Part shown: positions 1 through 64,000 of the stretch, piece after piece
Position numbering within the stretch: the first letter of the stretch is position 1
How the letters are laid out: each line of letters opens with the position of its first letter
Assembly (NCBI GenBank): GCA_022508285.1
Contig: JAFLVN010000001.1
Location: 1 to 64,000 of the forward strand
Length of the DNA stretch: 64,000 bases
Origin: Clostridiales bacterium
Lineage (GTDB): Bacteria > Bacillota > Clostridia > Christensenellales > Borkfalkiaceae
Reading direction: 5' to 3'
Position numbers and translations under genes: made by a program
Notes under the pieces: model-generated
What the model saw: the letters and a program-made list of their open reading frames with translations, nothing else
Database searches by the model: none
Told to the model about the DNA's origin: nothing

Positions 1-53
<53 letters not shown>

Positions 54-84
54 TTATAAAAAAACAGTGCGGGCTTTTAAATAA

Positions 85-159
85 TGGAGCGGGAGACGAG
101 ATTCGAACCCGCGACATTCACCTTGGCAAGGTGACGCTCTACCACTGAGCCACTCCCGC
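85..159 (-). tRNA. tRNA-Gly (GCC)
   Basis: Complete cloverleaf on the minus strand. The acceptor stem GCGGGAG pairs with CTCCCGC, the anticodon loop TTGCCAA gives GCC (glycine), the T loop GTTCGAATC is intact, and the 3' CCA is encoded. It is the middle gene of the tRNA cluster. Confidence 0.97.
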
Positions 160-183
160 AAAATTTGCGCCGCACTGTTTATT

Positions 184-259
184 TGGTGGGAGCTACAGGG
201 CTCGAACCTGTGACCCACTGCTTGTAGGGCAGTTGCTCTCCCAACTGAGCTAAGCTCCC
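184..259 (-). tRNA. tRNA-Val (TAC)
   Basis: Complete cloverleaf on the minus strand. The acceptor GGGAGCT pairs with AGCTCCC, the anticodon loop CCTACAA gives TAC (valine), the T loop GTTCGAGCC is intact, and CCA is encoded. It is the promoter-proximal gene of the cluster. Confidence 0.97.
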
Positions 260-271
260 AAACGCTTAATT

Positions 272-300
272 AATATACCAAATATTATTTTAAAAAGCAA
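272..300 (-). promoter_or_regulatory. Promoter of the tRNA cluster
   Basis: On the minus strand: TTGCTT, 17 nt, TATATT, ending about 12 nt before the tRNA-Val 5' end. The fit to a sigma-A promoter is good and no other promoter is visible before the tRNAs. Confidence 0.6.
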
Positions 301-433
301 GTGATTTTTTAATGATTTTACTAAATTTTATAAAAAATTTACGGCGTAGTTATAGCTTACAGTTGTCACCACTATATATTGTATTAAATATCACAAATAT
401 AATGTTCCGCTTAAAAATTTTTCGTTCAATCGC

Positions 434-462
434 TTGTTATTATCGACAAAATGCGATAAAAT
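434..462 (+). promoter_or_regulatory. Promoter of the degV-like gene
   Basis: TTGTTA, 17 nt, TAAAAT, about 45 nt upstream of the start codon. The rest of the 260-507 stretch is AT-rich with no other recognisable feature. Confidence 0.55.
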
Positions 463-507
463 AGACATAATAGAGCTAAATGTTAAAAAGCTTTAAAGGA
501 GAGAAAT

Positions 508-1383
508 ATGAGCGTACTTATTTTTGACTCCAACTGCGAGCTGTGGCACACCCGTGCAGAGGAGCTGGGGTTGGACTATATTTCGATGCCGTATATGTAT
601 AACGGCGAGGAGTATTACTACGATTTAGGAAAAAACACCGACTTTAAAAAGTTTTACAATGCGGTGAGAGGGGGCGTCGTGCCAAAAACTATGGCGCTCA
701 ACCCCGAAAACTATAAGGAAATTTTGTCGCCGTACTTTGAAAAGGGCGAGGACGTGCTGTACGTTTCCTTCTCGCACAAAATGAGCGGCACGTTCGGCTC
801 GCTCGATATCGCACTCAAGGAGCTTAAAGAAAAGTACCCCGAAAGGAAGTGCACGGTATTCAATACCCTTTCGATATCTATAGGCGCTCTGCTACAGGTT
901 GAAGCGGCGGCGGAGCTGAAAAAGCAGGGTAAATCCGACGAAGAAATAATAGAATTTTTAAACGATTTCACAAATAAGGTGTCTTTATATTTCATGGTAG
1001 ATAGCCTTATGCATTTAAAGCGCGGCGGCAGACTTTCGGCAACGGCGGCGGTTGCGGGTACGATGCTCGGCTTAAAGCCCGTGCTTACCTGCGATGAAGA
1101 GGGTGGCTTAAAGGTTATCGAAAAGGTGTCGGGCAGAAAGAAAGCCATTCGCAAGCTCGCCGAAAAGGTTGTGGAGGCGCTCACTCATCCCGAATATAAA
1201 GTATACATAGTTGACGCAGACTGCCCCGAAGATGGGCAGGCACTTGCCGCACTGGTACGGGAAAAGCGCCCCGACGCAACGATAGTGACCCAGACCGTCG
1301 GTCCGGTTATCGGCTCACACTGCGGACCCGGCACTCTTGGCGTGGCGTTTGTATCAGACAGTCGCCCGATTCCTTTAAAATAA
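508..1383 (+). CDS. DegV family fatty-acid-binding protein
   Basis: A 291-aa DegV/FakB-type protein of normal family length. Family members hold one fatty acid between two alpha/beta domains; FakB members present it to the kinase FakA for phosphorylation and use in phospholipid synthesis. Seen here: DSNCEL at residues 7-12 (first-domain motif), SFSHKMSGTF at 87-96 (head-group pocket), and an LKRGGRLS loop near residue 170. The ATG has AAAGGAG just upstream and its own promoter. It stands alone, ending in a GC-rich hairpin and convergent with the rubrerythrin gene. No fakA is in the window, so a FakB role is only inferred. Confidence 0.9.
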   Translation: MSVLIFDSNCELWHTRAEELGLDYISMPYMYNGEEYYYDLGKNTDFKKFYNAVRGGVVPKTMALNPENYKEILSPYFEKGEDVLYVSFSHKMSGTFGSLDIALKELKEKYPERKCTVFNTLSISIGALLQVEAAAELKKQGKSDEEIIEFLNDFTNKVSLYFMVDSLMHLKRGGRLSATAAVAGTMLGLKPVLTCDEEGGLKVIEKVSGRKKAIRKLAEKVVEALTHPEYKVYIVDADCPEDGQALAALVREKRPDATIVTQTVGPVIGSHCGPGTLGVAFVSDSRPIPLK

Positions 1384-1399
1384 ATATTTTGAAAGTAAG

Positions 1400-1426
1400 G
1401 CGGCGGCGCAAAACTTGCGCCGCCGC
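1400..1426 (+). terminator. GC-rich hairpin after degV-like gene
   Basis: Arms at 1400-1411 and 1415-1426 are perfectly complementary (GCGGCGGCGCAA) with a 3-nt loop. No clear T-run follows on the plus strand. The same GCGGCGCAA stem recurs in the hairpins at 41244 and 41826. Confidence 0.5.
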
Positions 1427-1468
1427 TATGATTGATTTGAGAATAGTTAGTCAACCGATAACGCAATT

Positions 1469-1525
1469 AAGATACCCGGGTGCGGAGCCACTCCGCAAGA
1501 TACCCGGGGTGCAGCGTCACGCTGC
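1469..1525 (-). repeat. Two tandem 28-29 bp units, each with a hairpin
   Basis: Units at 1469-1496 and 1497-1525 share AAGATACCCGGG and then diverge. Each ends in its own hairpin, GCGGAG/CTCCGC in the first and GCAGCG/CGCTGC in the second. The array abuts the stop codon of the rubrerythrin gene, so it forms the start of that mRNA's 3' end. The changed bases keep the stems paired, as in REP-type palindromes. Confidence 0.7.
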
Positions 1526-2080
1526 TTAATAGTTTTCTTTATGTACTTCGAAGTATGCCTGGGGATGTTTGCATACGGGGCAGAGCTCGGGTGCTTTGGT
1601 GCCTACCACAATGTGTCCGCAGTTGCGGCACTCCCAAACCATAACGCCGCTCTTTTCGAACACCTGCTTGGTTTCGACGTTCTTTAAAAGAGCACGGTAT
1701 CTCTCCTCGTGAGCCTTCTCGATAGCCGCAACGCCGCGGAACTGCTTTGCAAGTTCGGTAAAGCCTTCTTCCTCGGCTTCCTTAGCCATACGCTCGTACA
1801 TATCCGTCCATTCGGCGTTTTCGCCCTCGGCTGCGTGTAAAAGATTTTCCTCAAGCGTACCAAGCTCGCCGAGCGCCTTAAACCACAGTTTGGCGTGTTC
1901 TTTTTCGTTTTCAGCCGTCTTTAAAAAGAGTTCGGCAATCTGCTCGTAGCCTGCCTTTTTAGCCACCGAAGCAAAATAAGTATACTTGTTTCTTGCCTGC
2001 GACTCACCTGCGAACGCTTCCCAAAGATTCTTTTCAGTCTTGGTGCCTGCATAGGGGTTGCGCTTATTTTCGTTGCTCAT
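1526..2080 (-). CDS. rbr: Rubrerythrin
   Basis: A 184-aa rubrerythrin, a peroxide-reducing non-haem iron protein of the anaerobe cytoplasm. Residues 15-135 form the four-helix diiron ferritin-like domain, with E21 in [11 protein letters not shown] and the E59-x-x-H62 pair in ENEKEHAK as visible ligands. The C-terminal rubredoxin-like iron site uses C151, C154, C167 and C170. GAGGTG precedes the ATG. It is monocistronic, with a near-consensus promoter at 2114-2142 and tandem hairpins directly after the stop. No PerR gene or obvious PerR box was noticed. Confidence 0.97.
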
Positions 2081-2113
2081 AAATTCACCTCAAAATAAAT
2101 TATTTATGACAAA

Positions 2114-2142
2114 ATAATATCAAACCTTGGCTTGCCTGTCAA
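2114..2142 (-). promoter_or_regulatory. Rubrerythrin promoter
   Basis: Minus strand TTGACA, 17 nt, TATTAT; five of six -10 bases and all -35 bases match consensus. It lies 34 nt before the start codon and is divergent from the GH43 promoter. Confidence 0.8.
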
Positions 2143-2170
2143 CGACTTTGCGAATTTTTTGATGAAAGTA

Positions 2171-2199
2171 TTGAAAACGTTGACAAATAATGATAAAAT
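2171..2199 (+). promoter_or_regulatory. Promoter of the GH43 gene
   Basis: TTGAAA, 17 nt, TAAAAT on the plus strand. A TTGACA at 2180-2185 is also present but lacks a well-spaced -10 box. Confidence 0.55.
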
Positions 2200-2242
2200 A
2201 ATATCTGGCGATATGTTGCCTAATACTTTTTAAGGTGAGAAA

Positions 2243-3742
2243 ATGCAATACGAAAATCCCGTTTTGTTTTCCGACTACTCCGACCCCGACGTGATAAGGG
2301 TGGGCGACGACTTTTATATGGTTGCGTCCTCCTGTAACTTTGTGCCGGGCGTGCCCGTTCTGCACTCCAAAAACCTCGTTGAGTGGGAGATAATCAACTA
2401 CGTATTGCCAAAAATACCGTTTGAACGGTTCGACAAGGTGTGCCACGGCGACGGCGCATGGGCGCCCTCGCTCCGCTATCACGACGGTAAATTCTACTGC
2501 CTTATACCCTTCCCCGACGAGGGCATATTCGTCTCCGAAACGGACGACCCGTACGGTAAATGGTCGCTCATCCGTCCGCTTTTGGTCGGCAAGGGCTACA
2601 AAGACCCCTGCCCCGTATGGGCGCACGGCAGGTGCTTTGTTGCCTTTGCGTTTGATAAGAGCCGCACGGGCTTTAACTCCAGACTCGCCGTGTTCGAAAC
2701 GGATTCCGAGCTCAAAACTCCCGCCGAAAGGTTTGCGTTTATCTACGACGGTCACGACCACAACCCCGATATCGAGGGCCCTAAATTTTACAGGCGTGGC
2801 AAGTATTTTTATATTTTAGCGCCTGCGGGCGGCGAGAGTACGGGCTGGCAGGTGGCGCTCCGCTCCGAAAAAATCTACGGTCCTTACGAGAGCAAAATTG
2901 TTTTAACGCAGGGCGAAACCGAAGTTAACGGCCCCCACGGCGGCGCACTGATAGATTTAGACGACGAGGGTGAAAGGTGGGCGTTTATGCACTTTCAGAA
3001 GATTGGCGCATACGGCAAGGTGATGCACCTGCAACCCGCAAAATGGGTAAACGACTGGGTGCTCTGCGGAGAGGCGGAAGACGATAATCTGCCCGGACAC
3101 CCCGTAAAATACGGCGAATATCCCGTAAATATACAGACGGGTTATAAAATAGACCCCGACGACGAGTTCGACGGCGACAGACTGTCTTTAAAGTGGCAGA
3201 CTCCCGCAAACCCCGACGAGGGCTGGTATTCATTCAAAAACGGATTAAAGCTGAACTGTGCGTACTTCCCCAAAACGGCGCTATCCGACCTGCCTCAGCT
3301 GATAATGCAAAAGGTCAGCTATAAAAACTTTTCCGTCAAGTGCAAGTGCAAGTTGAATCTTTTAAACGACGGGGACGAAGTCGGCTTCACCGTGTTCGGC
3401 AGGGAATATTCCTATATCTGCGTGGTGCGTATAAACGGACAGAACTATCTCGAAATAAGAAAGGGCTCGCAAGAAGGGGCGGAGGACGAAACGCTCTGCC
3501 GCAGCCAGCCTTATAACGACGATTACGTCACGTTCCAGATAAGTGCAAAATTCGAAGAGCCTAACCGCCTTGCGATAAAATACACCTTCGGCGGTAGCGC
3601 CTTCACCCGCAAGTTTTACGCCGCACCCGGATGCGGCGTAGGCGCAAAACTCGGCATATATGCCCGTGCGAATACCCTTTCAAAAGGTAGCGCGACCTTC
3701 AAATTCTTCCGCGTTACCCGCACGGATAGTAGGGTCAAGTAA
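2243..3742 (+). CDS. Glycoside hydrolase family 43, beta-xylosidase-like
   Basis: A 499-aa GH43 enzyme without signal peptide, so probably cytoplasmic and acting on imported xylo- or arabino-oligosaccharides. Family reasoning places the catalytic base at D14 (SDPDV), the pKa-modulating Asp at D121 (KDPCPVW) and the acid at E178 (DIEGPKF); all three are present. Residues 1-295 form the five-bladed propeller. Residues 310-495 look like the concanavalin-like domain seen in GH43 beta-xylosidases. The start is preceded by AAGGTGAG. No transporter or regulator for sugars is adjacent. Xylosidase versus arabinofuranosidase activity cannot be told by eye. Confidence 0.92.
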   Translation: MQYENPVLFSDYSDPDVIRVGDDFYMVASSCNFVPGVPVLHSKNLVEWEIINYVLPKIPFERFDKVCHGDGAWAPSLRYHDGKFYCLIPFPDEGIFVSETDDPYGKWSLIRPLLVGKGYKDPCPVWAHGRCFVAFAFDKSRTGFNSRLAVFETDSELKTPAERFAFIYDGHDHNPDIEGPKFYRRGKYFYILAPAGGESTGWQVALRSEKIYGPYESKIVLTQGETEVNGPHGGALIDLDDEGERWAFMHFQKIGAYGKVMHLQPAKWVNDWVLCGEAEDDNLPGHPVKYGEYPVNIQTGYKIDPDDEFDGDRLSLKWQTPANPDEGWYSFKNGLKLNCAYFPKTALSDLPQLIMQKVSYKNFSVKCKCKLNLLNDGDEVGFTVFGREYSYICVVRINGQNYLEIRKGSQEGAEDETLCRSQPYNDDYVTFQISAKFEEPNRLAIKYTFGGSAFTRKFYAAPGCGVGAKLGIYARANTLSKGSATFKFFRVTRTDSRVK

Positions 3743-4027
3743 CTACTCGAAAATATCCGAAAAATCGTTGGCTTGTGCGGCGAGCCTAAATCCCGTTTTA
3801 AAGCCAGCGGTGTAGTACTGCTCGGTCAGCATTGCGTGAACGTCTGATACAGCGTCGAAAAACTCTGTAAAAACTTTAAAAATTTCGGGGGAGAGGGTGG
3901 CTTTCAATTTGTCGTAAAGCTCATCCTCTTTTTGTGTAAGCCTGTCATAGTCCTTGTCCTGCGGAAGTTTGAATTTTTGTTCACCGCAGGTTTCGCTTAA
4001 AAATATTGCTTGAATTATATCTACCAT
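3743..4027 (-). CDS. Small DUF6809-like helical protein, partner of divergent HTH
   Basis: A 94-aa charged, helical protein of unknown function, starting MVDIIQAIFL. Its middle and end (YDRLTQKEDELYDKL, then AGFKTGFRLAAQ) align by eye with the proteins at 8868 and 54602, which I place in the DUF6809 group from memory. The ATG at 4027 is preferred to an upstream in-frame start because a TTGACT-17-TATAAT promoter ends 6 nt before it, giving a leaderless mRNA; there is no Shine-Dalgarno. It is divergent from an XRE regulator and abuts the GH43 stop. Confidence 0.7.
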   Translation of the reverse strand: MVDIIQAIFLSETCGEQKFKLPQDKDYDRLTQKEDELYDKLKATLSPEIFKVFTEFFDAVSDVHAMLTEQYYTAGFKTGFRLAAQANDFSDIFE

Positions 4028-4033
4028 ACTTGC

Positions 4034-4082
4034 ATTATATATCACAAAAATGTGGCAGTCAAGCATTTGTCACAAATTTGTG
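4034..4082 (-). promoter_or_regulatory. Promoter with operator-like palindromes between DUF6809-like gene and HTH
   Basis: Minus-strand TTGACT (4057-4062), 17-nt spacer, TATAAT (4034-4039). The spacer holds CACA-4 nt-TGTG. A perfect 12-bp palindrome CACAAATTTGTG sits at 4071-4082 between the two genes. This fits autoregulation by the divergent XRE protein, which is inference. Confidence 0.65.
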
Positions 4083-4105
4083 TCATAATTTTATAGAGGT
4101 AGATT

Positions 4106-4306
4106 ATGAATTATGGCGAATCATTAAAATATCATCGTGAAAATGCAGGGCTTTCGCAACATGAGCTTGCAAGAAAAATCGGCACATCTTGCCAAAACAT
4201 TAGCCGATGGGAGGGTGGTAAAGTTTTGCCCAATATCGACTTTTGCGTTAAGCTTGCCGATTTTTATTGCATATCCCTCGACGAACTGGTGGGGCGTAAA
4301 ATATAA
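4106..4306 (+). CDS. XRE-family HTH regulator (module 1)
   Basis: A 66-aa protein that is little more than one Cro/C1-type helix-turn-helix: LSQHELARKIGTSCQNISRWE is the scaffold and recognition helices (about residues 16-36), followed by the usual PNIDFCVKLADFYCISLDELV packing helices. It has no effector domain. AGAGGT precedes the ATG. It is divergent from the DUF6809-like gene, with palindromes in the shared region, so it probably controls both. Three similar modules occur at 8568, 41584 and 46777. Confidence 0.88.
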   Translation: MNYGESLKYHRENAGLSQHELARKIGTSCQNISRWEGGKVLPNIDFCVKLADFYCISLDELVGRKI

Positions 4307-4325
4307 TTGCGCAAATTAAAAGCAA

Positions 4326-4354
4326 TTGACATTAGGGCGCATAAAGTTTATAAT
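4326..4354 (+). promoter_or_regulatory. Promoter of the secB-like gene
   Basis: TTGACA, 17 nt, TATAAT: a full consensus sigma-A promoter, 35 nt before the start codon. Confidence 0.9.
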
Positions 4355-4389
4355 ATTGTAAATAAATTAAACATCAGGAGTAACCATTT

Positions 4390-4824
4390 ATGAAATTCGA
4401 ATTTAAAGGCGTAACGGCGGAAGAGCTTTCGTTTAAACTCAACAGGGTACGCTTAAACCCTCAGGATAAGCTGGACATAAAGCCCCAGTTTTCCCGTCAG
4501 GTAAGAAAAGTAAACAATAACGAAAAGTTGAATTTTATCGCCCTTTCCGTAAAGATAGAGAGCACGGACGAAGAGCCCAAGCCCTTCAATATCAACGTGA
4601 CTGTAGTCGGAGTGTTCGAAGTTGAGGAGATCAGAAACGACGCCGAGGAGCGCAACTTCGTAATCGAAGCTACAAAGGCGTTATATCCCTATCTCCGCTC
4701 GGCTGTTACAAACCTTACGGCAAACGCATATATCGCTCCCTTGAACCTGCCCGTAATCAACGGACCTATATTCCCGGAAGACAGAGACCAGTTTGCTTTC
4801 ACGGTAGGCAACAACCTCAATTAA
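4390..4824 (+). CDS. secB: SecB-like protein-export chaperone
   Basis: A 144-aa protein resembling SecB, the cytosolic chaperone that keeps preproteins unfolded for SecA. The N-terminal beta-strand pattern fits, and the C-terminal YLRSAVTNLTANAYIAPLNL matches the family's helix and PPL-x-L-PPIN-type ending (here APLNLPVING). Classical SecB is proteobacterial; divergent SecB-like proteins are known in some Firmicutes, often as stand-alone or toxin-antitoxin chaperones. No toxin-like gene is adjacent. It has its own strong promoter, and family A copy 1 lies directly after the stop. The family call is fairly sure; the export role is inferred. Confidence 0.75.
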   Translation: MKFEFKGVTAEELSFKLNRVRLNPQDKLDIKPQFSRQVRKVNNNEKLNFIALSVKIESTDEEPKPFNINVTVVGVFEVEEIRNDAEERNFVIEATKALYPYLRSAVTNLTANAYIAPLNLPVINGPIFPEDRDQFAFTVGNNLN

Positions 4825-4832
4825 ACTCCAGA

Positions 4833-4953
4833 AACCGCATATATGCTTCGCATAACTGTGTCGTGCTCCGCTTTTTTAGGGTCATTTACGTTAAAGTAAA
4901 CTCCCCGTCAAAAATGCTCGCACTCCTTGTTCTGCTCGCATCTCTGCGGTTTT
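4833..4953 (+). repeat. Family A intergenic element, copy 1
   Basis: A palindromic element of about 120 bp after the secB-like gene. End stem AACCGCA/TGCGGTT; middle stem TTTTT/AAAAA; apical stem TTTAC/GTAAA with loop GTTAAA. The conserved blocks ATATGCTTCGCATAACT and CTGCTCGCATCTCTG mark the two arms. It is sense to transcription, with no T-run. Confidence 0.9.
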
Positions 4954-4981
4954 AGTTTATTTTAGAAGAACGGAGATACTA

Positions 4982-5758
4982 ATGAAAATAAAGTGGTACG
5001 GCACGGCGACCCTATTGATTGACAGCGGCGGCACACGCATACTTATCGACCCGTACTTAAAACCTTACAACAAAAAGCTTCCGCATGTGCCCTTGAAAGA
5101 GGCGGCTTCGGCGGAAGCGATATTTATAACTCACCCGCACTTGGACCATTTTATTCACGTCGGCGCTTTCACGTGCGGCAACGTCAAAAATATTTATGTT
5201 TCAAAAAACGGGATAGAGCGTGCGCAAAAGCACGGAATATTCCACGAGCTTATGACTCCGCTCGGCGCTGACGAGGAGATTACGGTGGGGGATATCACCG
5301 TGCGAACCTTTCAAAGTCGTCACTGCAAATTCGACGCGGCAGCCGTGCTCGGCATAGTTTTCAATCCGCTTACGTATATTCATCCCGGGCGTGTGGCATC
5401 CATCCTTAAAGATCTTAAGCAGTATAAAATCACCGACGATATCTATGCGCTCGAGGTGTCCTGCGGCGGCAAAAGCATAATGGTGCTCGGCTCGGCGGGC
5501 ATGGAAAAGGGAGTAAGCTATCCCACAGGTGCAGACCTTTTAGTATTCCCATATCAGGGGCGCGCACGTATGCATAAATATATATTGCCCTTTTTGCAGA
5601 CCTTCCGCCCCAAGGCGGTAATGCTCGACCACTTCGACAACGCCTTTCCGCCGTTTACGCATAACGTTAGCACGAAAAAGTTTTTGCCGGCAGTAAAAGA
5701 AAACTTCCCCGAAATAAAAGCTTTCGTGCCCGTGGAAGACGAGTGGTACGAAATTTAA
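4982..5758 (+). CDS. Metallo-beta-lactamase-fold hydrolase (UlaG-like)
   Basis: A 258-aa protein of the metallo-beta-lactamase superfamily. The ITHPHLDH motif at about residues 49-56 supplies the first metal ligands; a later QSRH (about 104-107) and LDHFDNA (about 217-223) fit the remaining ligands. Family relatives include UlaG-type lactonases and many proteins of unknown substrate; the substrate here is unknown. No signal peptide. The start ATG follows ACGGAG. It is separated from the secB-like gene by family A copy 1 and followed by the rpmG promoter. Confidence 0.8.
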   Translation: MKIKWYGTATLLIDSGGTRILIDPYLKPYNKKLPHVPLKEAASAEAIFITHPHLDHFIHVGAFTCGNVKNIYVSKNGIERAQKHGIFHELMTPLGADEEITVGDITVRTFQSRHCKFDAAAVLGIVFNPLTYIHPGRVASILKDLKQYKITDDIYALEVSCGGKSIMVLGSAGMEKGVSYPTGADLLVFPYQGRARMHKYILPFLQTFRPKAVMLDHFDNAFPPFTHNVSTKKFLPAVKENFPEIKAFVPVEDEWYEI

Positions 5759-5786
5759 TAAATTTTAAAATATTTCAAAAAATAAG

Positions 5787-5815
5787 TTGACACCCCCGAA
5801 TTTATGTGGTAAACT
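5787..5815 (+). promoter_or_regulatory. Promoter of rpmG-secE-nusG
   Basis: TTGACA, 17 nt, TAAACT, followed within 6 nt by an attenuator-like hairpin. Confidence 0.8.
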
Positions 5816-5820
5816 CTCTC

Positions 5821-5848
5821 TACACCGCAAAAGGGGTGTAATTTTTTT
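5821..5848 (+). terminator. Attenuator-like hairpin in the rpmG leader
   Basis: Stem TACACC (5821-5826) with GGTGTA (5835-5840) and then seven T (5842-5848), immediately after the promoter and before rpmG. Its position suggests premature termination control of the operon. Confidence 0.6.
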
Positions 5849-5865
5849 GTACGGAGTTTTCCAAC

Positions 5866-6033
5866 ATGGCAACCAAAGCACAAGTCAGAACAAAGATAAC
5901 CTTCGAGTGCACTGAGTGCAAGCACCGCAATTACGACAGCTATAAGAATAAGCGCAACGATCCCGACAGGCTTACTATATCCAAGTACTGCCCGTTCTGC
6001 AAAAAGCACACAGAGCATAAAGAAAGCAAATAA
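5866..6033 (+). CDS. rpmG: 50S ribosomal protein L33
   Basis: A 55-aa L33 of the large ribosomal subunit. It is the zinc-binding form, with C15, C18, C42 and C45. The start ATG follows ACGGAG. The rpmG-secE-nusG order is standard for Firmicutes. Family B copy 1 fills the gap to secE. Confidence 0.97.
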
Positions 6034-6036
6034 TTT

Positions 6037-6136
6037 ACGCCGAAAAACGGCAAGGTGGAATTTACTTCCGCCGTTAAGCCGTTTTACGACTTCACTAACC
6101 TCGCGACAAGTGGAGCTACTGCACCACTTGCGCGAA
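6037..6136 (+). repeat. Family B intergenic element, copy 1 (before secE)
   Basis: A 100-bp structured element from the rpmG stop to the secE ribosome-binding site. Stems: AAAACGGC/GCCGTTTT enclosing GGTGGAA/TTCCGCC, then CAAGTGG/CCACTTG inside CGCG/CGCG. AAGGAG follows 2 nt later. Related copies are at 45209 and 57466, with different but paired stem sequences. Confidence 0.85.
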
Positions 6137-6148
6137 AGGAGTTTATCT

Positions 6149-6379
6149 ATGGCACAAAAAGACACGAGCACAAAAAAGCCCAACATATTCGTTCGTATGG
6201 GCAGAAAATTAAAGGAAACCTTTTCCGAACTTAAAAGGGTAACGTGGCCCACCTTCCCCAAGGTGGTCAAAGCTACGTGCGTCGTTTTGGTCGTCGTACT
6301 TGCCTTTTTGGTTGTTGTAACCGGTATAAACTACGGCTTACAGGCACTTTTAGAAGTATTAACAAATATAGGTCAGTAA
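6149..6379 (+). CDS. secE: Preprotein translocase subunit SecE
   Basis: A 76-aa single-span SecE, the clamp subunit of the SecYEG channel. Seen: basic N terminus, the family signature ELKRVTWPTF (about residues 27-36), then one hydrophobic segment (about 43-63). The ATG at 6149 is chosen because AAAGGAG lies 6 nt upstream and the protein then has the usual length; a longer in-frame start at 6110 lies inside the family B hairpins. Confidence 0.97.
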   Translation: MAQKDTSTKKPNIFVRMGRKLKETFSELKRVTWPTFPKVVKATCVVLVVVLAFLVVVTGINYGLQALLEVLTNIGQ

Positions 6380-6394
6380 TAAGGAGATACCGCT

Positions 6395-6934
6395 ATGGCA
6401 ATGGTAGCCGATACTGAAAATCCCTGCTGGTATATCCTTCACACCTATTCCGGTTACGAAACGATGGTAAGAGACAGTCTTTTCCGTCTTATCGAAAACA
6501 ACAACCTGCAGAACATGATTTTCGACGTTAAAATCCCCATGGAGCAGACCATCGAGGAGAAGAACGGCAAGCGCAAGATAGTAGAGCGCAAACTTTTACC
6601 CTGCTACGTATTCATTAAAATGATATACTCCAACCAGCTTTGGTATTGGGTAACCAACACAAGGGGCGTTACGGGCTTCGTAGGTCCGCAGGGCAGACCC
6701 ATCCCCATGAAGGAAGCTGAAATCCGCAAGATGCGCCTCGAAGAGGTGGTTGTAAACGCAGATTTTGCCGTGGGCGACAGAATTGGAGTAGACAGCGGTC
6801 CTCTGGAGGGCTTCGAGGGCGTTATAACCGAACTCAACGACGCCGCTCAGAAGGCAAAGGTAAACATTCAGATGTTCGGCAGAAATACCGACGTCGAGGT
6901 CGAGTATATCCAGATAAGAAAGCTGGACAATTAA
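6395..6934 (+). CDS. nusG: Transcription antitermination factor NusG
   Basis: A 179-aa NusG, which binds the RNA polymerase clamp and affects pausing and Rho or ribosome coupling. The NGN domain spans about residues 11-115 (WYILHTYSGYE at the start, GVTGFVG near its end), and a KOW domain follows (FAVGDRIGVDSGPLEGFEG). Start ATG with AAGGAG. It lies 16 nt after secE. The stop codon is shared with the first base of family A copy 2. Confidence 0.98.
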   Translation: MAMVADTENPCWYILHTYSGYETMVRDSLFRLIENNNLQNMIFDVKIPMEQTIEEKNGKRKIVERKLLPCYVFIKMIYSNQLWYWVTNTRGVTGFVGPQGRPIPMKEAEIRKMRLEEVVVNADFAVGDRIGVDSGPLEGFEGVITELNDAAQKAKVNIQMFGRNTDVEVEYIQIRKLDN

Positions 6935-7110
6935 ACCGCATATATACTTCGCAATACTGTGTTGCGCTCCGCTTTTGTTCAGGTCACGTACGTTTTAGTA
7001 CGCTCCCTTCCAAAATGCATTGTGAAAATTTTTTACTAACCCTAAAAAATTTTCTACAAAGTGTCGCAAGCTCGCACGTGCGCCTTGTCTTGCTCGCATC
7101 TCTGCGGTTT
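6934..7110 (+). repeat. Family A element, copy 2, with a nested palindrome
   Basis: End stem AACCGCA/TGCGGTT; apical stem CGTAC/GTACG with loop GTTTTA; middle stem TTTT/AAAA. It is about 55 bp longer than the other copies because the 3' arm contains an extra hairpin with 11-bp perfect arms at 7025-7035 and 7043-7053. Confidence 0.88.
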
Positions 7111-7191
7111 ACTTCCGTTTCAACGGACTTTATTTAAATTTTAATTTTTGGCAATTCCGCTTAAATCAAGCGATTTTGTATTTCTGTGGGA

Positions 7192-7221
7192 GGATATATT
7201 AAATCTTTCTATGATATATCC
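7192..7221 (+). promoter_or_regulatory. Hairpin in the rplK leader
   Basis: Perfect 8-bp arms GGATATAT (7192-7199) and ATATATCC (7214-7221) with a 14-nt loop, 28 nt before rplK. L1 represses rplK-rplA mRNA in many bacteria, so this is a candidate control site, but no L1 target motif was proved. The rest of 7111-7249 is AT-rich without another feature. Confidence 0.45.
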
Positions 7222-7249
7222 GTCATAACCACATCGGAGGAAATTTTTT

Positions 7250-7675
7250 ATGGCAAAGAAAATTACTGCTGTCGTAAAACTGCAACTCCCCGCCGGTAAG
7301 GCTACCCCCGCACCCCCCGTAGGTTCTACGCTGGGTCCCCACGGTATCAACATCCCCGGCTTCACCAAGGAGTTCAACGCAAAGACCGCAGCGCAGGCGG
7401 GACTCATTATCCCCTGCGTAGTCACCATCTATCAGGACAGAAGCTTCACGTTCGTTTTAAAGACGCCTCCCACGCCCGTACTCATCAAAAAGGCGTTGGG
7501 AATCGAAACTGCTTCCGCCCGCCCCAACCGCGACAAGGTGGGCAAGCTCACCAAGGCACAGGTTGAAGAAATCGCTAAGACCAAGCTTCCCGACTTAAAC
7601 TGCCACGATTTAGACGCAGCCAAGAGCATGGTCAAGGGCACCGCACGTTCCATGGGCGTTACGGTAGAGGAGTAA
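7250..7675 (+). CDS. rplK: 50S ribosomal protein L11
   Basis: A 141-aa L11, part of the GTPase-associated centre. The N-terminal domain ([17 protein letters not shown]) and the rRNA-binding C-terminal domain are complete. CGGAGG precedes the ATG. It is followed 13 nt later by rplA. Confidence 0.98.
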
Positions 7676-7688
7676 GGAGGTACGAGCT

Positions 7689-8378
7689 ATGAAGATGTCT
7701 AAAAAGTATGCAGAAAGCGTAAAATCGTACGACCGCTCCAAGTCTTATGACGTAGCCGAGGCAGCCAAAATTGCAATCGATACGGCAAAGGCCAAGTTCG
7801 ACGAAACTATAGAACTCCACATCCGTTTGGGCGTTGACCCCCGTCAGGCAGACCAGCAGGTCCGCGGCGTGTTGGTTCTTCCCAACGGTACAGGTAAAAC
7901 TCAGCGCGTATTAGTTATCGCTAAAGGCGACAAGGCGGACGCGGCTCAGGCTGCCGGTGCAGACTACGTAGGCGCAGAAGAAACCATTCAGCGTATTCAG
8001 TCGCAGAACTGGTTCGAGTTCGACGTAATGATTACCACCCCCGACATGATGGGTATGGTAGGTAGAATAGGTCGTATCCTCGGACCTAAGGGCTTGATGC
8101 CCAACCCCAAGAGCGGTACCGTTACTATGGACGTTGCTAAAGCCGTTAAAGAAGTTAAGGCAGGTAAGGTTGAATACCGTCTCGATAAAACGGCTATAAT
8201 CCACGTACCCATCGGCAAAAAGTCTTTCGGTCCCGAAAAGCTTATCGAAAACTTCAACGCTCTTATGGACGCAATCGTAAAGGCAAAGCCCGCCGCAGCA
8301 AAGGGACAGTATATTAAGTCTGTTACCATGGCTGCGACTATGGGTCCCGGCGTTAAAGTCACTTATAATAAGGGTTAA
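7689..8378 (+). CDS. rplA: 50S ribosomal protein L1
   Basis: A 229-aa L1 of the L1 stalk; in many bacteria it also represses its own operon. The signature [21 protein letters not shown] is present (about residues 119-139). AAGGAGG precedes the start; a second ATG two codons later is a possible alternative. Family A copy 3 and a terminator follow. Confidence 0.98.
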
Positions 8379-8381
8379 GCT

Positions 8382-8504
8382 AAAATTTAATATATACGTC
8401 GCATAACTTTGTCAAGCTCCGTTTTCCTTCGGGTCATTTACGCAAAAGTAAACTCCCCTCGGAAATACTCGCTTTCCTCGTTCTGCTCGTATCTCTTAAA
8501 TTTT
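8382..8504 (+). repeat. Family A element, copy 3
   Basis: Starts 4 nt after the rplA stop. The end stem is AAAATTTAA/TTAAATTTT, unlike copies 1 and 2 but still perfectly paired. Middle stem TTTTCC/GGAAA; apical stem TTTAC/GTAAA with loop GCAAAA. Confidence 0.9.
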
Positions 8505-8530
8505 GAATTGCTTGATAACAACTTAAATCA

Positions 8531-8557
8531 AAAAGCGGAGCAAATTGCTCCGCTTTT
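8531..8557 (+). terminator. Terminator after rplK-rplA, usable from both sides
   Basis: AAAAGCGGAGC and GCTCCGCTTTT arms with a 5-nt loop and T-rich flanks on both strands. It ends the rplKA transcript and the convergent HTH gene. Confidence 0.85.
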
Positions 8558-8567
8558 AATTTTGCGT

Positions 8568-8774
8568 TTAATGTTCTTTGGGGTCGATAAGATAATCGGC
8601 AGTAACTTCGTAAAAACGACAAATGGCTAATAAATCTTTGTAAGACGGCTCTTGATAGCCGCACTCCCAGTGAGATAGTGTAGGAATAGTAATCGAAAGA
8701 GCGGTAGCAACCTGTTTTTGTGTTAAACCTCTTTCGGCACGCAATTCTCTGAGTTTTTCATTAAAAGCTTTCAT
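8568..8774 (-). CDS. XRE-family HTH regulator (module 2)
   Basis: A 68-aa single-domain Cro/C1-type repressor: LTQKQVATALSITIPTLSHWE is the helix-turn-helix (about residues 17-37), then PSYKDLLAICRFYEVTADYLI. A TAAAAT -10 box ends exactly 6 nt before the ATG and no Shine-Dalgarno is present, so the mRNA is probably leaderless. It is divergent from a DUF6809-like gene and inserted between rplA and rplJ. Confidence 0.88.
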   Translation of the reverse strand: MKAFNEKLRELRAERGLTQKQVATALSITIPTLSHWECGYQEPSYKDLLAICRFYEVTADYLIDPKEH

Positions 8775-8780
8775 ATTTAA

Positions 8781-8838
8781 ATTTTATCATAAAAATTATC
8801 GTTTTTCGATTGACAGTCGAAAAACGATACATTATAAT
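8781..8838. promoter_or_regulatory. Divergent promoters with a 12-bp inverted repeat operator
   Basis: Inverted repeat ATCGTTTTTCGA (8798-8809) and TCGAAAAACGAT (8817-8828) is perfect. The plus promoter's TTGACA (8810-8815) fills the centre; its 17-nt spacer covers the right arm and TATAAT is at 8833-8838. The minus promoter uses TCGAAA in the left arm with TAAAAT at 8781-8786. Binding would block both directions. Confidence 0.8.
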
Positions 8839-8867
8839 TATTATTGCAAATAAGTTAGAGGTGAATT

Positions 8868-9131
8868 ATGAAATCACAGTTGGAAGAATTATATTATGAT
8901 AGCGAGGGGTTTGTTGAAAAAATTAAGAGAAGTAGAGAATATGATAGAGTTAATGATAAGTACGAAGAGGTTTACAAGCAGTTGCTTGAAGAACTCAACG
9001 ATAAGCAAAAAAAATTGTTTGACGAGTTATATTATTTAACGGGCGGGTTGGAATCGGAAACGGCATTAACTCACTTCAAAGAGGGATTTAAATTTTGTAT
9101 GCGCCTGATATTCGAGGGAATAGGCAGGTAA
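8868..9131 (+). CDS. DUF6809-like helical protein (module 2)
   Basis: An 87-aa, highly charged, helical protein (MKSQLEELYYDSEGFVEKIK) with no known function. It is nearly the same length and clearly homologous by eye to the product of 54602 (shared MKSQLEELYY, GGLESE, THFKEGFKF) and more distantly to 3743. The DUF6809 label is from memory. GAGGTG precedes the ATG. It is controlled from a promoter overlapped by the operator of the divergent XRE gene and is an insertion into the ribosomal-protein cluster. Confidence 0.75.
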   Translation: MKSQLEELYYDSEGFVEKIKRSREYDRVNDKYEEVYKQLLEELNDKQKKLFDELYYLTGGLESETALTHFKEGFKFCMRLIFEGIGR

Positions 9132-9179
9132 AAACTTAAAAATTTCAACTTAAAAATTTGATAAAACAAATAAAAACGG

Positions 9180-9208
9180 TTGACACACCTTTTTTTTGGC
9201 TATATAAT
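9180..9208 (+). promoter_or_regulatory. rplJ-rplL promoter
   Basis: TTGACA, 17 nt, TATAAT: full consensus, directly before the L10 leader. Confidence 0.92.
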
Positions 9209-9226
9209 ACATTAGAAAAATAAATT

Positions 9227-9357
9227 TGCTGCCGTAGACAGTCGGTGCTCAAGGGCTTAATTTCCGACCGAGGTTGCAGGATAAGATAAGTATAAACAAG
9301 GATTTTCCTTTATGCTGTTCCCTGCTCCCTTGCGGAAGCAGGGAATTTGTTTTTTAA
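9227..9357 (+). ncRNA. Ribosomal L10 leader with attenuator
   Basis: The region after the promoter has the L10-leader layout: TGCTGCC pairs toward GGTTGCA, with GTCGG/CCGAC inside, as the L10(L7/L12)4 binding region. It ends in a terminator hairpin TTCCCTGC (9318-9325) with GCAGGGAA (9338-9345) and a T-rich tract. Excess L10-L12 complex would favour termination before rplJ. Confidence 0.85.
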
Positions 9358-9379
9358 CTCTTAAAAGGAGGAAAAAGAC

Positions 9380-9901
9380 TTGTCGGCTAATTTTGAAGCA
9401 AAAAAAGTAGTAGTTGCAGAGATAACCGAAAAAATCAAAGCGTCGAAGTCTGTGGTTTTCGTTGACTACAACGGACTGACCGTCGCAGAGGTTTCAGCTC
9501 TCCGCAACAAGTGCAGGGAAGCCGGCTGCGAATACAAGGTTTATAAAAATACCCTTGTAAGGAAGGCTCTCAACGACTTGGGCTTTAAGGACTTCGATAG
9601 TGACCTCAACGGTCCCACCGCAATGGCATTCGGTAAGGACGAGACGGGCGCAGCTAAAATTATGGCTACCGCCGCAAAGGACTACGAAAAGAAGATAACC
9701 TTAAAGAGCGCATTCGTTGACAACTCGTACGTCGACAAAAAGGGCGTATCGGCGCTTGCTACGATGCCCTCGAAGGAAGAGCTTTTGGCAAAATTGCTCG
9801 GTTCTTTGCAGGCACCCATCGCAAACCTTGCGGGAGTCCTCAACAATATGCTTGCGGCACTTCCCCGTGCACTCAACGCCGTCGCAGAAAAGAAGGCGTA
9901 A
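9380..9901 (+). CDS. rplJ: 50S ribosomal protein L10
   Basis: A 173-aa L10, the base of the L7/L12 stalk. The start is TTG, fixed by AAAGGAGG upstream and the conserved beginning; no in-frame ATG gives a full N terminus. Typical features: VVFVDYNGLTVAEVSALR and YKVYKNTLVRKAL. Residues after about 135 are the L12-binding helix. Regulated by the L10 leader. Confidence 0.97.
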   Translation: MSANFEAKKVVVAEITEKIKASKSVVFVDYNGLTVAEVSALRNKCREAGCEYKVYKNTLVRKALNDLGFKDFDSDLNGPTAMAFGKDETGAAKIMATAAKDYEKKITLKSAFVDNSYVDKKGVSALATMPSKEELLAKLLGSLQAPIANLAGVLNNMLAALPRALNAVAEKKA

Positions 9902-9977
9902 ACCACAAACAGGCGACCGCCGCCTAAGAAAAAGTGCGTAAACAAAAAATAAAAAAATAATTAGGAGAAATAAAAAA

Positions 9978-10361
9978 ATGGCAGACGTAAAGAAAATGAT
10001 CGAAGACATCAAGAGCATGACCGTTCTTGAGCTCAATGAACTTGTAAAGGCAATCGAAGAGGAGTTCGGCGTAAGTGCAGCAGCTCCCGTAGCAGTAGCG
10101 GCAGCTCCCGCAGCAGGCGCAGCTGCAGCAGCAGCTCCCGCAGCTGAAGAGAAGACCGAATTCAACGTAGTATTAAAGGACGCAGGCGCTAAGAAGATCG
10201 ACGTTATCAAAGTTGTTCGCGCATTCACCGGCCTTGGACTTGTTGAAGCAAAGACCGCAGTTGAAAAGGGTGGCGTTCTTAAAGAGAACGTTGCTAAGGA
10301 AGAGGCAGAAAAGATTGCTGCTGACCTTAAAGCTGCAGGCGCAACCGTTGTTCTTGAGTAA
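9978..10361 (+). CDS. rplL: 50S ribosomal protein L7/L12
   Basis: A 127-aa L7/L12, present in multiple copies on the stalk to recruit translation factors. An N-terminal dimerisation domain (1-33) and an Ala/Pro-rich hinge (about 34-55) precede the C-terminal domain with [21 protein letters not shown] precedes the start. A strong terminator follows; rpoB and rpoC do not. Confidence 0.98.
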
Positions 10362-10373
10362 TTAAAAAATAAC

Positions 10374-10410
10374 GCCGCAGAGCGAAATTCGCTCTGCGGC
10401 TTATTTTTTT
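10374..10410 (+). terminator. Terminator after rplL
   Basis: 13-bp perfect stem (10374-10386 with 10388-10400) followed by TTATTTTTTT. Confidence 0.95.
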
Positions 10411-10430
10411 ATAATTTCCGATTAAATTGC

Positions 10431-10459
10431 TTGACGAGGGGCGCAAATAAAAGTAAAAT
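10431..10459 (+). promoter_or_regulatory. Promoter upstream of the 282-bp element and lipoprotein gene
   Basis: TTGACG, 17 nt, TAAAAT. The inverted-repeat element 10472-10753 lies between this promoter and the gene at 10773. Confidence 0.65.
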
Positions 10460-10471
10460 GTTAGGGCATAG

Positions 10472-10753
10472 TAGCCGCATTGTAACAATTTAAAACATGG
10501 TTTTGGAATACGTATTTTGGCTTATTCTTCGTCAAAGCCCTTGGCAATCCGTCTTTGGATTAACCGCGGTCTTTTCCTTGACTAATCTCAAAATCTGTTA
10601 TCCCAAAACTGCGAAGCACTCAAACGAGCGTCTTTGCGGTTGATTTATATTCGCAGCGACTGAGGCGTACAAAGACGTACGCAGAGGGAGCGGCGGAGAG
10701 AAAGCGGCGCAAATCCGCCGTTTGAGCAGTTCTAAATTGTTACAATGCGGCTA
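10472..10753. repeat. 282-bp element with perfect 21-bp terminal inverted repeats
   Basis: The ends at 10472-10492 and 10733-10753 are perfect 21-bp inverted repeats beginning TAGCCGCATTGTAAC. The terminal TA could be a TA target duplication, as in mariner/IS630-type MITEs. No ORF of note. One half contains its own palindrome, with CTCAAACG/CGTTTGAG and AACTGC/GCAGTT arms around a GCGTAC/GTACGC hairpin like the family A apex. It sits in the 5' leader of the lipoprotein gene. Confidence 0.85.
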
Positions 10754-10772
10754 AAATTGGGAATATAATATT

Positions 10773-11714
10773 ATGTTTAAAAAACTTGTGAAAAAATTAG
10801 CTGTGGCGGCAACGCTCGTATGTATGGCTGCCACCGTAGCGGCAACGGCTGCCGCCTGCAACGTTGAAACGAAGCACCCCAAGGTGAGAATTACCGTTGA
10901 GTTCAACGAGGTTACTTATAAACTCGACTATACGTTGTACAGAAATATGTACCCCAACACGGTGCGCCATTTTATCGAGCTTTCCGAAAGCGGAATTTAC
11001 AATAATATGCTCGTTCACGACTACACTAACTCCGACTGGTTTTCGGGCGGGTATTCGTACGACAAAAGTGACTATAACGAATCTGTAGCCGAGTCCCAGG
11101 CGGATAGCGCTTCTATCATAGACTATTTTATAAATCACTCCGTTGCGGAAAAGTATATGGAGTTATTCAATAACAATAAGTTGACGGCTACGGTGTTTGC
11201 CACACCCGAAACGATTAGCGCTAAAAAGGGAGATGCCCTGCCCACGCTCATAGGTGAGTTTGAAAATAACAACCATAAAATTAAAAAGGGTGCGCTTTCG
11301 GCAGACTTCGGTACTCTCAAAATGTACTATTACGATAATGATGACGCCAAAGGCAAAGTGCAAGTAGCTTTCTCCGACGACCAGCTTTTCAGCAACTACG
11401 ACTATAAGAACAACCGTGCAACATCTTTATTTGCAATGCAGGTCAGCAGTAGCTCTTCCAACAATGCGAGCAAATACTGCGTATTCGGCAAAATGGAGAG
11501 CACCAAGGCGCTCAGTTCACTTATTAGTGCGATAAATGACTATTATGACGACAATGACGTTGAGAATATAGAAGTAGACGACGTGCTCGTAAACAACGAA
11601 ATCGACAGCTACGTAGAGCCGTACCTCGAAGACGCGGGCGGAGATATAGAGAAGGACTTCACGTTGCCCGCACTGCCTATAATAATCAAATCAGTAAAAG
11701 TCACAAAATATTAA
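10773..11714 (+). CDS. Lipoprotein with divergent cyclophilin-type domain
   Basis: A 313-aa secreted protein. Lys-rich start, hydrophobic segment and a cysteine at residue 29 (ATAAAC) indicate a lipoprotein signal, though the lipobox is alanine-rich. Residues 35-80 resemble cyclophilin peptidyl-prolyl isomerases (YPNTVRHFIELSESGIYNNM, then WFSGG). The catalytic Arg of the usual FHR motif appears to be replaced (VHD), so enzyme activity is doubtful. The region to about residue 300 is acidic with no recognised domain. Monocistronic, with its own terminator. No clear Shine-Dalgarno is seen, so the start could be disputed. Confidence 0.65.
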   Translation: MFKKLVKKLAVAATLVCMAATVAATAAACNVETKHPKVRITVEFNEVTYKLDYTLYRNMYPNTVRHFIELSESGIYNNMLVHDYTNSDWFSGGYSYDKSDYNESVAESQADSASIIDYFINHSVAEKYMELFNNNKLTATVFATPETISAKKGDALPTLIGEFENNNHKIKKGALSADFGTLKMYYYDNDDAKGKVQVAFSDDQLFSNYDYKNNRATSLFAMQVSSSSSNNASKYCVFGKMESTKALSSLISAINDYYDDNDVENIEVDDVLVNNEIDSYVEPYLEDAGGDIEKDFTLPALPIIIKSVKVTKY

Positions 11715-11727
11715 TAAAAAAACAAAC

Positions 11728-11760
11728 GCCGTGCGGCTAATGCCGCACGGCTTATTTTTT
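11728..11760 (+). terminator. Terminator between convergent genes
   Basis: GCCGTGCGGC and GCCGCACGGC arms with a 4-nt loop, followed by TTATTTTTT on the plus strand. Confidence 0.92.
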
Positions 11761-11762
11761 GT

Positions 11763-13811
11763 TTAATCGTTATTTATAATCTTTTCCGCAAACTGAGGAG
11801 GGACGTCCTCGTAGCGCAGGAACTCGGTGGAGAACTTGCCCTGACCCCTTGTCATAGCTCTGAGGTCGGTGGCGTATTTAGCCATCTCTGATAAGGGGAC
11901 TTCGGCAATCACGGTGGTTGTGCCGCCGTCGGTAACTGTATCCATAATTCTGCCCCGACGCTTGGATATATCGCCCATAACTGCGCCTAAGTAGTCGTTG
12001 GGCACTGCCGCCTTAAGCTTTAACACTGGTTCGAGGAGTGCGGGCTTTGCGTTTTTGATTCCCTCACGGAATGCGAGCGAAGCCGCCGCCTTGAACGCCA
12101 TTTCGGAGGAGTCTACGTCGTGGTAGCTTCCGTCAAACAGCACCGCTCTCACGCCCATAACGGGATATCCCGCCAAAACGCCCTTTGCCATACATTCCTT
12201 AAGACCCTTTTCAACTGCGGGTATGTACTGCTTGGGCACTGCGCCGCCCACAACTTCGTCGGCGAACTCGAACTCGGCTTCGCACGGCTCGAAGCGTACC
12301 TTGCAGTGACCGTACTGTCCGTGTCCGCCCGTCTGTTTCTTGTGTTTGCCCTCGGCGGTCGCCGTGGCTCTGATTGTCTCACGATAGGGTATTTTGGGTT
12401 CTGAAAGCACTACGTCCACGCCGTAGCGAGCCTTAAGCTTCTTTGCCAAAATTTCTATATGCGTTTCGCCCTGTCCGCTTATAATCATTTCGCCCGTCTC
12501 GGCACGCTTTTCAATGGAGAAGGTGTAATCCTCCTCACGCATTTTTGCAAGTCCCGAGAATACTTTGTCCTCGTCGCCCTTGACTGCGGCGTATACCGCC
12601 ATGGAGAGTGCGGGGCGGGGGAAGCTTATGGGGTCGAACTGAATATTCGTGCCCACGGCGCACAGCGTGTCGTTGGTGTCGGTATCGTTGAGTTTGTTTA
12701 TTGCGCCTATGTCGCCCGCCGTAAGCTCGGTAACGAGCTCGGTTTTCTTGCCTCGCAGGGTGAATATCTGACCGATTCTCTCTTCCGTGCCTTTTGTGGA
12801 GTTAAATACGGTCATGCCCGATTTAAGTACGCCACGGTAAACCTTTATATAGTTGAGCTTGCCGGTGTAGGGGTCGGAAGCCGTTTTGAAAACCTGTGCG
12901 GCGAGAGCGCCGTTCTCGTCACGGTCTACGCTCACAAGCTCGTCGGAGTCGTAGTCGGTTGCAAAAGTGTTCTTGCGTTCGTCTGCTGAGGGCATATAGC
13001 GCACAATCTCGTCTAAAAGATTTATAACGCCCCTGTTCTGCAATGCGCTGCCCGCCATTACGGGGAACACGCTGCCCGTTGCCAAGCCCTTTCTGATTCC
13101 GCGCACGGCGTCTTCCTTGGAGAGCTTGCCGTCGGCAAAATATTTGTCCAAAAGCACGTCGTCGTTCTCTGCCGCCGTCTCCATAAGGTTTGCCTGCATC
13201 TCGTCCATACGTGATTTCAGCTCGGCGGGCACGTCTATTTCTACTCTGCCCGTTGAAGAGAACTTGTAAGCTCTCTCCTGTATTGCGTTCACAAAACCGG
13301 TCATTTTGCCGTCCTGAATAATGGGTATCTGTATGGGCGCAAGCTTGCCGGGATATTTTTCCCGCAGGGCGTTGAGTGTGCCTATGTAGTCGGCGTTGGG
13401 CTTATCCATGCCGTTAATGAATATAATCAGCGGCTTTCCGAGCTTTATGCACTGTGCTACCACGTTTTCGGAGCCTATGGGTATTTCGCCGTTTGCTCCT
13501 AATACGAGTACAGCTCCGCCGCATGCGGCAAGTCCCTCGTTGCGCTCGCCCTCGAAATCGTAGAACCCGGGCAGGTCGATAAGATTGATTTTGACCTCTT
13601 TCCAAATAAGGTATGCGCACGAAGTGTTTATGGAGAGCTGTTTTGCTTTCTCCTGTTCGTCAAAGTCCATCACTGTAGTGCCGGCGGCAACCGAACCCAT
13701 GCGGTCTATCGCTCCGCCGTTGAACAGCATAGCTTCGCAGAGGGTTGTTTTGCCCTCGCCGCTGTGTCCTATTACGGCAATGTTTCTGATGTTTTTAGCG
13801 TTGATAATCAT
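11763..13811 (-). CDS. EF-G paralogue (EF-G-like translational GTPase)
   Basis: A 682-aa translational GTPase with the five-domain EF-G layout. G1 is GHSGEGKT (residues 15-22). G3 reads DLPGF instead of DTPGH, and G4 reads NGMD instead of NKMD. Domain IV keeps SYHDVDSSEMAF. These departures and the isolated position argue for a second EF-G (FusA2 type) rather than the main elongation factor. Such paralogues may act in recycling, stress or ribosome rescue; the role here is unknown. GAGGTG precedes the ATG. It has its own promoter and a small leader hairpin (CTGCCG/CGGCAG). Confidence 0.85.
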   Translation of the reverse strand: MIINAKNIRNIAVIGHSGEGKTTLCEAMLFNGGAIDRMGSVAAGTTVMDFDEQEKAKQLSINTSCAYLIWKEVKINLIDLPGFYDFEGERNEGLAACGGAVLVLGANGEIPIGSENVVAQCIKLGKPLIIFINGMDKPNADYIGTLNALREKYPGKLAPIQIPIIQDGKMTGFVNAIQERAYKFSSTGRVEIDVPAELKSRMDEMQANLMETAAENDDVLLDKYFADGKLSKEDAVRGIRKGLATGSVFPVMAGSALQNRGVINLLDEIVRYMPSADERKNTFATDYDSDELVSVDRDENGALAAQVFKTASDPYTGKLNYIKVYRGVLKSGMTVFNSTKGTEERIGQIFTLRGKKTELVTELTAGDIGAINKLNDTDTNDTLCAVGTNIQFDPISFPRPALSMAVYAAVKGDEDKVFSGLAKMREEDYTFSIEKRAETGEMIISGQGETHIEILAKKLKARYGVDVVLSEPKIPYRETIRATATAEGKHKKQTGGHGQYGHCKVRFEPCEAEFEFADEVVGGAVPKQYIPAVEKGLKECMAKGVLAGYPVMGVRAVLFDGSYHDVDSSEMAFKAAASLAFREGIKNAKPALLEPVLKLKAAVPNDYLGAVMGDISKRRGRIMDTVTDGGTTTVIAEVPLSEMAKYATDLRAMTRGQGKFSTEFLRYEDVPPQFAEKIINND

Positions 13812-13855
13812 ATTAATTGCACCTCACGCTGCCGAAGTCGGCAGTTATTGTATTT

Positions 13856-13884
13856 ATTATAAACTATAATTAATAATATTTCAA
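13856..13884 (-). promoter_or_regulatory. Promoter of the EF-G-like gene
   Basis: Minus strand TTGAAA, 17 nt, TATAAT, about 45 nt before the start codon. Confidence 0.8.
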
Positions 13885-13938
13885 GACCGAAAATAAAAAA
13901 CGGAAATAAAAATGCAATTTTAACTTTTGGCAATATTC

Positions 13939-13966
13939 TTGACTTTTAAAGTTCATACTATATAAT
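13939..13966 (+). promoter_or_regulatory. Promoter of the large lipoprotein gene
   Basis: TTGACT, 16 nt, TATAAT on the plus strand. Confidence 0.8.
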
Positions 13967-14007
13967 ATACTTATAATAATATTATAAAATTTTTAAGGAG
14001 CAAGTAA

Positions 14008-16461
14008 ATGAAGAAATTTATTACGGCAATCGTAAGCCTCGTGCTCGCCGGCACTATGACGGCAGGTCTGGCTGCGTGCGGTGGCAACGGCGGCGGTAAC
14101 AGCGGCAACGGCGGTGGCGGCAACGGCGGCGGCAACGGTGGCACGGAACAAACGGAAGAGGAGAAGTGGGCGGCTATGGTTGATGGGCTCAAAACCCTCG
14201 ACAACTTTACTGCTACCGATTCCGAGACGGGAAGCATGGGCATAAAATACAGCGGTGAATACGTCAATGAGGACACGGTTTATTCCGAGGACGAAACCGA
14301 GCAGATGATGAAGCAGATGTTTGTTTCAATGCTTATGCAACAGATGGGAGATATCGGTTTGGACGAGAAAAACCCCGCAGAGTTCTCCGAATCTTCTGTC
14401 TATAAAGCCGATTACAAAAACGGCAAGTTTGCAAAGACTTCTTACGTAGACGAAAACAAGTTCAACTATGCTATAGCCGACGCAAACGGCGTTAAATTAT
14501 ATGACTGGGGAACATATTATAGCAGTGATGAAGAGGAACACACAGGATACTACCTTGAACAATATGTAGGCTACGCTTCTGCGGCTCAGGCAAGGGAGGC
14601 GTTAAAAACTAATTCAAATCCTCTAACGAATATGTTCAAAGCGGAATTCACCGGCGTCGGTGAAAATGCCGATAAAACGGGCACTATACCCGAGCTTTAC
14701 GAGCTCTTCACTTTTGATTCGGCAAAGAGCGCCTACGTAGGTCAGCTTGCTATGCCGAGTATACCCGATTTTCCTTTACCCCTTCCCGACGATACGGTTG
14801 TCGTTGTAGATATGGAAATTAAAATCTCCAACCAAGCCGTAGTCGGTTACAAGATGGATTTCGAATTGGATTTGTCTCTTGCCGATTTGATGGGCGGGAT
14901 GATGACTGTCGATGAGGACGAGGGTGAAACGCCCGATATGTCGGCAATGCTTGAAGGATTTACTGTCGGAATGGCGGTGTCGAACGATTTTACAATAAGT
15001 GATATCGACGTAACTGTTGTCAACATTCCCGCAGACATTGATGAGCAAGTGTATGTCGATGAATACGAAAACCGCTACGAATACACCTATTACGTAATTT
15101 CAGACGAAGATGCGTATAAAGCTATGTTCGAAGGGCTTCTCGGCAACAAAGATACAATATGCCTGAGTATCAGTAATTACCCCGATAATTACACGGCATA
15201 TTATAACGGCGAATTGGGTCTTTTGAAAGTCGTTGAAGAGAACCGTGAAACTTATGAAAAGTCGGCTACAGTTTACTGGGCTACAAACAACGAACTCAAG
15301 ATCTACACCGCAAATTACGACGGAGGCTCTTTTGACAGCTGGTCAGAGCCCGAAACAGAAGCTATTTCGGGTGAAGCAGCAGAAGCTCTCCTTTCTAAAC
15401 TTCCTGCAGAAATGCAGCTCTACTTCAATCTTAACGGCAAGCACCTGAGCGAACAGTTTGACATATTTGAAGTAAGCTATTACAATTATTACAGTGCGGA
15501 AATATCTTTTAACGATAAGGAATACGAGCTTTCAATTTCCTATAATTACAGCGAAAGCAAAGAAAAGTTATACTTCAACCAATACCGTTTAAGAGAAGTG
15601 GGCGCAGATGACGACGTTTACGTCTACGTCAGACAGGGCAACATGGAATATGATGACGGACTGCCCGATTCGGAAAACGAGTCCGTAACCGAAATCATAT
15701 GGAAGTCATTGGTAGAGCCTTGGTACGATCTTAAAAACATTACCATAACCAACGACAACGAACAAACTGTCATTGATATTGCCGCAGACGGTAGCTCCGG
15801 TAAAATATATTATACGTCATACAACTTTGCGGATAGCTGGTATATCGTATTCGAAAAAGTCGGCGAAAATTATACTATGACTAAGTATTCATTCAATGTA
15901 ACCGAATACGATTACCAAAATGGAAACCATAGCGGCTTCTGGATGAAGAAGGTTTGCGAAGACATAAGCTACGACGATATTTTGAACGAAGCAAACTTAT
16001 ATCTGCTTAGTAATATTAATGGCTTGGGCGATATGTGGGAAGATGTCGAGTACAATCCTATGAGCAATACTTATGAAATATCAGACTACGGCATAAGTAT
16101 TCGTTTTGTAGACGGTAAGCTTATATACGGAAGCAACACTTTCGCAAATAAGGGTACTACCGTTGCCGGCGAGCTGCCCGCAGAGCTTGATGATGCAATA
16201 GACTTTGTAGGTAGATACGAATTTGATCTCGGCGCTACCGGCAAATACGTGCTCATACTCAATAGAGACGGCACGTTCACTCTCGACGGCTTTGAAAACC
16301 GCGATACGATCGAAGGCAATTGGAGCTTTGATTTCGGCAATTTCTATTTCAACTCCTCAACTGCCAATATAGAGTTCGCGTCCTATAACGCACAAGAACA
16401 GACTATTGCGTTGTACGTTAATGTAAGTGATACCTTATTCCTTACAAAGGTAGAGGCATAA
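14008..16461 (+). CDS. Large surface lipoprotein of unknown function
   Basis: An 817-aa exported lipoprotein. The signal peptide ends in LAAC with C24 as the lipidated residue, then a Gly/Asn-rich spacer (about 25-48) sets the protein off the membrane. The remainder is acidic and rich in Tyr, Asp, Glu and Asn, typical of an extracytoplasmic beta-rich protein. The last 80 residues (RYEFDLGATGKYVLILNRDG) look like a lipocalin-type repeat, by eye only. TAAGGAG precedes the ATG. Monocistronic between its own promoter and terminator. No function is assigned. Confidence 0.8.
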   Translation: MKKFITAIVSLVLAGTMTAGLAACGGNGGGNSGNGGGGNGGGNGGTEQTEEEKWAAMVDGLKTLDNFTATDSETGSMGIKYSGEYVNEDTVYSEDETEQMMKQMFVSMLMQQMGDIGLDEKNPAEFSESSVYKADYKNGKFAKTSYVDENKFNYAIADANGVKLYDWGTYYSSDEEEHTGYYLEQYVGYASAAQAREALKTNSNPLTNMFKAEFTGVGENADKTGTIPELYELFTFDSAKSAYVGQLAMPSIPDFPLPLPDDTVVVVDMEIKISNQAVVGYKMDFELDLSLADLMGGMMTVDEDEGETPDMSAMLEGFTVGMAVSNDFTISDIDVTVVNIPADIDEQVYVDEYENRYEYTYYVISDEDAYKAMFEGLLGNKDTICLSISNYPDNYTAYYNGELGLLKVVEENRETYEKSATVYWATNNELKIYTANYDGGSFDSWSEPETEAISGEAAEALLSKLPAEMQLYFNLNGKHLSEQFDIFEVSYYNYYSAEISFNDKEYELSISYNYSESKEKLYFNQYRLREVGADDDVYVYVRQGNMEYDDGLPDSENESVTEIIWKSLVEPWYDLKNITITNDNEQTVIDIAADGSSGKIYYTSYNFADSWYIVFEKVGENYTMTKYSFNVTEYDYQNGNHSGFWMKKVCEDISYDDILNEANLYLLSNINGLGDMWEDVEYNPMSNTYEISDYGISIRFVDGKLIYGSNTFANKGTTVAGELPAELDDAIDFVGRYEFDLGATGKYVLILNRDGTFTLDGFENRDTIEGNWSFDFGNFYFNSSTANIEFASYNAQEQTIALYVNVSDTLFLTKVEA

Positions 16462-16482
16462 GCCGATTATTAAACTGAATCG

Positions 16483-16520
16483 GGCGGTGCGGAAGATTCC
16501 GCACCGCCTATAATTTTTTT
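16483..16520 (+). terminator. Terminator of the large lipoprotein gene
   Basis: GGCGGTGCGGAA (16483-16494) with TTCCGCACCGCC (16497-16508), then TATAATTTTTTT. Confidence 0.93.
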
Positions 16521-16791
16521 AATTTTACATAAAATTTTCATAAAATTTGTTATTAATTTTCAAAAAGTGAGCTATATAACATTTTAAAATATCTATAAGA
16601 AAATATAATACCTAAAATTTGCACATTTTCGGCTTACGGCTTTATGCGGAAAACTGTCGGAAAATATCAATATCTTGTGCCTTTGGGGAGGCAAAAAACA
16701 CAATTTTTTTGTTCAGGGCTGAAAAAGTTAAAAAAGCGGCTAAAACGCGTAAAAAAAGCTTAAAAATTGGCAAAAAAGTTGCTAAATTTGG
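16521..16791 (+). other. AT-rich gap with one terminator-like hairpin
   Basis: About 270 bp without a supported gene. At 16675-16703 a hairpin pairs TTGTG with CACAA around an inner GCCT/AGGC stem, followed by seven T (16704-16710). A TATAAT at 16604-16609 has no good -35. A small RNA from about 16616 to 16710 is possible but weakly supported. Confidence 0.35.
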
Positions 16792-16820
16792 TTGACTTTG
16801 GGTTTAGGCTATATTATAAT
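16792..16820 (+). promoter_or_regulatory. Promoter of the S10 operon
   Basis: TTGACT, 17 nt, TATAAT, about 230 nt before rpsJ. It is the only strong promoter seen before the S10-spc-alpha genes. Confidence 0.88.
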
Positions 16821-16955
16821 AGTCAAGCGTGTTCGAAAAAGTGCGTATGGGTTGAGGCGCAAAGTTACTGCAAAACCCCCATTTCAAAGCGTTGGGGACA
16901 GATAATTTGCGCTGACAAATGTCCGAACAAGATTCGGGCGACTAACCGTAGCTTT

Positions 16956-16983
16956 GGTGTAAGACACCGTAAGGTGTTTTTTT
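16956..16983 (+). promoter_or_regulatory. S10 leader attenuator with two competing hairpins
   Basis: GGTGT (16956-16960), ACACC (16964-16968) and GGTGT (16973-16977) with a T7 run. ACACC can pair with either GGTGT: with the second it forms a terminator, with the first an anti-terminator. This is a compact switch before rpsJ. Repression by L4 is known in E. coli; the ligand here is unknown. Confidence 0.65.
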
Positions 16984-17059
16984 AACGCCTTAAGCTGCGA
17001 TACACACGGTTAAGTTGACACGTAAGAAAAATTTTCAGTTAGTATAAAAAGGAGCAATT

Positions 17060-17359
17060 ATGGCAGGACAAAAAATCAGAATCAAATTAGCGGCATACGA
17101 CCACGAGCTCGTAGACCTCGCCGCACAGCGCATCGTAGAAACGATGAAGAAGAGCGGCGCTAAAATTTCGGGTCCCGTACCCCTTCCCACCGAGAGGGAG
17201 ATAATCACTATCTTGCGCTCTCCCCACAAGTATAAGGACAGCCGCGAACAGTTCGAGCAGAGAACGTATAAGAGAATTATCGACATCTACACCCCCAACG
17301 CAAAGCTTTTGGACACCGTTCACCTTCCCGCAGGCGTAGATATCAAGATTAAACTCTGA
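17060..17359 (+). CDS. rpsJ: 30S ribosomal protein S10
   Basis: A 99-aa S10, a 30S head protein that doubles as NusE in antitermination. The sequence is complete ([14 protein letters not shown] at the start, AGVDIKIKL at the end). AAGGAG precedes the ATG. First gene of the S10-spc-alpha run, behind the attenuator. Confidence 0.98.
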
Positions 17360-17388
17360 TCAAACCATATTATTTAAATAGTCAAAAC

Positions 17389-17444
17389 GGATACTCTACG
17401 GGTTGCCGACGACGGAAACGGCGCAACGGCAAAACGCGGTATCC
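17389..17444 (+). promoter_or_regulatory. Hairpin between rpsJ and rplC
   Basis: GGATAC (17389-17394) pairs with GTATCC (17439-17444), and inside GTTGCCG pairs with CGGCGCAAC with a bulge. It ends about 20 nt before the rplC ribosome-binding site. A translational control site or processing site is possible. Confidence 0.45.
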
Positions 17445-17478
17445 TCTGAATAAAAAATAAAACGGAGGAACTTTATCA

Positions 17479-18108
17479 ATGAATAAAGCAATCATCGGCC
17501 GTAAAGCTGGCATGACCCAGATATTTACGGCGGAGGGCAAGGTAATTCCCGTAACCGTCATCGAGGCGGGTCCCTGCCCTGTAGTGCAAGTCAAAACTGT
17601 TGAAAAGGACGGCTATGCCGCTTTGAAGCTCGGTTTTGACGAAGTAAAGGAGAAGGCTCTTTCCAAGCCCGACCTCGGACAGTTCAAAAAGGCGAAGGTC
17701 AAGCCCTGCAAGGTTTTAAAGGAATTCCGCCTCGCTGATTTGTCTTCCTACGAAGTGGGCAAGGAAATCAAGGTTGACGTGTTTGCCGCAGGCGACAAGG
17801 TTGACGTTCACGGCGTAACAAAGGGCCACGGTTACTCGGGCGTCATCAAGAGATGGAATCAGCACCGCTTAAAGGAAACGCACGGCGTAGGCCCCGTACA
17901 CAGAGAGCCCGGTTCCATGGGCGCCAACAGCTCGCCTTCGAGAGTATTCAAGAACAAGCACCTCGCAGGTCAGTACGGTGTGGAAAACGTAACCATACAG
18001 AACCTCGAAATCGTAAGAGTAGACGTCGAGAGAAACTGTCTGCTTATTAAGGGTTCGGTTCCCGGCCCCAACGGTTCGGTCGTTACCATAAACGACACCG
18101 TTAAATAA
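17479..18108 (+). CDS. rplC: 50S ribosomal protein L3
   Basis: A 209-aa L3, an early assembly protein near the peptidyl transferase centre. The signatures [12 protein letters not shown] and [11 protein letters not shown] are present. CGGAGG precedes the ATG; a structured gap separates it from rpsJ. The next gene, rplD, is 14 nt away. Confidence 0.98.
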
Positions 18109-18122
18109 GGAGGACTTAAGGT

Positions 18123-18749
18123 ATGCCTAATATTAAAGTGTATAAAATGGACGGCACCGAAGCGGGCGAGATGACTCTCTCCGACAAGGTATTCGGTGCA
18201 GAGTATAACGAAGCGCTCATTCACCAGGCGGTAGTTACCCGTCTTGCTAACGAAAGACAGGGCACCAAGTCCACTCTCACCCGCACCGAAGTGCGTGGCG
18301 GCGGCAGAAAGCCTTGGAGACAGAAGGGCACAGGTAACGCCCGTCAGGGTTCCATAAGGGCTCCCCAGTGGATAAAGGGCGGCGTTGTGTTCGCTCCCAA
18401 GAGCCGCGACTTCTCCAAGGATATGAACAAGAAGGCAAAGATTGCCGCACTCGTATCCGCCCTTTCAAAGAAGGTTGCCGACGGCGAACTCGTAGTTGTT
18501 GACAGCTTGCAGGTTAAGGAAGGTAAAACCAAGGAGATGGCTGCGTTCCAGAAGGCGTTGAAGCTTGACAAGACCGCAGTCGTAGTCATGGACAACAACG
18601 ACGAGAAGGTAATTCTCGCCGCAAGAAATCTCGAAAAGCTCTCCACTTTGCCCGTAGCGCAGATATCCACGTACGAAGTGGTTTCCAATGCCAAGGTCGT
18701 TTTAACCAAGGCTGCGGTTGAAAAAATCGAGGAGGTCTACGGAGAATAA
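18123..18749 (+). CDS. rplD: 50S ribosomal protein L4
   Basis: A 208-aa L4, which lines the exit tunnel with an extended loop ([18 protein letters not shown], about residues 60-77). In E. coli L4 represses the S10 operon. The stop overlaps the rplW start by one base, so translation is likely coupled. Confidence 0.98.
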
Positions 18750-19039
18750 TGTTTGCCGAAGATATCATCATAAAGCCCCTCTTAACCGAAAAGGGTTACG
18801 ACGGAATAGCCGACAAAAAGTACACGTTTATCGTAAAGAAGTCGGCAAATAAAAAGCAGATTAAGGCAGCCGTCGAAAAGCTGTTCGAGGTTGACGTAAA
18901 GAGCGTCAACACCGTCAACTGCAAGGGCAAGAAGAAGAGAATGGGAAAATACGAGGGCTACACCCCCGATTACAAGAAGGCTATCGTCCAGCTTGAGGCT
19001 GACTCCAAGGCGATTGAGTTCTTCAATTCGTTATCGTAA
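18749..19039 (+). CDS. rplW: 50S ribosomal protein L23
   Basis: A 96-aa L23, located at the tunnel exit where SRP and trigger factor dock. It begins inside TAATG shared with rplD and has GGAGG upstream within that gene. Conserved start [11 protein letters not shown] and [14 protein letters not shown] loop. Confidence 0.98.
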
Positions 19040-19053
19040 GGAGGAGCTGAAAA

Positions 19054-19881
19054 ATGGCAGTAAAAAGGTATAAACCGACTTCTCCCGCACGCCGTTTAAT
19101 GACGGTAAGCGCTTACACCGAAATTACATGCACCAAGCCCGAAAGGAGCTTGCTGCACGACAAGCGTAAGACCGGCGGTAGAAACAATCAGGGTAAAATC
19201 ACCGTACGTCACATCGGCGGCGGCAACAGAATCAAATACAGAATTATAGATTTCAAGCGCAACAAGGACGGCATTCCCGCAACGGTTAAGACCATCGAAT
19301 ACGACCCCAACCGTTCGGCTAACATTGCCCTTCTTGCATACGCAGACGGCGAAAAGAGATATATCCTCGCTCCCGTAGGTCTGAACGTAGGCGACAAGGT
19401 GCTCTCGGGCGCAGGCGCCGACATCAAGTCGGGCAACTGCCTGCCTATCTCGGAAATCCCCGTAGGTACGGTAGTTCACGCAATCGAAATGAAGCCCGGC
19501 AGGGGCGCACAGATTGCACGTGCCGCAGGTATCTCCGCTCAGATCATGGCTAAAGAGGGCGCATATGCGACCATCAAGATGCCCTCGGGCGAAATGAGAC
19601 TTATCCCCGTCAAGTGCAAGGCTACAATCGGTCAGGTCGGCAATCTCGAGCACGAGATTATCCGCATAGGTAAGGCGGGCAAGACCCGTTACCTCGGCAT
19701 CCGTCCCACAGTCCGCGGCTCGGTTATGAACCCTAACGATCACCCTCACGGCGGTGGTGAAGGTAAGAGCCCTGTAGGACACGCTGGTCCTATGACCCCT
19801 TGGGGCAAGCCTGCACTCGGCTACAAGACCAGAAAGAAGAAGAATCCTACTTCCAAGTTTATCTTGAAGAGAATCAATTAA
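19054..19881 (+). CDS. rplB: 50S ribosomal protein L2
   Basis: A 275-aa L2 of the peptidyl transferase region. The C-terminal signature [20 protein letters not shown] contains the conserved histidine. AAGGAGGAG precedes the ATG. Normal length, no anomalies. Confidence 0.98.
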
Positions 19882-19894
19882 GGAGGAATAGACA

Positions 19895-20167
19895 ATGTCA
19901 AGAAGCGTTAAAAAAGGACCTTACGCCGAAGCAAGGCTTATGTCAAGGATAGAGGCAATGAACGCTGCCGGCGAGAAGAAGGTCGTTAAAACCTGGTCTC
20001 GTGCGACAACGATATTCCCCCAGATGGTAGGACACACGATTGCCGTTTACGACGGCAGAAAACACGTTCCCGTATACATTACGGAAGATATGGTAGGTTG
20101 CAAGCTCGGCGAGTTCGCACCCACCAGAACGTTCAAGGGACATGCGGCAAAGACCGCCAAGAAGTAA
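19895..20167 (+). CDS. rpsS: 30S ribosomal protein S19
   Basis: A 90-aa S19 of the 30S head, with [16 protein letters not shown] and the [10 protein letters not shown] ending. AAGGAGG precedes the start. 13 nt after rplB. Confidence 0.98.
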
Positions 20168-20179
20168 GGAGTTTAAATT

Positions 20180-20569
20180 ATGGCAAGCAATATGAATAAA
20201 AAACAGGAAAGAATTGCCGCCACTAAGGATAAGCGTCCTTACGCAACGGCGAAGTACCTGCGCATATCACCCTATAAGATAAGAACGGTGCTCGCTCTCA
20301 TCAGAGGCAAGTCGGTAGAGGAAGCCGAAGCAATCCTCACCTACTGCACGAAGGGCGGCAGCGAGGAAGTAAAGAAAGTGCTTATGTCGGCTACGGCTAA
20401 CGCCGAGCACAACAACGGCATGGACAGAAGCGACCTTGTGGTAGCCGAAGCGTTTGCAAACGGCGGACCCCACCTCAAGAGAATGCAGCCCGTATCCAAG
20501 GGACGCGGACACGCAATCTTAAAGAGAACGAGCCACGTAACCGTAATACTTGACGCAAAGAAGGTTTAA
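20180..20569 (+). CDS. rplV: 50S ribosomal protein L22
   Basis: A 129-aa L22, a tunnel-wall protein. Conserved core AKYLRISPYKIRTVLALIRG and the C-terminal hairpin GRGHAILKRTSHVTVIL. AAGGAG precedes the ATG. Confidence 0.98.
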   Translation: MASNMNKKQERIAATKDKRPYATAKYLRISPYKIRTVLALIRGKSVEEAEAILTYCTKGGSEEVKKVLMSATANAEHNNGMDRSDLVVAEAFANGGPHLKRMQPVSKGRGHAILKRTSHVTVILDAKKV

Positions 20570-20580
20570 GGAGAAGAAAT

Positions 20581-21252
20581 ATGGGACAAAAAGTTAATCC
20601 TCACGGTTTGAGAGTCGGCATAATTTCCGCATGGGACACCCAGTGGTACGCAGACAAGAAGACGTTCCCCGCTCACCTCAAAGAGGACAGCGAAATCCGC
20701 ACCTTCTTGAAGAAAAAGTACTATGAAGCGGCTATAAGCAAAATCACCATAGTCCGTGCAGCAAACAAGATAGAAGTGGGCATCTACACCGGTCGCCCCG
20801 GCGTTTTAATCGGCAAGGCGGGCTCGGAGATAGAAGTAATTAAAAAAGATCTTGCAAAGCTCACCAAGGGCAAGATAATAATTATCAACGTAAGAAAGAT
20901 TGAAAAAATCGATCAGGACGCACAGCTCGTTGCCGAGGCGGTTGCCGCTCAGCTCGAGAAGCGTGTATCCTACAGAAGAGCCGTAAAGCAGCAGATTGCA
21001 AAGGTTGCAAAGACGGGAGTTAAGGGCGTCAAGATTACCGTAGGCGGCAGACTTGACGGCAGAGAAATCGCAGGCAGCGAAAGCTACCACGAGGGCTCCA
21101 TTCCCCTTCAGACCATCCGTGCGGACATCGATTACGGCTTTGCTGAAGCGCACACCACCTTCGGTGTACTCGGCATCAAGTGCTGGATATACAAGGGTGA
21201 AGTGCTCGACAAGGCAAAGAAACTTATAATTTCCGAGGGAGGCGAAGAGTAA
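20581..21252 (+). CDS. rpsC: 30S ribosomal protein S3
   Basis: A 223-aa S3 with the mRNA-entry KH domain ([18 protein letters not shown], about residues 80-97) and the C-terminal domain. AAGGAG precedes the start; rplP starts 2 nt after the stop. Confidence 0.98.
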
Positions 21253-21253
21253 A

Positions 21254-21691
21254 ATGTTAATCCCCAAGAGAGTTAAAAGAAGAAAGCAGCACCGTGGCAA
21301 GCTGCACGGTTCTGCTCAGAAGGGCAATACGATTGCCTACGGACAGTACGGCTTGGTTGCCGAGGAATGCGGCTGGATTAAGTCGAACCAGATAGAGGCT
21401 GCCCGTATCGCTATGACGAGATTCATCAAGCGTGGCGGCAAGGTGTGGATAGACATATTCCCCCACAAGCCCATAACCCGTCACCCCGCCGAAGCCCGTA
21501 TGGGTTCAGGTAAAGGCTCGGTAGAGTACTGGGTGGCAACGGTTAAGCCCGGCAGAGTAATGTTCGAAATGGCGGGCGTTCCCGAGGACATTGCAAGGGA
21601 AGCTATGAGGCTTGCGAGCCACAAGCTGCCCGTTAAGTGCAAGTTCGTCGTAAAAGAAGTTGTAGAAGGCGGTGAAGCAAATGAAGGTTAA
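21254..21691 (+). CDS. rplP: 50S ribosomal protein L16
   Basis: A 145-aa L16, which contacts tRNA in the large subunit. Start [16 protein letters not shown] and core [14 protein letters not shown] are conserved. Its last 11 bases overlap rpmC. Confidence 0.98.
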
Positions 21692-21875
21692 GGAAATAGT
21701 CAATTTAACCGACGAGGAACTGAACAAAAAGCTTCAGGAACTCAAAACCGAACTCTTTAATCTGCGCTTCCGCCATGCGAGCGGACAGCTCGAAAATCCC
21801 ATGTCGATAAACCTCGTTAAAAAGGATATCGCAAGGGTGAACACGGTAATCCGCGCAAGGCAGTTAAAGGCGTAA
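21681..21875 (+). CDS. rpmC: 50S ribosomal protein L29
   Basis: A 64-aa L29 at the tunnel exit. The ATG at 21681 is chosen over one nine bases upstream because it has AGGCGGTGA at good spacing and gives the standard MKVKEI start. Overlap with rplP suggests coupled translation. Confidence 0.96.
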
Positions 21876-21887
21876 AAGGAGCAGGAA

Positions 21888-22148
21888 ATGGAAGAAAGGA
21901 CAACTTTAAGAAAGGAAAGAGTGGGCATAGTCGTATCCGACAAGATGGATAAAACGGTAGTCGTTGCAGTTACCGAAAAGTCCAAGCATCCCCTCTATAA
22001 AAAGACGATAACCAAGACCACCCGCTTCAAGGCGCACGACGAAAAGAACGAGTGCGGCGAGGGCGACACGGTGAGAATTGTCGAAACACGCAAGCTTTCC
22101 AAGGATAAGAATTGGAGAGTAGCGGAAATCATCGAAAAGGCAAAGTAA
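21888..22148 (+). CDS. rpsQ: 30S ribosomal protein S17
   Basis: An 86-aa S17, an early 16S rRNA binder. Core [18 protein letters not shown] and [19 protein letters not shown] are present. AAGGAG precedes the ATG. Family A copy 4 begins 2 nt after the stop. Confidence 0.98.
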
Positions 22149-22150
22149 TA

Positions 22151-22273
22151 AAAAACACATATATGCGTCGCAATACTTTGTTGCCTTTACGTTTTGCTTG
22201 GGTCATTTACGGTCAGTAAACTCCCCGTCGCAAAGCCGCAGGCGCCTTGTCTTGCTCGCATCTCTGCGTTTTT
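22151..22273 (+). repeat. Family A element, copy 4
   Basis: Between rpsQ and rplN. End stem AAAAACACA/TGCGTTTTT with one mismatch; middle stem TTTTGC/GCAAA; apical stem TTTAC/GTAAA with a 5-nt loop. The following 22274-22412 has GC-rich inverted segments but no feature I can name. Confidence 0.9.
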
Positions 22274-22412
22274 AGGTAGTTTTATTAACAGTAATTCAAT
22301 GCAAGATTGACGCTCGCGCGTAAAGGAGAGCGGGATAACTCACCTCGCTTATGTGCGCACAGCGCAATCCGCTGCAAGTTGTAAGTTTCAAATCAAATAA
22401 GGAGTAAGATTT

Positions 22413-22781
22413 ATGATACAACCTCAAACAAGGCTCAAGGCTGCCGACAACAGCGGCGCAAAAGAGCTGTTTTGCATAAAGGTGCTCGGCGGCTCGGGGC
22501 GTAAATACGCCAACATAGGCGACGTAATCGTATGCTCCGTCAAGACTGCCGCTCCCGGCGGCGCCGTAAAGAAGGGCGAAGTAGTCAAGGCGGTTATCGT
22601 TCGCAGCCACAAGGGCATCAGGCGTGACGACGGAACGTATATCACGTTCGACGACAACGCCGCAGTAATAATCAACAACAATAAGGAACCTCGCGGCACA
22701 CGTATCTTCGGACCGATAGCAAGAGAGCTTCGTGAAAAGAACTATATGAAGATAATTTCGCTTGCCCCCGAAGTGCTGTAA
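22413..22781 (+). CDS. rplN: 50S ribosomal protein L14
   Basis: A 122-aa L14 at the subunit interface. Complete, from [18 protein letters not shown] to the [15 protein letters not shown] ending. TAAGGAG precedes the ATG. Confidence 0.98.
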
Positions 22782-22797
22782 TTAAAGGAGAAAGGCT

Positions 22798-23217
22798 ATG
22801 AACGTAAAATTGAATGATAATGTAGTTGTTATCACCGGTAAGTATGCGGGCAAGCAGGGCAAAGTAATTGCCACTTCTCCCAAGAACGGCACGGTTGTGG
22901 TTGAGGGCGTAAACCTTCACAAAAAGGCTAAAAAGGCGAGAAAGGCAAACGAGGTTTCCCAGATAGTGGAAATCCCCGCACCCATCGACGCAAGCAACGT
23001 TATGGTTGTCTGCGACGGATGCGCTAAGGGCGTAAGGGTTAAGCACTCCGTTGTAGACGGCAAAAAAGTGCGTGTATGCCCCAAGTGCGGAGCAGTGCTC
23101 GACAAGGCATATTCCAAGGGCGGCAAGGCTGCAGCCAAGAAGGAAGAACCCAAGAAGCGTGTAAGAAAGCGCGCTAAGAAAGAAGAAACCGCCGAAAGCG
23201 GTGAAACCGAAGAATAA
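22798..23217 (+). CDS. rplX: 50S ribosomal protein L24 with zinc-ribbon and charged tail
   Basis: A 139-aa L24, longer than the roughly 100-aa norm. KOW-type core at 5-35 ([17 protein letters not shown]). C72, C75, C94 and C97 form a zinc-ribbon-like pair of CxxC motifs. A Lys/Arg/Glu-rich tail covers about 105-139. AAGGAG precedes the start. Confidence 0.95.
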
Positions 23218-23228
23218 GGAGGTGCGCA

Positions 23229-23831
23229 ATGGCTACTACAAAAAAGACTGCGGCAAAGCCTGAAAAGGCAACACCCGCCGAAAAAGTTTACAAGTCGAGA
23301 GTGCAGGAGCAATACGACAAAGAAGTTGTGCCCTACCTTGAGAGCAAGTTCGGTTACAAAAATCCCATGCAGATACCCAAGCTCGTTAAAATCGTTATCA
23401 GCTCGGGTCTCGGCGATATAAAGGATAATGCGAAGTCCATTCAGATTGCGCAGAACGAAATGAAGCAGATAACCGGTCAGCAGCCCGTTTTAACCAAGGC
23501 TAAAAAGTCGGTTGCAAACTTCAAGGTTCGTGAGGGCATGACAATCGGTTTGAAGGTCACCCTCCGCGGCAAGATGATGTACGACTTCTATGATAAATTC
23601 GTTTCAATCGCTCTTCCCAGAGTGCGCGACTTCAGAGGCGTGCCCACGGAGAGCTTTGACGGAAAAGGCAACTATTGCATGGGCGTAAAGGAACAGCTCA
23701 TCTTCCCCGAAATTCAGTACGACCAGGTCGAAAAGATAAGGGGTATGGATATCTGCTTTGTAACGACCGCCCAGAGCGACGAGGAAGCGAGAGAACTCTT
23801 GAGGGCTATGGGAATGCCCTTCAAGAAGTAA
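23229..23831 (+). CDS. rplE: 50S ribosomal protein L5
   Basis: A 200-aa L5, which binds 5S rRNA. A short Ala/Lys-rich N-terminal extension (about 20 residues) precedes the usual start. The core [16 protein letters not shown] and the [16 protein letters not shown] loop are intact. AAGGAGG precedes the ATG. Confidence 0.97.
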
Positions 23832-23841
23832 GGAGGAATAT

Positions 23842-24027
23842 ATGGCTAAGAAATCAATGATAAACAAACAGCAGAAGCCTCAGAAGTATTCCACAAGGGA
23901 ATACACCCGCTGCTCCATCTGCGGCAGACCCCATGCGGTTCTGCGCAAGTACGGAGTATGCCGTATATGCTTCAGAAACCTCGCTTACAAGGGACAGATT
24001 CCCGGCGTTAAAAAATCAAGTTGGTAA
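23842..24027 (+). CDS. rpsZ: 30S ribosomal protein S14, zinc type
   Basis: A 61-aa short S14 with the zinc knuckle C24, C27, C40 and C43. AAGGAGG precedes the ATG. With the zinc forms of L31, L33 and L36, the visible ribosome set is the zinc-replete one. Confidence 0.97.
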
Positions 24028-24041
24028 GGAGGAGAATTAAG

Positions 24042-24434
24042 ATGACAGATCCCATTGCAGATATGCTCACCCGCGTAAGAAACGCAATAAGAGCCAATAA
24101 GGAAACGGTTGAGATTCCCTCATCCAATATGAAAAAGGCTATTGCCGACATAATGCTCTCCGAGGGCTACGTTAACGACGTAAAGCTCGTTGAGGACGGC
24201 TACAACGGCAAAATACTTATAACCCTTAAATATATAGGCAAAAAGCACAACGTTATAAACGGCTTAAAGAGAGTATCCAAGCCCGGTCTTCGTACCTATG
24301 CCGGCGTAGAGAATATGCCCAAGGTTATGGACGGCTTAGGCGTTGCCGTGCTTTCCACCAACAAGGGTATAATGACAGATAAGCAGGCAAAGGCCGCAAA
24401 CGTAGGCGGCGAAGTGCTCTGCTACATCTGGTAA
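24042..24434 (+). CDS. rpsH: 30S ribosomal protein S8
   Basis: A 130-aa S8, a 16S rRNA binder that can repress spc-operon translation. The ATG at 24042 follows AAGGAGGAG and gives the conserved [11 protein letters not shown] start; an upstream in-frame start overlapping rpsZ is rejected. Confidence 0.98.
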
Positions 24435-24448
24435 GGAGGTAATTTAGT

Positions 24449-24997
24449 ATGTCAAGAATAGGTAAATTACCTGTAACTCTGCCCGCAGGAGTTACCGTTA
24501 CGTTCGAAAACGGACTCTTAACGGTAAAGGGAAGCAAGGGCACGCTCACCCAAAAGGTTGTGGGCGATATCGATATCAAGGTTGAGGGCGCAGAGGCTCA
24601 CGTAGTAACCACTTCCGAAGCCGAAGGCACCAACGCAAAGCACGGACTGTACCGTGCGCTCCTTCAGAACATGGTCGTAGGCGTTAACGAGGGCTATACA
24701 ATCGCACTCACCGTCAACGGCGTAGGTTGGAAGGTTGCAAAGCAGGGCAACAAGCTCGTTATGCACGTGGGATTCTCCCACCCCGTAGAGTTCGTTGAAC
24801 CCGAGGGCATTAAATTTGCCTGCCCCACAGATAAGGAAATCACCGTCAGTGGTATTGATAAGGTCGTCGTAGGACAGACTGCCGCAAACATCCGCAAAGT
24901 AAGAATCCCCGAACCCTACCACGGTTACGGCATAGCCTACAAGGGCGAAGTAATCGAGCGTAAGGAAGGTAAGACGGGAGGCAAGGGCAAGAAGTAA
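24449..24997 (+). CDS. rplF: 50S ribosomal protein L6
   Basis: A 182-aa L6 with two related domains; the signature [17 protein letters not shown] lies near residue 155. AAGGAGG precedes the start. Family A copy 5 begins within 2 nt of the stop. Confidence 0.98.
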
Positions 24998-24998
24998 T

Positions 24999-25124
24999 TT
25001 CGTTTTATTATTCATCTCGCAATACTTCGTTGTGCTTACGTTTTGTTTTCGGTCACGTACTTCTTGTACGCTCCCTCAACAAAGCCGCACACGCCTTGTC
25101 TTGCGAGCGACTAATAATCCGAAG
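24999..25124 (+). repeat. Family A element, copy 5
   Basis: Between rplF and rplR. End stem is interrupted: TTCG and TTATTA pair with TAATAA and CGAA. Middle stem TTTTGTT/AACAAA; apical stem CGTAC/GTACG with loop TTCTT. Confidence 0.88.
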
Positions 25125-25145
25125 GGTTGTCCTAAAGGAGAAATT

Positions 25146-25514
25146 ATGATTAAGAAAACAGATAAAAACAAGGAAAGGCTGAGAAGACACACCCGTGTCC
25201 GCAAAAAGATAAGCGGCACGTCGGAAGCTCCCAGAATGAGCGTTTTTAGAAGCCTCAATCATATCTACGTTCAGGTAATCGACGACACGAAGGGCGTAAC
25301 GCTCTGCTCGGCTTCGACTATGGAAAAGGATATAAAGGCTAAGATAGAAGGTTTGTCCAAGACCGACGCCGCAAAGGTTGTCGGCAAGGTTGCAGGCGAA
25401 AAGGCTGTCGCTCTCAAAATCGAGACGGTTGTCTTTGACAGGGGCGGCTACCTCTACACAGGACGTGTACAGGCAGTTGCAGACGGCGCAAGGGAAGCCG
25501 GACTCAAATTCTAA
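25146..25514 (+). CDS. rplR: 50S ribosomal protein L18
   Basis: A 122-aa L18, a 5S rRNA protein. The ATG at 25146 follows AAAGGAG; an earlier in-frame start lies inside the family A copy and is rejected. Core [18 protein letters not shown] and the [12 protein letters not shown] segment are intact. Confidence 0.97.
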
Positions 25515-25525
25515 AGGAGCTTATT

Positions 25526-26062
25526 ATGGAAGAAAGAAAAGAAAGACCTGCAAGAAGAGATAACAGAAGAAGACAGCAGGAAGACGACGGTCTCATCAAA
25601 AAGCTCATTCAGGTAAACCGTGTCACCAAAACCGTTAAAGGCGGCAGAAACATGCGCTTTGCAGCGCTCGTTGTTGTCGGCGACGGCAAGGGTTCGATAG
25701 GCTACGGCATGGGCAAGAGCAAGGAAGTTCCCGAAGCAATCGAAAAGGCAAACGCTCAGGCTAAAAAGAACATGAAAAAGGTCAGCCTTCAGGGCACGTC
25801 TATTCCCCACACCGTACTCGGCGTATTCGGCAGAGGTTCCGTACTTATGATGCCTGCCGCCGAAGGTACCGGCGTTATTGCGGGCGGCCCCGTTCGTGCC
25901 GTTATGGAAGCTGCGGGCGTTAAAGACGTAAGAACCAAGTCGCACGGCACTTCCAACCCCATCAACTGCGTAAAGGCAGCAATTCAGGGACTTATCGATT
26001 TGAAGTCGCCCGAAGAAATTGCAGCCGCACGCGGCAAGACCGTGGAAGAGGTCAAGGCATAA
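25526..26062 (+). CDS. rpsE: 30S ribosomal protein S5
   Basis: A 178-aa S5, which supports decoding accuracy and mRNA unwinding. Core [20 protein letters not shown] and the [18 protein letters not shown] loop are present. AAAGGAG precedes the ATG. Confidence 0.98.
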
Positions 26063-26074
26063 GGGAGGAGTAAA

Positions 26075-26254
26075 ATGATAAAAGTAACGCTTGTTAAGAG
26101 TCCCTCCAACGAGGTTAAGTCGGTTAAGGCTACCGTTGAAGCTCTCGGACTCAAAAAAATAAGACAGTATAAAATCCTTGAAGAAACTCCCGCAAACCTC
26201 GGGCAGGTAAACAAAATTTCCTACCTTGTTAAAGTTGAAAAGGTGGAGGAGTAA
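26075..26254 (+). CDS. rpmD: 50S ribosomal protein L30
   Basis: A 59-aa L30, a small large-subunit protein. It runs from MIKVTLVKSPSN to VEKVEE and keeps the KATVEALGLKKI core. GGGAGGAG precedes the start. It lies 12 nt after rpsE and 3 nt before rplO. Confidence 0.96.
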   Translation: MIKVTLVKSPSNEVKSVKATVEALGLKKIRQYKILEETPANLGQVNKISYLVKVEKVEE

Positions 26255-26257
26255 GTT

Positions 26258-26707
26258 ATGAGAATAGATACATTACAGCCCGCAGAGGGCTCAAGAGTCC
26301 CCGCAAAAAGACTTGGCAGAGGTATCGGTTCGGGCCTCGGCAAGACCTCCGGTAAAGGTCACAAGGGTCAATGGGCACGTTCGGGCGGCGGCGTTCGTCC
26401 CGGCTTCGAGGGCGGTCAGATGCCCATGCACAGGCGTGTTCCCAAGCGCGGATTCCACAATAAGTGGGCTACCCACTACACGGTTATCAATTTAAGCCAG
26501 CTTGCGGAAGTTCCCGCAGGCACGGTTGTAGACTTTGAATACGTTGCAGAAAACGGACTTGCAAAGCAGGTTAAGGGCAGCGCAGGTCTCAAAGTTCTCG
26601 GCACGGGCGACGTAAAGGTTGCCCTCACCGTAAAGGCGGCTAAGTTCTCCGAAACAGCTAAATCGGCAATCGAAAAAGCCGGCGGCACATGTGAGATAAT
26701 CGGATAA
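26258..26707 (+). CDS. rplO: 50S ribosomal protein L15
   Basis: A 149-aa L15, a late-assembly protein. The Gly-rich N-terminal segment (GRGIGSGLGKTSGKGHKGQ) and the PKRGFHNK motif are intact. GGAGGAG precedes the ATG. Confidence 0.98.
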   Translation: MRIDTLQPAEGSRVPAKRLGRGIGSGLGKTSGKGHKGQWARSGGGVRPGFEGGQMPMHRRVPKRGFHNKWATHYTVINLSQLAEVPAGTVVDFEYVAENGLAKQVKGSAGLKVLGTGDVKVALTVKAAKFSETAKSAIEKAGGTCEIIG

Positions 26708-26758
26708 AATACTTTGTATCTTAACTGATTACGGCTAATCCCTTTAAAGAGGTTTATC

Positions 26759-28108
26759 ATGTTTGAAACAATAAAAAATTGTTTTAAGGTCAAAGAGATA
26801 AGAAGAAAAATATGGATAACTCTGTTGCTTCTTATCATCTTCCGTTTGGGTTGCTATATCCCCGTGCCGGGAATCGACCCGGAACAATTCAGCAGCGTAA
26901 TAGGTAAAAACGACTTTCTGGAAGTGCTTTCGGGAATCACCGGTGGCTCACTTTCAAACGCCACGCTGTTTGCGCTCGGTATAAGCCCCTACATCAACGC
27001 TTCGATTATTATCCAGCTTCTCACCGTAGGCATACCTGCATTGGAGAGGCTCTCAAAACAGGGCGAGGAAGGCAGAAAGAAGATTGCCCAGATAACCCGC
27101 TATCTCACCATAGTTCTCGCAATCGCTCAGGCTATCGGTATTATCGTAAGTTTCGCTATAAACGGCGGAGCTCTGCGCTATGAAATTTTCGGCGTTGTCC
27201 CCGGTAGTGCGATGACTCAAAAGGCTGCCAACTGGATTGCCGGTATATTCCTGACCGTCGTATACACCGCGGGCGCAATGCTCGTTATGTGGATAGGCGA
27301 AAGAATTACCGAGTACGGCATTTCCAACGGTATTTCGATGATAATCTTCGTCGGTATCATTTCAACGGCAGGTCTTACCATTGTTGATAACCTGATAAAA
27401 GGCTTCAATGGCGAAACGGTAAGATTCTGGGAGCTTTTGGGCTTCGTAATCCTTACGGTTATAGAGTTCGTGGCAATCGTCACGGTTGACCTGTCCGAGC
27501 GCAGAATACCCGTTCAGTACGCAAAGCAGGTCAAGGGAAGAAAGATGTACGGCGGTCAGTCGTCCGTAATCCCCATCAAAATTTCGGGTTCGGGCGTTAT
27601 GCCTCTCATCTTTGCGTTTGCAATTATAACCTTCCCTCAGATGATAGCAAGTATGGCTGCCCCCAACTTCACGGGCATAGCCGAGTGGTTCTCGGGTTCA
27701 TCGCCCTATTGGTACGGTCAGCTCATCTATATGGTTGCGCTCTGTTTGCTGATATTTGCGTTCTCGTTCTTCTATGCTTCAATGCAGTTCAATCCCGAGG
27801 ACGTCTCCAAAACAATCCAGCAGAACGGCGGCTTTATCCAGGGTATCCGCCCCGGCAAGCCCACCGCAATGTACTTAAAGAGGATAAACAACCGCATCAC
27901 GCTGTTCGGTGCAATCTACCTTTCGCTTGTTGCGTTCATACCTTCAATTCTGGGTATGGTGCTCGCAAGCCTCGGTCAGACAAACCTCTCCCTTCTGTCG
28001 GTGTTCTCGACTACGGGTATTCTGATTGTCGTTTCTGTTTCGCTGGAACTTGACAAACAGCTTGAATCTCAATTAATGATGAAGAATTATAAGGGATTCT
28101 TGAAATAA
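26759..28108 (+). CDS. secY: Preprotein translocase subunit SecY
   Basis: A 449-aa integral membrane protein, the channel subunit of SecYEG, with ten predicted spans. Seen: FRLGCYIPVPGI at the first span, GISPYINASIIIQLL at the second, and the basic cytoplasmic loop before IPIKISGSGVMPLIF. AGAGG precedes the start. The stop overlaps the adk start by one base. Confidence 0.98.
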   Translation: MFETIKNCFKVKEIRRKIWITLLLLIIFRLGCYIPVPGIDPEQFSSVIGKNDFLEVLSGITGGSLSNATLFALGISPYINASIIIQLLTVGIPALERLSKQGEEGRKKIAQITRYLTIVLAIAQAIGIIVSFAINGGALRYEIFGVVPGSAMTQKAANWIAGIFLTVVYTAGAMLVMWIGERITEYGISNGISMIIFVGIISTAGLTIVDNLIKGFNGETVRFWELLGFVILTVIEFVAIVTVDLSERRIPVQYAKQVKGRKMYGGQSSVIPIKISGSGVMPLIFAFAIITFPQMIASMAAPNFTGIAEWFSGSSPYWYGQLIYMVALCLLIFAFSFFYASMQFNPEDVSKTIQQNGGFIQGIRPGKPTAMYLKRINNRITLFGAIYLSLVAFIPSILGMVLASLGQTNLSLLSVFSTTGILIVVSVSLELDKQLESQLMMKNYKGFLK

Positions 28109-28743
28109 TGAACGTTGTCCTACTCGGGGCTCCGGGAGCGGGCAAGGGTACGCAGGCGAGCATGCTTGCAGATAAGTACAACCTGTTGCATATCTCCACC
28201 GGCGATATATTCCGTGCCAACATAAAGGGCGGCACAAAAATCGGCAAGCTCGCCAAGTCTTATATAGACAAGGGTCAGCTTGTTCCCGACGAAGTCACGT
28301 GCGATATCGTAAAGGATAGGCTTGCCCAAAAGGATACAAGTTGCGGCTACATGCTCGACGGCTTCCCCCGCAACCTCTTCCAAGCAAAAGAGCTGGATAA
28401 GTTTGCAAGTATTGATTACTGCCTGAATATAGACGTTCCTTTGGGGCTTCTCATGGACAGGATATGCGGCAGAAGAGTTTGCACCTGCGGCGAAAGCTAT
28501 CACGTATCAACGCTTGGCGGCGCAACAACCTGTTTAAAGTGCGGGAAGGAGCTTTATCAACGAGCAGACGATAACCCCGAAACGGTGGGAGCAAGGCTGA
28601 AAACATATACACAGCAGACCGCACCACTTATAGATTACTATAAGGCGCAGGGCAAGCTGATAAGTGTTGACGGCAACGGCTCTCCCAAGGAGGTCTTCGC
28701 AAGAATCTGCGAAGCCCTCAAAGCTCCCGCCAACCGCATATAA
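28108..28743 (+). CDS. adk: Adenylate kinase
   Basis: A 211-aa enzyme converting AMP and ATP to two ADP. The P-loop GAPGAGKGT is at residues 7-15. The lid carries C125, C127, C142 and C145, a zinc-binding lid as in many Gram-positive enzymes. It starts in TAATG shared with secY. Its last codons (Asn-Arg-Ile-stop) are the left end of family A copy 6, so the element helped define the C terminus. Confidence 0.97.
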   Translation: MNVVLLGAPGAGKGTQASMLADKYNLLHISTGDIFRANIKGGTKIGKLAKSYIDKGQLVPDEVTCDIVKDRLAQKDTSCGYMLDGFPRNLFQAKELDKFASIDYCLNIDVPLGLLMDRICGRRVCTCGESYHVSTLGGATTCLKCGKELYQRADDNPETVGARLKTYTQQTAPLIDYYKAQGKLISVDGNGSPKEVFARICEALKAPANRI

Positions 28744-28852
28744 GCATCATTCTGCTGTGTTGCCTTTACGTTTTTCTTCGGGTTATTTACGATTTAGTAA
28801 ACTCCCCTCGAAAATCCGCAGGCGCCTTGCATAACTCGCTTCTCTGCGGTTG
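28731..28852 (+). repeat. Family A element, copy 6 (overlaps adk 3' end)
   Basis: End stem CAACCGCA/TGCGGTTG, the left arm being coding sequence of adk. Middle stem TTTTTC/GAAAA; apical stem TTTAC/GTAAA with loop GATTTA. Confidence 0.9.
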
Positions 28853-28876
28853 CATAAAAATCAGCAATATAAAATA

Positions 28877-29623
28877 ATGATATACATTAAATCACAAGCC
28901 GAAATCGAACTCATGCGAGAGAGTTGCAGAATTGTAAAAGAAACGCTTGAATTCGTAGGCAGAAATATCCGTGCGGGTATGACCACCAAACAGGTGGACG
29001 AACTCGTATACAGGTATATAACCTCGTGCGGCGCAACGCCGTCAAGCCTCGGCTACGGCGGCTTCCCCGCAAGCGCATGCGTATCGGTCAACGAGGTTGT
29101 CGTTCACGGAATACCCTCCGACAGGGTGCTTTTGGACGGCGACATAGTTTCGGTAGATATAACCGCTGAAAAGAACGGCTACAACGGCGACGCGGCAAGA
29201 ACATTTTTAATCGGCAACGTTTCCGAGGAAAAGAAAAAGCTTGTCAAAGTCACCGAGGAGTGCTTCTTTAAAGCCATCGAGGGCTTGCAGGCGGGCGTGC
29301 CGCTGTACGACATAGGCTATGCGGTACAGACCCACGCCGAGAGCCACGGCTACGGAGTGGTTCGTGCCCTTGTCGGACACGGCATCGGCAGAGACATGCA
29401 CGAGGATCCGTCCGTACCCAACTACGGCAAAAAGGGCACTGGCATGCGGCTTAAAGCGGGTATGACTATCTGCATAGAGCCGATGATAAGCATGGGCACG
29501 TACAAAGTCGACTTTGACAGAGCGGACGGTTGGACGGTGAGAACGGCAGACGGATTGCCAGCCGCCCACTACGAAAACACCGTACTTATCAAAGATGACG
29601 GCGTGGAGATATTAACTCTTTAA
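28877..29623 (+). CDS. map: Methionine aminopeptidase, type I
   Basis: A 248-aa dinuclear-metal peptidase that removes the initiator Met. Metal ligands are seen in VSVDITAEKNGYNGDAA (two Asp), GHGIGRDMHE (His), CIEPM (Glu) and HYENTV (Glu). The ATG at 28877 gives the family start MIYIKS; no Shine-Dalgarno is visible, and an earlier TTG at 28850 lies in the family A end stem. Confidence 0.95.
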   Translation: MIYIKSQAEIELMRESCRIVKETLEFVGRNIRAGMTTKQVDELVYRYITSCGATPSSLGYGGFPASACVSVNEVVVHGIPSDRVLLDGDIVSVDITAEKNGYNGDAARTFLIGNVSEEKKKLVKVTEECFFKAIEGLQAGVPLYDIGYAVQTHAESHGYGVVRALVGHGIGRDMHEDPSVPNYGKKGTGMRLKAGMTICIEPMISMGTYKVDFDRADGWTVRTADGLPAAHYENTVLIKDDGVEILTL

Positions 29624-29631
29624 GGAGCGGT

Positions 29632-29937
29632 ATGAAGGTAAAAGAGCCCAAAACGGGCGGCATATGTCAAAGCCGGCAGGGCAGAGATTTAGGCAGGTAT
29701 TATCTTATAAAATCCGTAAATGCGGACGGCACGGTAATGCTTGTGGACGGTAACTTCAAAAAGCTCGCCGCACCCAAAAAGAAAAATATAAAGCACCTTA
29801 AGCTTTTGCCCGACAGGGCGGAGTCGATAGCCGAAAAGCTTGCTGACGGCAGACAGGTTTTCGATACGGAAGTGTATTCCGCACTCAAAACCTACAACAA
29901 CCCCCAAAAAGACTGTGAGGAGACCGAGAATGTCTAA
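29632..29937 (+). CDS. KOW-domain RNA-binding protein
   Basis: A 101-aa protein of the small KOW/L14e-like group that lies between map and infA in many Clostridia. Seen: [20 protein letters not shown] (KOW-like turn) and a basic [11 protein letters not shown] segment. The family is thought to bind ribosomal RNA; its exact role is not established. AAGGAG precedes the start. Its stop lies inside infA (8-nt overlap). Confidence 0.85.
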
Positions 29938-30151
29938 GGACGACGTAATCGAAACAGAGGGCAAAGTTATAGAGTGCCTGCCCAATGCAAACTTCAAAGT
30001 AAAGCTTTCCAACGGGCACGTGATAACAGCGTATATCTCCGGAAAACTGAGATTGAACTATATAAGGATAATCGAAGGCGACAACGTAAAATTAGAGATG
30101 AGTCCCTACGATTTAACCAAAGGCAGAATAACCTGGCGCAGCAAGAACTGA
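29930..30151 (+). CDS. infA: Translation initiation factor IF-1
   Basis: A 73-aa OB-fold factor that occupies the A site during initiation. The start at 29930 follows GTGAGGAG and gives the conserved [13 protein letters not shown] beginning. Overlaps the KOW gene, so translation is probably coupled. Confidence 0.97.
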
Positions 30152-30173
30152 GCCGAATAAAAGGAGAAAAATC

Positions 30174-30290
30174 ATGAAAGTAAGACCTTCCGTAAAACCC
30201 ATGTGCGACAAGTGCAAAGTTATCAAGCGTAACGGCAAAGTTATGGTAATTTGTAGCAAGAATAAATCCCACAAGCAACGCCAAGGTTAA
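30174..30290 (+). CDS. rpmJ: 50S ribosomal protein L36
   Basis: A 38-aa L36, zinc form, with C11, C14, C27 and H33. AAGGAG precedes the ATG. Family A copy 7 begins 2 nt after the stop. Confidence 0.97.
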
Positions 30291-30292
30291 TT

Positions 30293-30414
30293 CAAAACGC
30301 ATATATACGTCGTAATACTTCGTCAAGCTACGTTTTCTTGGGTCGTGTACGCAAAAGTACACTCCCCTGCGTAAAGCCTCGCTTTCCTTGTCTTACTCGT
30401 ATCTCTGCGTTTTG
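30293..30414 (+). repeat. Family A element, copy 7
   Basis: End stem CAAAACGCA/TGCGTTTTG, 9 bp perfect. Apical stem GTGTAC/GTACAC with loop GCAAAA. Between rpmJ and rpsM; the remaining 30415-30583 has small hairpins (GTGAG/CTCAT, GCAACT/AGTTGC) and a TTGACA at 30538 without a good -10. Confidence 0.88.
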
Positions 30415-30583
30415 GCAGGTGTGAGTTTTAGCTCATATCCGCAACTTATAGTTGCGAAATGCTTTGGTATAAAGCAAAAAATAATTTCGCTTATTGCTCC
30501 GCTTACCATTCCAAATTACAAGCGGCGCAGTTTGCGGTTGACATACACCACATTTAAAAATTTTTAAGGAGAAAGTAATTACT

Positions 30584-30958
30584 ATGGCACGTATTGCCGG
30601 TGTAGATTTACCCAGAGAAAAGAGAGTCGAAATAGGACTTACCTACATCTACGGTATCGGTCTTAAAACCAGCCAGAAAATTCTTGCCGCAACGGGCGTT
30701 GACCCCGACACAAGAGTTAAGGATTTAGACGAGAACACCGTATCTAAATTGAGAGAGTATATCGACCACAATATAAGGGTCGAGGGCGAACTCCGCAGCG
30801 AAGTTTCGCTCAACATCAAAAGACTTATGGAAATCGGTAGCTACCGCGGAATCAGACACAGAAAGGGTCTGCCCGTTCGCGGTCAGTCTACCAAGACCAA
30901 CGCAAGAACCCGCAAGGGTCCCCGTCGTACGGTTGCAAAGAAGAAGGGCGCTAAGTAA
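30584..30958 (+). CDS. rpsM: 30S ribosomal protein S13
   Basis: A 124-aa S13 of the 30S head, contacting the large subunit. Start [19 protein letters not shown] and the basic [17 protein letters not shown] tail are present. AAGGAG precedes the ATG. Confidence 0.98.
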
Positions 30959-30972
30959 GGAGGTAACAGGTA

Positions 30973-31371
30973 ATGGCACAGCAAAAAAAGCAGACAACAA
31001 CCAGAAAGCGCAGAGAGCTTAAAAAGGTTGACAGAGGTCAGGTACACATTCAGTCCACCTTCAACAACACTTTAGTTACGGTTACCGACCTTCAGGGCAA
31101 CGTAATATCCTGGTCGAGCGCAGGTGCGCTCAACTTCAAGGGCTCGCGTAAGGGCACACCCTTCGCAGCTCAGATGGCTTGCGAGACGGCGGTTAAAGCG
31201 GCAAAAGACCACGGTCTCCGCTCGGTAGAGGTCTACGTAAAGGGCCCCGGCGCAGGCAGAGAATCGGCTATCCGCGCAATCGGCGCTTGCGACGTTGAAA
31301 TCACCCTGATTTCCGACGTATCCCCCATAGCACATAACGGCTGCAGACCGCCTAAGCGTCGCAGAGTATAA
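30973..31371 (+). CDS. rpsK: 30S ribosomal protein S11
   Basis: A 132-aa S11 of the 30S platform. Core [20 protein letters not shown] and the C-terminal [12 protein letters not shown] are intact. AAGGAGG precedes the start. Confidence 0.98.
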
Positions 31372-31384
31372 GGAGGTAAATTAA

Positions 31385-32008
31385 ATGGCAACTTACAGAG
31401 AGGCTAAATGCCGCCTTTGCAGAAGAGAGGGCGGAAAGCTCTTTTTAAAGGGCGATAAGTGCTACACGGGCAAATGCCCGTTCGAAAAGAGACCTATGGC
31501 ACCCGGTCAGCACGGCGCAGCCAGAAAGAAGGTCTCCGAATACGGTCAGCAGCTCCGTGAAAAACAGAAGGTTAAGAGAATTTACGGCGTGCAGGAAGGT
31601 CAGTTCCATTCCTACTACATGCAGGCAGACCGCATGAAGGGCATCACCGGTGAAAACATGCTCTCCCTTTTAGAGCGCAGACTGGACAACGTAATTTTCC
31701 GTATGGGCATCGGCGCAAGCCGCGCTCAGTCCCGTCAGCTCGTAAATCACGGTCATTTCCTTGTAAACGGCAGAAAGGTAAACATTCCTTCTTTTATCGT
31801 TAAGGTAGGCGATGTAATCACCGTTAAGGAAAGCAAGACGGGCAATAAATTCTTTGAAGTAATCAAATCGATGAAGGCGGCGAACATGCCTAAATGGGTT
31901 GAGTTCGATCCCGCAAAGTTAGAGGGTAAAATTTTATCGCTGCCCGCAAGGGACGATATTGACAGTCAGATTGCAGAGCATAAGATTGTCGAGCTGTACT
32001 CCAAGTAA
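31385..32008 (+). CDS. rpsD: 30S ribosomal protein S4
   Basis: A 207-aa S4, a primary 16S binder. The N terminus has C9, C12, C26 and C31, the zinc-binding form. The S4 RNA-binding domain covers about residues 97-160. AAGGAGG precedes the ATG. Confidence 0.98.
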
Positions 32009-32034
32009 AAATATAAAATTAAGGAGGAAGTTTT

Positions 32035-32988
32035 ATGATCGAAATGGATATGCCCAAAATCGAAGTGGAGGAAAGCGAAGACCAAGCGTACGCAAAGGTC
32101 GTCGTAGAACCCCTTGAAAAGGGCTTCGGTCTCACAATAGGTAACTGCTTAAGGCGTATTCTTCTTTCCGCACTCCCCGGAGCGGCGGCGCAGGGTATAC
32201 GCTTTATGGACGGTAGCGTAAAACACGAATTTTCGGCGGTTGCAGGCGTAAAAGAGGACGTAACCGAAATAATCCTCAACTTAAAGACGCTTGCCATAAA
32301 AACGTCGGTAACCGATAAAGACTACGTAAAAATAGTGCACCTCTACAAAGAGGGTCCCTGCGAGGTTAAGGCAAGTGATATTGCCGAGGATGCGGAGATT
32401 GAGATAATAAACGGAGATCAGCATATCTGCACCATAGACGCCGGCGGCAAGATTGACATGGAAATAACAATCGGCAGAGGCCGTGGCTACAAGGGCGCAG
32501 ACCACACCCGTACGGAGCTACTTGACTACATTCCCATCGACTCTATCTATACGCCCGTAAAAAAGGTGAACTACTCGGTTGAAAACACCCGCGTAGGTCA
32601 GAATACCGACTACGACAAACTCACTTTAGAGGTTTGGACGAACGGTGCGTTCAGCGCAAAGGAAATCGTATCGCTTGCGGCAAAAATCATGCAGGACCAT
32701 ATTTCCATCTTCGTTGACCTTTCGGAGTCGATAAAGAACATGGATATTCTCGTTAAAAACGAGGACGACAAGCAGGCAAAGATACTTGCAATGGCAATAG
32801 AGGACATGGACTTATCCGTCCGCTCCTACAACTGCTTAAAGCGTGCAAACATACACACGGTGGAAGATTTAACAAAGAAAACCGAAGACGAAATGCTGAA
32901 AGTGAGAAACCTCGGCAGAAAGTCTTTGGACGAGGTAATAAACAAACTCGCATCTTACGGACTTTCACTTTCAAACAAGGAGGACTAA
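32035..32988 (+). CDS. rpoA: DNA-directed RNA polymerase subunit alpha
   Basis: A 317-aa alpha subunit. The N-terminal assembly domain covers about 1-230 ([20 protein letters not shown]), and the C-terminal DNA-binding domain covers about 250-310 ([20 protein letters not shown]). TAAGGAGG precedes the ATG. rpoB and rpoC are not in the window. Confidence 0.98.
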
Positions 32989-32991
32989 ATT

Positions 32992-33498
32992 ATGCCCGGT
33001 AAATTAGGAAGAACGGCAAAAAGAAGGAAGGCGCTTTTAAGAGGTCAGGCGTCCGAACTTCTCTGGTACGGAAAGATAACCACTACGGAGGCAAAGGCTA
33101 AGGAGCTTCAGCCCTACGTTGAAAAGATTATAACCAAGGCAATCAAAGTTTACGACGACAATATTGAGTTCGACGTAAAAACTACCGACAAAAAGGGCAA
33201 GGAAGTTACCGTGAAGAACGTTAAGGACAGCCCCAAAAAGCTTGCTGTCCGCCGTGCGCTCATGGGTAAGCTCTACGATTTGCAGGAAGTTAAGCCTTTC
33301 AACGAAAAGAAAAAGGACTTCAAGGAGCGCACCGCCGACATTCAGCATCCGCTCATGGAAAAACTCTTCAACGAAATCGCACCCAAGTATGCGCAGAGAA
33401 AGGAAGAGCTCGGTCAGGGCGGCGGTTATACCCGTATTTATCTTCTCGGCAACCGCAGAGGCGATGCCGCCGAAGAGGCAATTATCGAATTAGTTTAA
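32992..33498 (+). CDS. rplQ: 50S ribosomal protein L17, with insertion
   Basis: A 168-aa L17, longer than the roughly 115-130 aa common form because of a charged insertion around residues 55-115. The start MPGKLGRTAKRRKALLRGQ and the end GGGYTRIYLLGNRRGDAAEEAIIEL are canonical. AAGGAGG lies within the end of rpoA. Last gene of the run. Confidence 0.97.
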   Translation: MPGKLGRTAKRRKALLRGQASELLWYGKITTTEAKAKELQPYVEKIITKAIKVYDDNIEFDVKTTDKKGKEVTVKNVKDSPKKLAVRRALMGKLYDLQEVKPFNEKKKDFKERTADIQHPLMEKLFNEIAPKYAQRKEELGQGGGYTRIYLLGNRRGDAAEEAIIELV

Positions 33499-33499
33499 T

Positions 33500-33531
33500 A
33501 AAAAAGCGACCGTAATGCGGTCGCTTTTTTT
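33500..33531 (+). terminator. Terminator after rplQ
   Basis: GCGACCG (33506-33512) with CGGTCGC (33518-33524), flanked by an A-run and T7. Confidence 0.95.
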
Positions 33532-33581
33532 ATGGGTAGAATTAACAGCAGTATTAAATTATTAATTTTTTTACATTTTTC

Positions 33582-33609
33582 TTGACATAATTTTTGGTAG
33601 TGATATAAT
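33582..33609 (+). promoter_or_regulatory. Promoter of the small membrane protein gene
   Basis: TTGACA, 16 nt, TATAAT, 33 nt before the start codon. Confidence 0.88.
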
Positions 33610-33642
33610 ATAATTAATATAACAGAAAGGAGAATTTGTAAA

Positions 33643-33867
33643 ATGGATAAGTGGTTCCACAAACAAAGCAAATTGATTCAGGTACTTCTGCTCATCATCC
33701 CCGTAGTCAACTGGTTCGTTGAGATTATCGTAAGATGGTCTGCAGTTTTAAGGAGAGCCAACATCCTCAACGTCGTTGTTGCGATTATCGTAACTTTCGG
33801 TGGTTTGCTTGTAGGCTGGCTCGATGCAATTTGGGTACTGTTGTTCAACAAACTTCTTTGCGAGTAA
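33643..33867 (+). CDS. Small two-span membrane protein of unknown function
   Basis: A 74-aa protein with two hydrophobic segments (about residues 10-30 and 42-68) joined by a basic RWSAVLRRAN turn. AAAGGAG precedes the ATG. It has its own strong promoter and a terminator, so it is expressed as a single gene. I do not recognise the family. Confidence 0.8.
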   Translation: MDKWFHKQSKLIQVLLLIIPVVNWFVEIIVRWSAVLRRANILNVVVAIIVTFGGLLVGWLDAIWVLLFNKLLCE

Positions 33868-33876
33868 AAACAAAAT

Positions 33877-33909
33877 TAAAACGCCGTTCGGATGCCCGAA
33901 CGGCGTTTT
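33877..33909 (+). terminator. Bidirectional terminator
   Basis: AAAACGCCGTTCGG and CCGAACGGCGTTTT arms with a 4-nt loop, between convergent genes. Confidence 0.93.
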
Positions 33910-33913
33910 AATT

Positions 33914-34441
33914 TTAAACTTTATCGTAAACTGTTCCGTCAAGCGTTTTAAAGTAAAACGTTCCGCTGTCGAAAAGTATATATCCACGTGTTTTGTTCCC
34001 GTCCTTAGGCAGCGATACCGAGCCGGGGTTCAGATGCAAAAAGCCTTCCTCTCGGGTGCTTTGCGGTACGTGGGTATGCCCTGTAACGTACACGTCAGAA
34101 GGTGTGAGTGGAGGCACGGCTCTGTGCCCGTGCGACAGATAAATATTCACGCCGTCGGCAAATATTGCGGCGTAATCCGAAAGCACGGGGAATGGCAGAA
34201 CCATCTGGTCAACCTCACTGTCGCAATTGCCCCGCACGCATATAATTTTTTCTTTCACACCGCCCAGAAGCTTTGCAACCTCGGCGGGCGCATATTCTTC
34301 CGGTAGTGGATTTCTCGGTCCGTGGTAGAGTATGTCTCCGAGCAGTACAAGCTTTTCCGCACGTTCACACTCAAAAGCGTTCAAAAGCTTTTTGCAGTAC
34401 TTTGCCGAACCGTGTATATCCGAAGCAATTAAAAGTTTCAT
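33914..34441 (-). CDS. YfcE/MJ0936-type metallophosphodiesterase
   Basis: A 175-aa calcineurin-fold phosphodiesterase. Metal-binding motifs in order: SDIHG (8-12), GDILYHG (about 35-41), GNCDSE (about 72-77), SHGH (about 103-106) and TGHTH (about 120-124). Family members hydrolyse bis-pNPP-like phosphodiesters; the natural substrate is unknown. AAGGAG lies before the ATG. It probably shares a transcript with the cls-like gene upstream. Confidence 0.92.
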   Translation of the reverse strand: MKLLIASDIHGSAKYCKKLLNAFECERAEKLVLLGDILYHGPRNPLPEEYAPAEVAKLLGGVKEKIICVRGNCDSEVDQMVLPFPVLSDYAAIFADGVNIYLSHGHRAVPPLTPSDVYVTGHTHVPQSTREEGFLHLNPGSVSLPKDGNKTRGYILFDSGTFYFKTLDGTVYDKV

Positions 34442-34495
34442 ATCAACTCCTTAAATTATAATAAATGATACTACTTTTATTGCATTTTGTCAATC

Positions 34496-35905
34496 TTATA
34501 TCAGCGGGGCGAACAGGCGTAAAATAAAGCGTGAAAAGCGCTTGGCGGGCGAAATTCTGCCCTCCGTCAGCGGCTGAGAAAGAGAGAGGCAGGCTTTAAA
34601 ATCGTGTTCGACCTCGTCGCATATGCTTCCGTCTAACATAACGCCGCACTCGTAGTTGAGCCGCATGGAGCGGAAGTCAAAGTTATAACTGCCCAAAAAA
34701 ACTTCGCTGTCGCACACAACTACCTTTGCGTGCATAAAACCCGGGGTAAATTCGTAAAATTCAACGCCGCTCGGTGCAAGGGTCTGCGCACACGCCTTGG
34801 ATAGCTCGAAGGCATACCGCTTGTCGGGTATATGCGGAATAATAACTTTTACGTCCACGCCCCGTTGCGCCGCAAATTGCAACGCTCCGGCAAGCTTTTC
34901 ACTCACGCAAAAATAGGGCGTCATTATGTGTATGCGACTCTTCGCCGCACTGATTTTCTGCACGTACAGCTCCTCGCAAAATCTTCTGTTCGGCGAGCTG
35001 TCGCAGTATGGCAGACAGACGTGCTCGCCGCCGCTCTCAAAATTCAGTTCCGCACTGCCGTTCCACATCGCCGAAAACATACCTTCAAAAATTTTTGCAA
35101 CGCTGCCGAATAGGGCAACCCCCGTGTCCTTCCACACGCCGTACGGACTGCCGATTCCTGCGTACTCGTCTGCAAGGTTGATCCCGCCCGTAAAGGCAAG
35201 CTTTCCGTCTACTGTTACAATCTTTCTGTGGTCTCTGAAACTTAAACGGGAGCGGGGGAAGGGGGTGATTCGGTGAAAAACCTTTACCTCTGCGCCCGCC
35301 TCTTTCAGCCTTTTTATATCCCTCCTGCGCAATTTAAAGCCCGACCCGACGCCGTCGACGAGTATCTTTATCTCTGCGCCGTTTTGCTTTGCCTCTCGGA
35401 TTGCCTCGACGAATAAATCGAATATATGCCCGTGGCATACGATAAAAAATTCAACGTATACACGCAGTTTAGCCCTCTTTATTTCCGAAAAGAGCCTCTC
35501 GAATAGTGTTGCGCCGTCTTTAAAATAAATTGCGCTGTCGTATCCCGCCGCACACGTTCCGCACATTGTATTTGCGCATGCGCTTAAGTTTGCCTGCGTT
35601 CCGGCGTTCACCTTTAAAATCCCGCAGCTTCTACCCCTTGCCGTCGCCAACAGGTAGATGACCGACCCCGCCACGGGAAGTGTGGCAATCAGCACGAACC
35701 AGGCGCACTTAGCTTCCGAGCCGCCGCCACGGGCAAGCAGAACCGCCGCAGTGATTGCCGACAGTAGAAAAGTGCCGGCATATGCAGCAGCGAGCGGTAT
35801 TACGGCGGGCACGTACAGGCATAAAAAAATAATTGCGGCAACCTGCGCCGCAATTAAAAGGATATACAGAAAATTAAGTGAAAATATATTTTTTAAAATG
35901 CGCAT
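34496..35905 (-). CDS. cls: Cardiolipin synthase-like phospholipase D family protein
   Basis: A 469-aa membrane enzyme that would join two phosphatidylglycerols to cardiolipin. Two N-terminal spans (about 10-55) precede two HKD motifs, HRKIVTVDGKLAFTGG (first) and HAKVVVCDSEVFLGS (second), each with the catalytic His, Lys and Asp. The length fits bacterial Cls. The MDR gene lies 19 nt upstream and yfcE follows, suggesting a three-gene minus-strand unit. Confidence 0.92.
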   Translation of the reverse strand: MRILKNIFSLNFLYILLIAAQVAAIIFLCLYVPAVIPLAAAYAGTFLLSAITAAVLLARGGGSEAKCAWFVLIATLPVAGSVIYLLATARGRSCGILKVNAGTQANLSACANTMCGTCAAGYDSAIYFKDGATLFERLFSEIKRAKLRVYVEFFIVCHGHIFDLFVEAIREAKQNGAEIKILVDGVGSGFKLRRRDIKRLKEAGAEVKVFHRITPFPRSRLSFRDHRKIVTVDGKLAFTGGINLADEYAGIGSPYGVWKDTGVALFGSVAKIFEGMFSAMWNGSAELNFESGGEHVCLPYCDSSPNRRFCEELYVQKISAAKSRIHIMTPYFCVSEKLAGALQFAAQRGVDVKVIIPHIPDKRYAFELSKACAQTLAPSGVEFYEFTPGFMHAKVVVCDSEVFLGSYNFDFRSMRLNYECGVMLDGSICDEVEHDFKACLSLSQPLTEGRISPAKRFSRFILRLFAPLI

Positions 35906-35924
35906 TTTGATATTTAGCGCAGAA

Positions 35925-36944
35925 TCAGAGAATCATTTTAAGAATAGTCATTTTGCCCTTGCGGGATGACGAGTTTGAACAGCGTTCTTTGAGGAGAGCG
36001 GCGGGGTCGAACTCGCTTAAAATTTCTTTTTCGAACAGATCTACGTTCACCGCTCCGTGGATAATCATGTTTATGACCGCATCGGTGTAGTCGTAGGCGT
36101 TGGAAACGCCGAACGCCGTAAGGTTTTTGGCGAGAATGTCGTGCACGTCCATAGGTGCGTTGATTGCCGCCATGCTCGCTATTACCACCGTCTTATCGTG
36201 CCCGACAAGTCTTGTGGAGAGCGAGAGGGGAAGGCTGGAAGCTCCGCTGTACACCGCTGCATCGCAAAGATGTCCGCTAGTGGCGTTTAAAATATTGCTC
36301 TTAAGGTCGTCGTCGGCAATAAAGGCATAATATATACCGCACTTTTTAATCCTGTCAAGGTTTGCCTGATTGTCGTCGATTACAATGGGGATAAGCTTGT
36401 GGTACTGCAAAACCTGAGCTATGATATTACCCATGACGTCTGCGCCTACGACGGCTACTCTCTGTCCTGCGGAAAGATTGAGTTTGTCGTAAATATTTTC
36501 GGCAATTCCCACGGCTTCTATGCACAGCGCCTTCATGTCGTCTACAGAGGAGGGGAGGGGTGCCACGTCGCTGTATTCGCATACTACGAAATCACGCAAA
36601 AATCCGTCAAAATCCTTGCCTGCGGTTATAACCGACGTGCAATTTTTGGGCTTTCCCGATCTGCATTCAAGGCACTGCCCGCAGGGGCGGGTCGGCTCAA
36701 AGTACACTCTCTGGTTCTTTTCGATACCGTAGCAGTTTTCGCCGACTTCGGTAACTATCCCTACTGCGGCTCTGCCTATCGTTTTGGGATATACGGGTTC
36801 GGCTGAGCCTGTAAAAAGTTGCGTGTCGAAATCGGTCAGAAGCAGGTGCGAAACCTTAACTTTGACCTGAGTCGGCGAAACGATATTCACGCTAGACTGC
36901 TCTTTAACGAGCATCTGCGGTCCTTTAAGTACCCAATTATCCAT
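35925..36944 (-). CDS. MDR-superfamily dehydrogenase-like protein without catalytic zinc ligands
   Basis: A 339-aa zinc alcohol dehydrogenase-type protein. The structural zinc site is intact (C88, C91, C94 and C102 in CGQCLECRSGKPKNC). At the catalytic site the usual C-G-x-D reads LLTD (about 35-38) and the usual GHE reads GRA (57-59), so catalytic zinc is probably absent. The Rossmann motif is AVVGADVMGN, a weak GxGxxG. It may be a divergent sugar-phosphate dehydrogenase relative or have lost activity. No Shine-Dalgarno stands out. Confidence 0.8.
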   Translation of the reverse strand: MDNWVLKGPQMLVKEQSSVNIVSPTQVKVKVSHLLLTDFDTQLFTGSAEPVYPKTIGRAAVGIVTEVGENCYGIEKNQRVYFEPTRPCGQCLECRSGKPKNCTSVITAGKDFDGFLRDFVVCEYSDVAPLPSSVDDMKALCIEAVGIAENIYDKLNLSAGQRVAVVGADVMGNIIAQVLQYHKLIPIVIDDNQANLDRIKKCGIYYAFIADDDLKSNILNATSGHLCDAAVYSGASSLPLSLSTRLVGHDKTVVIASMAAINAPMDVHDILAKNLTAFGVSNAYDYTDAVINMIIHGAVNVDLFEKEILSEFDPAALLKERCSNSSSRKGKMTILKMIL

Positions 36945-37062
36945 AACTTATTGAATATTATACGCTATTAAACCGAGTTTTGCAACTGATTTTAACTTAA
37001 AAAGCAAAACATAACTTTTTTACGTAAATTGGCGTAAATTTTTTATATGCGTTAAAAAATAA

Positions 37063-37091
37063 TTGACTTGCGAAAATAAATTATATATAAT
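37063..37091 (+). promoter_or_regulatory. rpmE promoter
   Basis: TTGACT, 17 nt, TATAAT, 37 nt before the rpmE start. Confidence 0.9.
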
Positions 37092-37128
37092 GGTTTAGCA
37101 TCAGAAGAAATTAAGCGAGGTGAAAATA

Positions 37129-37332
37129 ATGAAGCCCGAAATACATCCCGATTATCACGAAGTCACGGTTGTATGCGCATGCGGCGCTACTTTTACCACC
37201 GGTACGACCAAAAAGGTAGACACGTTAAAGGTGGATATCTGCAACAAGTGCCATCCTTTCTTTACCGGTAAGCAGAAGTTGGTTGATACAGGCGGCCGTG
37301 TAGACAAATTCAAGAAACGTTACAATATCTGA
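37129..37332 (+). CDS. rpmE: 50S ribosomal protein L31
   Basis: A 67-aa L31, zinc form, with C16, C18, C38 and C41. The ATG at 37129 follows GCGAGGTGA; a GTG nine bases earlier overlaps that site and is rejected. It heads the rpmE, DUF1385-prmC, prfA set, although a terminator-like palindrome lies between. Confidence 0.96.
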
Positions 37333-37360
37333 TAAAAGCGGCTTTTAAAGCCGCTTTTAT
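37332..37360 (+). terminator. Terminator-like palindrome after rpmE
   Basis: Perfect 14-bp arms ATAAAAGCGGCTTT and AAAGCCGCTTTTAT, starting at the rpmE stop. The T-run is short, so read-through into the DUF1385-prmC gene is possible. Confidence 0.7.
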
Positions 37361-37367
37361 AATATCT

Positions 37368-37510
37368 AACCGCATATATACTTCGCATAACTTTGTAAGG
37401 CTAACGCCTTCGGTACGACAAGCTCCGCTTTTTTCAGGGTCACGTACGTCTGTGTACGCTCCCCCGTCAAAAATGCTCGCTTTTCTCGTTCTGCTCGTAT
37501 CTCTGCGGTT
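37368..37510 (+). repeat. Family A element, copy 8
   Basis: End stem AACCGCA/TGCGGTT; middle stem TTTTT/AAAAA; apical stem CGTAC/GTACG with loop GTCTGT. The 5' arm carries about 20 extra bases forming AAGGC/GCCTT. Confidence 0.9.
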
Positions 37511-37537
37511 GGTGTATCAGGCTATTATAAGGTAGAT

Positions 37538-39373
37538 ATGTCAAAAGAAAAGAAAGAAAAAACAAAAAAATGCGGCACGTACATAGGCGGTCAGGCGGTA
37601 ATAGAGGGTGTGATGATGCAGGGCAAAACCTGCATGGCATGCGCCGTCAGAGACCCCGACGGCAACATTCAGATTGAGTCGAAGAGGCTCAATCCCTCTC
37701 CCGCACTCAAAAAGGCAAGTAAAATTCCCTTTGTGCGGGGTGTTGTAAATATGGTTGTCTCGCTCTTTCGGGGTACAAAAATTTTAACCCGCTCGGCGTC
37801 GGTCTACGGCGATGACGACGAGGAGGGCGGAAAAATCTCCGGCTGGCTCGCCGAAAAAATGAAGATAAGCGTAATGGACGTCGTTGCCGTGATCTCCGTT
37901 TTTCTCGGCATTTTGCTTGCGGTGGGACTGTTTATATTTCTTCCCCGCTGGTTCACCAACCTTATAATAGACGCTGCCCCCGTTTTAAAGGAGACCGCAT
38001 GGCAATACGTGCTGTGGGGTGCGTTTAAATTTGTCATTTTCCTTGCCTATCTCGGAATAATTTTAATTTTAAAAGATATCCGCAGACTGTATAAATACCA
38101 CGGCGCCGAACACAAGACGATAAACGCTTTCGAACACGGAATGGAACTCACGCCCGAAAGCGTTAAAAAGGCTTCCCGCATACACGACAGGTGCGGCACG
38201 TCCTTTCTGTTCATAGTAGTTTTAATCAACGTGCTCGTGCTCTCGCTCGTGCTCTGGGCAACCGGCATAAGCGAGAAAACTATCCCCAACGGTATACTTC
38301 GGTTTTTCGCTCAGCTCGGAGTAGAATTGGTGCTGTTGCCGGTGCTTGCGGGAGTTTCCTACGAAATTTTAAAACTCCTTGCGAAATTTGACAATTGGTT
38401 TGTTAAAATATTCAAGCTTCCCGGCATGCTCTTGCAGAAGACGCTCACTACCCGCGAGCCCGACGAAGAGATGATAGAGGTGGCTATCGCCGCCTTTAAA
38501 AAGGTGCTTGAAATGGACGCCGATCCGTCCGTACCCGAAACCTCGTTCACTACGGGCGGAATTCTTTCAAAAATGCTCAAAGAAACCAAATCCAAGTTCG
38601 AAAAGGCGGGCATAGACGAAAGCGACGCCGAGTGGATATACTCAATCGTACTTGAAATTAAGCGCAGCGAACTTTCAAAGGACCGCAAAGTAAAGCCCTC
38701 GGAGAGCAAGCGCATAAACGAACTCATAGAGCAGCGGCTCACGGGAAAACCGCTATGGTATATAATAGGCGACACCGAGTTTTACGGACTTAAAATAAAG
38801 GTTGACGAGCGTGCGCTGATTCCCCGTCCAGAAACTGAAGTGCTTGCTGATACGGTTATAAAATCTGTTGAGCATGGCGATAAAATTCTCGATATGTGCA
38901 CGGGTTCGGGCTGCATAGCCATAGCCGTTGCAAAGGCGTGCGCAGACAAGGGAGTAACCGTCACCGCCTCGGATATTTCGGATGCGGCAATAATGCTGGC
39001 AAAGGAAAACGCCGCAGAAAATAAGGTTAAAATTAACTTTGTGGTGGGCGATATGTTCAGTAACGTGCACGGCAAGTTCAAGATAGTCGTGTGCAATCCC
39101 CCCTATATAAAGAGCGGTGAAATCCCCGAAATTCAGCGAGAGGTGCGTGAGTTTGAGCCCAAGGTCGCCCTCGACGGCGGCGAGGACGGGCTGGACTTCT
39201 ACCGCCGCATAGCCGCCGATATAAAGCCGCATATGGCAAAGGACGGCATGCTTATAATGGAGTGCGGCGAGGGTCAGACCGAGGCAATCCTTGCCCTGTT
39301 CAAAAAGCGTGAATACGCCATGGTTATAAAAGACCTTGCAGGCGTAGATCGCTTCGTCAAAATCGTGTTCTAA
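37538..39373 (+). CDS. prmC: Fused DUF1385 membrane protein and PrmC glutamine methyltransferase
   Basis: A 611-aa protein joining two genes that are usually separate neighbours. Residues 1-320 are DUF1385: IGGQAVIEGVMMQG at the start, KYHGAEHKTINAFEHG, and four hydrophobic spans (two near 100-190, two near 210-280). Residues 330-611 are PrmC, which methylates the GGQ glutamine of release factors: N-terminal helical domain, the SAM site (DMCTGSGCIAIAVAKA) and catalytic NPPYI. No stop or frame change separates them. prfA, the substrate's gene, follows. The fusion would anchor PrmC at the membrane. Confidence 0.93.
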   Translation: MSKEKKEKTKKCGTYIGGQAVIEGVMMQGKTCMACAVRDPDGNIQIESKRLNPSPALKKASKIPFVRGVVNMVVSLFRGTKILTRSASVYGDDDEEGGKISGWLAEKMKISVMDVVAVISVFLGILLAVGLFIFLPRWFTNLIIDAAPVLKETAWQYVLWGAFKFVIFLAYLGIILILKDIRRLYKYHGAEHKTINAFEHGMELTPESVKKASRIHDRCGTSFLFIVVLINVLVLSLVLWATGISEKTIPNGILRFFAQLGVELVLLPVLAGVSYEILKLLAKFDNWFVKIFKLPGMLLQKTLTTREPDEEMIEVAIAAFKKVLEMDADPSVPETSFTTGGILSKMLKETKSKFEKAGIDESDAEWIYSIVLEIKRSELSKDRKVKPSESKRINELIEQRLTGKPLWYIIGDTEFYGLKIKVDERALIPRPETEVLADTVIKSVEHGDKILDMCTGSGCIAIAVAKACADKGVTVTASDISDAAIMLAKENAAENKVKINFVVGDMFSNVHGKFKIVVCNPPYIKSGEIPEIQREVREFEPKVALDGGEDGLDFYRRIAADIKPHMAKDGMLIMECGEGQTEAILALFKKREYAMVIKDLAGVDRFVKIVF

Positions 39374-39422
39374 AATATACCCGACTGAAAGCTTGCATGC
39401 GCAAGACTGCGGAGGCGCTACG

Positions 39423-40499
39423 ATGGATAAGATGATTTTAAAATTGCAGGATATATACGCTCGGTACGAGGAGCTTTCAAAACAAATGAGCGACCCCGAA
39501 GTCATTTCCGATACGGCAAAATGGACGGAGATAGCCAAAGCTCAGGCGGAAATTTCCGAAACGGCGCAAAAGTACGCCGAATACGCCGAGTGCGAAAGGG
39601 AGATGAATGACGCCGCCGAAGCCGAAAAGGCTGAAAGCGACCCCGAAATGAAAGCGCTGTTCTCCGACGAAGTGCAAGCCTGCAAGGAAAAACTGCAAGC
39701 GCTCCGAGAGGAGCTGAAAATTCTGCTTCTTCCCAAGGATAAAAACGACGAGCGCAACTGCATAATGGAAATCCGCGGCGGCGCAGGCGGCGACGAGGCG
39801 GCTCTGTTCGCCTACGAATTATACAGAATGTATATCAACTACTGCGAACGCCACCGCCTTAAGATAGAGGAAGTAGATAAAAACGAAACCGAGCTCGGCG
39901 GCATAAAGGAAGTAGTTTTAAATATAAGCGGTAAGGGCGCATATAAACAGCTCAAGTTCGAAAGCGGAGTACACCGTGTGCAACGTGTGCCCGAAACGGA
40001 GTCGCAGGGTCGTGTTCACACATCTACCGTCACCGTTGCCGTGCTCCCCGAAGCAGAGGACGTCGAAGTGGAAATCCGAGACGAGGACGTGCGTGTAGAC
40101 GTATACCGCTCCTCGGGCGCAGGCGGACAAAAGGTAAACAAAACAGAAACGGCAATCCGTTTAACCCATTTTCCTACGGGCATAGTAGTCACCTGTCAGG
40201 ACGAGCGCAGTCAGCTTAAAAATAAAGATAAGGCGTTCAAAGTGCTCCGCTCAAGGCTGTACGACTACTACAATTCCAAAAACCAGAGCGAGTACGACGC
40301 ACACCGCAAGAGCCTTGTAGGCAGGGGCGACAGAAGCGAGCGTATCCGCACCTACAATTTCCCGCAGGGCAGAGTCACCGACCACCGCATAGGCTTATCG
40401 CTGTACTCCCTCGATTCCTTCATAATGGGCGATATCGGCGAAATGATTGAGGCGCTCGCCGTTGCAGAAAGAGAGGCACAACTCGCCGGCGAAGAATAA
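39423..40499 (+). CDS. prfA: Peptide chain release factor 1
   Basis: A 358-aa RF1 that reads UAA and UAG. The GGQ motif is in SSGAGGQKVNKTETAIRLTH (about residue 230), and the anticodon-like domain lies before it. The ATG at 39423 follows GGAGG; an upstream in-frame start in the prmC gap is rejected. The preceding gene encodes its methyltransferase. Confidence 0.97.
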   Translation: MDKMILKLQDIYARYEELSKQMSDPEVISDTAKWTEIAKAQAEISETAQKYAEYAECEREMNDAAEAEKAESDPEMKALFSDEVQACKEKLQALREELKILLLPKDKNDERNCIMEIRGGAGGDEAALFAYELYRMYINYCERHRLKIEEVDKNETELGGIKEVVLNISGKGAYKQLKFESGVHRVQRVPETESQGRVHTSTVTVAVLPEAEDVEVEIRDEDVRVDVYRSSGAGGQKVNKTETAIRLTHFPTGIVVTCQDERSQLKNKDKAFKVLRSRLYDYYNSKNQSEYDAHRKSLVGRGDRSERIRTYNFPQGRVTDHRIGLSLYSLDSFIMGDIGEMIEALAVAEREAQLAGEE

Positions 40500-40519
40500 A
40501 ACGCAAAGGGGATTAAACA

Positions 40520-41218
40520 ATGAAAAAGTTTTTATGCCTTTTAGCGGCAGTTGCTCTTATATTTACCTTCACAGCTTGTTCGTCTAACAGCGAAATTGAA
40601 GATCTAAAAAGGAAAATGAAAGATCTACAGCAACAAGTTGAAGATGCGCAAAGCCGGCTTGAACAGCAAGAGGGAAAGCTTACCGAATTGGAAATTGAAT
40701 TGGAAATTTATAATAATCTTGAAAATCTTAAAAACTATCCCAAAGAATTCGATTTAAAAATTGTCGGCGATTGCTTTGCATTTTCTTTTAATACCTTTAA
40801 TCGCGGTGTAGAATATTCTTTAGCTATTCCCAACGGCGTAATTATTAATTCTGAAGAAGGGATTGAAAAGCTTGCAACAAAAAGTTACGGAGATCCTGAA
40901 AAAACACCACATGCTGAAGCGGCGGAGTTTTTGCGCTTGCTCGAAACCGAGCATTACTTTAACAGATATTCTTTTTTGTTGATTAATCTTTTACACTCGT
41001 CAAGCGACAAAATAATAGGTTTTTCATCTTATGAAATTGAAGATAATGTGATTAGCCTTATATTTGATTTTGAACATCACGGACCTCCGGGAGCGGGGAC
41101 TGAAGATATTCAGTGTGAGCCGTACATTTTCTGTATAAAAAATATTCAAAATATTTTAAATTATAAAATCAATTGCGGCTATGGAGAAGATTTACAAAAA
41201 GATTTAATTTTTTATTAA
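40520..41218 (+). CDS. Lipoprotein with N-terminal coiled coil
   Basis: A 232-aa exported lipoprotein of unknown function. The signal peptide ends in FTAC with C20 lipidated. Residues 25-68 form a heptad-like coiled coil (EDLKRKMKDLQQQVEDAQSR). The remaining globular part has no recognised family. AAGGGGA precedes the ATG. It follows prfA by 20 nt but is AT-richer than its neighbours, suggesting a later insertion. Confidence 0.75.
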   Translation: MKKFLCLLAAVALIFTFTACSSNSEIEDLKRKMKDLQQQVEDAQSRLEQQEGKLTELEIELEIYNNLENLKNYPKEFDLKIVGDCFAFSFNTFNRGVEYSLAIPNGVIINSEEGIEKLATKSYGDPEKTPHAEAAEFLRLLETEHYFNRYSFLLINLLHSSSDKIIGFSSYEIEDNVISLIFDFEHHGPPGAGTEDIQCEPYIFCIKNIQNILNYKINCGYGEDLQKDLIFY

Positions 41219-41243
41219 AATTTAGTGGGCAATACTATTTGAA

Positions 41244-41286
41244 AGGCGGCGGCGCAAATTATTGCGCCGCCGTAATTATTTTTTAA
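41244..41286 (+). terminator. Terminator after the coiled-coil lipoprotein gene
   Basis: GGCGGCGGCGCAA with TTGCGCCGCCG, then TAATTATTTTTT. The stem resembles that at 1400. The tail overlaps the end of the convergent small gene. Confidence 0.9.
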
Positions 41287-41452
41287 ACATATTAATCAAC
41301 GTCTGTAAAAATTGCCTGTCGCTTTCAGTATATTTTGACCGCTTATCTTTTTCAATGGTGTCATTAAACGCTTTCACAAATTTTCTGCATTCTTCATTAC
41401 ATACCTTACATATATCCCGAAATTCGCATACGTACTCTTCTGTATCTCCCAT
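41276..41452 (-). CDS. Small cysteine-containing protein, partner of divergent HTH (module 3)
   Basis: A 58-aa protein with CEFRDICKVCNEEC near residues 9-22 (four cysteines) and a Lys/Glu-rich C-terminal half. The ATG at 41452 follows GGGGGAGG; an upstream TTG overlaps that site. It is divergent from the XRE gene at 41584. It is not obviously homologous to the DUF6809-like partners, but it occupies the same position. Function unknown. Confidence 0.6.
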   Translation of the reverse strand: MGDTEEYVCEFRDICKVCNEECRKFVKAFNDTIEKDKRSKYTESDRQFLQTLINMFKK

Positions 41453-41470
41453 AATAACCTCCCCCAAATT

Positions 41471-41508
41471 AGTTTATCAAAAATAACGGTTTTAGTCAAG
41501 GCGTTATT
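41471..41508 (-). promoter_or_regulatory. Promoter and inverted-repeat operator (module 3)
   Basis: Minus strand TTGACT (41494-41499), 17 nt, TAAACT (41471-41476). Inverted repeat AATAACG (41482-41488) and CGTTATT (41502-41508) brackets the -35 box. Confidence 0.65.
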
Positions 41509-41583
41509 CTGGCTTAACTAACAAATATTTAATTTCATTTATAATTTCTTTAAAAATGTCAATTAATAAATTAAAGGAATTAA

Positions 41584-41817
41584 ATGAAGCTGATTGAAGC
41601 AGTAAGTAAGCGCATAGAGAAATTGCTTGATGAAAGGGGTTGGACTCAATATGAATTATCCAAACAAAGCGGTATTCCTCGTCCAACAATAAATCTATTA
41701 GTACGGTGTGTAAATAGTACCACAAAGATAGATATTGTTTATCAAATTGCGGCAACAATGGGGATATCGTTAAAAGAATTTTTTGACGACCCTATATTTG
41801 ACGAAGTAACAGATTAA
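41584..41817 (+). CDS. XRE-family HTH regulator (module 3)
   Basis: A 77-aa single-domain Cro/C1-type regulator: WTQYELSKQSGIPRPTINLLV is the helix-turn-helix (about residues 20-40). AAAGGA precedes the ATG, so this one is not leaderless. A TATAAT at 41540-41545 has a weak -35. Followed by its own terminator. Divergent from the small cysteine protein. Confidence 0.87.
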   Translation: MKLIEAVSKRIEKLLDERGWTQYELSKQSGIPRPTINLLVRCVNSTTKIDIVYQIAATMGISLKEFFDDPIFDEVTD

Positions 41818-41825
41818 AAAGATAG

Positions 41826-41862
41826 GCGGCGCAAGCGGAACGCTTGCGCCGCTTCAAATTTT
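41826..41862 (+). terminator. Terminator of the module 3 HTH gene
   Basis: GCGGCGCAAGC with GCTTGCGCCGC, a 5-nt loop, then TTCAAATTTTT. Confidence 0.88.
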
Positions 41863-41885
41863 TATTTTCAATATATTAAAAATCG

Positions 41886-41915
41886 TTGCAATTATTTGAA
41901 ACAATGTGATAAAAT
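41886..41915 (+). promoter_or_regulatory. hppA promoter
   Basis: TTGCAA, 18 nt, TAAAAT, 32 nt before the start. Confidence 0.6.
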
Positions 41916-41947
41916 TGTGGCGTATTATTTAACATAAGGAGTAAATT

Positions 41948-44206
41948 ATGGGAATTAACCTTCTTCTGATCGTCGTAGGCATCGCAGTAATTCTTGCGGT
42001 ATCATATGCGGCGTTCAACTATTTCAGCGTTAAAAAGCTGGAAGAGGGCACGGAGAGAATGCAGGAAATCGGTTCGGCAATCCGCACCGGCGCAAACGCA
42101 TTCATAAAGTACGAATACAAAATCGTAGCCATCATAGGCGCAGTTGTTGCAGTACTCGTACTTATAATTATCAGCTGGCAGGCGGCTATTGCCTTTATAA
42201 TGGGCGCAACGCTTTCCGCCGCAGCAGGCTGGGTCGGCATGAAAATAGCCACCTATTGCAACGTGAGAGTAACGAATAAGGCAAGAGAGAGTAAAGACCT
42301 CGGCAAGACCTTAAGGGTTGCCTTCAAGGGCGGCACGGTTATGGGTCTCTGCGTTGCAGGCTTTGCACTCTTGGGTGTAGTGCTCGTGTACCTTATTTTC
42401 GGTCTCGGCGCAGGTCAGATTAACAATATCATTGAACAGAATGTTACCAAAAACTTCATAGGTCTTGAAAATAACTTCACAATGACTCTTTCGGGCTATG
42501 CTCTCGGCTGCTCGATTATCGCTATGTTCAACAGAGTTGGCGGCGGTATCTATACAAAGGCTGCCGATATGGGCGCAGACCTTGTTGGTAAAACAGAGGA
42601 GCACATTCCCGAGGACGACCCCCGCAACCCCGCAACCATCGCCGACAACGTAGGCGACAACGTGGGCGACGTTGCAGGTCTCGGCAGTGACCTTCTCGAA
42701 AGCTATGTGGGCGCAATCCTTTCCGCCGTAATACTTGCCGGGGAGCTGTTCATGCACAACATAGTGACCGATAAGGCATTCCTTCAATCCATGATGCTGT
42801 TCCCGCTCGTATTTGCGGGTTGCGGACTTCTTGCCTGTATAATAGGTATTTCCTATATAGTATTAAAACCCAAGCTATCCAAAAACGTGCATAGAGAGCT
42901 GAATATAGCTACCTGGATATCTGCGGGTGTAACCGTGGTATTGGGTGCTGGACTCAGTATATGGATGTTCCTCAGTTTTGCTGATAAAGGTATCGGCATG
43001 GGCGAAGAGATATTCAAGGGAGTAGGCTTCCGTCTTGGCGCATTATCCCCTTGGGTTGCGGCAGTTTTGGGTATTATTGCAGGTATAGCAATAGGTATTG
43101 TTTCCGAATACTACACCAGCTACGACTATAAGCCCACAAGGGGCATTGCAAAGGCTTCCAAAGAGGGCTCTGCACTCAACATAACGCAGGGCCTTGCAAC
43201 CGGTATGATAAGCTGTATGCTTCCCGTAGTAATACTTGCCATTGCAATATTCGGTAGCTATGCCGTTGCTGGTATGTACGGCGTTGCGTGCGCAGCGTTC
43301 GGTATGCTTTCCTTCGTTGCCGCAACCGTTTCCGTCGATACTTACGGACCTATTTCCGACAACGCCGGCGGCATTGCCGAAATGAGCTACCTTGAACCCG
43401 AAGTTCGCGAGATAACCGACAAGCTCGACTCCGTCGGAAACACCACTGCAGCAATCGGCAAGGGCTTTGCAATCGGGTCGGCTGCGTTCGCCGCTCTGTC
43501 GCTTATGACAAGCTACCTGTTTGCGTTCCAAGAGATTGACTTTATTGAAGGCTTGCTTTTAAACCTTATTAACCCCATGACACTTTGCGGCGCACTGTGC
43601 GGTGCGGCTCTGCCCTATATGTTCTCGGGTATGCTCATCAATGCGGTTGCAAAGGCTGCAAGAAGAATGGTCGACGAAGTTCGCCGTCAGTTCAACGAAA
43701 TCGAGGGATTGAGAGAGGGCAAGGTTCTTCCCGACTACAAGACCTGTATCGAAATTTCTTCATCAGGCGCAATTAAACAAATGATAGTACCTTGCGTTGT
43801 TTGCATACTGTTCCCCCTTGTTACGGGATTTATCTTCGGCGCAATGTTCGTTGCCGGCGTGCTTATCGGCGCAACAATCTCGGCAATAATGCTTGCAATC
43901 TTCTGCGGCAACTCGGGCGGCGCATGGGATAACGCTAAAAAGTATATCGAATCCGGCGGCGTAGAGGGCGAAAAGAAAGGCGGCAGCGCACACGACGCAT
44001 CCGTAGTCGGCGACACCGTAGGCGACCCCTTAAAGGATACCGTAGGACCTTCCCTTGATATCTTAATCAAAATAATGTCAACCATATCCCTTGCAACGGT
44101 AGTGGTGTTCAGCCAGTTCAATCTATTTGAATCTACTGGACTCATGGGGCAGTTGGGTCTGGATTGGAATTTAACTACCATAGCACAAAAATTAATAGGC
44201 GGTTAG
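41948..44206 (+). CDS. hppA: Membrane ion-translocating pyrophosphatase
   Basis: A 752-aa membrane pyrophosphatase with about 16 spans that couples PPi hydrolysis to H+ or Na+ export. The PPi/Mg site is visible in ADMGADLVGKTEEHIPEDDP followed by DNVGDNVGDVAG. At the position that separates subtypes the sequence is GNTTAAIGKG, with Ala, which fits the K+-dependent group. H+ versus Na+ specificity cannot be decided by eye. TAAGGAG precedes the start. Monocistronic. Confidence 0.95.
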   Translation: MGINLLLIVVGIAVILAVSYAAFNYFSVKKLEEGTERMQEIGSAIRTGANAFIKYEYKIVAIIGAVVAVLVLIIISWQAAIAFIMGATLSAAAGWVGMKIATYCNVRVTNKARESKDLGKTLRVAFKGGTVMGLCVAGFALLGVVLVYLIFGLGAGQINNIIEQNVTKNFIGLENNFTMTLSGYALGCSIIAMFNRVGGGIYTKAADMGADLVGKTEEHIPEDDPRNPATIADNVGDNVGDVAGLGSDLLESYVGAILSAVILAGELFMHNIVTDKAFLQSMMLFPLVFAGCGLLACIIGISYIVLKPKLSKNVHRELNIATWISAGVTVVLGAGLSIWMFLSFADKGIGMGEEIFKGVGFRLGALSPWVAAVLGIIAGIAIGIVSEYYTSYDYKPTRGIAKASKEGSALNITQGLATGMISCMLPVVILAIAIFGSYAVAGMYGVACAAFGMLSFVAATVSVDTYGPISDNAGGIAEMSYLEPEVREITDKLDSVGNTTAAIGKGFAIGSAAFAALSLMTSYLFAFQEIDFIEGLLLNLINPMTLCGALCGAALPYMFSGMLINAVAKAARRMVDEVRRQFNEIEGLREGKVLPDYKTCIEISSSGAIKQMIVPCVVCILFPLVTGFIFGAMFVAGVLIGATISAIMLAIFCGNSGGAWDNAKKYIESGGVEGEKKGGSAHDASVVGDTVGDPLKDTVGPSLDILIKIMSTISLATVVVFSQFNLFESTGLMGQLGLDWNLTTIAQKLIGG

Positions 44207-44222
44207 TAGTATAAAGATATAA

Positions 44223-44255
44223 GCCGTGCGACAGTTGTCGCACGGCATTATTTTT
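44223..44255 (+). terminator. hppA terminator
   Basis: GCCGTGCGAC with GTCGCACGGC, 4-nt loop, then ATTATTTTT. Confidence 0.92.
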
Positions 44256-44277
44256 ACAAATTTTACCGCAAAATTTC

Positions 44278-44306
44278 TTTACAAATATAATATTATCTGC
44301 TAAAAT
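44278..44306 (+). promoter_or_regulatory. rpsB-tsf promoter
   Basis: TTTACA, 17 nt, TAAAAT, about 120 nt before rpsB. Confidence 0.65.
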
Positions 44307-44329
44307 AACGAGGCTATAAAAATTCACAC

Positions 44330-44417
44330 CCGTGGGGCGGGCGCTCCGTGACGGCAAAAATCTTATAATTGCCGCCTAAGCGCCGATAAAAGCTGCGCCT
44401 GCGGGGAGGCAAAACGG
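44330..44417 (+). promoter_or_regulatory. Structured rpsB leader
   Basis: GC-rich leader with nested hairpins: GGCGC closes with GCGCC around CGGCAA/TTGCCG. It ends just before the CGGAGG of rpsB. S2 autoregulation through a leader is known elsewhere; here it is inferred from structure and position. Confidence 0.5.
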
Positions 44418-44426
44418 AGGAATAAT

Positions 44427-45194
44427 ATGGCAGTAATTTCTATGAAACAGCTGCTCGAAGCAGGTGTACACTTCGGGCACCAGACGAGAAAGTGGAACCC
44501 CAAAATGGACAAATACATCTATGCGTCCAGAAACGACATTCACATCATCGACCTTCAGCTCACCGTCGAACTCATCGAGGAAGCTTACAAGTTCGTATGC
44601 GAAGCAGTTAAAGAGGGCAAATCCGTACTCTTCGTCGGCACCAAAAAGCAGGCTCAGGACGCTATCAAGGAAGAGGCTGAGCGCTGCGGCATGTACTACG
44701 TAAACTCCCGCTGGCTGGGCGGCACGCTCACCAACTTCAAAACAATCCGTAGCCGTATCGACAGAATGGTGAAGATTGAAAAGATGGAGGCAAGCGGCGA
44801 GTTCGACCTTCTTCCCAAAAAGGAAGTTGCAAAATTAAAGGAAGAATTTAATAAGCTTCAAACCAACCTCGGCGGCATCAGAGAGATGACCAAGCTCCCC
44901 GGCGTTATGTTCATAGTTGACCCTCATAACGAGGATATCGCCGTAGCCGAGGCAAGAAAGCTCAATATCCCCATAGTTGCTATCACCGATACCAACTGCG
45001 ATCCCGACGTTATCGACTACGTTATCCCCGGCAACGACGACGCAATCCGTGCCGTAAAGCTTATCTCTTCGGTCATTGCGAACGCCGTAATCGAGGCAAA
45101 CCAGGGCGAGACTCCCGTACTTCCCGTAGAGGAAACCGAAGCACCCGCAACCGATATCGAAGAGGTTGTAGCGGCTGAAGAAGCAGCAGAATAA
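44427..45194 (+). CDS. rpsB: 30S ribosomal protein S2
   Basis: A 255-aa S2 of the 30S body. Signatures [19 protein letters not shown] (start) and [17 protein letters not shown] (near 190) are present, with an acidic tail. CGGAGG precedes the ATG. Family B copy 2 separates it from tsf. Confidence 0.98.
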
Positions 45195-45208
45195 TTTAAA
45201 AATTTTTA

Positions 45209-45308
45209 ACGCCGAAAACCGTAGGCTGGATTGATTTCAGCCGTGAGCGGTTTACGACACTATTATAAAAAATCGCGACAAATCGCGCTACTGCACGATT
45301 TGCGCGAA
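45209..45308 (+). repeat. Family B intergenic element, copy 2 (before tsf)
   Basis: Same plan as 6037 and 57466. AAACCG/CGGTTT encloses GGCTG/CAGCC; then CGCG/CGCG encloses CAAATCG/CGATTTG. The shared blocks ACGCCGAAAA, TTTACGAC and CTACTGCAC are present. AAGGAG follows 4 nt later. Confidence 0.85.
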
Positions 45309-45321
45309 AAAAGGAGTATAT

Positions 45322-46224
45322 ATGGCATTCACTGCAAAGGACGTAATGGAGCTCCGCGATAAGAGCGGTGCGGGCATGCTGGACTGCAAAAAGGCTTTAA
45401 CCGACGCAGACGGCGATATGGAAAAGGCTGCCGAGCTGCTCCGTGAGCGCGGAATAGCAAAGGCTGTTAAAAAGGAAGGCAGAATTGCCGCCGAAGGCGT
45501 TGTAGGCGCATTCGTATGCGCTAAGTGCGGCACGGGCGTTCTCCTTGAAATCAACTGCGAGAGCGACTTCGTTTCCCGCGGCGAAAAGTTCCACGGCATT
45601 GTGGACGCAGTTGCGGAAGTTATCGCAAAGAATAAACCCGCCGACGTAGAAGCTCTTAACGGATGCAAGCTCGGCAACGAAACCGTTAAGGATTTTATCG
45701 TAAATCAGACCGCCGTTATAGGCGAAAAAATTTCAATCCGCCGCTTCGAAATCTACGATAACGCAGGCAAGATTGAAACGTATATCCACATGGGCGGCAA
45801 AGTAGGCGTTATGGTAGACGCCGCTGCCTTCACCGCAGGCGCAGAGGAGGTTCTGCACGATGTGGCTCTGCAAATCGCCGCTTCCAAGCCCTCTTATATC
45901 TGCCGTGAGGAAGTTCCCGCCGATGTTCTTGCAAAGGAAAAGGAAATTATGCTCGTTCAGATGCAGAACGACCCGAAGAATGCGTCGAAGCCCGCAAACA
46001 TTCTTGAAAAGATTGTCGAAGGCAAGCTCGGCAAGTTCTATCAGGACAACTGCTTACTCGAGCAGCCCTTCGTCAAGGACGACAGCTTAACCGTAGCGCA
46101 GGTTATCGGCAACAAGTTCAAGGTTGCACGCTTTGCCCGCTTTGAAATGGGCGAGGGCCTTGAAAAGAAGAACGAAAACCTTCAAGACGAAGTTGCAAAA
46201 CAGATTGAGTCAATGAAGAAATAA
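45322..46224 (+). CDS. tsf: Elongation factor Ts
   Basis: A 300-aa EF-Ts, the GDP exchange factor for EF-Tu. N-terminal LRDKSGAGMLDCKKALTDAD and the Tu-contact ESDFVSR are conserved. AAGGAG precedes the ATG. Second gene of the rpsB-tsf pair, then a terminator. Confidence 0.98.
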   Translation: MAFTAKDVMELRDKSGAGMLDCKKALTDADGDMEKAAELLRERGIAKAVKKEGRIAAEGVVGAFVCAKCGTGVLLEINCESDFVSRGEKFHGIVDAVAEVIAKNKPADVEALNGCKLGNETVKDFIVNQTAVIGEKISIRRFEIYDNAGKIETYIHMGGKVGVMVDAAAFTAGAEEVLHDVALQIAASKPSYICREEVPADVLAKEKEIMLVQMQNDPKNASKPANILEKIVEGKLGKFYQDNCLLEQPFVKDDSLTVAQVIGNKFKVARFARFEMGEGLEKKNENLQDEVAKQIESMKK

Positions 46225-46230
46225 AAATGA

Positions 46231-46256
46231 GCGGAGCGTTTAGCTCCGCCTTTTTT
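46231..46256 (+). terminator. tsf terminator
   Basis: GCGGAGC (46231-46237) with GCTCCGC (46243-46249), then T6. Confidence 0.92.
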
Positions 46257-46271
46257 ATTTCTTGCTGCCGC

Positions 46272-46394
46272 TGCGCTGCATATATACTTCGCAATACGGC
46301 GTCGAGTTTGCGCACTTCTCGGTCACGTACTTCTGTGTACGCTCCCGTCGTCGCTTACGCACTCTTCTTGTCTTGTTCGCATCTCTGCACCGCC
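46272..46394 (+). repeat. Family A element, copy 9
   Basis: End stem GCGCTGCA/TGCACCGC with one mismatch. Apical stem CGTAC/GTACG with loop TTCTGT. It lies just after the tsf terminator, on the tsf strand. Confidence 0.87.
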
Positions 46395-46406
46395 ATAGAT
46401 ATTAGG

Positions 46407-46679
46407 CTATGTGTCGTATATGTATGAAATTAAAACTTTCAGACAAATATACATATCTTCTAATTCCCTATACATTTGCTCTTGCGTTTTAATTATGGGC
46501 TCAGCTTGTTCCCATTTATCGCAGCCTTCCGCAAACGGAAATTTCAGCAATTCTTTATAACTCATTTGCCGCCTTATAGTGCAGTGCCCGCACTTTGTCT
46601 TTTGCAAGTAATCTGTTCGTCTTATATAGTGCTGTATGAAAAATCTGCAATTATTGCAAGACGGTGTTTCATTTTTCAT
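46407..46679 (-). CDS. Small four-cysteine protein, partner of divergent HTH (module 4)
   Basis: A 90-aa protein with two CxxC motifs (PSCNNCRFF near residues 7-15 and KCGHCTIRR near 31-39), a probable zinc-ribbon-like fold, and a helical C-terminal half. The ATG at 46679 sits 8 nt after GGAG; an ATG six bases upstream is too close. The upstream promoter carries a 14-bp palindrome. Function unknown. Confidence 0.65.
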   Translation of the reverse strand: MKNETPSCNNCRFFIQHYIRRTDYLQKTKCGHCTIRRQMSYKELLKFPFAEGCDKWEQAEPIIKTQEQMYRELEDMYICLKVLISYIYDT

Positions 46680-46715
46680 TTGCATTTCTCCGTTTTAAAA
46701 CTAAAGTTCTAAAAT

Positions 46716-46770
46716 ATTATATTAAAACTATAGTTTTAAGTCAAGCATTTTAGCATTATAGTTCTATAAT
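46716..46770. promoter_or_regulatory. Divergent promoters with a 14-bp palindrome (module 4)
   Basis: Minus strand TTGACT (46739-46744), 17 nt, TATAAT (46716-46721). The spacer holds the perfect palindrome AAAACTATAGTTTT (46724-46737). On the plus strand a TATAAT (46765-46770) ends 6 nt before the HTH start. Half-site-like TATAGTT recurs near 46757. Confidence 0.75.
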
Positions 46771-46776
46771 TTAAGT

Positions 46777-46983
46777 ATGAGTTTTAGTGAAACACTTAAA
46801 GAATTGATGGCAGATGGAAAGGTGTCCCAACAAGAGCTTGCAAAAAATATAGGATATTCCCAAAGGGCTATATCAAAATGGGTGAACGGAGAATCCGAGC
46901 CTACGGAAAGCGCAATTCGCAAATGTGCTTTGTATTTTGGAGTTTCAAGTGACTATCTTTTAGGTTTAACTGATAAAAAATAA
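46777..46983 (+). CDS. XRE-family HTH regulator (module 4)
   Basis: A 68-aa single-domain Cro/C1-type regulator: VSQQELAKNIGYSQRAISKWV is the helix-turn-helix (about residues 16-36). TATAAT is followed by TTAAGT and then the ATG, predicting a leaderless mRNA. Divergent from the four-cysteine protein, with a shared palindrome. Confidence 0.88.
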   Translation: MSFSETLKELMADGKVSQQELAKNIGYSQRAISKWVNGESEPTESAIRKCALYFGVSSDYLLGLTDKK

Positions 46984-46985
46984 AT

Positions 46986-47020
46986 AGTGGCGCTGTTGTT
47001 TTTTGCCGGCGCTATTTTTT
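46986..47020 (+). terminator. Possible terminator of the module 4 HTH gene
   Basis: An imperfect stem AGTGGCGC with GGCGCTAT and a T6 tail. Weaker than the other terminators. Confidence 0.45.
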
Positions 47021-47060
47021 ATGTAGTAAACCTTTTTCTTTTAATTTATGGAAAATAATT

Positions 47061-47089
47061 GAAATTTATCTTGCGGTATGCTATAATAT
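47061..47089 (+). promoter_or_regulatory. pyrH operon promoter
   Basis: TTGAAA, 17 nt, TATAAT, 27 nt before pyrH. Confidence 0.85.
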
Positions 47090-47116
47090 CGTGGAGTGAG
47101 TATAAAAGGAGATTTT

Positions 47117-47827
47117 ATGACACCCAAATATAAGAGAGTTTTAATTAAACTTTCGGGCGAGGCGCTTGCGGGCAAGCAGGGGCACGGTTTGGACGAAAGC
47201 GTAATTTCAGGCGTTGTAGAGCAGATTAAAGCCGTGCACGACATGGGCGTGGAAGTGGCGCTGGTTATCGGCGGAGGTAACTTCTGGCGGGGACGCCAGG
47301 GCAAAAGAATGGACCGCACAACAGCCGACCATATGGGAATGCTGGCTACCGTTATGAACTCGCTTGCAATGATGGATGCACTCGAGCAGCGTGGCATACC
47401 CACCCGCGTGCAGACGGCGCTAATAATGACTTCAGTCGCAGAGCCGTACATTTTGAGGAAAGCTTTGCACCACTTTGAAAAAAAGAGGGTAGTTATAATG
47501 GCTTGCGGTACGGGCAATCCCTATTGCTCTACAGACACTGCTGCGGCACAGCGTGCATGCGAAATTCAGGCTGACGTACTTATGATGGCAAAGAATATCG
47601 ACGGCATTTACGACAGCGACCCCAAGCTCAACCCCGCCGCCAAGAAGTACGAACATATCAACTATCTCGATATAATCAAAAACGGCATAAAAGCAATGGA
47701 CACAACCGCCGCAACCATGTGCATGGAAAACAACATCCCCGTAATCGCTTTCGGCTTGGACGATAAAAATTCCATTGTGCGGGTTGTGTGCGGGGAACGT
47801 CTCGGAACTGTAATCGATAATAATTGA
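47117..47827 (+). CDS. pyrH: Uridylate kinase
   Basis: A 236-aa UMP kinase of the amino-acid-kinase fold, making UDP. RVLIKLSGEALAG (start), GGGNFWRG and TNPYCSTDTAAAQRA-like segment (TGNPYCSTDTAA) are conserved. The ATG at 47117 follows AAAGGAGAT; a longer in-frame start at 47096 lies within the leader. First gene of pyrH-frr-uppS-cdsA. Confidence 0.97.
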   Translation: MTPKYKRVLIKLSGEALAGKQGHGLDESVISGVVEQIKAVHDMGVEVALVIGGGNFWRGRQGKRMDRTTADHMGMLATVMNSLAMMDALEQRGIPTRVQTALIMTSVAEPYILRKALHHFEKKRVVIMACGTGNPYCSTDTAAAQRACEIQADVLMMAKNIDGIYDSDPKLNPAAKKYEHINYLDIIKNGIKAMDTTAATMCMENNIPVIAFGLDDKNSIVRVVCGERLGTVIDNN

Positions 47828-47842
47828 TAAGGAGCATAAAAT

Positions 47843-48409
47843 ATGATAGAGCAGGTGGAAGAAATACTTCTCGTTTTAGACGACAAGCTTACAAAGACTT
47901 TAAGCGTTTTAAAGGAAGATTATGCGTCGGTTCGCGCAGGCCGTGCCAACCCTCATATTCTCGATAAGGTAATGGTTGACTATTACGGCGCACCCACGCC
48001 AATCAACCAGACTGCAAATATCTCCGTGCAGGAGGGCAGATGCCTTGTAATATCTCCTTGGGACGCCTCTTTATTAAAGGGTATCGAAAAGGCGTTACAG
48101 GTATCCAACATCGGCATAAATCCCACCAACGACGGCAAGGTTATAAGGCTTGTATTCCCCCAGCTCACCGAGGAGAGAAGGCGCGACCTCTGCAAACAGA
48201 TAAAGAAAATGGGTGAGGACGCCAAGGTTGCACAGCGCAACGTCCGCAGAGACGCTCTAGAAGGTCTTAAAAAATTAAAGACCGATAAGCTAATATCCGA
48301 AGATGAATACGCTTCCTACGAAAAGGAAGTAGAGAAGTCCGTTTCCGACGCAACGGCTCAGGTAGACGCCGCTGCGGCTGCCAAAGAAAAGGAGATAATG
48401 ACCGTTTAA
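47843..48409 (+). CDS. frr: Ribosome recycling factor
   Basis: A 188-aa RRF that splits post-termination ribosomes with EF-G. Conserved VRAGRANPHILDKVMVDYYG and GKVIRLVFPQLTEERRRDL. AAGGAG precedes the start; the stop overlaps the uppS start by one base. Confidence 0.98.
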   Translation: MIEQVEEILLVLDDKLTKTLSVLKEDYASVRAGRANPHILDKVMVDYYGAPTPINQTANISVQEGRCLVISPWDASLLKGIEKALQVSNIGINPTNDGKVIRLVFPQLTEERRRDLCKQIKKMGEDAKVAQRNVRRDALEGLKKLKTDKLISEDEYASYEKEVEKSVSDATAQVDAAAAAKEKEIMTV

Positions 48410-49098
48410 TGGTTCTATCATCTCTGCCCCGTCACGTTGGGCTGATTATGGACGGCAACGGCAGGTGGGCTAAAAAGCGGCTCATGCCCCGAACGTTGGG
48501 GCACAATGCCGGCATGAACGCCATGATTGAGCTTGCAAGGCATTCAAAAGAGCTCGGAATAAACTATCTCACCGTGTACACGCTTTCCACCGAAAACCTT
48601 GCAAACCGCCCCAAGGACGAGCTTGAAGGGATTTTCAACCTGTTAAGAAAGTACTTTTCGGTGTACGTGAAAAAGCTCTACAAAAACGGAGCGAGAGTAA
48701 AGGTTATAGGTGATATTTCCCCATTGCCTGCGGACGTTAAAAAGCTCTTGGAGGACGGCGAAAAAAATTCGCCCGCTACAGCTGATTTTACTTTGACGTT
48801 CGCCATAAATTACGGCGGCAGAGCCGAAATCGTGCGAGCGGTGAAGGCTCTCGGTGCGTGTGGAGAGCAAATTTGCGAAGAGGCTTTAAGCAAATATATG
48901 TACACCGCAGAGCTCCCCGACCCCGACTTAATAATAAGAACGGGCGGAGAGGTGCGGCTTTCAAACTTTCTTTTATGGCAGGCGGCGTACGCCGAACTGT
49001 ATTTCACCCCCGTGCTGTTTCCCGATTTTTCATGCGACGAGTTTGACAAGGCGCTTGAAGAATTTGCAAAAAGAAACCGCAGATTCGGCGGGGTGTGA
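48409..49098 (+). CDS. uppS: Undecaprenyl diphosphate synthase (isoprenyl transferase)
   Basis: A 229-aa cis-prenyltransferase that makes the C55 carrier lipid for cell wall synthesis. HVGLIMDGNGRWAKKR (catalytic Asp at about residue 15), YTLSTENLANRP and the RTGGEVRLSNFLLWQAAYAE segment are present. It begins in TAATG shared with frr. Confidence 0.96.
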   Translation: MVLSSLPRHVGLIMDGNGRWAKKRLMPRTLGHNAGMNAMIELARHSKELGINYLTVYTLSTENLANRPKDELEGIFNLLRKYFSVYVKKLYKNGARVKVIGDISPLPADVKKLLEDGEKNSPATADFTLTFAINYGGRAEIVRAVKALGACGEQICEEALSKYMYTAELPDPDLIIRTGGEVRLSNFLLWQAAYAELYFTPVLFPDFSCDEFDKALEEFAKRNRRFGGV

Positions 49099-49164
49099 CA
49101 CTTTAAAACAATAGATTACGCATACGTGTTTAATTTTTTGCGTTTTGCACAAATGGAGTATAAT

Positions 49165-50106
49165 ATGGAAACTGTTAATATGCCCCCTCAGGAGGGCAAA
49201 AAGAATATGAAGCCCCGCCTCATCACGGCTGCCGTATATCTGGTGGCGTGGGTGGCACTGTGCGCCATGAAATGGGTTGTGCCCCAAGGGTACGGCGCTC
49301 TCGGCTTCGACGTGCTTTTCTGTGCAATATCCGTTCTCGGAAGCATGGAGTTTATCAGGGCGATAGGCGGAATTTCCTTCCCACAGCGAGCATTCACAAT
49401 AGCCTTTGCGGCAGTAGTCGTTCCGCTGAACGTAGTCGTTCAAATGACCATGCAGGCAGGACTTCTTGCCGTCGTGGTTGCATTCGTGGTCTATGTTATG
49501 TTCCTTATGGCAACCTCGGTGTTCGATCCCATTCGTTCAACCGTTAAGGGCACGATATCCTGCGTGTTCTGTATGCTTTACTGCGGCATACTGTCGGCTG
49601 TGCTTTCCTCGATAAACCATCTTGGAAACAACTCAATGGCGGCAATACTCGTGCTGTTTATGGCAACCGTTCTGTGCGACACAGGCGCATTTGTTTTCGG
49701 TTCTCTGTTAAAGAGATGGCTTCCCTGGAAGCTTTCACCCAAGCTCTCGCCCAATAAAACGGTTATCGGCGCAATAGGCGGAATTATCGGCGGAATTATC
49801 GGCGGAATCCTCGCTTACCTCATTATCGGACCTCTCGGAACGGGCGTTTGGGGCGGCTACAACGGCATTGAACTCTACTTCCCGAGCGACAGAATCGCAC
49901 CCATCGTCACATTTATTTTAGTGGGCATTGCAACCGCCGTCATGGCGCAGATAGGCGATTTGTTCGAAAGCGCAATAAAGCGGGAGTGCGGCATAAAGGA
50001 CATGGGTAAACTTCTCCCCGGACACGGCGGCGTTTTAGACCGTTTCGACAGCATGCTGTACTGCTCGGTAGTGGTTTTATTGGTATTCGGAACAATAATC
50101 GCTTAA
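49165..50106 (+). CDS. cdsA: Phosphatidate cytidylyltransferase
   Basis: A 313-aa membrane enzyme making CDP-diacylglycerol. About eight spans and the C-terminal signature SAIKRECGIKDMGKLLPGHG followed by GVLDRFDS. The ATG at 49165 follows GGAG at 6 nt; upstream in-frame ATGs at 49126 and 49153 lack a good site. Follows uppS as in many Firmicutes. Confidence 0.95.
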   Translation: METVNMPPQEGKKNMKPRLITAAVYLVAWVALCAMKWVVPQGYGALGFDVLFCAISVLGSMEFIRAIGGISFPQRAFTIAFAAVVVPLNVVVQMTMQAGLLAVVVAFVVYVMFLMATSVFDPIRSTVKGTISCVFCMLYCGILSAVLSSINHLGNNSMAAILVLFMATVLCDTGAFVFGSLLKRWLPWKLSPKLSPNKTVIGAIGGIIGGIIGGILAYLIIGPLGTGVWGGYNGIELYFPSDRIAPIVTFILVGIATAVMAQIGDLFESAIKRECGIKDMGKLLPGHGGVLDRFDSMLYCSVVVLLVFGTIIA

Positions 50107-50137
50107 ATTCCGTATATACTTATATTTATGGAAAAAT

Positions 50138-50161
50138 CGCCCCGCGGATAATCGTGGGGCG
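50138..50161 (+). other. Intercistronic hairpin between cdsA and dxr
   Basis: CGCCCCGCG pairs with CGTGGGGCG around a short loop. No T-run, so it may slow degradation or attenuate rather than stop transcription. Confidence 0.45.
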
Positions 50162-50197
50162 TTGTCATTAAAAATAACATTAACGGGTATAATATAA

Positions 50198-51298
50198 ATG
50201 AAAAATATTGCGCTCATCGGAAGCTGCGGGTCAATCGGGCGGCAGGTTTTAAAAGTGGTAAGGGCCCACCCCGATAAGTTTAAAATAGTTGCGCTCGTTT
50301 CAAATTCGCCGTCTGCGGAATTTACTCGGCAGGTTGAAGAATTCAAGCCCGAACACTCTGCGTTAGCTTCGGAGGATAGGGAGGGTGCGCTTGCCGCTGC
50401 GGAGCTCGACTGCGTAGATTTGGTATTCAACGCCGCAAGCGGTTTTGCGGGGTTGGAGTACAGCTTGTGCGCCGCCCGTGCAAGTAAGACCGTAGCGCTT
50501 GCCAACAAGGAGACTTTGGTGTGCGGAAGCGATATAATTGCGCCCGAAATATCGAAATGCGGCGGCAAAATCGTACCCGTGGACAGTGAACATTCGGCAA
50601 TATGGCAGTGCCTTAATTTTGATTGTTCCAAGCCTGTAAAGCGGCTCATAATAACCGCAAGCGGCGGTGCGTTCAAAGGGTTCACTCCCGAACAGCTTAA
50701 AAACGTCACGCCCGAGCAGGCTTTAAATCACCCCACCTGGAAGATGGGCAAAAAGATAACGGTAGACAGTTCAACGCTCATGAACAAGGGCTACGAGGTG
50801 ATAGAGGCGCACGCCCTGTACGGCACACCGTACAGCCGCATACAAACGGTAATCCAGCCTCAGAGCATAGTGCACTCAATGGTGGAGTTCGAGGACGGTG
50901 CAATTTTGGCTCAGCTCAGCTATCCCACAATGGAACTGCCCATACAGATTGCGCTCACTTACCCCGAAAGATATTCGTGCGGAGTTGAACCCATGGATTT
51001 TTCCAAGGCGTTTTCACTCGGCTTCGAGCCGCTTGAACGCAAGCGCTATCCGCTTTTCGATTTGGCCTTACGCTGCGGCGAGGCGGGCGGTACTCTCCCC
51101 TGCGTAATGAACGCCGCAGACGAGGTGGCGGTTAATGCCTTTTTGAATAAAAAATTAGCGTTCACCGATATTTTTAGGGTGGTTGACGGCGTAATATCCG
51201 TCACCGAATATGAAAAGGTTACAAGTTTTGAACAGCTTGCCGAAGTTGATAAAACGGCTCGTCAATTAGCTGATAAAATAATTAAATCACTGAAATAA
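50198..51298 (+). CDS. dxr: 1-deoxy-D-xylulose 5-phosphate reductoisomerase
   Basis: A 366-aa MEP-pathway enzyme. NADPH site IALIGSCGSIGRQ (3-15), metal and substrate motifs PVDSEHSAIWQ and ITVDSSTLMNKGYEVIEAH are intact. It feeds the isoprenoid precursors used by uppS two genes upstream. The start has no strong Shine-Dalgarno. Confidence 0.97.
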   Translation: MKNIALIGSCGSIGRQVLKVVRAHPDKFKIVALVSNSPSAEFTRQVEEFKPEHSALASEDREGALAAAELDCVDLVFNAASGFAGLEYSLCAARASKTVALANKETLVCGSDIIAPEISKCGGKIVPVDSEHSAIWQCLNFDCSKPVKRLIITASGGAFKGFTPEQLKNVTPEQALNHPTWKMGKKITVDSSTLMNKGYEVIEAHALYGTPYSRIQTVIQPQSIVHSMVEFEDGAILAQLSYPTMELPIQIALTYPERYSCGVEPMDFSKAFSLGFEPLERKRYPLFDLALRCGEAGGTLPCVMNAADEVAVNAFLNKKLAFTDIFRVVDGVISVTEYEKVTSFEQLAEVDKTARQLADKIIKSLK

Positions 51299-51308
51299 GG
51301 TAATTTAT

Positions 51309-52442
51309 TTGGATAAATTTATAAGCGTAATGTCTACGGTCGGCTCAATATTGCTTGCAATACTTATATTGCTTGTAATGATAACCGTGCACGAATTCGG
51401 GCATTATCTCGCCGGAAAGGCTCTGAAATTCAAAATAAACGAGTTTGCAATCGGCTTCGGCCCCAAGCTCTTCAAGCGCACGTCAAAGCGTACGGGCGAA
51501 GTTTTTTCGGTGCGTGCGCTGCCGCTCGGCGGCTTCTGTGCGTTCGAGGGCGAGGACAATGAGAGCGCAAGCGAGAACGCCTTCAACAAAAAGGCGCCCT
51601 GGAAGCGGATAATCGTGCTTATAGCCGGACCGCTGATGAACTATCTGCTTGCCCTTCTTTTGATAATAATATCCATGTTCGCATTCGGGCAGATGATGTT
51701 CAAGGTCGGCTCAATTGCGCCCCCGCCCGACGACAGCTATATAGGATATACTCTCGAAGAGGGCGACGTTCTTTTAAAGATAGAGGGCAAAAATATTTAT
51801 CTCACAACAGACGCCATGTCCGCTTTAAAAGGTAAAAAAGAAGGGCAAATTGTAGACGTTCTTGTTTTTAGGGGCGGCAAGGAACAGGAAGTAAAAATTA
51901 AGCTTTACGCCGGCTGTGATTTTTCAAGCTCAACCGAAACAAGCAAGCTGTGGCGAGCCTTAGGCGTTGGTACGTACGGCGTGCCTGTGGGCGAAGACGA
52001 GGAGGGCAACACCACATACTCGTACTACTTCGATTTAGGGGTACAAAGCTACCGCTTCGGGTTCTTCCGTACGATAGGTCACTCCTTTCAGTATTCCTGG
52101 CGGATTGCCGGCACAATATTCAAAATTCTCGGCGAACTTTTAACGGGACATATCGGTCTCAGCGCTATGGGCGGACCGGTGACAACCATAAAAATGACCA
52201 GCCAGATTGCCACGCAATCGGCGCAAAGTTTCTTTGAAATTGCGGCATATATAGGGGTCAATCTCGCCGTGTTCAACCTTTTGCCCATACCCGCACTCGA
52301 TGGCAGTAAAGTAATATTCTGCCTAATAGAATGGATTTTCCGCAAGCCCGTACCCCGAAAGGTGGAGGCAATTATCCACGCCGTAGGGTTTGTTGCGATA
52401 TTAGGATTTGCTGTTTTAGTTGATATATTACAATTTGTATAA
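51309..52442 (+). CDS. rseP: RIP metalloprotease RseP
   Basis: A 377-aa site-2 protease that cuts membrane-spanning substrates such as anti-sigma factors. HEFGH at residues 28-32 and NLLPIPALDG near the C terminus supply the zinc site; one PDZ domain lies around residues 130-210. The start is TTG, with AAGG about 9 nt upstream; the next ATG would cut the first span. Terminator follows. Confidence 0.95.
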   Translation: MDKFISVMSTVGSILLAILILLVMITVHEFGHYLAGKALKFKINEFAIGFGPKLFKRTSKRTGEVFSVRALPLGGFCAFEGEDNESASENAFNKKAPWKRIIVLIAGPLMNYLLALLLIIISMFAFGQMMFKVGSIAPPPDDSYIGYTLEEGDVLLKIEGKNIYLTTDAMSALKGKKEGQIVDVLVFRGGKEQEVKIKLYAGCDFSSSTETSKLWRALGVGTYGVPVGEDEEGNTTYSYYFDLGVQSYRFGFFRTIGHSFQYSWRIAGTIFKILGELLTGHIGLSAMGGPVTTIKMTSQIATQSAQSFFEIAAYIGVNLAVFNLLPIPALDGSKVIFCLIEWIFRKPVPRKVEAIIHAVGFVAILGFAVLVDILQFV

Positions 52443-52447
52443 ATTAA

Positions 52448-52486
52448 AGCAGCAGGCGCAAATTTGCGCCTGCTGCTTTTTATTTT
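52448..52486 (+). terminator. Terminator after rseP
   Basis: Perfect 15-bp arms (52448-52462 with 52463-52477), then TTTTATTTT. Confidence 0.94.
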
Positions 52487-52496
52487 ATATGTTAGC

Positions 52497-53756
52497 TTAT
52501 TCAGCCCGTTCAGTCTCTACAGCCGTTGTTTCTGTATTTTCAACGTGTTCGGGCTCTGCAGTCGTTGCTTCTGCGGTTTCGACATGTTCGGCTTTCTTGC
52601 TGCCGAGAAGGATGTAGCGGTCAACCTGCTTTGTGAAGTTTTTGGAAGTGAACAGCAGTACGCCGATAACCACTACCGTAATAACTTCGGGCACTATATA
52701 CAGTGCGTTGTATATAAGCGAATATACGTAGGCATTGTTGAAACCTTCCCAGTATTCTGCATACCATACGCCGAACGAACCGAACGCAAACGCTCCCGAG
52801 AAGAAGTGAGCAATATAGCGTAAAACTCCTGCAATACCTGCACCGAGAGCAAATTGAGCTCTTGCATTGCCCTTGAACAGATTGAAATTTCTTATCATAC
52901 CCGTAAGTCCGAGAGCGGAGAAGGCTACGAGGTAGTCAAGCACGAACTGCGCAGGATGCACCACATAGGGGTCTTGAATTGCCTGCAGACAGCCGTAAAC
53001 AAGACCGGCGATAACGCCCTTGCGCATACCGTACATATACGAAAAGAGCATAAGCGGCAGCATTGAAGCAAAAGTAATCGAACCGCCGAAAGGCATTTTT
53101 AATATTCTTATGTAGGATAATGCAAACGACATAGCTACGCATACCGCCGCAAAAGTCAGCGAGCGTGTGTCCCAGCCCGTCGAATTTCTGTCAAAAATAA
53201 TGGCGAACGCCGCAATGACGGCAACAAGAATGACTGCGGAAATGTACAGTCCGATTGAATTTACGTCCTCTGCGCTTTCAAACCAGTTGGGCTCGATATA
53301 ATCTCCGCTGGCAAAGTGGAAACCCATACATATCACCGCTGCAATCAGTGCCGCACCGGTGAGGCTTGCGGCAGTGATTTTAACCCATTTTAAGGGCTTC
53401 AAGTAAATTGCCAGAGCGCTGCCTACGGCTACAAGTACAAATACAAGCAGAGGATAGTATAGCAGGGGGAAGAAGTATTCCTCTTCGCCCTTCACCTCGA
53501 GGAAATAACAAACGGTGAAGAGCACAATCGCAGTAACAACGTATGCCAAGATAGCGCATAAGCTAATTTTGTTTACCAGCGGTTGTTTGTCTTTGGGAAT
53601 TACCAGCTTGCACACCAATATGCCAAGAGTGATTGCAATGGCAATCCACAGCATTGACGAGCGGCTTGCGTTGGTAAGCCCGTCGAAGTTCGTAAAGTAC
53701 TGCTTAATTTCATCAAAGAAATACTCACTGAACGCCGAAAGTAATGAAGAAACCAT
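52497..53756 (-). CDS. thiT: ThiT-type thiamine ECF transporter component with N-terminal membrane extension
   Basis: A 419-aa membrane protein. Residues about 205-385 look like ThiT, the thiamine-binding S component of ECF transporters (AMSFALSYIRILKMPFGGSI, then GCLQAIQDPYVVHPAQFVLD). About 200 extra N-terminal residues add roughly five spans, which ThiT alone lacks. The C terminus is Glu/Thr-rich. AAAGGAGG precedes the ATG. A TPP riboswitch and terminator upstream confirm the thiamine link. No ECF ATPases are nearby. Confidence 0.88.
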   Translation of the reverse strand: MVSSLLSAFSEYFFDEIKQYFTNFDGLTNASRSSMLWIAIAITLGILVCKLVIPKDKQPLVNKISLCAILAYVVTAIVLFTVCYFLEVKGEEEYFFPLLYYPLLVFVLVAVGSALAIYLKPLKWVKITAASLTGAALIAAVICMGFHFASGDYIEPNWFESAEDVNSIGLYISAVILVAVIAAFAIIFDRNSTGWDTRSLTFAAVCVAMSFALSYIRILKMPFGGSITFASMLPLMLFSYMYGMRKGVIAGLVYGCLQAIQDPYVVHPAQFVLDYLVAFSALGLTGMIRNFNLFKGNARAQFALGAGIAGVLRYIAHFFSGAFAFGSFGVWYAEYWEGFNNAYVYSLIYNALYIVPEVITVVVIGVLLFTSKNFTKQVDRYILLGSKKAEHVETAEATTAEPEHVENTETTAVETERAE

Positions 53757-53778
53757 TAAAGACCTCCTTTTACCGCCG

Positions 53779-53815
53779 AAAATAAAAGCACTCCCCGAAA
53801 ATTTAGGGAATGCCC
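53779..53815 (-). terminator. Riboswitch-controlled terminator
   Basis: Minus strand GCATTCCC and GGGAGTGC stem followed by TTTTATTTT, placed between the TPP aptamer and thiT. Confidence 0.8.
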
Positions 53816-53821
53816 GAAAAA

Positions 53822-53911
53822 ATCTCTTTGCCTATCGCTCAAGTATTACCTTGCCGATTCAAAGGGTATAATCTCAGCCGTGCGTTTCAGGTTTTGCACA
53901 GCACCCCCGAC
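53822..53911 (-). ncRNA. TPP riboswitch (THI element)
   Basis: Minus strand carries GTCGGGGGTGC, then GGCTGAGATTATACCC and GATAGGCAAAGAGA, the conserved THI-box order. With TPP bound it should favour the downstream terminator and lower thiT expression. Confidence 0.88.
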
Positions 53912-53931
53912 GGAATTTAATTTATAATCAA

Positions 53932-53960
53932 ATTATATTGCTAAACAAGCATAAAGTCAA
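53932..53960 (-). promoter_or_regulatory. thiT promoter
   Basis: Minus strand TTGACT, 17 nt, TATAAT. Its -35 box abuts the -35 box of the divergent promoter. Confidence 0.88.
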
Positions 53961-53989
53961 TTGAATTTTGCGGAAAAATGTTATATAAT
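53961..53989 (+). promoter_or_regulatory. Promoter of the YfbR-like gene
   Basis: TTGAAT, 17 nt, TATAAT, back to back with the thiT promoter. Confidence 0.8.
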
Positions 53990-54013
53990 TGATAAAAATT
54001 ACAGAGGTGAAGT

Positions 54014-54598
54014 ATGTCCTACAATTTTTATGCGTTCATGGACAGAATGAAGTATATAAAGCGCTGGCAGCTTATGCGCTCGGTGCGCTCGGAAAATATA
54101 ATGGAGCACTCAGAACAGGTCGCTATGCTCGCACACGCACTTGCAGTAATAAATAATAAGGTGTTCAAAGGAAAGGCAGACGCCGAAAAGTGCGTGCTGT
54201 ACGCCGTCTATCACGAGTGCAGCGAGGTTATGACGGGGGATATGCCCACGCCAATAAAGTATTTCAACAACTCCATACACGGCGCATACAAGCAGCTTGA
54301 GGAGAGGGCATGCGATAAACTGCTTTTAACCCTGCCCGAGGAATTAAGGGGAGAGATAGAAAAATCGGTAAAACCGGATGAAACTTCCGTTGAATATTCT
54401 CTTATGAAGGCGGCGGACAGGCTTGCGGCGTACGTAAAGTGCCTTGAAGAGCTACGCAGCGGCAACAACGAGTTTGTAAAAGCCGAAAAATCCATAAAAG
54501 AGGATTTGCTCTCCCGCAAAATGCCCGAGGTAAATTACTTTTTCGAGCACTTTATCCCGAGCTTCAGTTTAACCCTTGACGAATTAGAAGGAATATAA
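54014..54598 (+). CDS. YfbR-like 5'-deoxynucleotidase (HD domain)
   Basis: A 194-aa HD-fold phosphohydrolase resembling YfbR, which removes the 5' phosphate from deoxynucleoside monophosphates. RWQLMRSVRSENIMEHS (about 17-33) and SEVMTGDMPTPIKYFN (70-85) match the family. The central HD pair reads HE (H67-E68), a conservative change at a metal ligand. AGAGGTG precedes the ATG. Convergent with the DUF6809-like gene, 3 nt apart. Confidence 0.88.
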   Translation: MSYNFYAFMDRMKYIKRWQLMRSVRSENIMEHSEQVAMLAHALAVINNKVFKGKADAEKCVLYAVYHECSEVMTGDMPTPIKYFNNSIHGAYKQLEERACDKLLLTLPEELRGEIEKSVKPDETSVEYSLMKAADRLAAYVKCLEELRSGNNEFVKAEKSIKEDLLSRKMPEVNYFFEHFIPSFSLTLDELEGI

Positions 54599-54601
54599 TT
54601 T

Positions 54602-54865
54602 TTACTTGCTTATTCCTTCAAATATAAGATGCATACAAAACTTAAATCCCTCTTTAAAGTGAGTTATACCCGCTTCCGATTCCAGCCCGCCCGATAAATA
54701 GTATAATTCGTCAAGCAATTTCTTTTGCTCTTCGTTAAGACTTTCAAGCAACCCCTCATAAACCTTTTCAAACTCTTCATTAACTTTTTTATATTCCCGA
54801 CTTACACTTATTCTTTCTACAAGCCCCTCGCTGGCATAATATAGTTCTTCCAACTGTGATTTCAT
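54602..54865 (-). CDS. DUF6809-like helical protein, orphan copy
   Basis: An 87-aa protein, same length as the one at 8868 and closely similar (MKSQLEELYYASEGLVERI, GGLESEAGITHFKEGFKF). The ATG at 54865 follows AAAGGA; an upstream in-frame start adds an unrelated hydrophobic segment and is rejected. No HTH gene is beside it, but a palindrome TCACGA/TCGTGA lies upstream, so the regulator may have been lost or lie elsewhere. Function unknown. Confidence 0.75.
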   Translation of the reverse strand: MKSQLEELYYASEGLVERISVSREYKKVNEEFEKVYEGLLESLNEEQKKLLDELYYLSGGLESEAGITHFKEGFKFCMHLIFEGISK

Positions 54866-54941
54866 AATTTTTTCCTTTATTTTAATTACAATCTTTTCAA
54901 ATATTTTCGTAAATATTATACCTATAAATCGTAACAAATGC

Positions 54942-54963
54942 TTGACAATCACGAAAATCGTGA
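54942..54963 (+). promoter_or_regulatory. Orphan operator-like palindrome with -35 box
   Basis: TTGACA (54942-54947) is followed by the palindrome TCACGAAAATCGTGA (54949-54963) where a spacer would be, but the -10 position reads CAAATT. It resembles the other modules' promoters and may be a decayed divergent promoter. Confidence 0.45.
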
Positions 54964-55044
54964 GCAAATTTTATTTGGCAGAACCGATTATTGAGGCAAG
55001 TAGAAAGAGTAAGTCTGCTTGAATTAGAAACAAAAGCAATTCTG

Positions 55045-55162
55045 CGGTCATTAGAAACAAGCAAGACAAGGCGAGCGAGTACCGCCGCAGGGCGTGTACA
55101 TGGAGGTACATAACCAAGGCGGCACGGAGTTCAACGCAGTATTGCGAAGTTTATAATAACCG
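55045..55162 (-). repeat. Family A element, copy 12 (minus strand)
   Basis: Outer stem CGGT-ATTA-AAAC with GTTT-TAAT-ACCG (single mismatches between blocks). Middle stem GCCGCC/GGCGGT; apical stem TGTAC/GTACA with loop CTCCAT. It is sense to the minus-strand RNA that ends just upstream at 55168. Confidence 0.87.
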
Positions 55163-55167
55163 TAACA

Positions 55168-55194
55168 TAAAAGCCCCGTGAATTCCACGGGGCT
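55168..55194 (-). terminator. Terminator of the 55.2-55.5 kb RNA
   Basis: AGCCCCGTG with CACGGGGCT (55172-55180 and 55186-55194), followed on the minus strand by TTTTATG. Confidence 0.75.
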
Positions 55195-55346
55195 ATATAT
55201 TTAAATTATTCAGTTTTGATTGCGAGGATACTTTCACACGGTTGCCTTTCGGCTAATCGGTCTATGGACCCTGCAACCTCGGCATGGTTGCTAAACTTTT
55301 AACCGTATCAGATTGTAACCTCTGAAATGAAGTGGTACATTGGTCT

Positions 55347-55394
55347 TTACCTGCCTTTTTGAGTAATGGTGCGATTCGGGTTTAGCCTTTTCAT
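55347..55394 (-). CDS. 15-codon ORF in the unidentified RNA
   Basis: Reads MKRLNPNRTITQKGR, a basic peptide, then TAA. AGGAGGAAAGCTT directly before the ATG is one of the best Shine-Dalgarno sites in the window. It may be a small protein or a leader peptide whose translation alters the downstream fold. No homologue is known to me. Confidence 0.5.
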   Translation of the reverse strand: MKRLNPNRTITQKGR

Positions 55395-55482
55395 AAGCTT
55401 TCCTCCTGCATCATTCAAAACACACTTTTAAAATATGTTAGCGCTTAACATTTTTTGTGAGTTATTTTCTTTTCTTGGTTTT

Positions 55483-55510
55483 ATTATAGCATACAAAAGG
55501 TGCTTGTCAA
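55483..55510 (-). promoter_or_regulatory. Promoter of the unidentified RNA
   Basis: Minus strand TTGACA, 16 nt, TATAAT: full consensus hexamers. Confidence 0.88.
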
Positions 55511-55589
55511 GGGGTAACTCAAAAAAAATTTAAAAAATTTTTAAAAAGCGATCACCGCCTTTAAAACGTTAGATTTTTGAAAGTATTAG

Positions 55590-55598
55590 TGATATAAT
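55590..55598 (+). promoter_or_regulatory. Extended -10 promoter of the antiporter gene
   Basis: TGATATAAT, an extended -10 with no good -35, 33 nt before the start codon. Confidence 0.6.
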
Positions 55599-55631
55599 TT
55601 GTGCATATTACAGAGGATGTGAAATTCAGGT

Positions 55632-57077
55632 ATGTTTGACGGCAATACTGCGCTGGGATTTGCGGCGGTTCTTGCAATAATTTTATTAAGCAGTAAGCTA
55701 CTCGGTCTCTTATTCAGAAAAATAGGCATACCGCAGGTGCTCGGCTTTATCGTCGCAGGTATTTTAATCGGACCTGCAATCTTCGGCGATTTTTGCGGAT
55801 TCAGCCTTATAGGCTTTGAGGGGAAAGGGTACACATCTCTTTTTGTACTTCCGCAAAGCGGAGAAATGTCCGACTTTTTATCCGATTTGTTCGGTAGAGA
55901 AGTGACAATTTCAAACGGTCTGGATATTTTTGCAAAAATCGGCGTATTGCTTTTAATGTTCTCCGCAGGGTTAGAAACGAACTTAAACGAGCTCAAACGC
56001 ACGGGTGTTGCCGCCGTTTTAATGGCGTGCGCAGGCGTTGCTGTGCCGATGATACTCGGTTTTGCAATCTCCATGCCGTTCGGCGGAATAGGTCTCGGCT
56101 TTGCCCAAACGGCAAATATATTCCGTTCGATATTCATAGGTACAATCTTAACCGCAACGAGCGTAGCCATAACAGTATCAGTGCTCAAAGAGCTTGGCAA
56201 AATCCGCAGTAAGCTTGGCACGACCATAGTGTCGGCTGCCATAATCGACGACGTCATAGGAATAGTGCTGTTATCCGTCGTCACGGGTATCGCCAGAGCG
56301 GGGTCGGCTACGGGAAACATGAACGGCTTCGACGCTTTTAAAAGCACGATATACGGTACTATAATAATGATTGTCTGCTTCTTCGTGTTTGCGTTTGTGG
56401 CGGGCATAGGTATACATTACATATTCCACTGGCTGGAAAAGAAGAGAGCGACCACCCACCGTATTCCTATATTCTCGCTTGCAATATGCTTTTTGTACAG
56501 CTGGATTGCCGAAGAAATTTTCGGTGTTGCCGACATAACCGGCGCATTCCTTGCGGGTGTTGTTCTCTCCACTGCGCACCGAGCCAGCGCCTACGCCGAC
56601 AGCAAGATAGAGGTGTGCACGTACACGCTGTTTGCGCCCGCCTTCTTTGCCAATATAGGAATATCCGCAATACACTTTACGGGGTTGAACGGCGAAATAA
56701 TTCTGTTTGCCCTGCTTGCAGTGCTCGTTGGGCTTATAGGAAAGATTATCGGATGCGGAGCAGTCTGCAAGGCGTTTAAGTATAACTGGCGGGAGAGCGC
56801 AATAGGCGGAGTGGGAATGATGGCGCGCGGAGAAGTTGCGCTTATTGTTACGTCAACGGTCACAAACGCTACCGTTCTCGGCACAAACGCACTGCCTGAA
56901 AAATTTATGATTATGACAGTGCTTTTAATTCTGGTTTCGTCTATACTCACGCCCATACTCTTAAAGTTGCTGTACAGCGACAAACCGACCCTGCATTTCC
57001 ACAGGCGGAGCGGCAAGTACGGCGGTCACAGTCACGGCGACGAGAGCGCACCCGAGTTCCCCGAACAGATAGATTAA
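55632..57077 (+). CDS. CPA2-family cation:proton antiporter
   Basis: A 481-aa membrane protein with about 12-13 spans, a monovalent cation/proton antiporter of the NapA/KefB type. GIPQVLGFIVAGILIGP near the start, AIIDDVIGIVLL (transport-site Asp pair, about 202-213) and GMMARGEVALIV (about 396-407) are typical. No RCK domain; the short C-terminal tail is His-rich (KYGGHSHGDES). GAGGATGTG precedes the ATG. Na+ versus K+ is undetermined. Own terminator. Confidence 0.92.
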   Translation: MFDGNTALGFAAVLAIILLSSKLLGLLFRKIGIPQVLGFIVAGILIGPAIFGDFCGFSLIGFEGKGYTSLFVLPQSGEMSDFLSDLFGREVTISNGLDIFAKIGVLLLMFSAGLETNLNELKRTGVAAVLMACAGVAVPMILGFAISMPFGGIGLGFAQTANIFRSIFIGTILTATSVAITVSVLKELGKIRSKLGTTIVSAAIIDDVIGIVLLSVVTGIARAGSATGNMNGFDAFKSTIYGTIIMIVCFFVFAFVAGIGIHYIFHWLEKKRATTHRIPIFSLAICFLYSWIAEEIFGVADITGAFLAGVVLSTAHRASAYADSKIEVCTYTLFAPAFFANIGISAIHFTGLNGEIILFALLAVLVGLIGKIIGCGAVCKAFKYNWRESAIGGVGMMARGEVALIVTSTVTNATVLGTNALPEKFMIMTVLLILVSSILTPILLKLLYSDKPTLHFHRRSGKYGGHSHGDESAPEFPEQID

Positions 57078-57081
57078 TAAA

Positions 57082-57116
57082 GCGGCGCCGATTTCTCGGC
57101 GCCGCAAACTTTTTTT
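57082..57116 (+). terminator. Antiporter terminator
   Basis: GCGGCGCCGA with TCGGCGCCGC, then AAACTTTTTTT. Confidence 0.93.
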
Positions 57117-57130
57117 AAAAATTAATTTTA

Positions 57131-57175
57131 GTCAAGTAAAAATACTTGACAAGCGTCGGAGATATGTAATAAAAT
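57131..57175 (+). promoter_or_regulatory. ylxM-ffh promoter with overlapping inverted repeat
   Basis: TTGACA (57146-57151), 18 nt, TAAAAT (57170-57175). The inverted repeat GTCAAGTA (57131-57138) and TACTTGAC (57143-57150) covers the -35 box and could be an operator. Confidence 0.65.
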
Positions 57176-57202
57176 CTTGTCAAGCTGTAAAGCTTTACGG
57201 TT

Positions 57203-57466
57203 ATGAACAAATTGGAATTTATGCGGCTGTGGGACGCCTACTCGGCATTGCTTACTCCCACCCAGCAGGAGATTACAAATTTATATTTCAATCTCGACTT
57301 AACTTTGTCTGAGATCGCCGCAGAAAAGGGCATAACCCGTCAGGCTGTTTCCGACTGCATGAGCGGCTGCAAAAAGCAGCTTGAAGAGTACGAAAGTAAG
57401 CTCCACGTGGTAGAGCTCACAAACGAATTACAGCAGCTAAAAGAGATAATTTCAAAAAATAATTAA
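57203..57466 (+). CDS. ylxM: YlxM-type SRP-associated HTH protein
   Basis: An 87-aa sigma-factor-region-4-like helix-turn-helix protein: LTPTQQEITNLYFNLDLTLS, then IAAEKGITRQAVSDCMSGC. YlxM lies next to ffh in most Firmicutes and has been reported to act on SRP GTPase activity in streptococci. No strong Shine-Dalgarno is seen before the ATG. Family B copy 3 links it to ffh. Confidence 0.93.
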   Translation: MNKLEFMRLWDAYSALLTPTQQEITNLYFNLDLTLSEIAAEKGITRQAVSDCMSGCKKQLEEYESKLHVVELTNELQQLKEIISKNN

Positions 57467-57563
57467 CGCCGAAAAACGTAGCTCGGATTCATTTCGAGCG
57501 TTAAGCGTTTTTACGACTTCAGCAATCTCGCTACAAGCCGTGTCGTTGCACGGCTTGAGCGAA
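57466..57563 (+). repeat. Family B intergenic element, copy 3 (before ffh)
   Basis: AAAAACG/CGTTTTT encloses GCTCG/CGAGC; then TCGCT/AGCGA encloses CAAGCCGTG/CACGGCTTG. Shared blocks ACGCCGAAAA and TTTTACGAC. Starts at the last base of the ylxM stop and ends about 17 nt before ffh. Confidence 0.85.
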
Positions 57564-57579
57564 TAGGATTAGGTGACAG

Positions 57580-58893
57580 ATGTCGATTTTTGGGTCGTTA
57601 TCCGAAAGATTAAACCATATATTTTCAAAGCTCACAAAGCGTGGAAGGCTCACGGAGCTTGAAATAAAAACGGCTATGCGCGAGGTGCGTGTGGCTCTTT
57701 TAGAGGCGGACGTAAACATACAGGTCGCCAAAAAGTTCTGTGCCGACGTTTCCGAAAAGGCTGTAGGTCAGGAGATTTTAAAGTCTTTAAACCCCGCACA
57801 GCAGGTAATTAAAATCGTTAACGAAGAGCTCATCGCTTTAATGGGTTCGCAAAATCAGAAGCTCAATATCGCACCCAAGCCCCCTACGGTGATTATGATG
57901 TGCGGTTTGCAGGGTGCAGGTAAAACTACTTTATGCGGAAAGCTTGCGGCATACCTTAAAAAGAACGGCAAAAAGCCGCTTTTGGTCGGGTGCGACATAT
58001 ACCGTCCCGCAGCGATAAACCAGCTCAAAGTGGTGGGCAAAAATGCGGGTGCGGAAGTTTTTGAAAAGGGCACGCAGAACCCCGTTAAAACGGCAAAGGA
58101 AGCGGTTGAGTACGCACGCTCGATGGGCTTCGATAACGTAATTATAGACACGGCGGGGCGGTTAGAGATTGACGAACCGCTGATGCAGGAGCTCGAGGAA
58201 ATTAAAAAGGCGGTAGACGTTTCGGAAATTCTTCTCACCGTCGACAGCATGATGGGTCAGGTTGCCGTAAACGTTGCAAAGACCTTTAACGAGAGGCTCG
58301 AAGTAACGGGCGTTATTTTAACCAAGCTCGACGGCGACACCCGCGGCGGCGCATGTCTTTCGATAAAGGCGGTTACGGGCAAGCCCATAAAGTTTATAGG
58401 CGTGGGCGAAAAACTGGGCGATTTAGAGCCCTTCTATCCCGACAGAATGGCGTCACGTATTCTCGGCATGGGCGACGTTTTAACGCTCATTGAAAAGGCG
58501 CAGGAGGCTGTCACCGAGGAACAGGCGAGGGTCATGCAGAAAAAGATGCTCGAAAACACCTTCACCTTAGAGGACTATTTAGTTCAGTTCGAGAGCATGA
58601 AAAAGATGGGCGGAGCGCAGGCGCTGCTTGCGATGATGCCTGGAAATTTGGGCGGCAAGGTCCGTGCCGAGGACATCGACGAAAGAAAGATAGAGCGCAC
58701 CAAGGCGATAATCCTTTCCATGACACAAAAAGAGCGTGTAGACCCGTCTATTATAAACGCTTCCAGAAAGAAGAGAATTGCACAAGGTTCGGGCACTTCC
58801 GTACAGGAAATAAATCAATTACTCAAACAGTTTGACCAAACAAAACAGTTAATGAAACAGTTGAAGGGCGGAAAGAGAAGACTTCCGTTTTAA
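57580..58893 (+). CDS. ffh: Signal recognition particle protein Ffh
   Basis: A 437-aa SRP54 GTPase that binds signal peptides and 4.5S/6S RNA and targets ribosomes to FtsY and SecYEG. N domain 1-90, G domain with GLQGAGKTTLCGKLA (about 109-123), DTAGR and TKLDGD, and a shortened M domain from about 300. Start ATG with AGGTGACAG upstream. Next gene rpsP. Confidence 0.98.
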   Translation: MSIFGSLSERLNHIFSKLTKRGRLTELEIKTAMREVRVALLEADVNIQVAKKFCADVSEKAVGQEILKSLNPAQQVIKIVNEELIALMGSQNQKLNIAPKPPTVIMMCGLQGAGKTTLCGKLAAYLKKNGKKPLLVGCDIYRPAAINQLKVVGKNAGAEVFEKGTQNPVKTAKEAVEYARSMGFDNVIIDTAGRLEIDEPLMQELEEIKKAVDVSEILLTVDSMMGQVAVNVAKTFNERLEVTGVILTKLDGDTRGGACLSIKAVTGKPIKFIGVGEKLGDLEPFYPDRMASRILGMGDVLTLIEKAQEAVTEEQARVMQKKMLENTFTLEDYLVQFESMKKMGGAQALLAMMPGNLGGKVRAEDIDERKIERTKAIILSMTQKERVDPSIINASRKKRIAQGSGTSVQEINQLLKQFDQTKQLMKQLKGGKRRLPF

Positions 58894-58938
58894 ATAAAAA
58901 AATAAAAAATATATATAAATTCCAAGGAGTAAAAACAA

Positions 58939-59235
58939 ATGGCAGTAAAAATGAGACTTACCAGAATGGGCGACAAAAAGAGCCCCTTCTACCGTATCGT
59001 GGTTATCGATTCCCGCAAGGCGCAGTCGGGCGAGTACATCGACAAAGTGGGCTACGTTGATCCCCTCAAGACCCCCGCAGAAATCAACATCGACGTTGAA
59101 AAAGCTAAGGCTTGGCTTGCAAAGGGCGTTCAGCCTACCGAAACGGTAAAGAGCTATCTCGTTAAGGTCGGCGCAATGGAGCAGAGCACGAAGCTCTCTG
59201 CACCCAAGACCAATAATAAAAAGAAGAAAGACTAA
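58939..59235 (+). CDS. rpsP: 30S ribosomal protein S16
   Basis: A 98-aa S16 of the 30S body. Start [20 protein letters not shown] is conserved. AAGGAG precedes the ATG. Head of the rpsP-khpA-rimM-trmD set. Family A copy 10 follows the stop. Confidence 0.98.
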
Positions 59236-59239
59236 GTTT

Positions 59240-59360
59240 AAACTGCGTATATGCGGCGCAATACTGTGTTGCCTTTACGTTTTCCCTCGGTTACATACGT
59301 CTATGTATGCTCCCGTCGGTAATCCGCAGGCGCCTTGTCTTGCTTGCATCTCCACAGTTT
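59240..59360 (+). repeat. Family A element, copy 10
   Basis: Between rpsP and khpA. End stem AAACTG/CAGTTT. Apical stem CATAC/GTATG, unique among the copies but paired, with loop GTCTAT. Confidence 0.9.
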
Positions 59361-59387
59361 ATAATTGTATTTTTTAAGGAAATATTT

Positions 59388-59627
59388 ATGGAACTCGAAT
59401 TAATTAAGTACGTAGTCGAGCGCTTTGCCGAGAGCAAGGACGAGATAGAGTACAAGGTTGAAGAAAAGGAAACTTCTGTAGAAGTGACCGTGCTTCTCGC
59501 CGCAAGCGACATGGGCAAGGTTATCGGCAAGCAGGGCAAAATTGCCAAGGCTCTGCGCACCTTAGTCAGTGCGTCCACACCCCGTGGCGGCAAGCGCTAC
59601 TTTGTAGAGATTAAAGAAAAAAACTAA
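59388..59627 (+). CDS. khpA: KH-domain RNA-binding protein KhpA
   Basis: A 79-aa single KH domain with the GKVIGKQGKIAKALR loop (about 45-59). In streptococci KhpA pairs with KhpB and affects cell size and sRNA levels. The ATG at 59388 follows AAGGA; upstream in-frame starts fall in the family A copy. Standard position between rpsP and rimM. Confidence 0.95.
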   Translation: MELELIKYVVERFAESKDEIEYKVEEKETSVEVTVLLAASDMGKVIGKQGKIAKALRTLVSASTPRGGKRYFVEIKEKN

Positions 59628-59663
59628 GCATTATCGCGCAAAATTTTTTGCGCGATTATTGCT

Positions 59664-59783
59664 AACTTCGTATATGCGGCGCAATACTGCGTTGCCTTTG
59701 CGTTTTGCTTGGGTCACGTACGCCAAAGTACGCTCCCCGACGCAAATCCGCAGGCGCCTTGTCTTGCTTGCATCTGCGAAGTT
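59664..59783 (+). repeat. Family A element, copy 11
   Basis: Between khpA and rimM. End stem AACTTCG/CGAAGTT; middle stem TTTTGC/GCAAA; apical stem CGTAC/GTACG with loop GCCAAA. Its last base starts the -35 box of a rimM promoter. Confidence 0.9.
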
Positions 59784-59811
59784 TGCTTGTCGTTTCTAAT
59801 AGCTATATAAT
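59783..59811 (+). promoter_or_regulatory. Promoter giving a nearly leaderless rimM mRNA
   Basis: TTGCTT, 17 nt, TATAAT, with only 10 nt between the -10 box and the rimM ATG. No Shine-Dalgarno precedes rimM. Confidence 0.55.
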
Positions 59812-59821
59812 AATTTTTATT

Positions 59822-60316
59822 ATGAACTTTTTAACGGTTGCAACAATTTTAAAGCCGCAGGGAATACGCGGCGAAGTTAAGGTTAAAGTCTTTTTAGACG
59901 ACGCCGAAGACTTGAAAGAGATAAAACAGGTGTACATTTCGGGCGAAAAGTATGCCGTTTTAAACGTGCGGGGAGCGGGGGATATTGCGTACGTCGCTTT
60001 AAGAGGAGTTGCCGACAGGAACGCCGCCGAGCTTCTGCGAAATAAGGATATAGAGGCTCTCAGGGAGGACTGTCCGCCTCTGCCCGATGGCAGGTACTAT
60101 ATAGGCGACCTCACGGGCTGTAAGGTTATATCGTCTTCCGGCGAGGAGATAGGCGAGGTGACTTCGGTCACGCCCGCAAGAACGGATATATTCACGATTG
60201 AAACCCCCAAGGGCGAAGTCAGCTTTGCCGCAGCGGAGGGGGTTATTCTCGAAGTGAATATCGAAAATAAGACAATCACCGTAGATAAAAAGCGGTTCAA
60301 GGAAGTGTCCGTTTGA
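59822..60316 (+). CDS. rimM: 16S rRNA processing protein RimM
   Basis: A 164-aa RimM that assists 30S head assembly through S19. N-terminal domain (VATILKPQGIRGEVKV) and PRC-barrel domain from about residue 93 (YYIGDLTGCKVI). The ATG at 59822 gives the conserved start although it lacks a ribosome-binding site. Overlaps trmD by 4 nt. Confidence 0.95.
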   Translation: MNFLTVATILKPQGIRGEVKVKVFLDDAEDLKEIKQVYISGEKYAVLNVRGAGDIAYVALRGVADRNAAELLRNKDIEALREDCPPLPDGRYYIGDLTGCKVISSSGEEIGEVTSVTPARTDIFTIETPKGEVSFAAAEGVILEVNIENKTITVDKKRFKEVSV

Positions 60317-60987
60317 AAATAACAATATTGACCCTGTTCCCCGAAATGTTCGCACCTCTTAGCGAGAGCATACTCGGCAGGGCGCAGAATGCGGGAAAAC
60401 TCAATATATCCGTGGTAAACATACGGGACTATGCCGAAAACAAGCACTCAAAGTGCGACGATTATCCCTTTGGCGGCGGTGCGGGAATGGTGATGATGCC
60501 CCAGCCCGTCGGCTCGGCAATCGAGGCGGTTGACCCCGAACATAAGGCGCACAGAATTTACCTGTCACCCAAGGGTCAGACCTTTAAGCAGAGTAAGGTG
60601 TTCGAGCTGTTGCAATACGAGCACCTCGTATTGCTGTGCGGACACTACGAGGGCATAGACCAGCGGATAATCGACCTGTATATCGACGAGGAAATTTCAA
60701 TAGGCGACTACGTTTTAACGGGCGGAGAGTTGCCCGCCATGGTAATTGCCGACTGCGTTGCGAGGTACGTAGACGGAGTTATCTCCGACGGCTCGCTCGT
60801 AGACGAAAGCTTTGCCTCGGGCGGGTTGGAATATCCGCAGTATACCCGCCCCGCAGTGTACAAGGGGGTTGCCGTGCCCGACGTTCTTTTGAACGGCGAC
60901 CACAAAAAGGTGGACGAATGGCGGAGGGAGCAGAGTGAAAAGCTCACGCGCTCACGCCGTCCGGACCTATTGAAGGAGGACGAATGA
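60313..60987 (+). CDS. trmD: tRNA (guanine37-N1)-methyltransferase TrmD
   Basis: A 224-aa SPOUT knot methyltransferase. Conserved MKITILTLFPEMFAPL, the YPFGGGAGMVM motif and the SAM knot ISIGDYVLTGGELPAMV. The start is TTG overlapping the rimM stop, chosen by conservation; coupling is likely. Overlaps rbgA by 4 nt. Confidence 0.96.
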   Translation: MKITILTLFPEMFAPLSESILGRAQNAGKLNISVVNIRDYAENKHSKCDDYPFGGGAGMVMMPQPVGSAIEAVDPEHKAHRIYLSPKGQTFKQSKVFELLQYEHLVLLCGHYEGIDQRIIDLYIDEEISIGDYVLTGGELPAMVIADCVARYVDGVISDGSLVDESFASGGLEYPQYTRPAVYKGVAVPDVLLNGDHKKVDEWRREQSEKLTRSRRPDLLKEDE

Positions 60988-61838
60988 AAACTATTCAGTG
61001 GTTCCCGGGGCATATGACAAAGGCAATGCGCATGATGCAGGATAACCTGTCGCTTGTAGACGGGATAATCTTCGTGCTCGACGCACGCTGCCCGGCAGCT
61101 TCCTTCAATCCCAAACTCAAAAAATTAGCCAACAATAAGCCCGTGCTGTACGTTTTAAACAAGGGCGACCTTGCCGACGGACGTGCAGACGCACTCTTGA
61201 ATATAATCCGCAAAAAGGGTGCGGAAGCGGTTAAAATAAATGCTGTAAATTCCAACTCACGCAGGGATATTGCGGGTGCAATTGAAAAATTAGTGGCAGA
61301 AAAGCGTGCAAAGGCGTTAGAGAAAGGCTGCAATAAAACGTTCCGTTTTATGATTGCGGGCGTACCCAACACGGGCAAATCCACACTCATAAACCTGCTT
61401 GCGGGCAGCCGCCGCGCAGAGGTCGGCGACAAGGCGGGCGTAACTCGGGGAAAGCAGTGGATCCGCTGTGAAAGCTTCGAGCTTTTGGATACCCCCGGCA
61501 CAATGCCGCCCGCATTCGAAAATCAGTACCTTGCGGCGCACCTCGCCTTTGTAGGAAGCATAAACGACGATATCCTCGATTTGGACGATATCGCCCTGCT
61601 TTTACTTAAAGAATTGCAGGAAAAGTACCCCCAAAGACTTTTCGAACGCTACGGCATAGACGGTGGAACACCGAACGAAATGTTAGATAAGGTGTGCGAA
61701 AAGCGGGGTTTTAAACTGCGTGGAAACGAATACGACTACGAGCGTGCAATCCGTGCGGTTGTAGACGATTTCAGAAAGGGCAAGCTCGGTCGCATAACTT
61801 TAGATACTGCCGCAGATATTGAAGGGCTTGATTTTTAA
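60984..61838 (+). CDS. rbgA: Ribosome biogenesis GTPase RbgA (YlqF)
   Basis: A 284-aa circularly permuted GTPase for late 50S assembly. Motif order is G4 (LNKGD, about 57-61), G1 (GVPNTGKST, about 127-135), G3 (DTPG, about 171-174), as expected. The C-terminal ANTAR-like helical domain is present. ATGA overlap with trmD. Confidence 0.96.
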   Translation: MKTIQWFPGHMTKAMRMMQDNLSLVDGIIFVLDARCPAASFNPKLKKLANNKPVLYVLNKGDLADGRADALLNIIRKKGAEAVKINAVNSNSRRDIAGAIEKLVAEKRAKALEKGCNKTFRFMIAGVPNTGKSTLINLLAGSRRAEVGDKAGVTRGKQWIRCESFELLDTPGTMPPAFENQYLAAHLAFVGSINDDILDLDDIALLLLKELQEKYPQRLFERYGIDGGTPNEMLDKVCEKRGFKLRGNEYDYERAIRAVVDDFRKGKLGRITLDTAADIEGLDF

Positions 61839-61842
61839 GAAT

Positions 61843-62439
61843 ATGGATAAATTAGAGTACGAAAGAGAGCTTATAGCTAAGGGCTATAAATACATATGCG
61901 GCGTGGACGAAGTTGGCAGAGGTCCGCTTGCAGGTCCCGTTGTTTGTGCGGCGGTAATAATGCCGCTCGACAGAATAATAGAGGGCGTGGACGACAGTAA
62001 AAAGCTGTCGGCAAAAAAGCGGGAACAGCTTGCAAAAGAGATACAAAAAACTGCGATTGCCTGCCATATATCACTTATCGAACCGAAAATAATCGACGAA
62101 ATCAATATTTTAGAGGCCACAAAGCTGTGTATGAAAAATGCGGTGGAGGGGCTAAATATAAAGCCCGACTTTGTAATTACCGACGGCAATATGAAGCTCG
62201 ACATAGCTTTTCCGCAGATGAGCATAGTAAAGGGCGATGCAAAGAGCTATACCATAGGCTGTGCCTCTATCGTTGCCAAAGTATTCAGGGACAGCCTTAT
62301 GGACGAGCTTGCCGTAACTTATCCGCAGTACGATTTTTCGAGCAACAAGGGCTACGGCACGTCAAAGCATATTGAGGGAATAAAGGCGCACGGCCTGACC
62401 CCGATACACAGAAGAAGTTTCACCAAGAACTTTGTGTAG
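61843..62439 (+). CDS. rnhB: Ribonuclease HII
   Basis: A 198-aa RNase HII that removes ribonucleotides from DNA. Catalytic D22-E23 in GVDEVGRGPLAG, a third Asp in VITDGNMKLD and SIVAKVFRDSLMDELA are visible. The ATG at 61843 lies 4 nt after the rbgA stop; an earlier start inside rbgA is rejected. Confidence 0.97.
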   Translation: MDKLEYERELIAKGYKYICGVDEVGRGPLAGPVVCAAVIMPLDRIIEGVDDSKKLSAKKREQLAKEIQKTAIACHISLIEPKIIDEINILEATKLCMKNAVEGLNIKPDFVITDGNMKLDIAFPQMSIVKGDAKSYTIGCASIVAKVFRDSLMDELAVTYPQYDFSSNKGYGTSKHIEGIKAHGLTPIHRRSFTKNFV

Positions 62440-62559
62440 CCATACCTTATATTATATATAAGTTTGATTTGCTCTAACGCCGGTCAAGTAGAAAAGTCAT
62501 AAAGATACTTGGGTCAACGGCACGTTGTGTGAAAATTGCGATACACCCCCTAAAAACAG

Positions 62560-62588
62560 TTGCAATTTAAAAAAGTGTGTGTTATTAT
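62560..62588 (+). promoter_or_regulatory. rplS promoter and short leader
   Basis: TTGCAA, 17 nt, TATTAT, 67 nt before rplS. The leader has CCC-4 nt-GGG. Upstream, 62478-62525 holds an imperfect stem (GCCG and CAAGTA with TACTTG and CGGC). Confidence 0.65.
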
Positions 62589-62655
62589 AGTCTTCGACTT
62601 CGGGCAGTCCTCTACCCCAAAAGGGCAAGAATGTCACGTTTAAGGAGGTAAAGTC

Positions 62656-63000
62656 ATGAAAGGTTTAGTTGAAGCCATTGAAAGGGAAGGCATGAAAAAG
62701 GAAGTTCCCGTATTCAATGTAGGCGACACCGTTAAGGTCGGCTTCAAGGTCATCGAGGGTACAAAAGAGAGAGTACAGAACTTCGAAGGCGTTGTAATCG
62801 CTAAAAAGCACGGTGGAATCCGTGAAAGCTTTACGGTAAGAAGATTATCCTTCGGCGTAGGCGTAGAGAGAACGTTCCCTCTGCACTCGCCCAAAATCGC
62901 CTATATAACCGTTGTCCGCAAGGGCAAGGTAAGAAGAGCTAAGCTCTACTACCTGCGTGGGCTCACCGGTAAGGCTGCTAAGATTAAGGAAGTGAAATAA
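62656..63000 (+). CDS. rplS: 50S ribosomal protein L19
   Basis: A 114-aa L19 at the subunit interface. Core [20 protein letters not shown] and [16 protein letters not shown] are intact. AAGGAGG precedes the ATG. Own promoter and terminator. Confidence 0.98.
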
Positions 63001-63001
63001 T

Positions 63002-63035
63002 AAAAAAGCTCCCACTCTATGTGGGAGCTTTTTTT
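63002..63035 (+). terminator. rplS terminator
   Basis: AAAAGCTCCCAC with GTGGGAGCTTTT and a 5-nt loop, then T-run to 63035. Confidence 0.94.
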
Positions 63036-63058
63036 ACAAATGAAAATAAGGATTATTT

Positions 63059-64000
63059 ATGTTTTCCAAAATTTTGAGTTATGCGCTGAATGGGCTCGAG
63101 GGCGTTGGCGTTGAAATAGAGACGGATATAAACAAGGGCATGGTTTCCTACGACTTGGTGGGACTGCCCGATGCGGCTGTCAAAGAGAGTAAGGAGCGTG
63201 TGCGCTCGGCAATAAAGAACAGCGCATTTATATTTCCCATCAATAAAATCACAATAAACCTCGCCCCTGCCGACATAAAAAAGGAGGGTTCGCAGTACGA
63301 TTTGCCCATTGCAATCTCCCTTTTAAAGGCGAGCGACCAGCTTCTTTGCGACACGGACGGCATAATATTTTTGGGTGAGCTTGCGCTTGACGGCGCACTC
63401 CGCCCCGTTACGGGGCTGCTGCCCATACTCATTTCGGCAAGAAACAAGGGCTTTAAGCGGTTCGTCATACCTGCGGCAAACGCCAACGAGGCAAGCTATA
63501 TCGAGGGGCTTGAAGTGTATGCGCTGTCCTCTTTAAAGGAAGTGGTTGCTTACGTAAATGGCGAAGCGCAATTTTCCCCCGTCGCCCACCGTGGTTACGC
63601 TGCGGTAAGGGAACTTAAAAATTACGACTACGATTTATCTCTCGTCCGTGGGCAGGCGGTTGCAAGGCGAGCCTTAGAGATTGCCGTTGCGGGCGGTCAC
63701 AACATTCTATTTGTCGGTCCTCCGGGCTCGGGCAAGACGCTGCTTGCAAGGTGTATTCCCACAATCATGCCCGATATGACGTTCGACGAGGCGTTGGAAG
63801 TCACAAAAATTCACTCTGTTGCGGGCGAGCTTTCGGAGGAGGGGATTGTATCGCTCCGACCGTTCAGAACTCCCCACCACACAGCTACAACCGTATCTCT
63901 CTGCGGCGGAGGTAACAATAAAATCCGCCCGGGTGAAATCTCAATGGCGCACAAGGGTGTACTCTTTTTGGACGAGCTTCCCGAGTATTCTCGTCATACG
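63059..64000 (+). CDS. ComM/YifB-type Mg-chelatase-like AAA+ protein, 3' end cut by window
   Basis: The first 314 codons of a YifB/ComM protein, open to the window edge. The N-terminal Lon-protease-like fold is seen in VSYDLVGLPDAAVKESKERV and NLAPADIKKEGSQYDLPIA. The Walker A motif GPPGSGKT follows at about residue 220 and the Walker B GVLFLDELPE at about 300. ComM is a branch-migration helicase for natural transformation in Gram-negatives; the role here is unproven. AAGGA precedes the ATG. Confidence 0.93.
   Translation, partial: MFSKILSYALNGLEGVGVEIETDINKGMVSYDLVGLPDAAVKESKERVRSAIKNSAFIFPINKITINLAPADIKKEGSQYDLPIAISLLKASDQLLCDTDGIIFLGELALDGALRPVTGLLPILISARNKGFKRFVIPAANANEASYIEGLEVYALSSLKEVVAYVNGEAQFSPVAHRGYAAVRELKNYDYDLSLVRGQAVARRALEIAVAGGHNILFVGPPGSGKTLLARCIPTIMPDMTFDEALEVTKIHSVAGELSEEGIVSLRPFRTPHHTATTVSLCGGGNNKIRPGEISMAHKGVLFLDELPEYSRHT

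Follow-up and report, generated by a model that had tools for sequence, protein, structure and literature searches.

Integron attC sites are recombination sites that fold on one strand, have arms that depend on pairing and lie directly after stop codons, and the element described here is like them in these respects, but its copies in the genome from which our sequence comes (G000) stand singly behind housekeeping genes, with no cassette arrays and no fixed outer boxes. In REPINs, REP doublets form a hairpin whose spacer shows compensatory changes (passages of PMC3116915), and REPINs and REPs with their RAYT (Y1) transposases resemble the present element in being dispersed, extragenic and mostly 3' of genes, with a compensating hairpin and a presumed mobilisation in trans (passages of PMC3116915 and PMC3733652). 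Their characteristic feature, as given in parts of PMC3733652, is two palindromes of 20–40 bp in inverted orientation, tagged terminally with GTAG or CGTC; here a single rod takes up the full length of about 130 nt and its ends drift, 4-bp duplications are found in the betaproteobacterial form, and no constant GTAG or CGTC end tag is present, the ends varying across 123 clostridial copies. The CGTC-tagged REPs (dRS3, RPE-4/6), which also cross phyla and have no known dedicated transposase, with 'S. lithotrophicus' among the CGTC-positive species, have stems of 8–9 bp and loops of 4–5 nt (parts of PMC3733652), whereas about seven helices make up the rod of our element, and any CGTC in it lies internally. 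Bacterial MITEs such as ERIC, NEMIS/Correia and RUP are similar in size, in the hairpin, in lying next to genes and, for the betaproteobacterial form, in target duplication, but they have terminal inverted repeats of 15–30 bp resembling degenerate ISs (parts of PMC3733652), and here the ends compensate and the conserved part is internal. The likeness to ERIC or NEMIS proposed in an earlier, sequence-only reading holds for size and hairpin shape and for nothing further. That reading also knew of no described match, in agreement with Rfam 15, which gave none on the element at the gathering score in the window and none at E ≤ 5 for 10 loci; a literature search by core sequences and topic, with subscription journals mostly outside its coverage, found no paper describing such an element.

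The window, that is the whole stretch of 64,000 nucleotides that was analysed, had been read as containing 12 copies, and all of them were confirmed (Table 1). A covariance model (R1) built from the ten copies without long inserts matched the same 12 and no others in the window at E ≤ 0.01, the two left-out copies with long inserts (37361 and 6927) included. The tallies of the apical stem were also correct (TTTAC in four copies, CGTAC in five, TGTAC in two and CATAC in one), while the shared arm blocks are approximate only, with exact TCGCAATACT in 4 and exact CTTGTCTTGCTCGCATCTC in 2 of the 12 copies.

Table 1. Copies of the element in the 64-kb window, with R1 scores and surroundings.
Position	Strand	R1 (bits)	Context and remarks
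4826..4956	+	125.6	Begins 6 nt past stop codon of ORF 4390-4824
6927..7114	+	70.6	Overlaps stop codon of ORF 6395-6934; insert of ~57 nt, also in genomic copy L061
8377..8507	+	123.2	3 nt past stop codon; end stem AAAATTTAA/TTAAATTTT
22146..22276	+	131.9	3' of S17 gene, 5' of L14 gene (Pfam S17, L14)
24995..25125	+	111.8	Between L6 and L18 genes; orthologous copy with compensatory differences in relative G073
28725..28856	+	123.7	Between adenylate kinase and peptidase M24 genes; arms of core helix swapped
30288..30417	+	127.3	
37361..37515	+	79.7	Just past terminator-like hairpin; insert of ~22 nt; remnant with rod deleted at syntenic site in G073
46267..46397	+	108.6	Just past terminator-like hairpin
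55040..55169	-	112.4	Sole minus-strand copy in window; after terminator-like hairpin 55173-55197 read on minus strand
59234..59364	+	132.7	Directly 3' of S16 (rpsP) stop codon, which is occupied in other species too
59657..59788	+	134.7	After terminator-like hairpin of KH-domain gene, before rimM-like gene (named from operon order alone); site empty in G073, filled in G009

One strand of the element, which measures about 110–150 bp, is predicted to fold into a single long hairpin with conserved small internal loops. RNAalifold predicted 30 pairs for the ten copies without long inserts, and 22 of them show two-sided changes. In a larger clostridial alignment (133 matches giving 126 distinct rows) such changes are seen in 29 of 33 base pairs and 92.1% of the cells pair; covariation scores 0.575, far above the shuffled (0.164) and slid (0.07–0.12) controls. 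The claims that the stems covary and that pairing in a folded rod is preserved in several helices are thus borne out, and at the end helix P1 all nine pairs have changed on both sides. The core helix P3 contains a mismatch in every copy: 110 of the 126 copies have exactly one non-Watson-Crick position there, T·C in 104 and C·T in 6, which slides between position 5 (84 copies) and position 4 (26 copies), and the other 16 copies have two. Read on the complementary strand, T·C becomes G·A. The complementarity might also be a product of mutation and not of selection, if one arm is rewritten from the other by template switching (quasipalindrome correction), and this would suit the swapped arms that are seen and the nearly exclusive presence of Watson-Crick pairs with two-sided changes without intermediates, as in P7 with 617 Watson-Crick, 3 G·T and 0 A·C cells. 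Such a process should, however, remove internal mismatches as well, whereas P3 retains one or more of them in each of the 126 copies, and it leaves the asymmetry between A·C and G·T described below unexplained; we consider it very unlikely.

The fold had been placed on the strand as given, which is not supported by the non-Watson-Crick pairs. On that strand A·C is favoured over G·T, moderately in the Clostridia (110 to 74, all pairs pooled) and strongly in the Betaproteobacteria (14:1 in P1 and 35:2 in P5). Six of the clostridial pairs that have six or more such cells lean to A·C (19:1, 8:1, 9:1, 17:0, 10:3 and 13:0), and of the twelve clostridial pairs listed, four favour G·T (two in the flank and two in P5) and two are ties; by helix, the ratio of A·C to G·T is reversed in clostridial P3 (4:7), P5 (5:18) and P7 (0:3). 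As the sequences are related, the cells counted here do not represent independent events. As a control, the terminator stem of the L10 leader RNA of the same genus shows the opposite bias, with 19 G·T and 3 A·C, while the other stem of this leader (150 Watson-Crick pairs and zero of either mismatch) is uninformative. An A·C on the strand as given is a wobble pair on the complement, and its excess means that wobble pairs of the complement are tolerated, so that the selected fold, as judged from these counts, is probably that of the complementary strand and not of an RNA on the mRNA of the upstream gene. In an RNA acting in cis on the mRNA strand G·U should exceed A·C, which is found in P3, P5 and P7 of the Clostridia and not overall. 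The same count is a cheap test for which strand folds in any covarying repeat.

That the element is dispersed and MITE-like, as first proposed, is supported by its distribution. G000 contains 53 matches at E ≤ 0.01, 39 of the 61 genomes of the genus have a match, and turnover between species is evident: among 19 sites of G000 whose two flanks are found together in the compared portion of G073, 17 are without a model match, with one visible remnant and one stretch resembling the left end among them. Duplicative movement was seen in one case, namely copy 6927..7114 and L061, which share the insert and are identical in 172 of 188 aligned columns between unrelated flanks. Carriage by phages or plasmids was considered and rejected; the exact core pattern is absent from viral contigs, one betaproteobacterial copy gave no match in plasmids or phages, and a clostridial copy compared with phages likewise matched nothing. 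Wobble on the minus strand, together with the conserved purine mismatches (G·A) there, would also fit a small RNA made from that strand, or a platform for DNA-binding proteins, in the manner of BIME sites for IHF or gyrase, acting as duplex or cruciform. We find this improbable, as 123 copies show no conserved flank in which a promoter could lie, the copy number varies from 0 to 56 among species of one genus, and a platform bound as duplex would conserve the sequence of the helices, yet these drift.

The copies are placed at the ends of genes. In G000, 30 of 53 start -3 to +7 bases from the stop codon of an upstream gene on the same strand, the upstream gene is co-oriented in 46 of 53, and in tandem gene contexts 34 copies are sense and 2 antisense. 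Of the 16 copies on contig 1, 8 begin between -4 and +10 of a same-strand stop codon, where 0.67–0.91 would be expected and the maximum in 5000 draws was 6. Replication-fork orientation was rejected as an explanation within the window, since the only minus-strand copy there follows a terminator-like hairpin read on the minus strand and its orientation thus follows transcription. This arrangement, and the compensatory differences between the orthologous L6/L18 copies, would be expected of a functional RNA on the mRNA strand, a rod in the 3'-UTR with a role in stabilising, processing or terminating the transcript of the upstream gene. Such a rod is rejected as the best reading since A·C is in excess, the wobble leaning to the strand opposite to that in the L10 terminator stem, and we hold it to be unlikely also because a full copy is missing at 17 of the 19 comparable sites in the relative. 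An efficient terminator in particular is disfavoured, as two copies, one separating S17 from L14 and one separating L6 from L18, sit among the ribosomal-protein genes of one operon, where efficient termination is unlikely unless internal promoters exist.

The core of the element is also present in Gallionellaceae (Betaproteobacteria), iron-oxidising bacteria distant from the clostridial gut bacterium of our sequence. The copies there have ends of the form GGN...NCC, and after removal of 7 of 31 copies that lack both ends, perfect 4-bp target duplications flank 6 of 24, against 0.43 expected, with one further duplication of 5 bp. No convincing target duplication was found in 123 clostridial copies, where the best-scoring offsets either fall within the palindrome or do not exceed chance for the number of offsets tried. 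Four enzyme families were rejected as mobilisers, their occurrence not following the copy number of the element: PF01797 (Y1_Tnp) is found in 18 of the 61 genomes of the genus and is absent from the copy-rich G006, G014, G024, G027 and G030, and PF00078 (RVT_1), PF01609 (DDE_Tnp_1) and PF02371 (Transposase_20) are absent from copy-rich genomes. Neither was an autonomous split copy detected in 1.84 Mb of sequence, overlaps included, the three candidate split pairs, all in L176, being read as separate elements; with P1 covarying throughout, terminal inverted repeats of constant sequence, in common with a parent IS, were thus not found. A REPIN-type element whose RAYT/Y1 transposase has since been lost from these genomes would agree with the compensating REPIN hairpins and the CGTC-tagged REPs mentioned at the outset, and with the single Y1_Tnp match in G000, which is broken by a stop. 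This appears quite improbable given the distribution of Y1_Tnp, the lack of a constant GTAG or CGTC tag at the ends, and the 4-bp duplications of the betaproteobacterial form, which are not expected from Y1 enzymes.

We incline, with some reserve, to a non-autonomous mobile hairpin, REPIN- or MITE-like in behaviour, that an enzyme acting in trans moves and recognises by the structure of one strand. A structure-specific enzyme would recognise the complementary (minus) strand when it is single-stranded DNA folded into the hairpin, presumably at the apical module and at the core helix, including the loop and G·A mismatch of the latter, while the other helices would need pairing only. Insertion might be directed to sites ending in T-rich...A, which stop codons and the U-tracts of terminators would offer in the sense orientation, and copies at 3' ends would persist when neither coding sequences nor promoters are broken. 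Counted against the mobile hairpin are the four families that yielded no enzyme, the missing split copy and clostridial duplication, and the weaker clostridial wobble bias with its reversal in P3, P5 and P7. Moreover, the compensatory differences of the orthologous L6/L18 copies suggest that a resident copy is under some selection, for which a purely selfish element has no need. More tentatively, and as a possibility rather than an expectation, the element may represent a new class of mobile DNA hairpins common to Bacillota and Pseudomonadota, with ends read by shape on one strand and the mismatch core as the main sequence tag, moved by an enzyme and inserted at stop codons and terminator tails. 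In most small bacterial repeats fixed terminal sequences are recognised; here most helices, the ends included, can be rewritten if they pair, and two phyla have in common a short internal core in which one mismatch slides, which implies an enzyme reading the shape of the hairpin on a chosen strand. The discovery of such an enzyme would provide a new system for the recombination or transposition of single-stranded DNA, one that places DNA directly 3' of stop codons and leaves genes intact.

The copies at the rpsP stop codon of other species differ in their similarity to that of G000, ranking 1 (G019), 7 (G006), 12 (G009), 20 (G075) and 37 (G072) of 53, and this suggests independent re-insertion at the same stop codon for some of the species only. 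At another site, the adk reading frame terminates within copy 28725..28856.

All twelve copies of the hairpin element that the sequence-only reading located in the window are present at those positions, and a covariance model trained on 10 of them, with the 2 carrying long inserts excluded, gives exactly 12 window matches at E≤0.01, both insert copies among them. The apical stem types had been tallied correctly, and the arm blocks described as shared do occur but are looser than claimed, with exact TCGCAATACT in 4 copies and exact CTTGTCTTGCTCGCATCTC in 2. The whole genome (1.47 Mb, 97 contigs) contains 53 matches at the same threshold, two of which are weak or partial (34.8 and 32.4 bits). 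It also holds a diverged relative with mainly the core left (L063:1501-1611) and an internally deleted one whose rod is gone (L064:1501-1560), and these may give a view of how element copies decay. Head-to-tail runs, abutting or about 20 nt apart, are found at four fetched loci (L159:6116-6379, L118:6568-6849, L173:5062-5488 and L150:1-250).

The rod consists of the helices P1 (variable, about 9 bp), P2, P3 (the core), P4, P5, P6 and the apical P7. The clostridial alignment, built from 100 fetched sources, has 133 matches at E≤1e-12, or 126 distinct rows; pairing cells make up 92.1% of 4132, two-sided changes are seen in 29 of 33 pairs, and the covariation score is 0.575 versus 0.164 shuffled and 0.07-0.12 slid, in an alignment that was fitted to the model and is therefore biased towards structure. 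A 10-copy MAFFT alignment agrees with the fitted one, with two-sided changes in 22 of 30 pairs. In P3 exactly one of the seven positions is non-Watson-Crick in 110 of the 126 copies, and two are in the remaining 16. The single mismatch is T·C in 104 copies and C·T in 6, with no other kind, and is located at position 5 (84 copies) or position 4 (26). One pyrimidine mismatch, which reads G·A on the complement, is retained in each of three arm types, namely GCAATAC/GTCTTGC (79 rows), GCATAAC/GTTCTGC (15) and the arm-swapped GTTCTGC/GCATAAC (6).

The fold had been drawn on the given strand, but an excess of A·C over G·T there points instead to the complement. In RNA, G·U is expected well above A·C, and over all pairs of the 126 clostridial copies there are 3733 Watson-Crick, 74 G·T, 110 A·C and 215 other cells. 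A control, the terminator stem of the L10 leader in 30 genus genomes, has 19 G·T, 3 A·C, 237 Watson-Crick and 11 other cells; the second stem of this leader (150 Watson-Crick, no G·T or A·C) is silent on strand. Twenty distinct tRNAs from the fetched loci show G·T in 39 of 424 drawn pairs, a control in which A·C is uncountable because ARAGORN draws allowed pairs only. Twelve clostridial pairs have at least 6 A·C or G·T cells: A·C is favoured in six (A·C:G·T 19:1, 8:1, 9:1, 17:0, 10:3 and 13:0), two are tied, and G·T is favoured in four, namely flank pairs 6 and 7 plus two in P5, which is poorly aligned. A small-number lean to G·T is seen in clostridial P3 (4:7) and P7 (0:3). Without P5 and P6 the A·C:G·T counts are 42:15 for the window's own genome, the remaining clostridial rows giving 45:31. 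In the Betaproteobacterial form of the element (beta; Gallionellaceae etc.) P1 gives 14:1 in columns with a Watson-Crick consensus (the 20 of 31 copies whose ends are GG and CC where expected, two A·C-consensus columns being excluded) and P5 gives 35:2 (29 of 31 copies, arms set by the best Watson-Crick fit). Since A·C on one strand is G·T on the other, the fold under selection is, by these counts, probably that of the complement. In 46 of the 53 copies this strand serves as template for the upstream gene, so the covariation probably has a source other than an mRNA function.

According to a simple ORF heuristic, 46 of the 53 copies share the orientation of their upstream gene. Tandem contexts are 34 sense versus 2 antisense; of the others 11 are convergent and 5 divergent, and one is open. 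The start lies -3 to +7 from the stop codon of the upstream gene in 30 of 53 copies. On contig 1 (184 kb) 8 of 16 copies start -4 to +10 from a same-strand stop, and 5000 draws give a chance expectation of 0.67 with random strand (maximum 5) and 0.91 with real strands (maximum 6). Pfam-named neighbour pairs include S17/L14, L6/L18, adenylate kinase/peptidase M24 and S16/KH-domain genes, and terminator-like hairpins precede the window copies starting at 37361, 46267, 59657 and, on the minus strand, 55040. At 28700-28760 of the window the adenylate kinase frame enters the element, which encodes its last residues and stop codon.

With stricter filters, 39 of the 61 genomes covered, the window's own and 60 relatives, have matches. 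Inside the genus there are 0 (G008, G018, G025) up to 56 (G006) copies per genome, and matches are present in 5 of 24 genomes of the order's other families; this uneven distribution argues against a housekeeping role. For the related genome G073 about 0.385 Mb was fetched, with 8 model matches when the search takes in the L074 locus, and both flanks of 19 of the 53 copies were located together in this DNA. There is no model match in 17 of these 19 intervals, among which are a rod-deleted remnant at 37361 and a left-end-like stretch at 46267. The copy at 24995 (between L6 and L18) has an orthologue in G073, and at 55040 a loose 825-nt interval contains a copy facing the other way. Identity between the L6/L18 orthologues is 78% (rank 1 of 53, median 0.58), with compensatory changes between them: CTCGCAA/TTGCGAG against CACGCAA/TTGCGTG, and CGTAC/GTACG against TGTAC/GTACA. 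Behind the rpsP stop codon a copy is found in 7 of the 28 genus genomes with a printable interval, namely the window's own, G009, G006, G075, G072, G019 and, as a degenerate copy, G024. The similarity ranks of five of these to the window genome's rpsP copy are, of 53, G019 1, G006 7, G009 12, G075 20 and G072 37, so that part of them look like independent insertions and part may be inherited. Copy 6927 and L061 of the same genome have one insert in common, are identical in 172 of 188 aligned columns and have flanks alike only at about 47%; this is direct evidence for duplication.

A gapped core pattern, whose own letters are necessarily identical in all matches, is matched by at least 116 stretches of GTDB genome contigs, 80 listed as loci, and among the matches listed most are from gut Clostridia and Gallionellaceae or other Nitrosomonadales/Rhodocyclaceae MAGs. 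The window, itself DNA of a gut Clostridia MAG, has its best protein matches, among 80 named loci that were fetched, in 'Clostridiales bacterium UBA11940' (L105), with up to 96% identity. Among 100 genomes from the family to which a Sideroxydans MAG (G093) belongs, 34 carry the exact core, with up to 23 copies; within the window's class it occurs in 6 of 391 genomes, spanning three genera. Of the 31 beta copies, 29 have GTC ahead of the left core and GCG ahead of the right one, and the same letters are common, not universal, in Clostridia. The left side of the apical module reads T[CT][AG] in 119 of 120 clostridial (the stem being obtained for 120 of 123) and 29 of 31 beta copies; the right side is CTCC in 100 of 120 clostridial and CTGC or CCGC in 25 of 31 beta copies. 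The two forms are similar in the apical module, have outside-pattern core letters partly in common, and differ in the other helices. An 'Alphaproteobacteria' locus (L128) differs little from Clostridia locus L104 of the same sample and is probably a mis-binned contig. In a Ruminococcus MAG (G106, the genome of L160) the left core is fused to another repeated unit, GCCAGCCTTGCTGCGTCCTT (C95 and C102), perhaps a related element type.

A search for target duplication gave none convincing in Clostridia. For beta, with ends required to start GGN and finish with its complement, both ends are assignable in 24 of 31 copies, and 6 of the 24 have perfect 4-bp direct repeats (TATA, TTGA, ATGA, TTTA, ATAA, TGTA) versus 0.43 expected from re-paired flanks; one further copy has the 5-bp repeat TTCTA. 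The ends are doubtful in three of the 24 copies, two of which look orthologous. Among the 20 copies selected for GG and CC alone, the third end base is variable and pairs in every one. Beta tandem contexts are 11 sense versus 3 antisense; a start -1 to +7 from a same-strand stop is seen in 10 of the 31 copies.

REPINs are the closest known system in behaviour, being hairpin doublets with compensatory spacer changes and proposed mobilisation in trans (PMC3116915). CGTC REPs, for which 'S. lithotrophicus' is listed as one host (PMC3733652), are closest in distribution and in absence of known transposase. The element has neither the REP-type defining tags nor paired short palindromes, and is therefore best described as working like a REPIN or MITE rather than as a member of either.

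As candidate mobilisers, Y1_Tnp (18 of 61 genus genomes), RVT_1 (6 of 19 chosen genomes), DDE_Tnp_1 (3 of 19) and Transposase_20 (1 of 19) do not follow copy number, and all four are absent from G006 (56 copies), G027 (34) and G030 (37). No match was found in viral contigs with the exact core, in plasmids with one beta copy, or in phages with one beta and one clostridial copy.

Further features of the window
Feature	Position	Strand	Remark
Promoter-like TTGACA/TATAAT, then about 300 nt without long ORF, then terminator-like hairpin	55173-55490	minus	Candidate RNA or leader
Second dispersed repeat (AACGCCGAAAA.CGTAG...GATT.ATTTC...)	6053-6136, 45198-45253, 57455-57563		71-75% alike within the window
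Inverted 271-nt repeat	8864-9134 and 54599-54869		82% complementary; overlaps small ORFs
ORF overlapping the inverted repeat	54602-54967		DUF6809 match

Rfam gives nothing above gathering for the candidate RNA or leader (best E 0.06), and the syntenic G073 DNA (L258) has motifs such as AATGTACCACTT and ATCTGAT in common with it. A stretch similar to the second dispersed repeat adjoins the element copy at L008.
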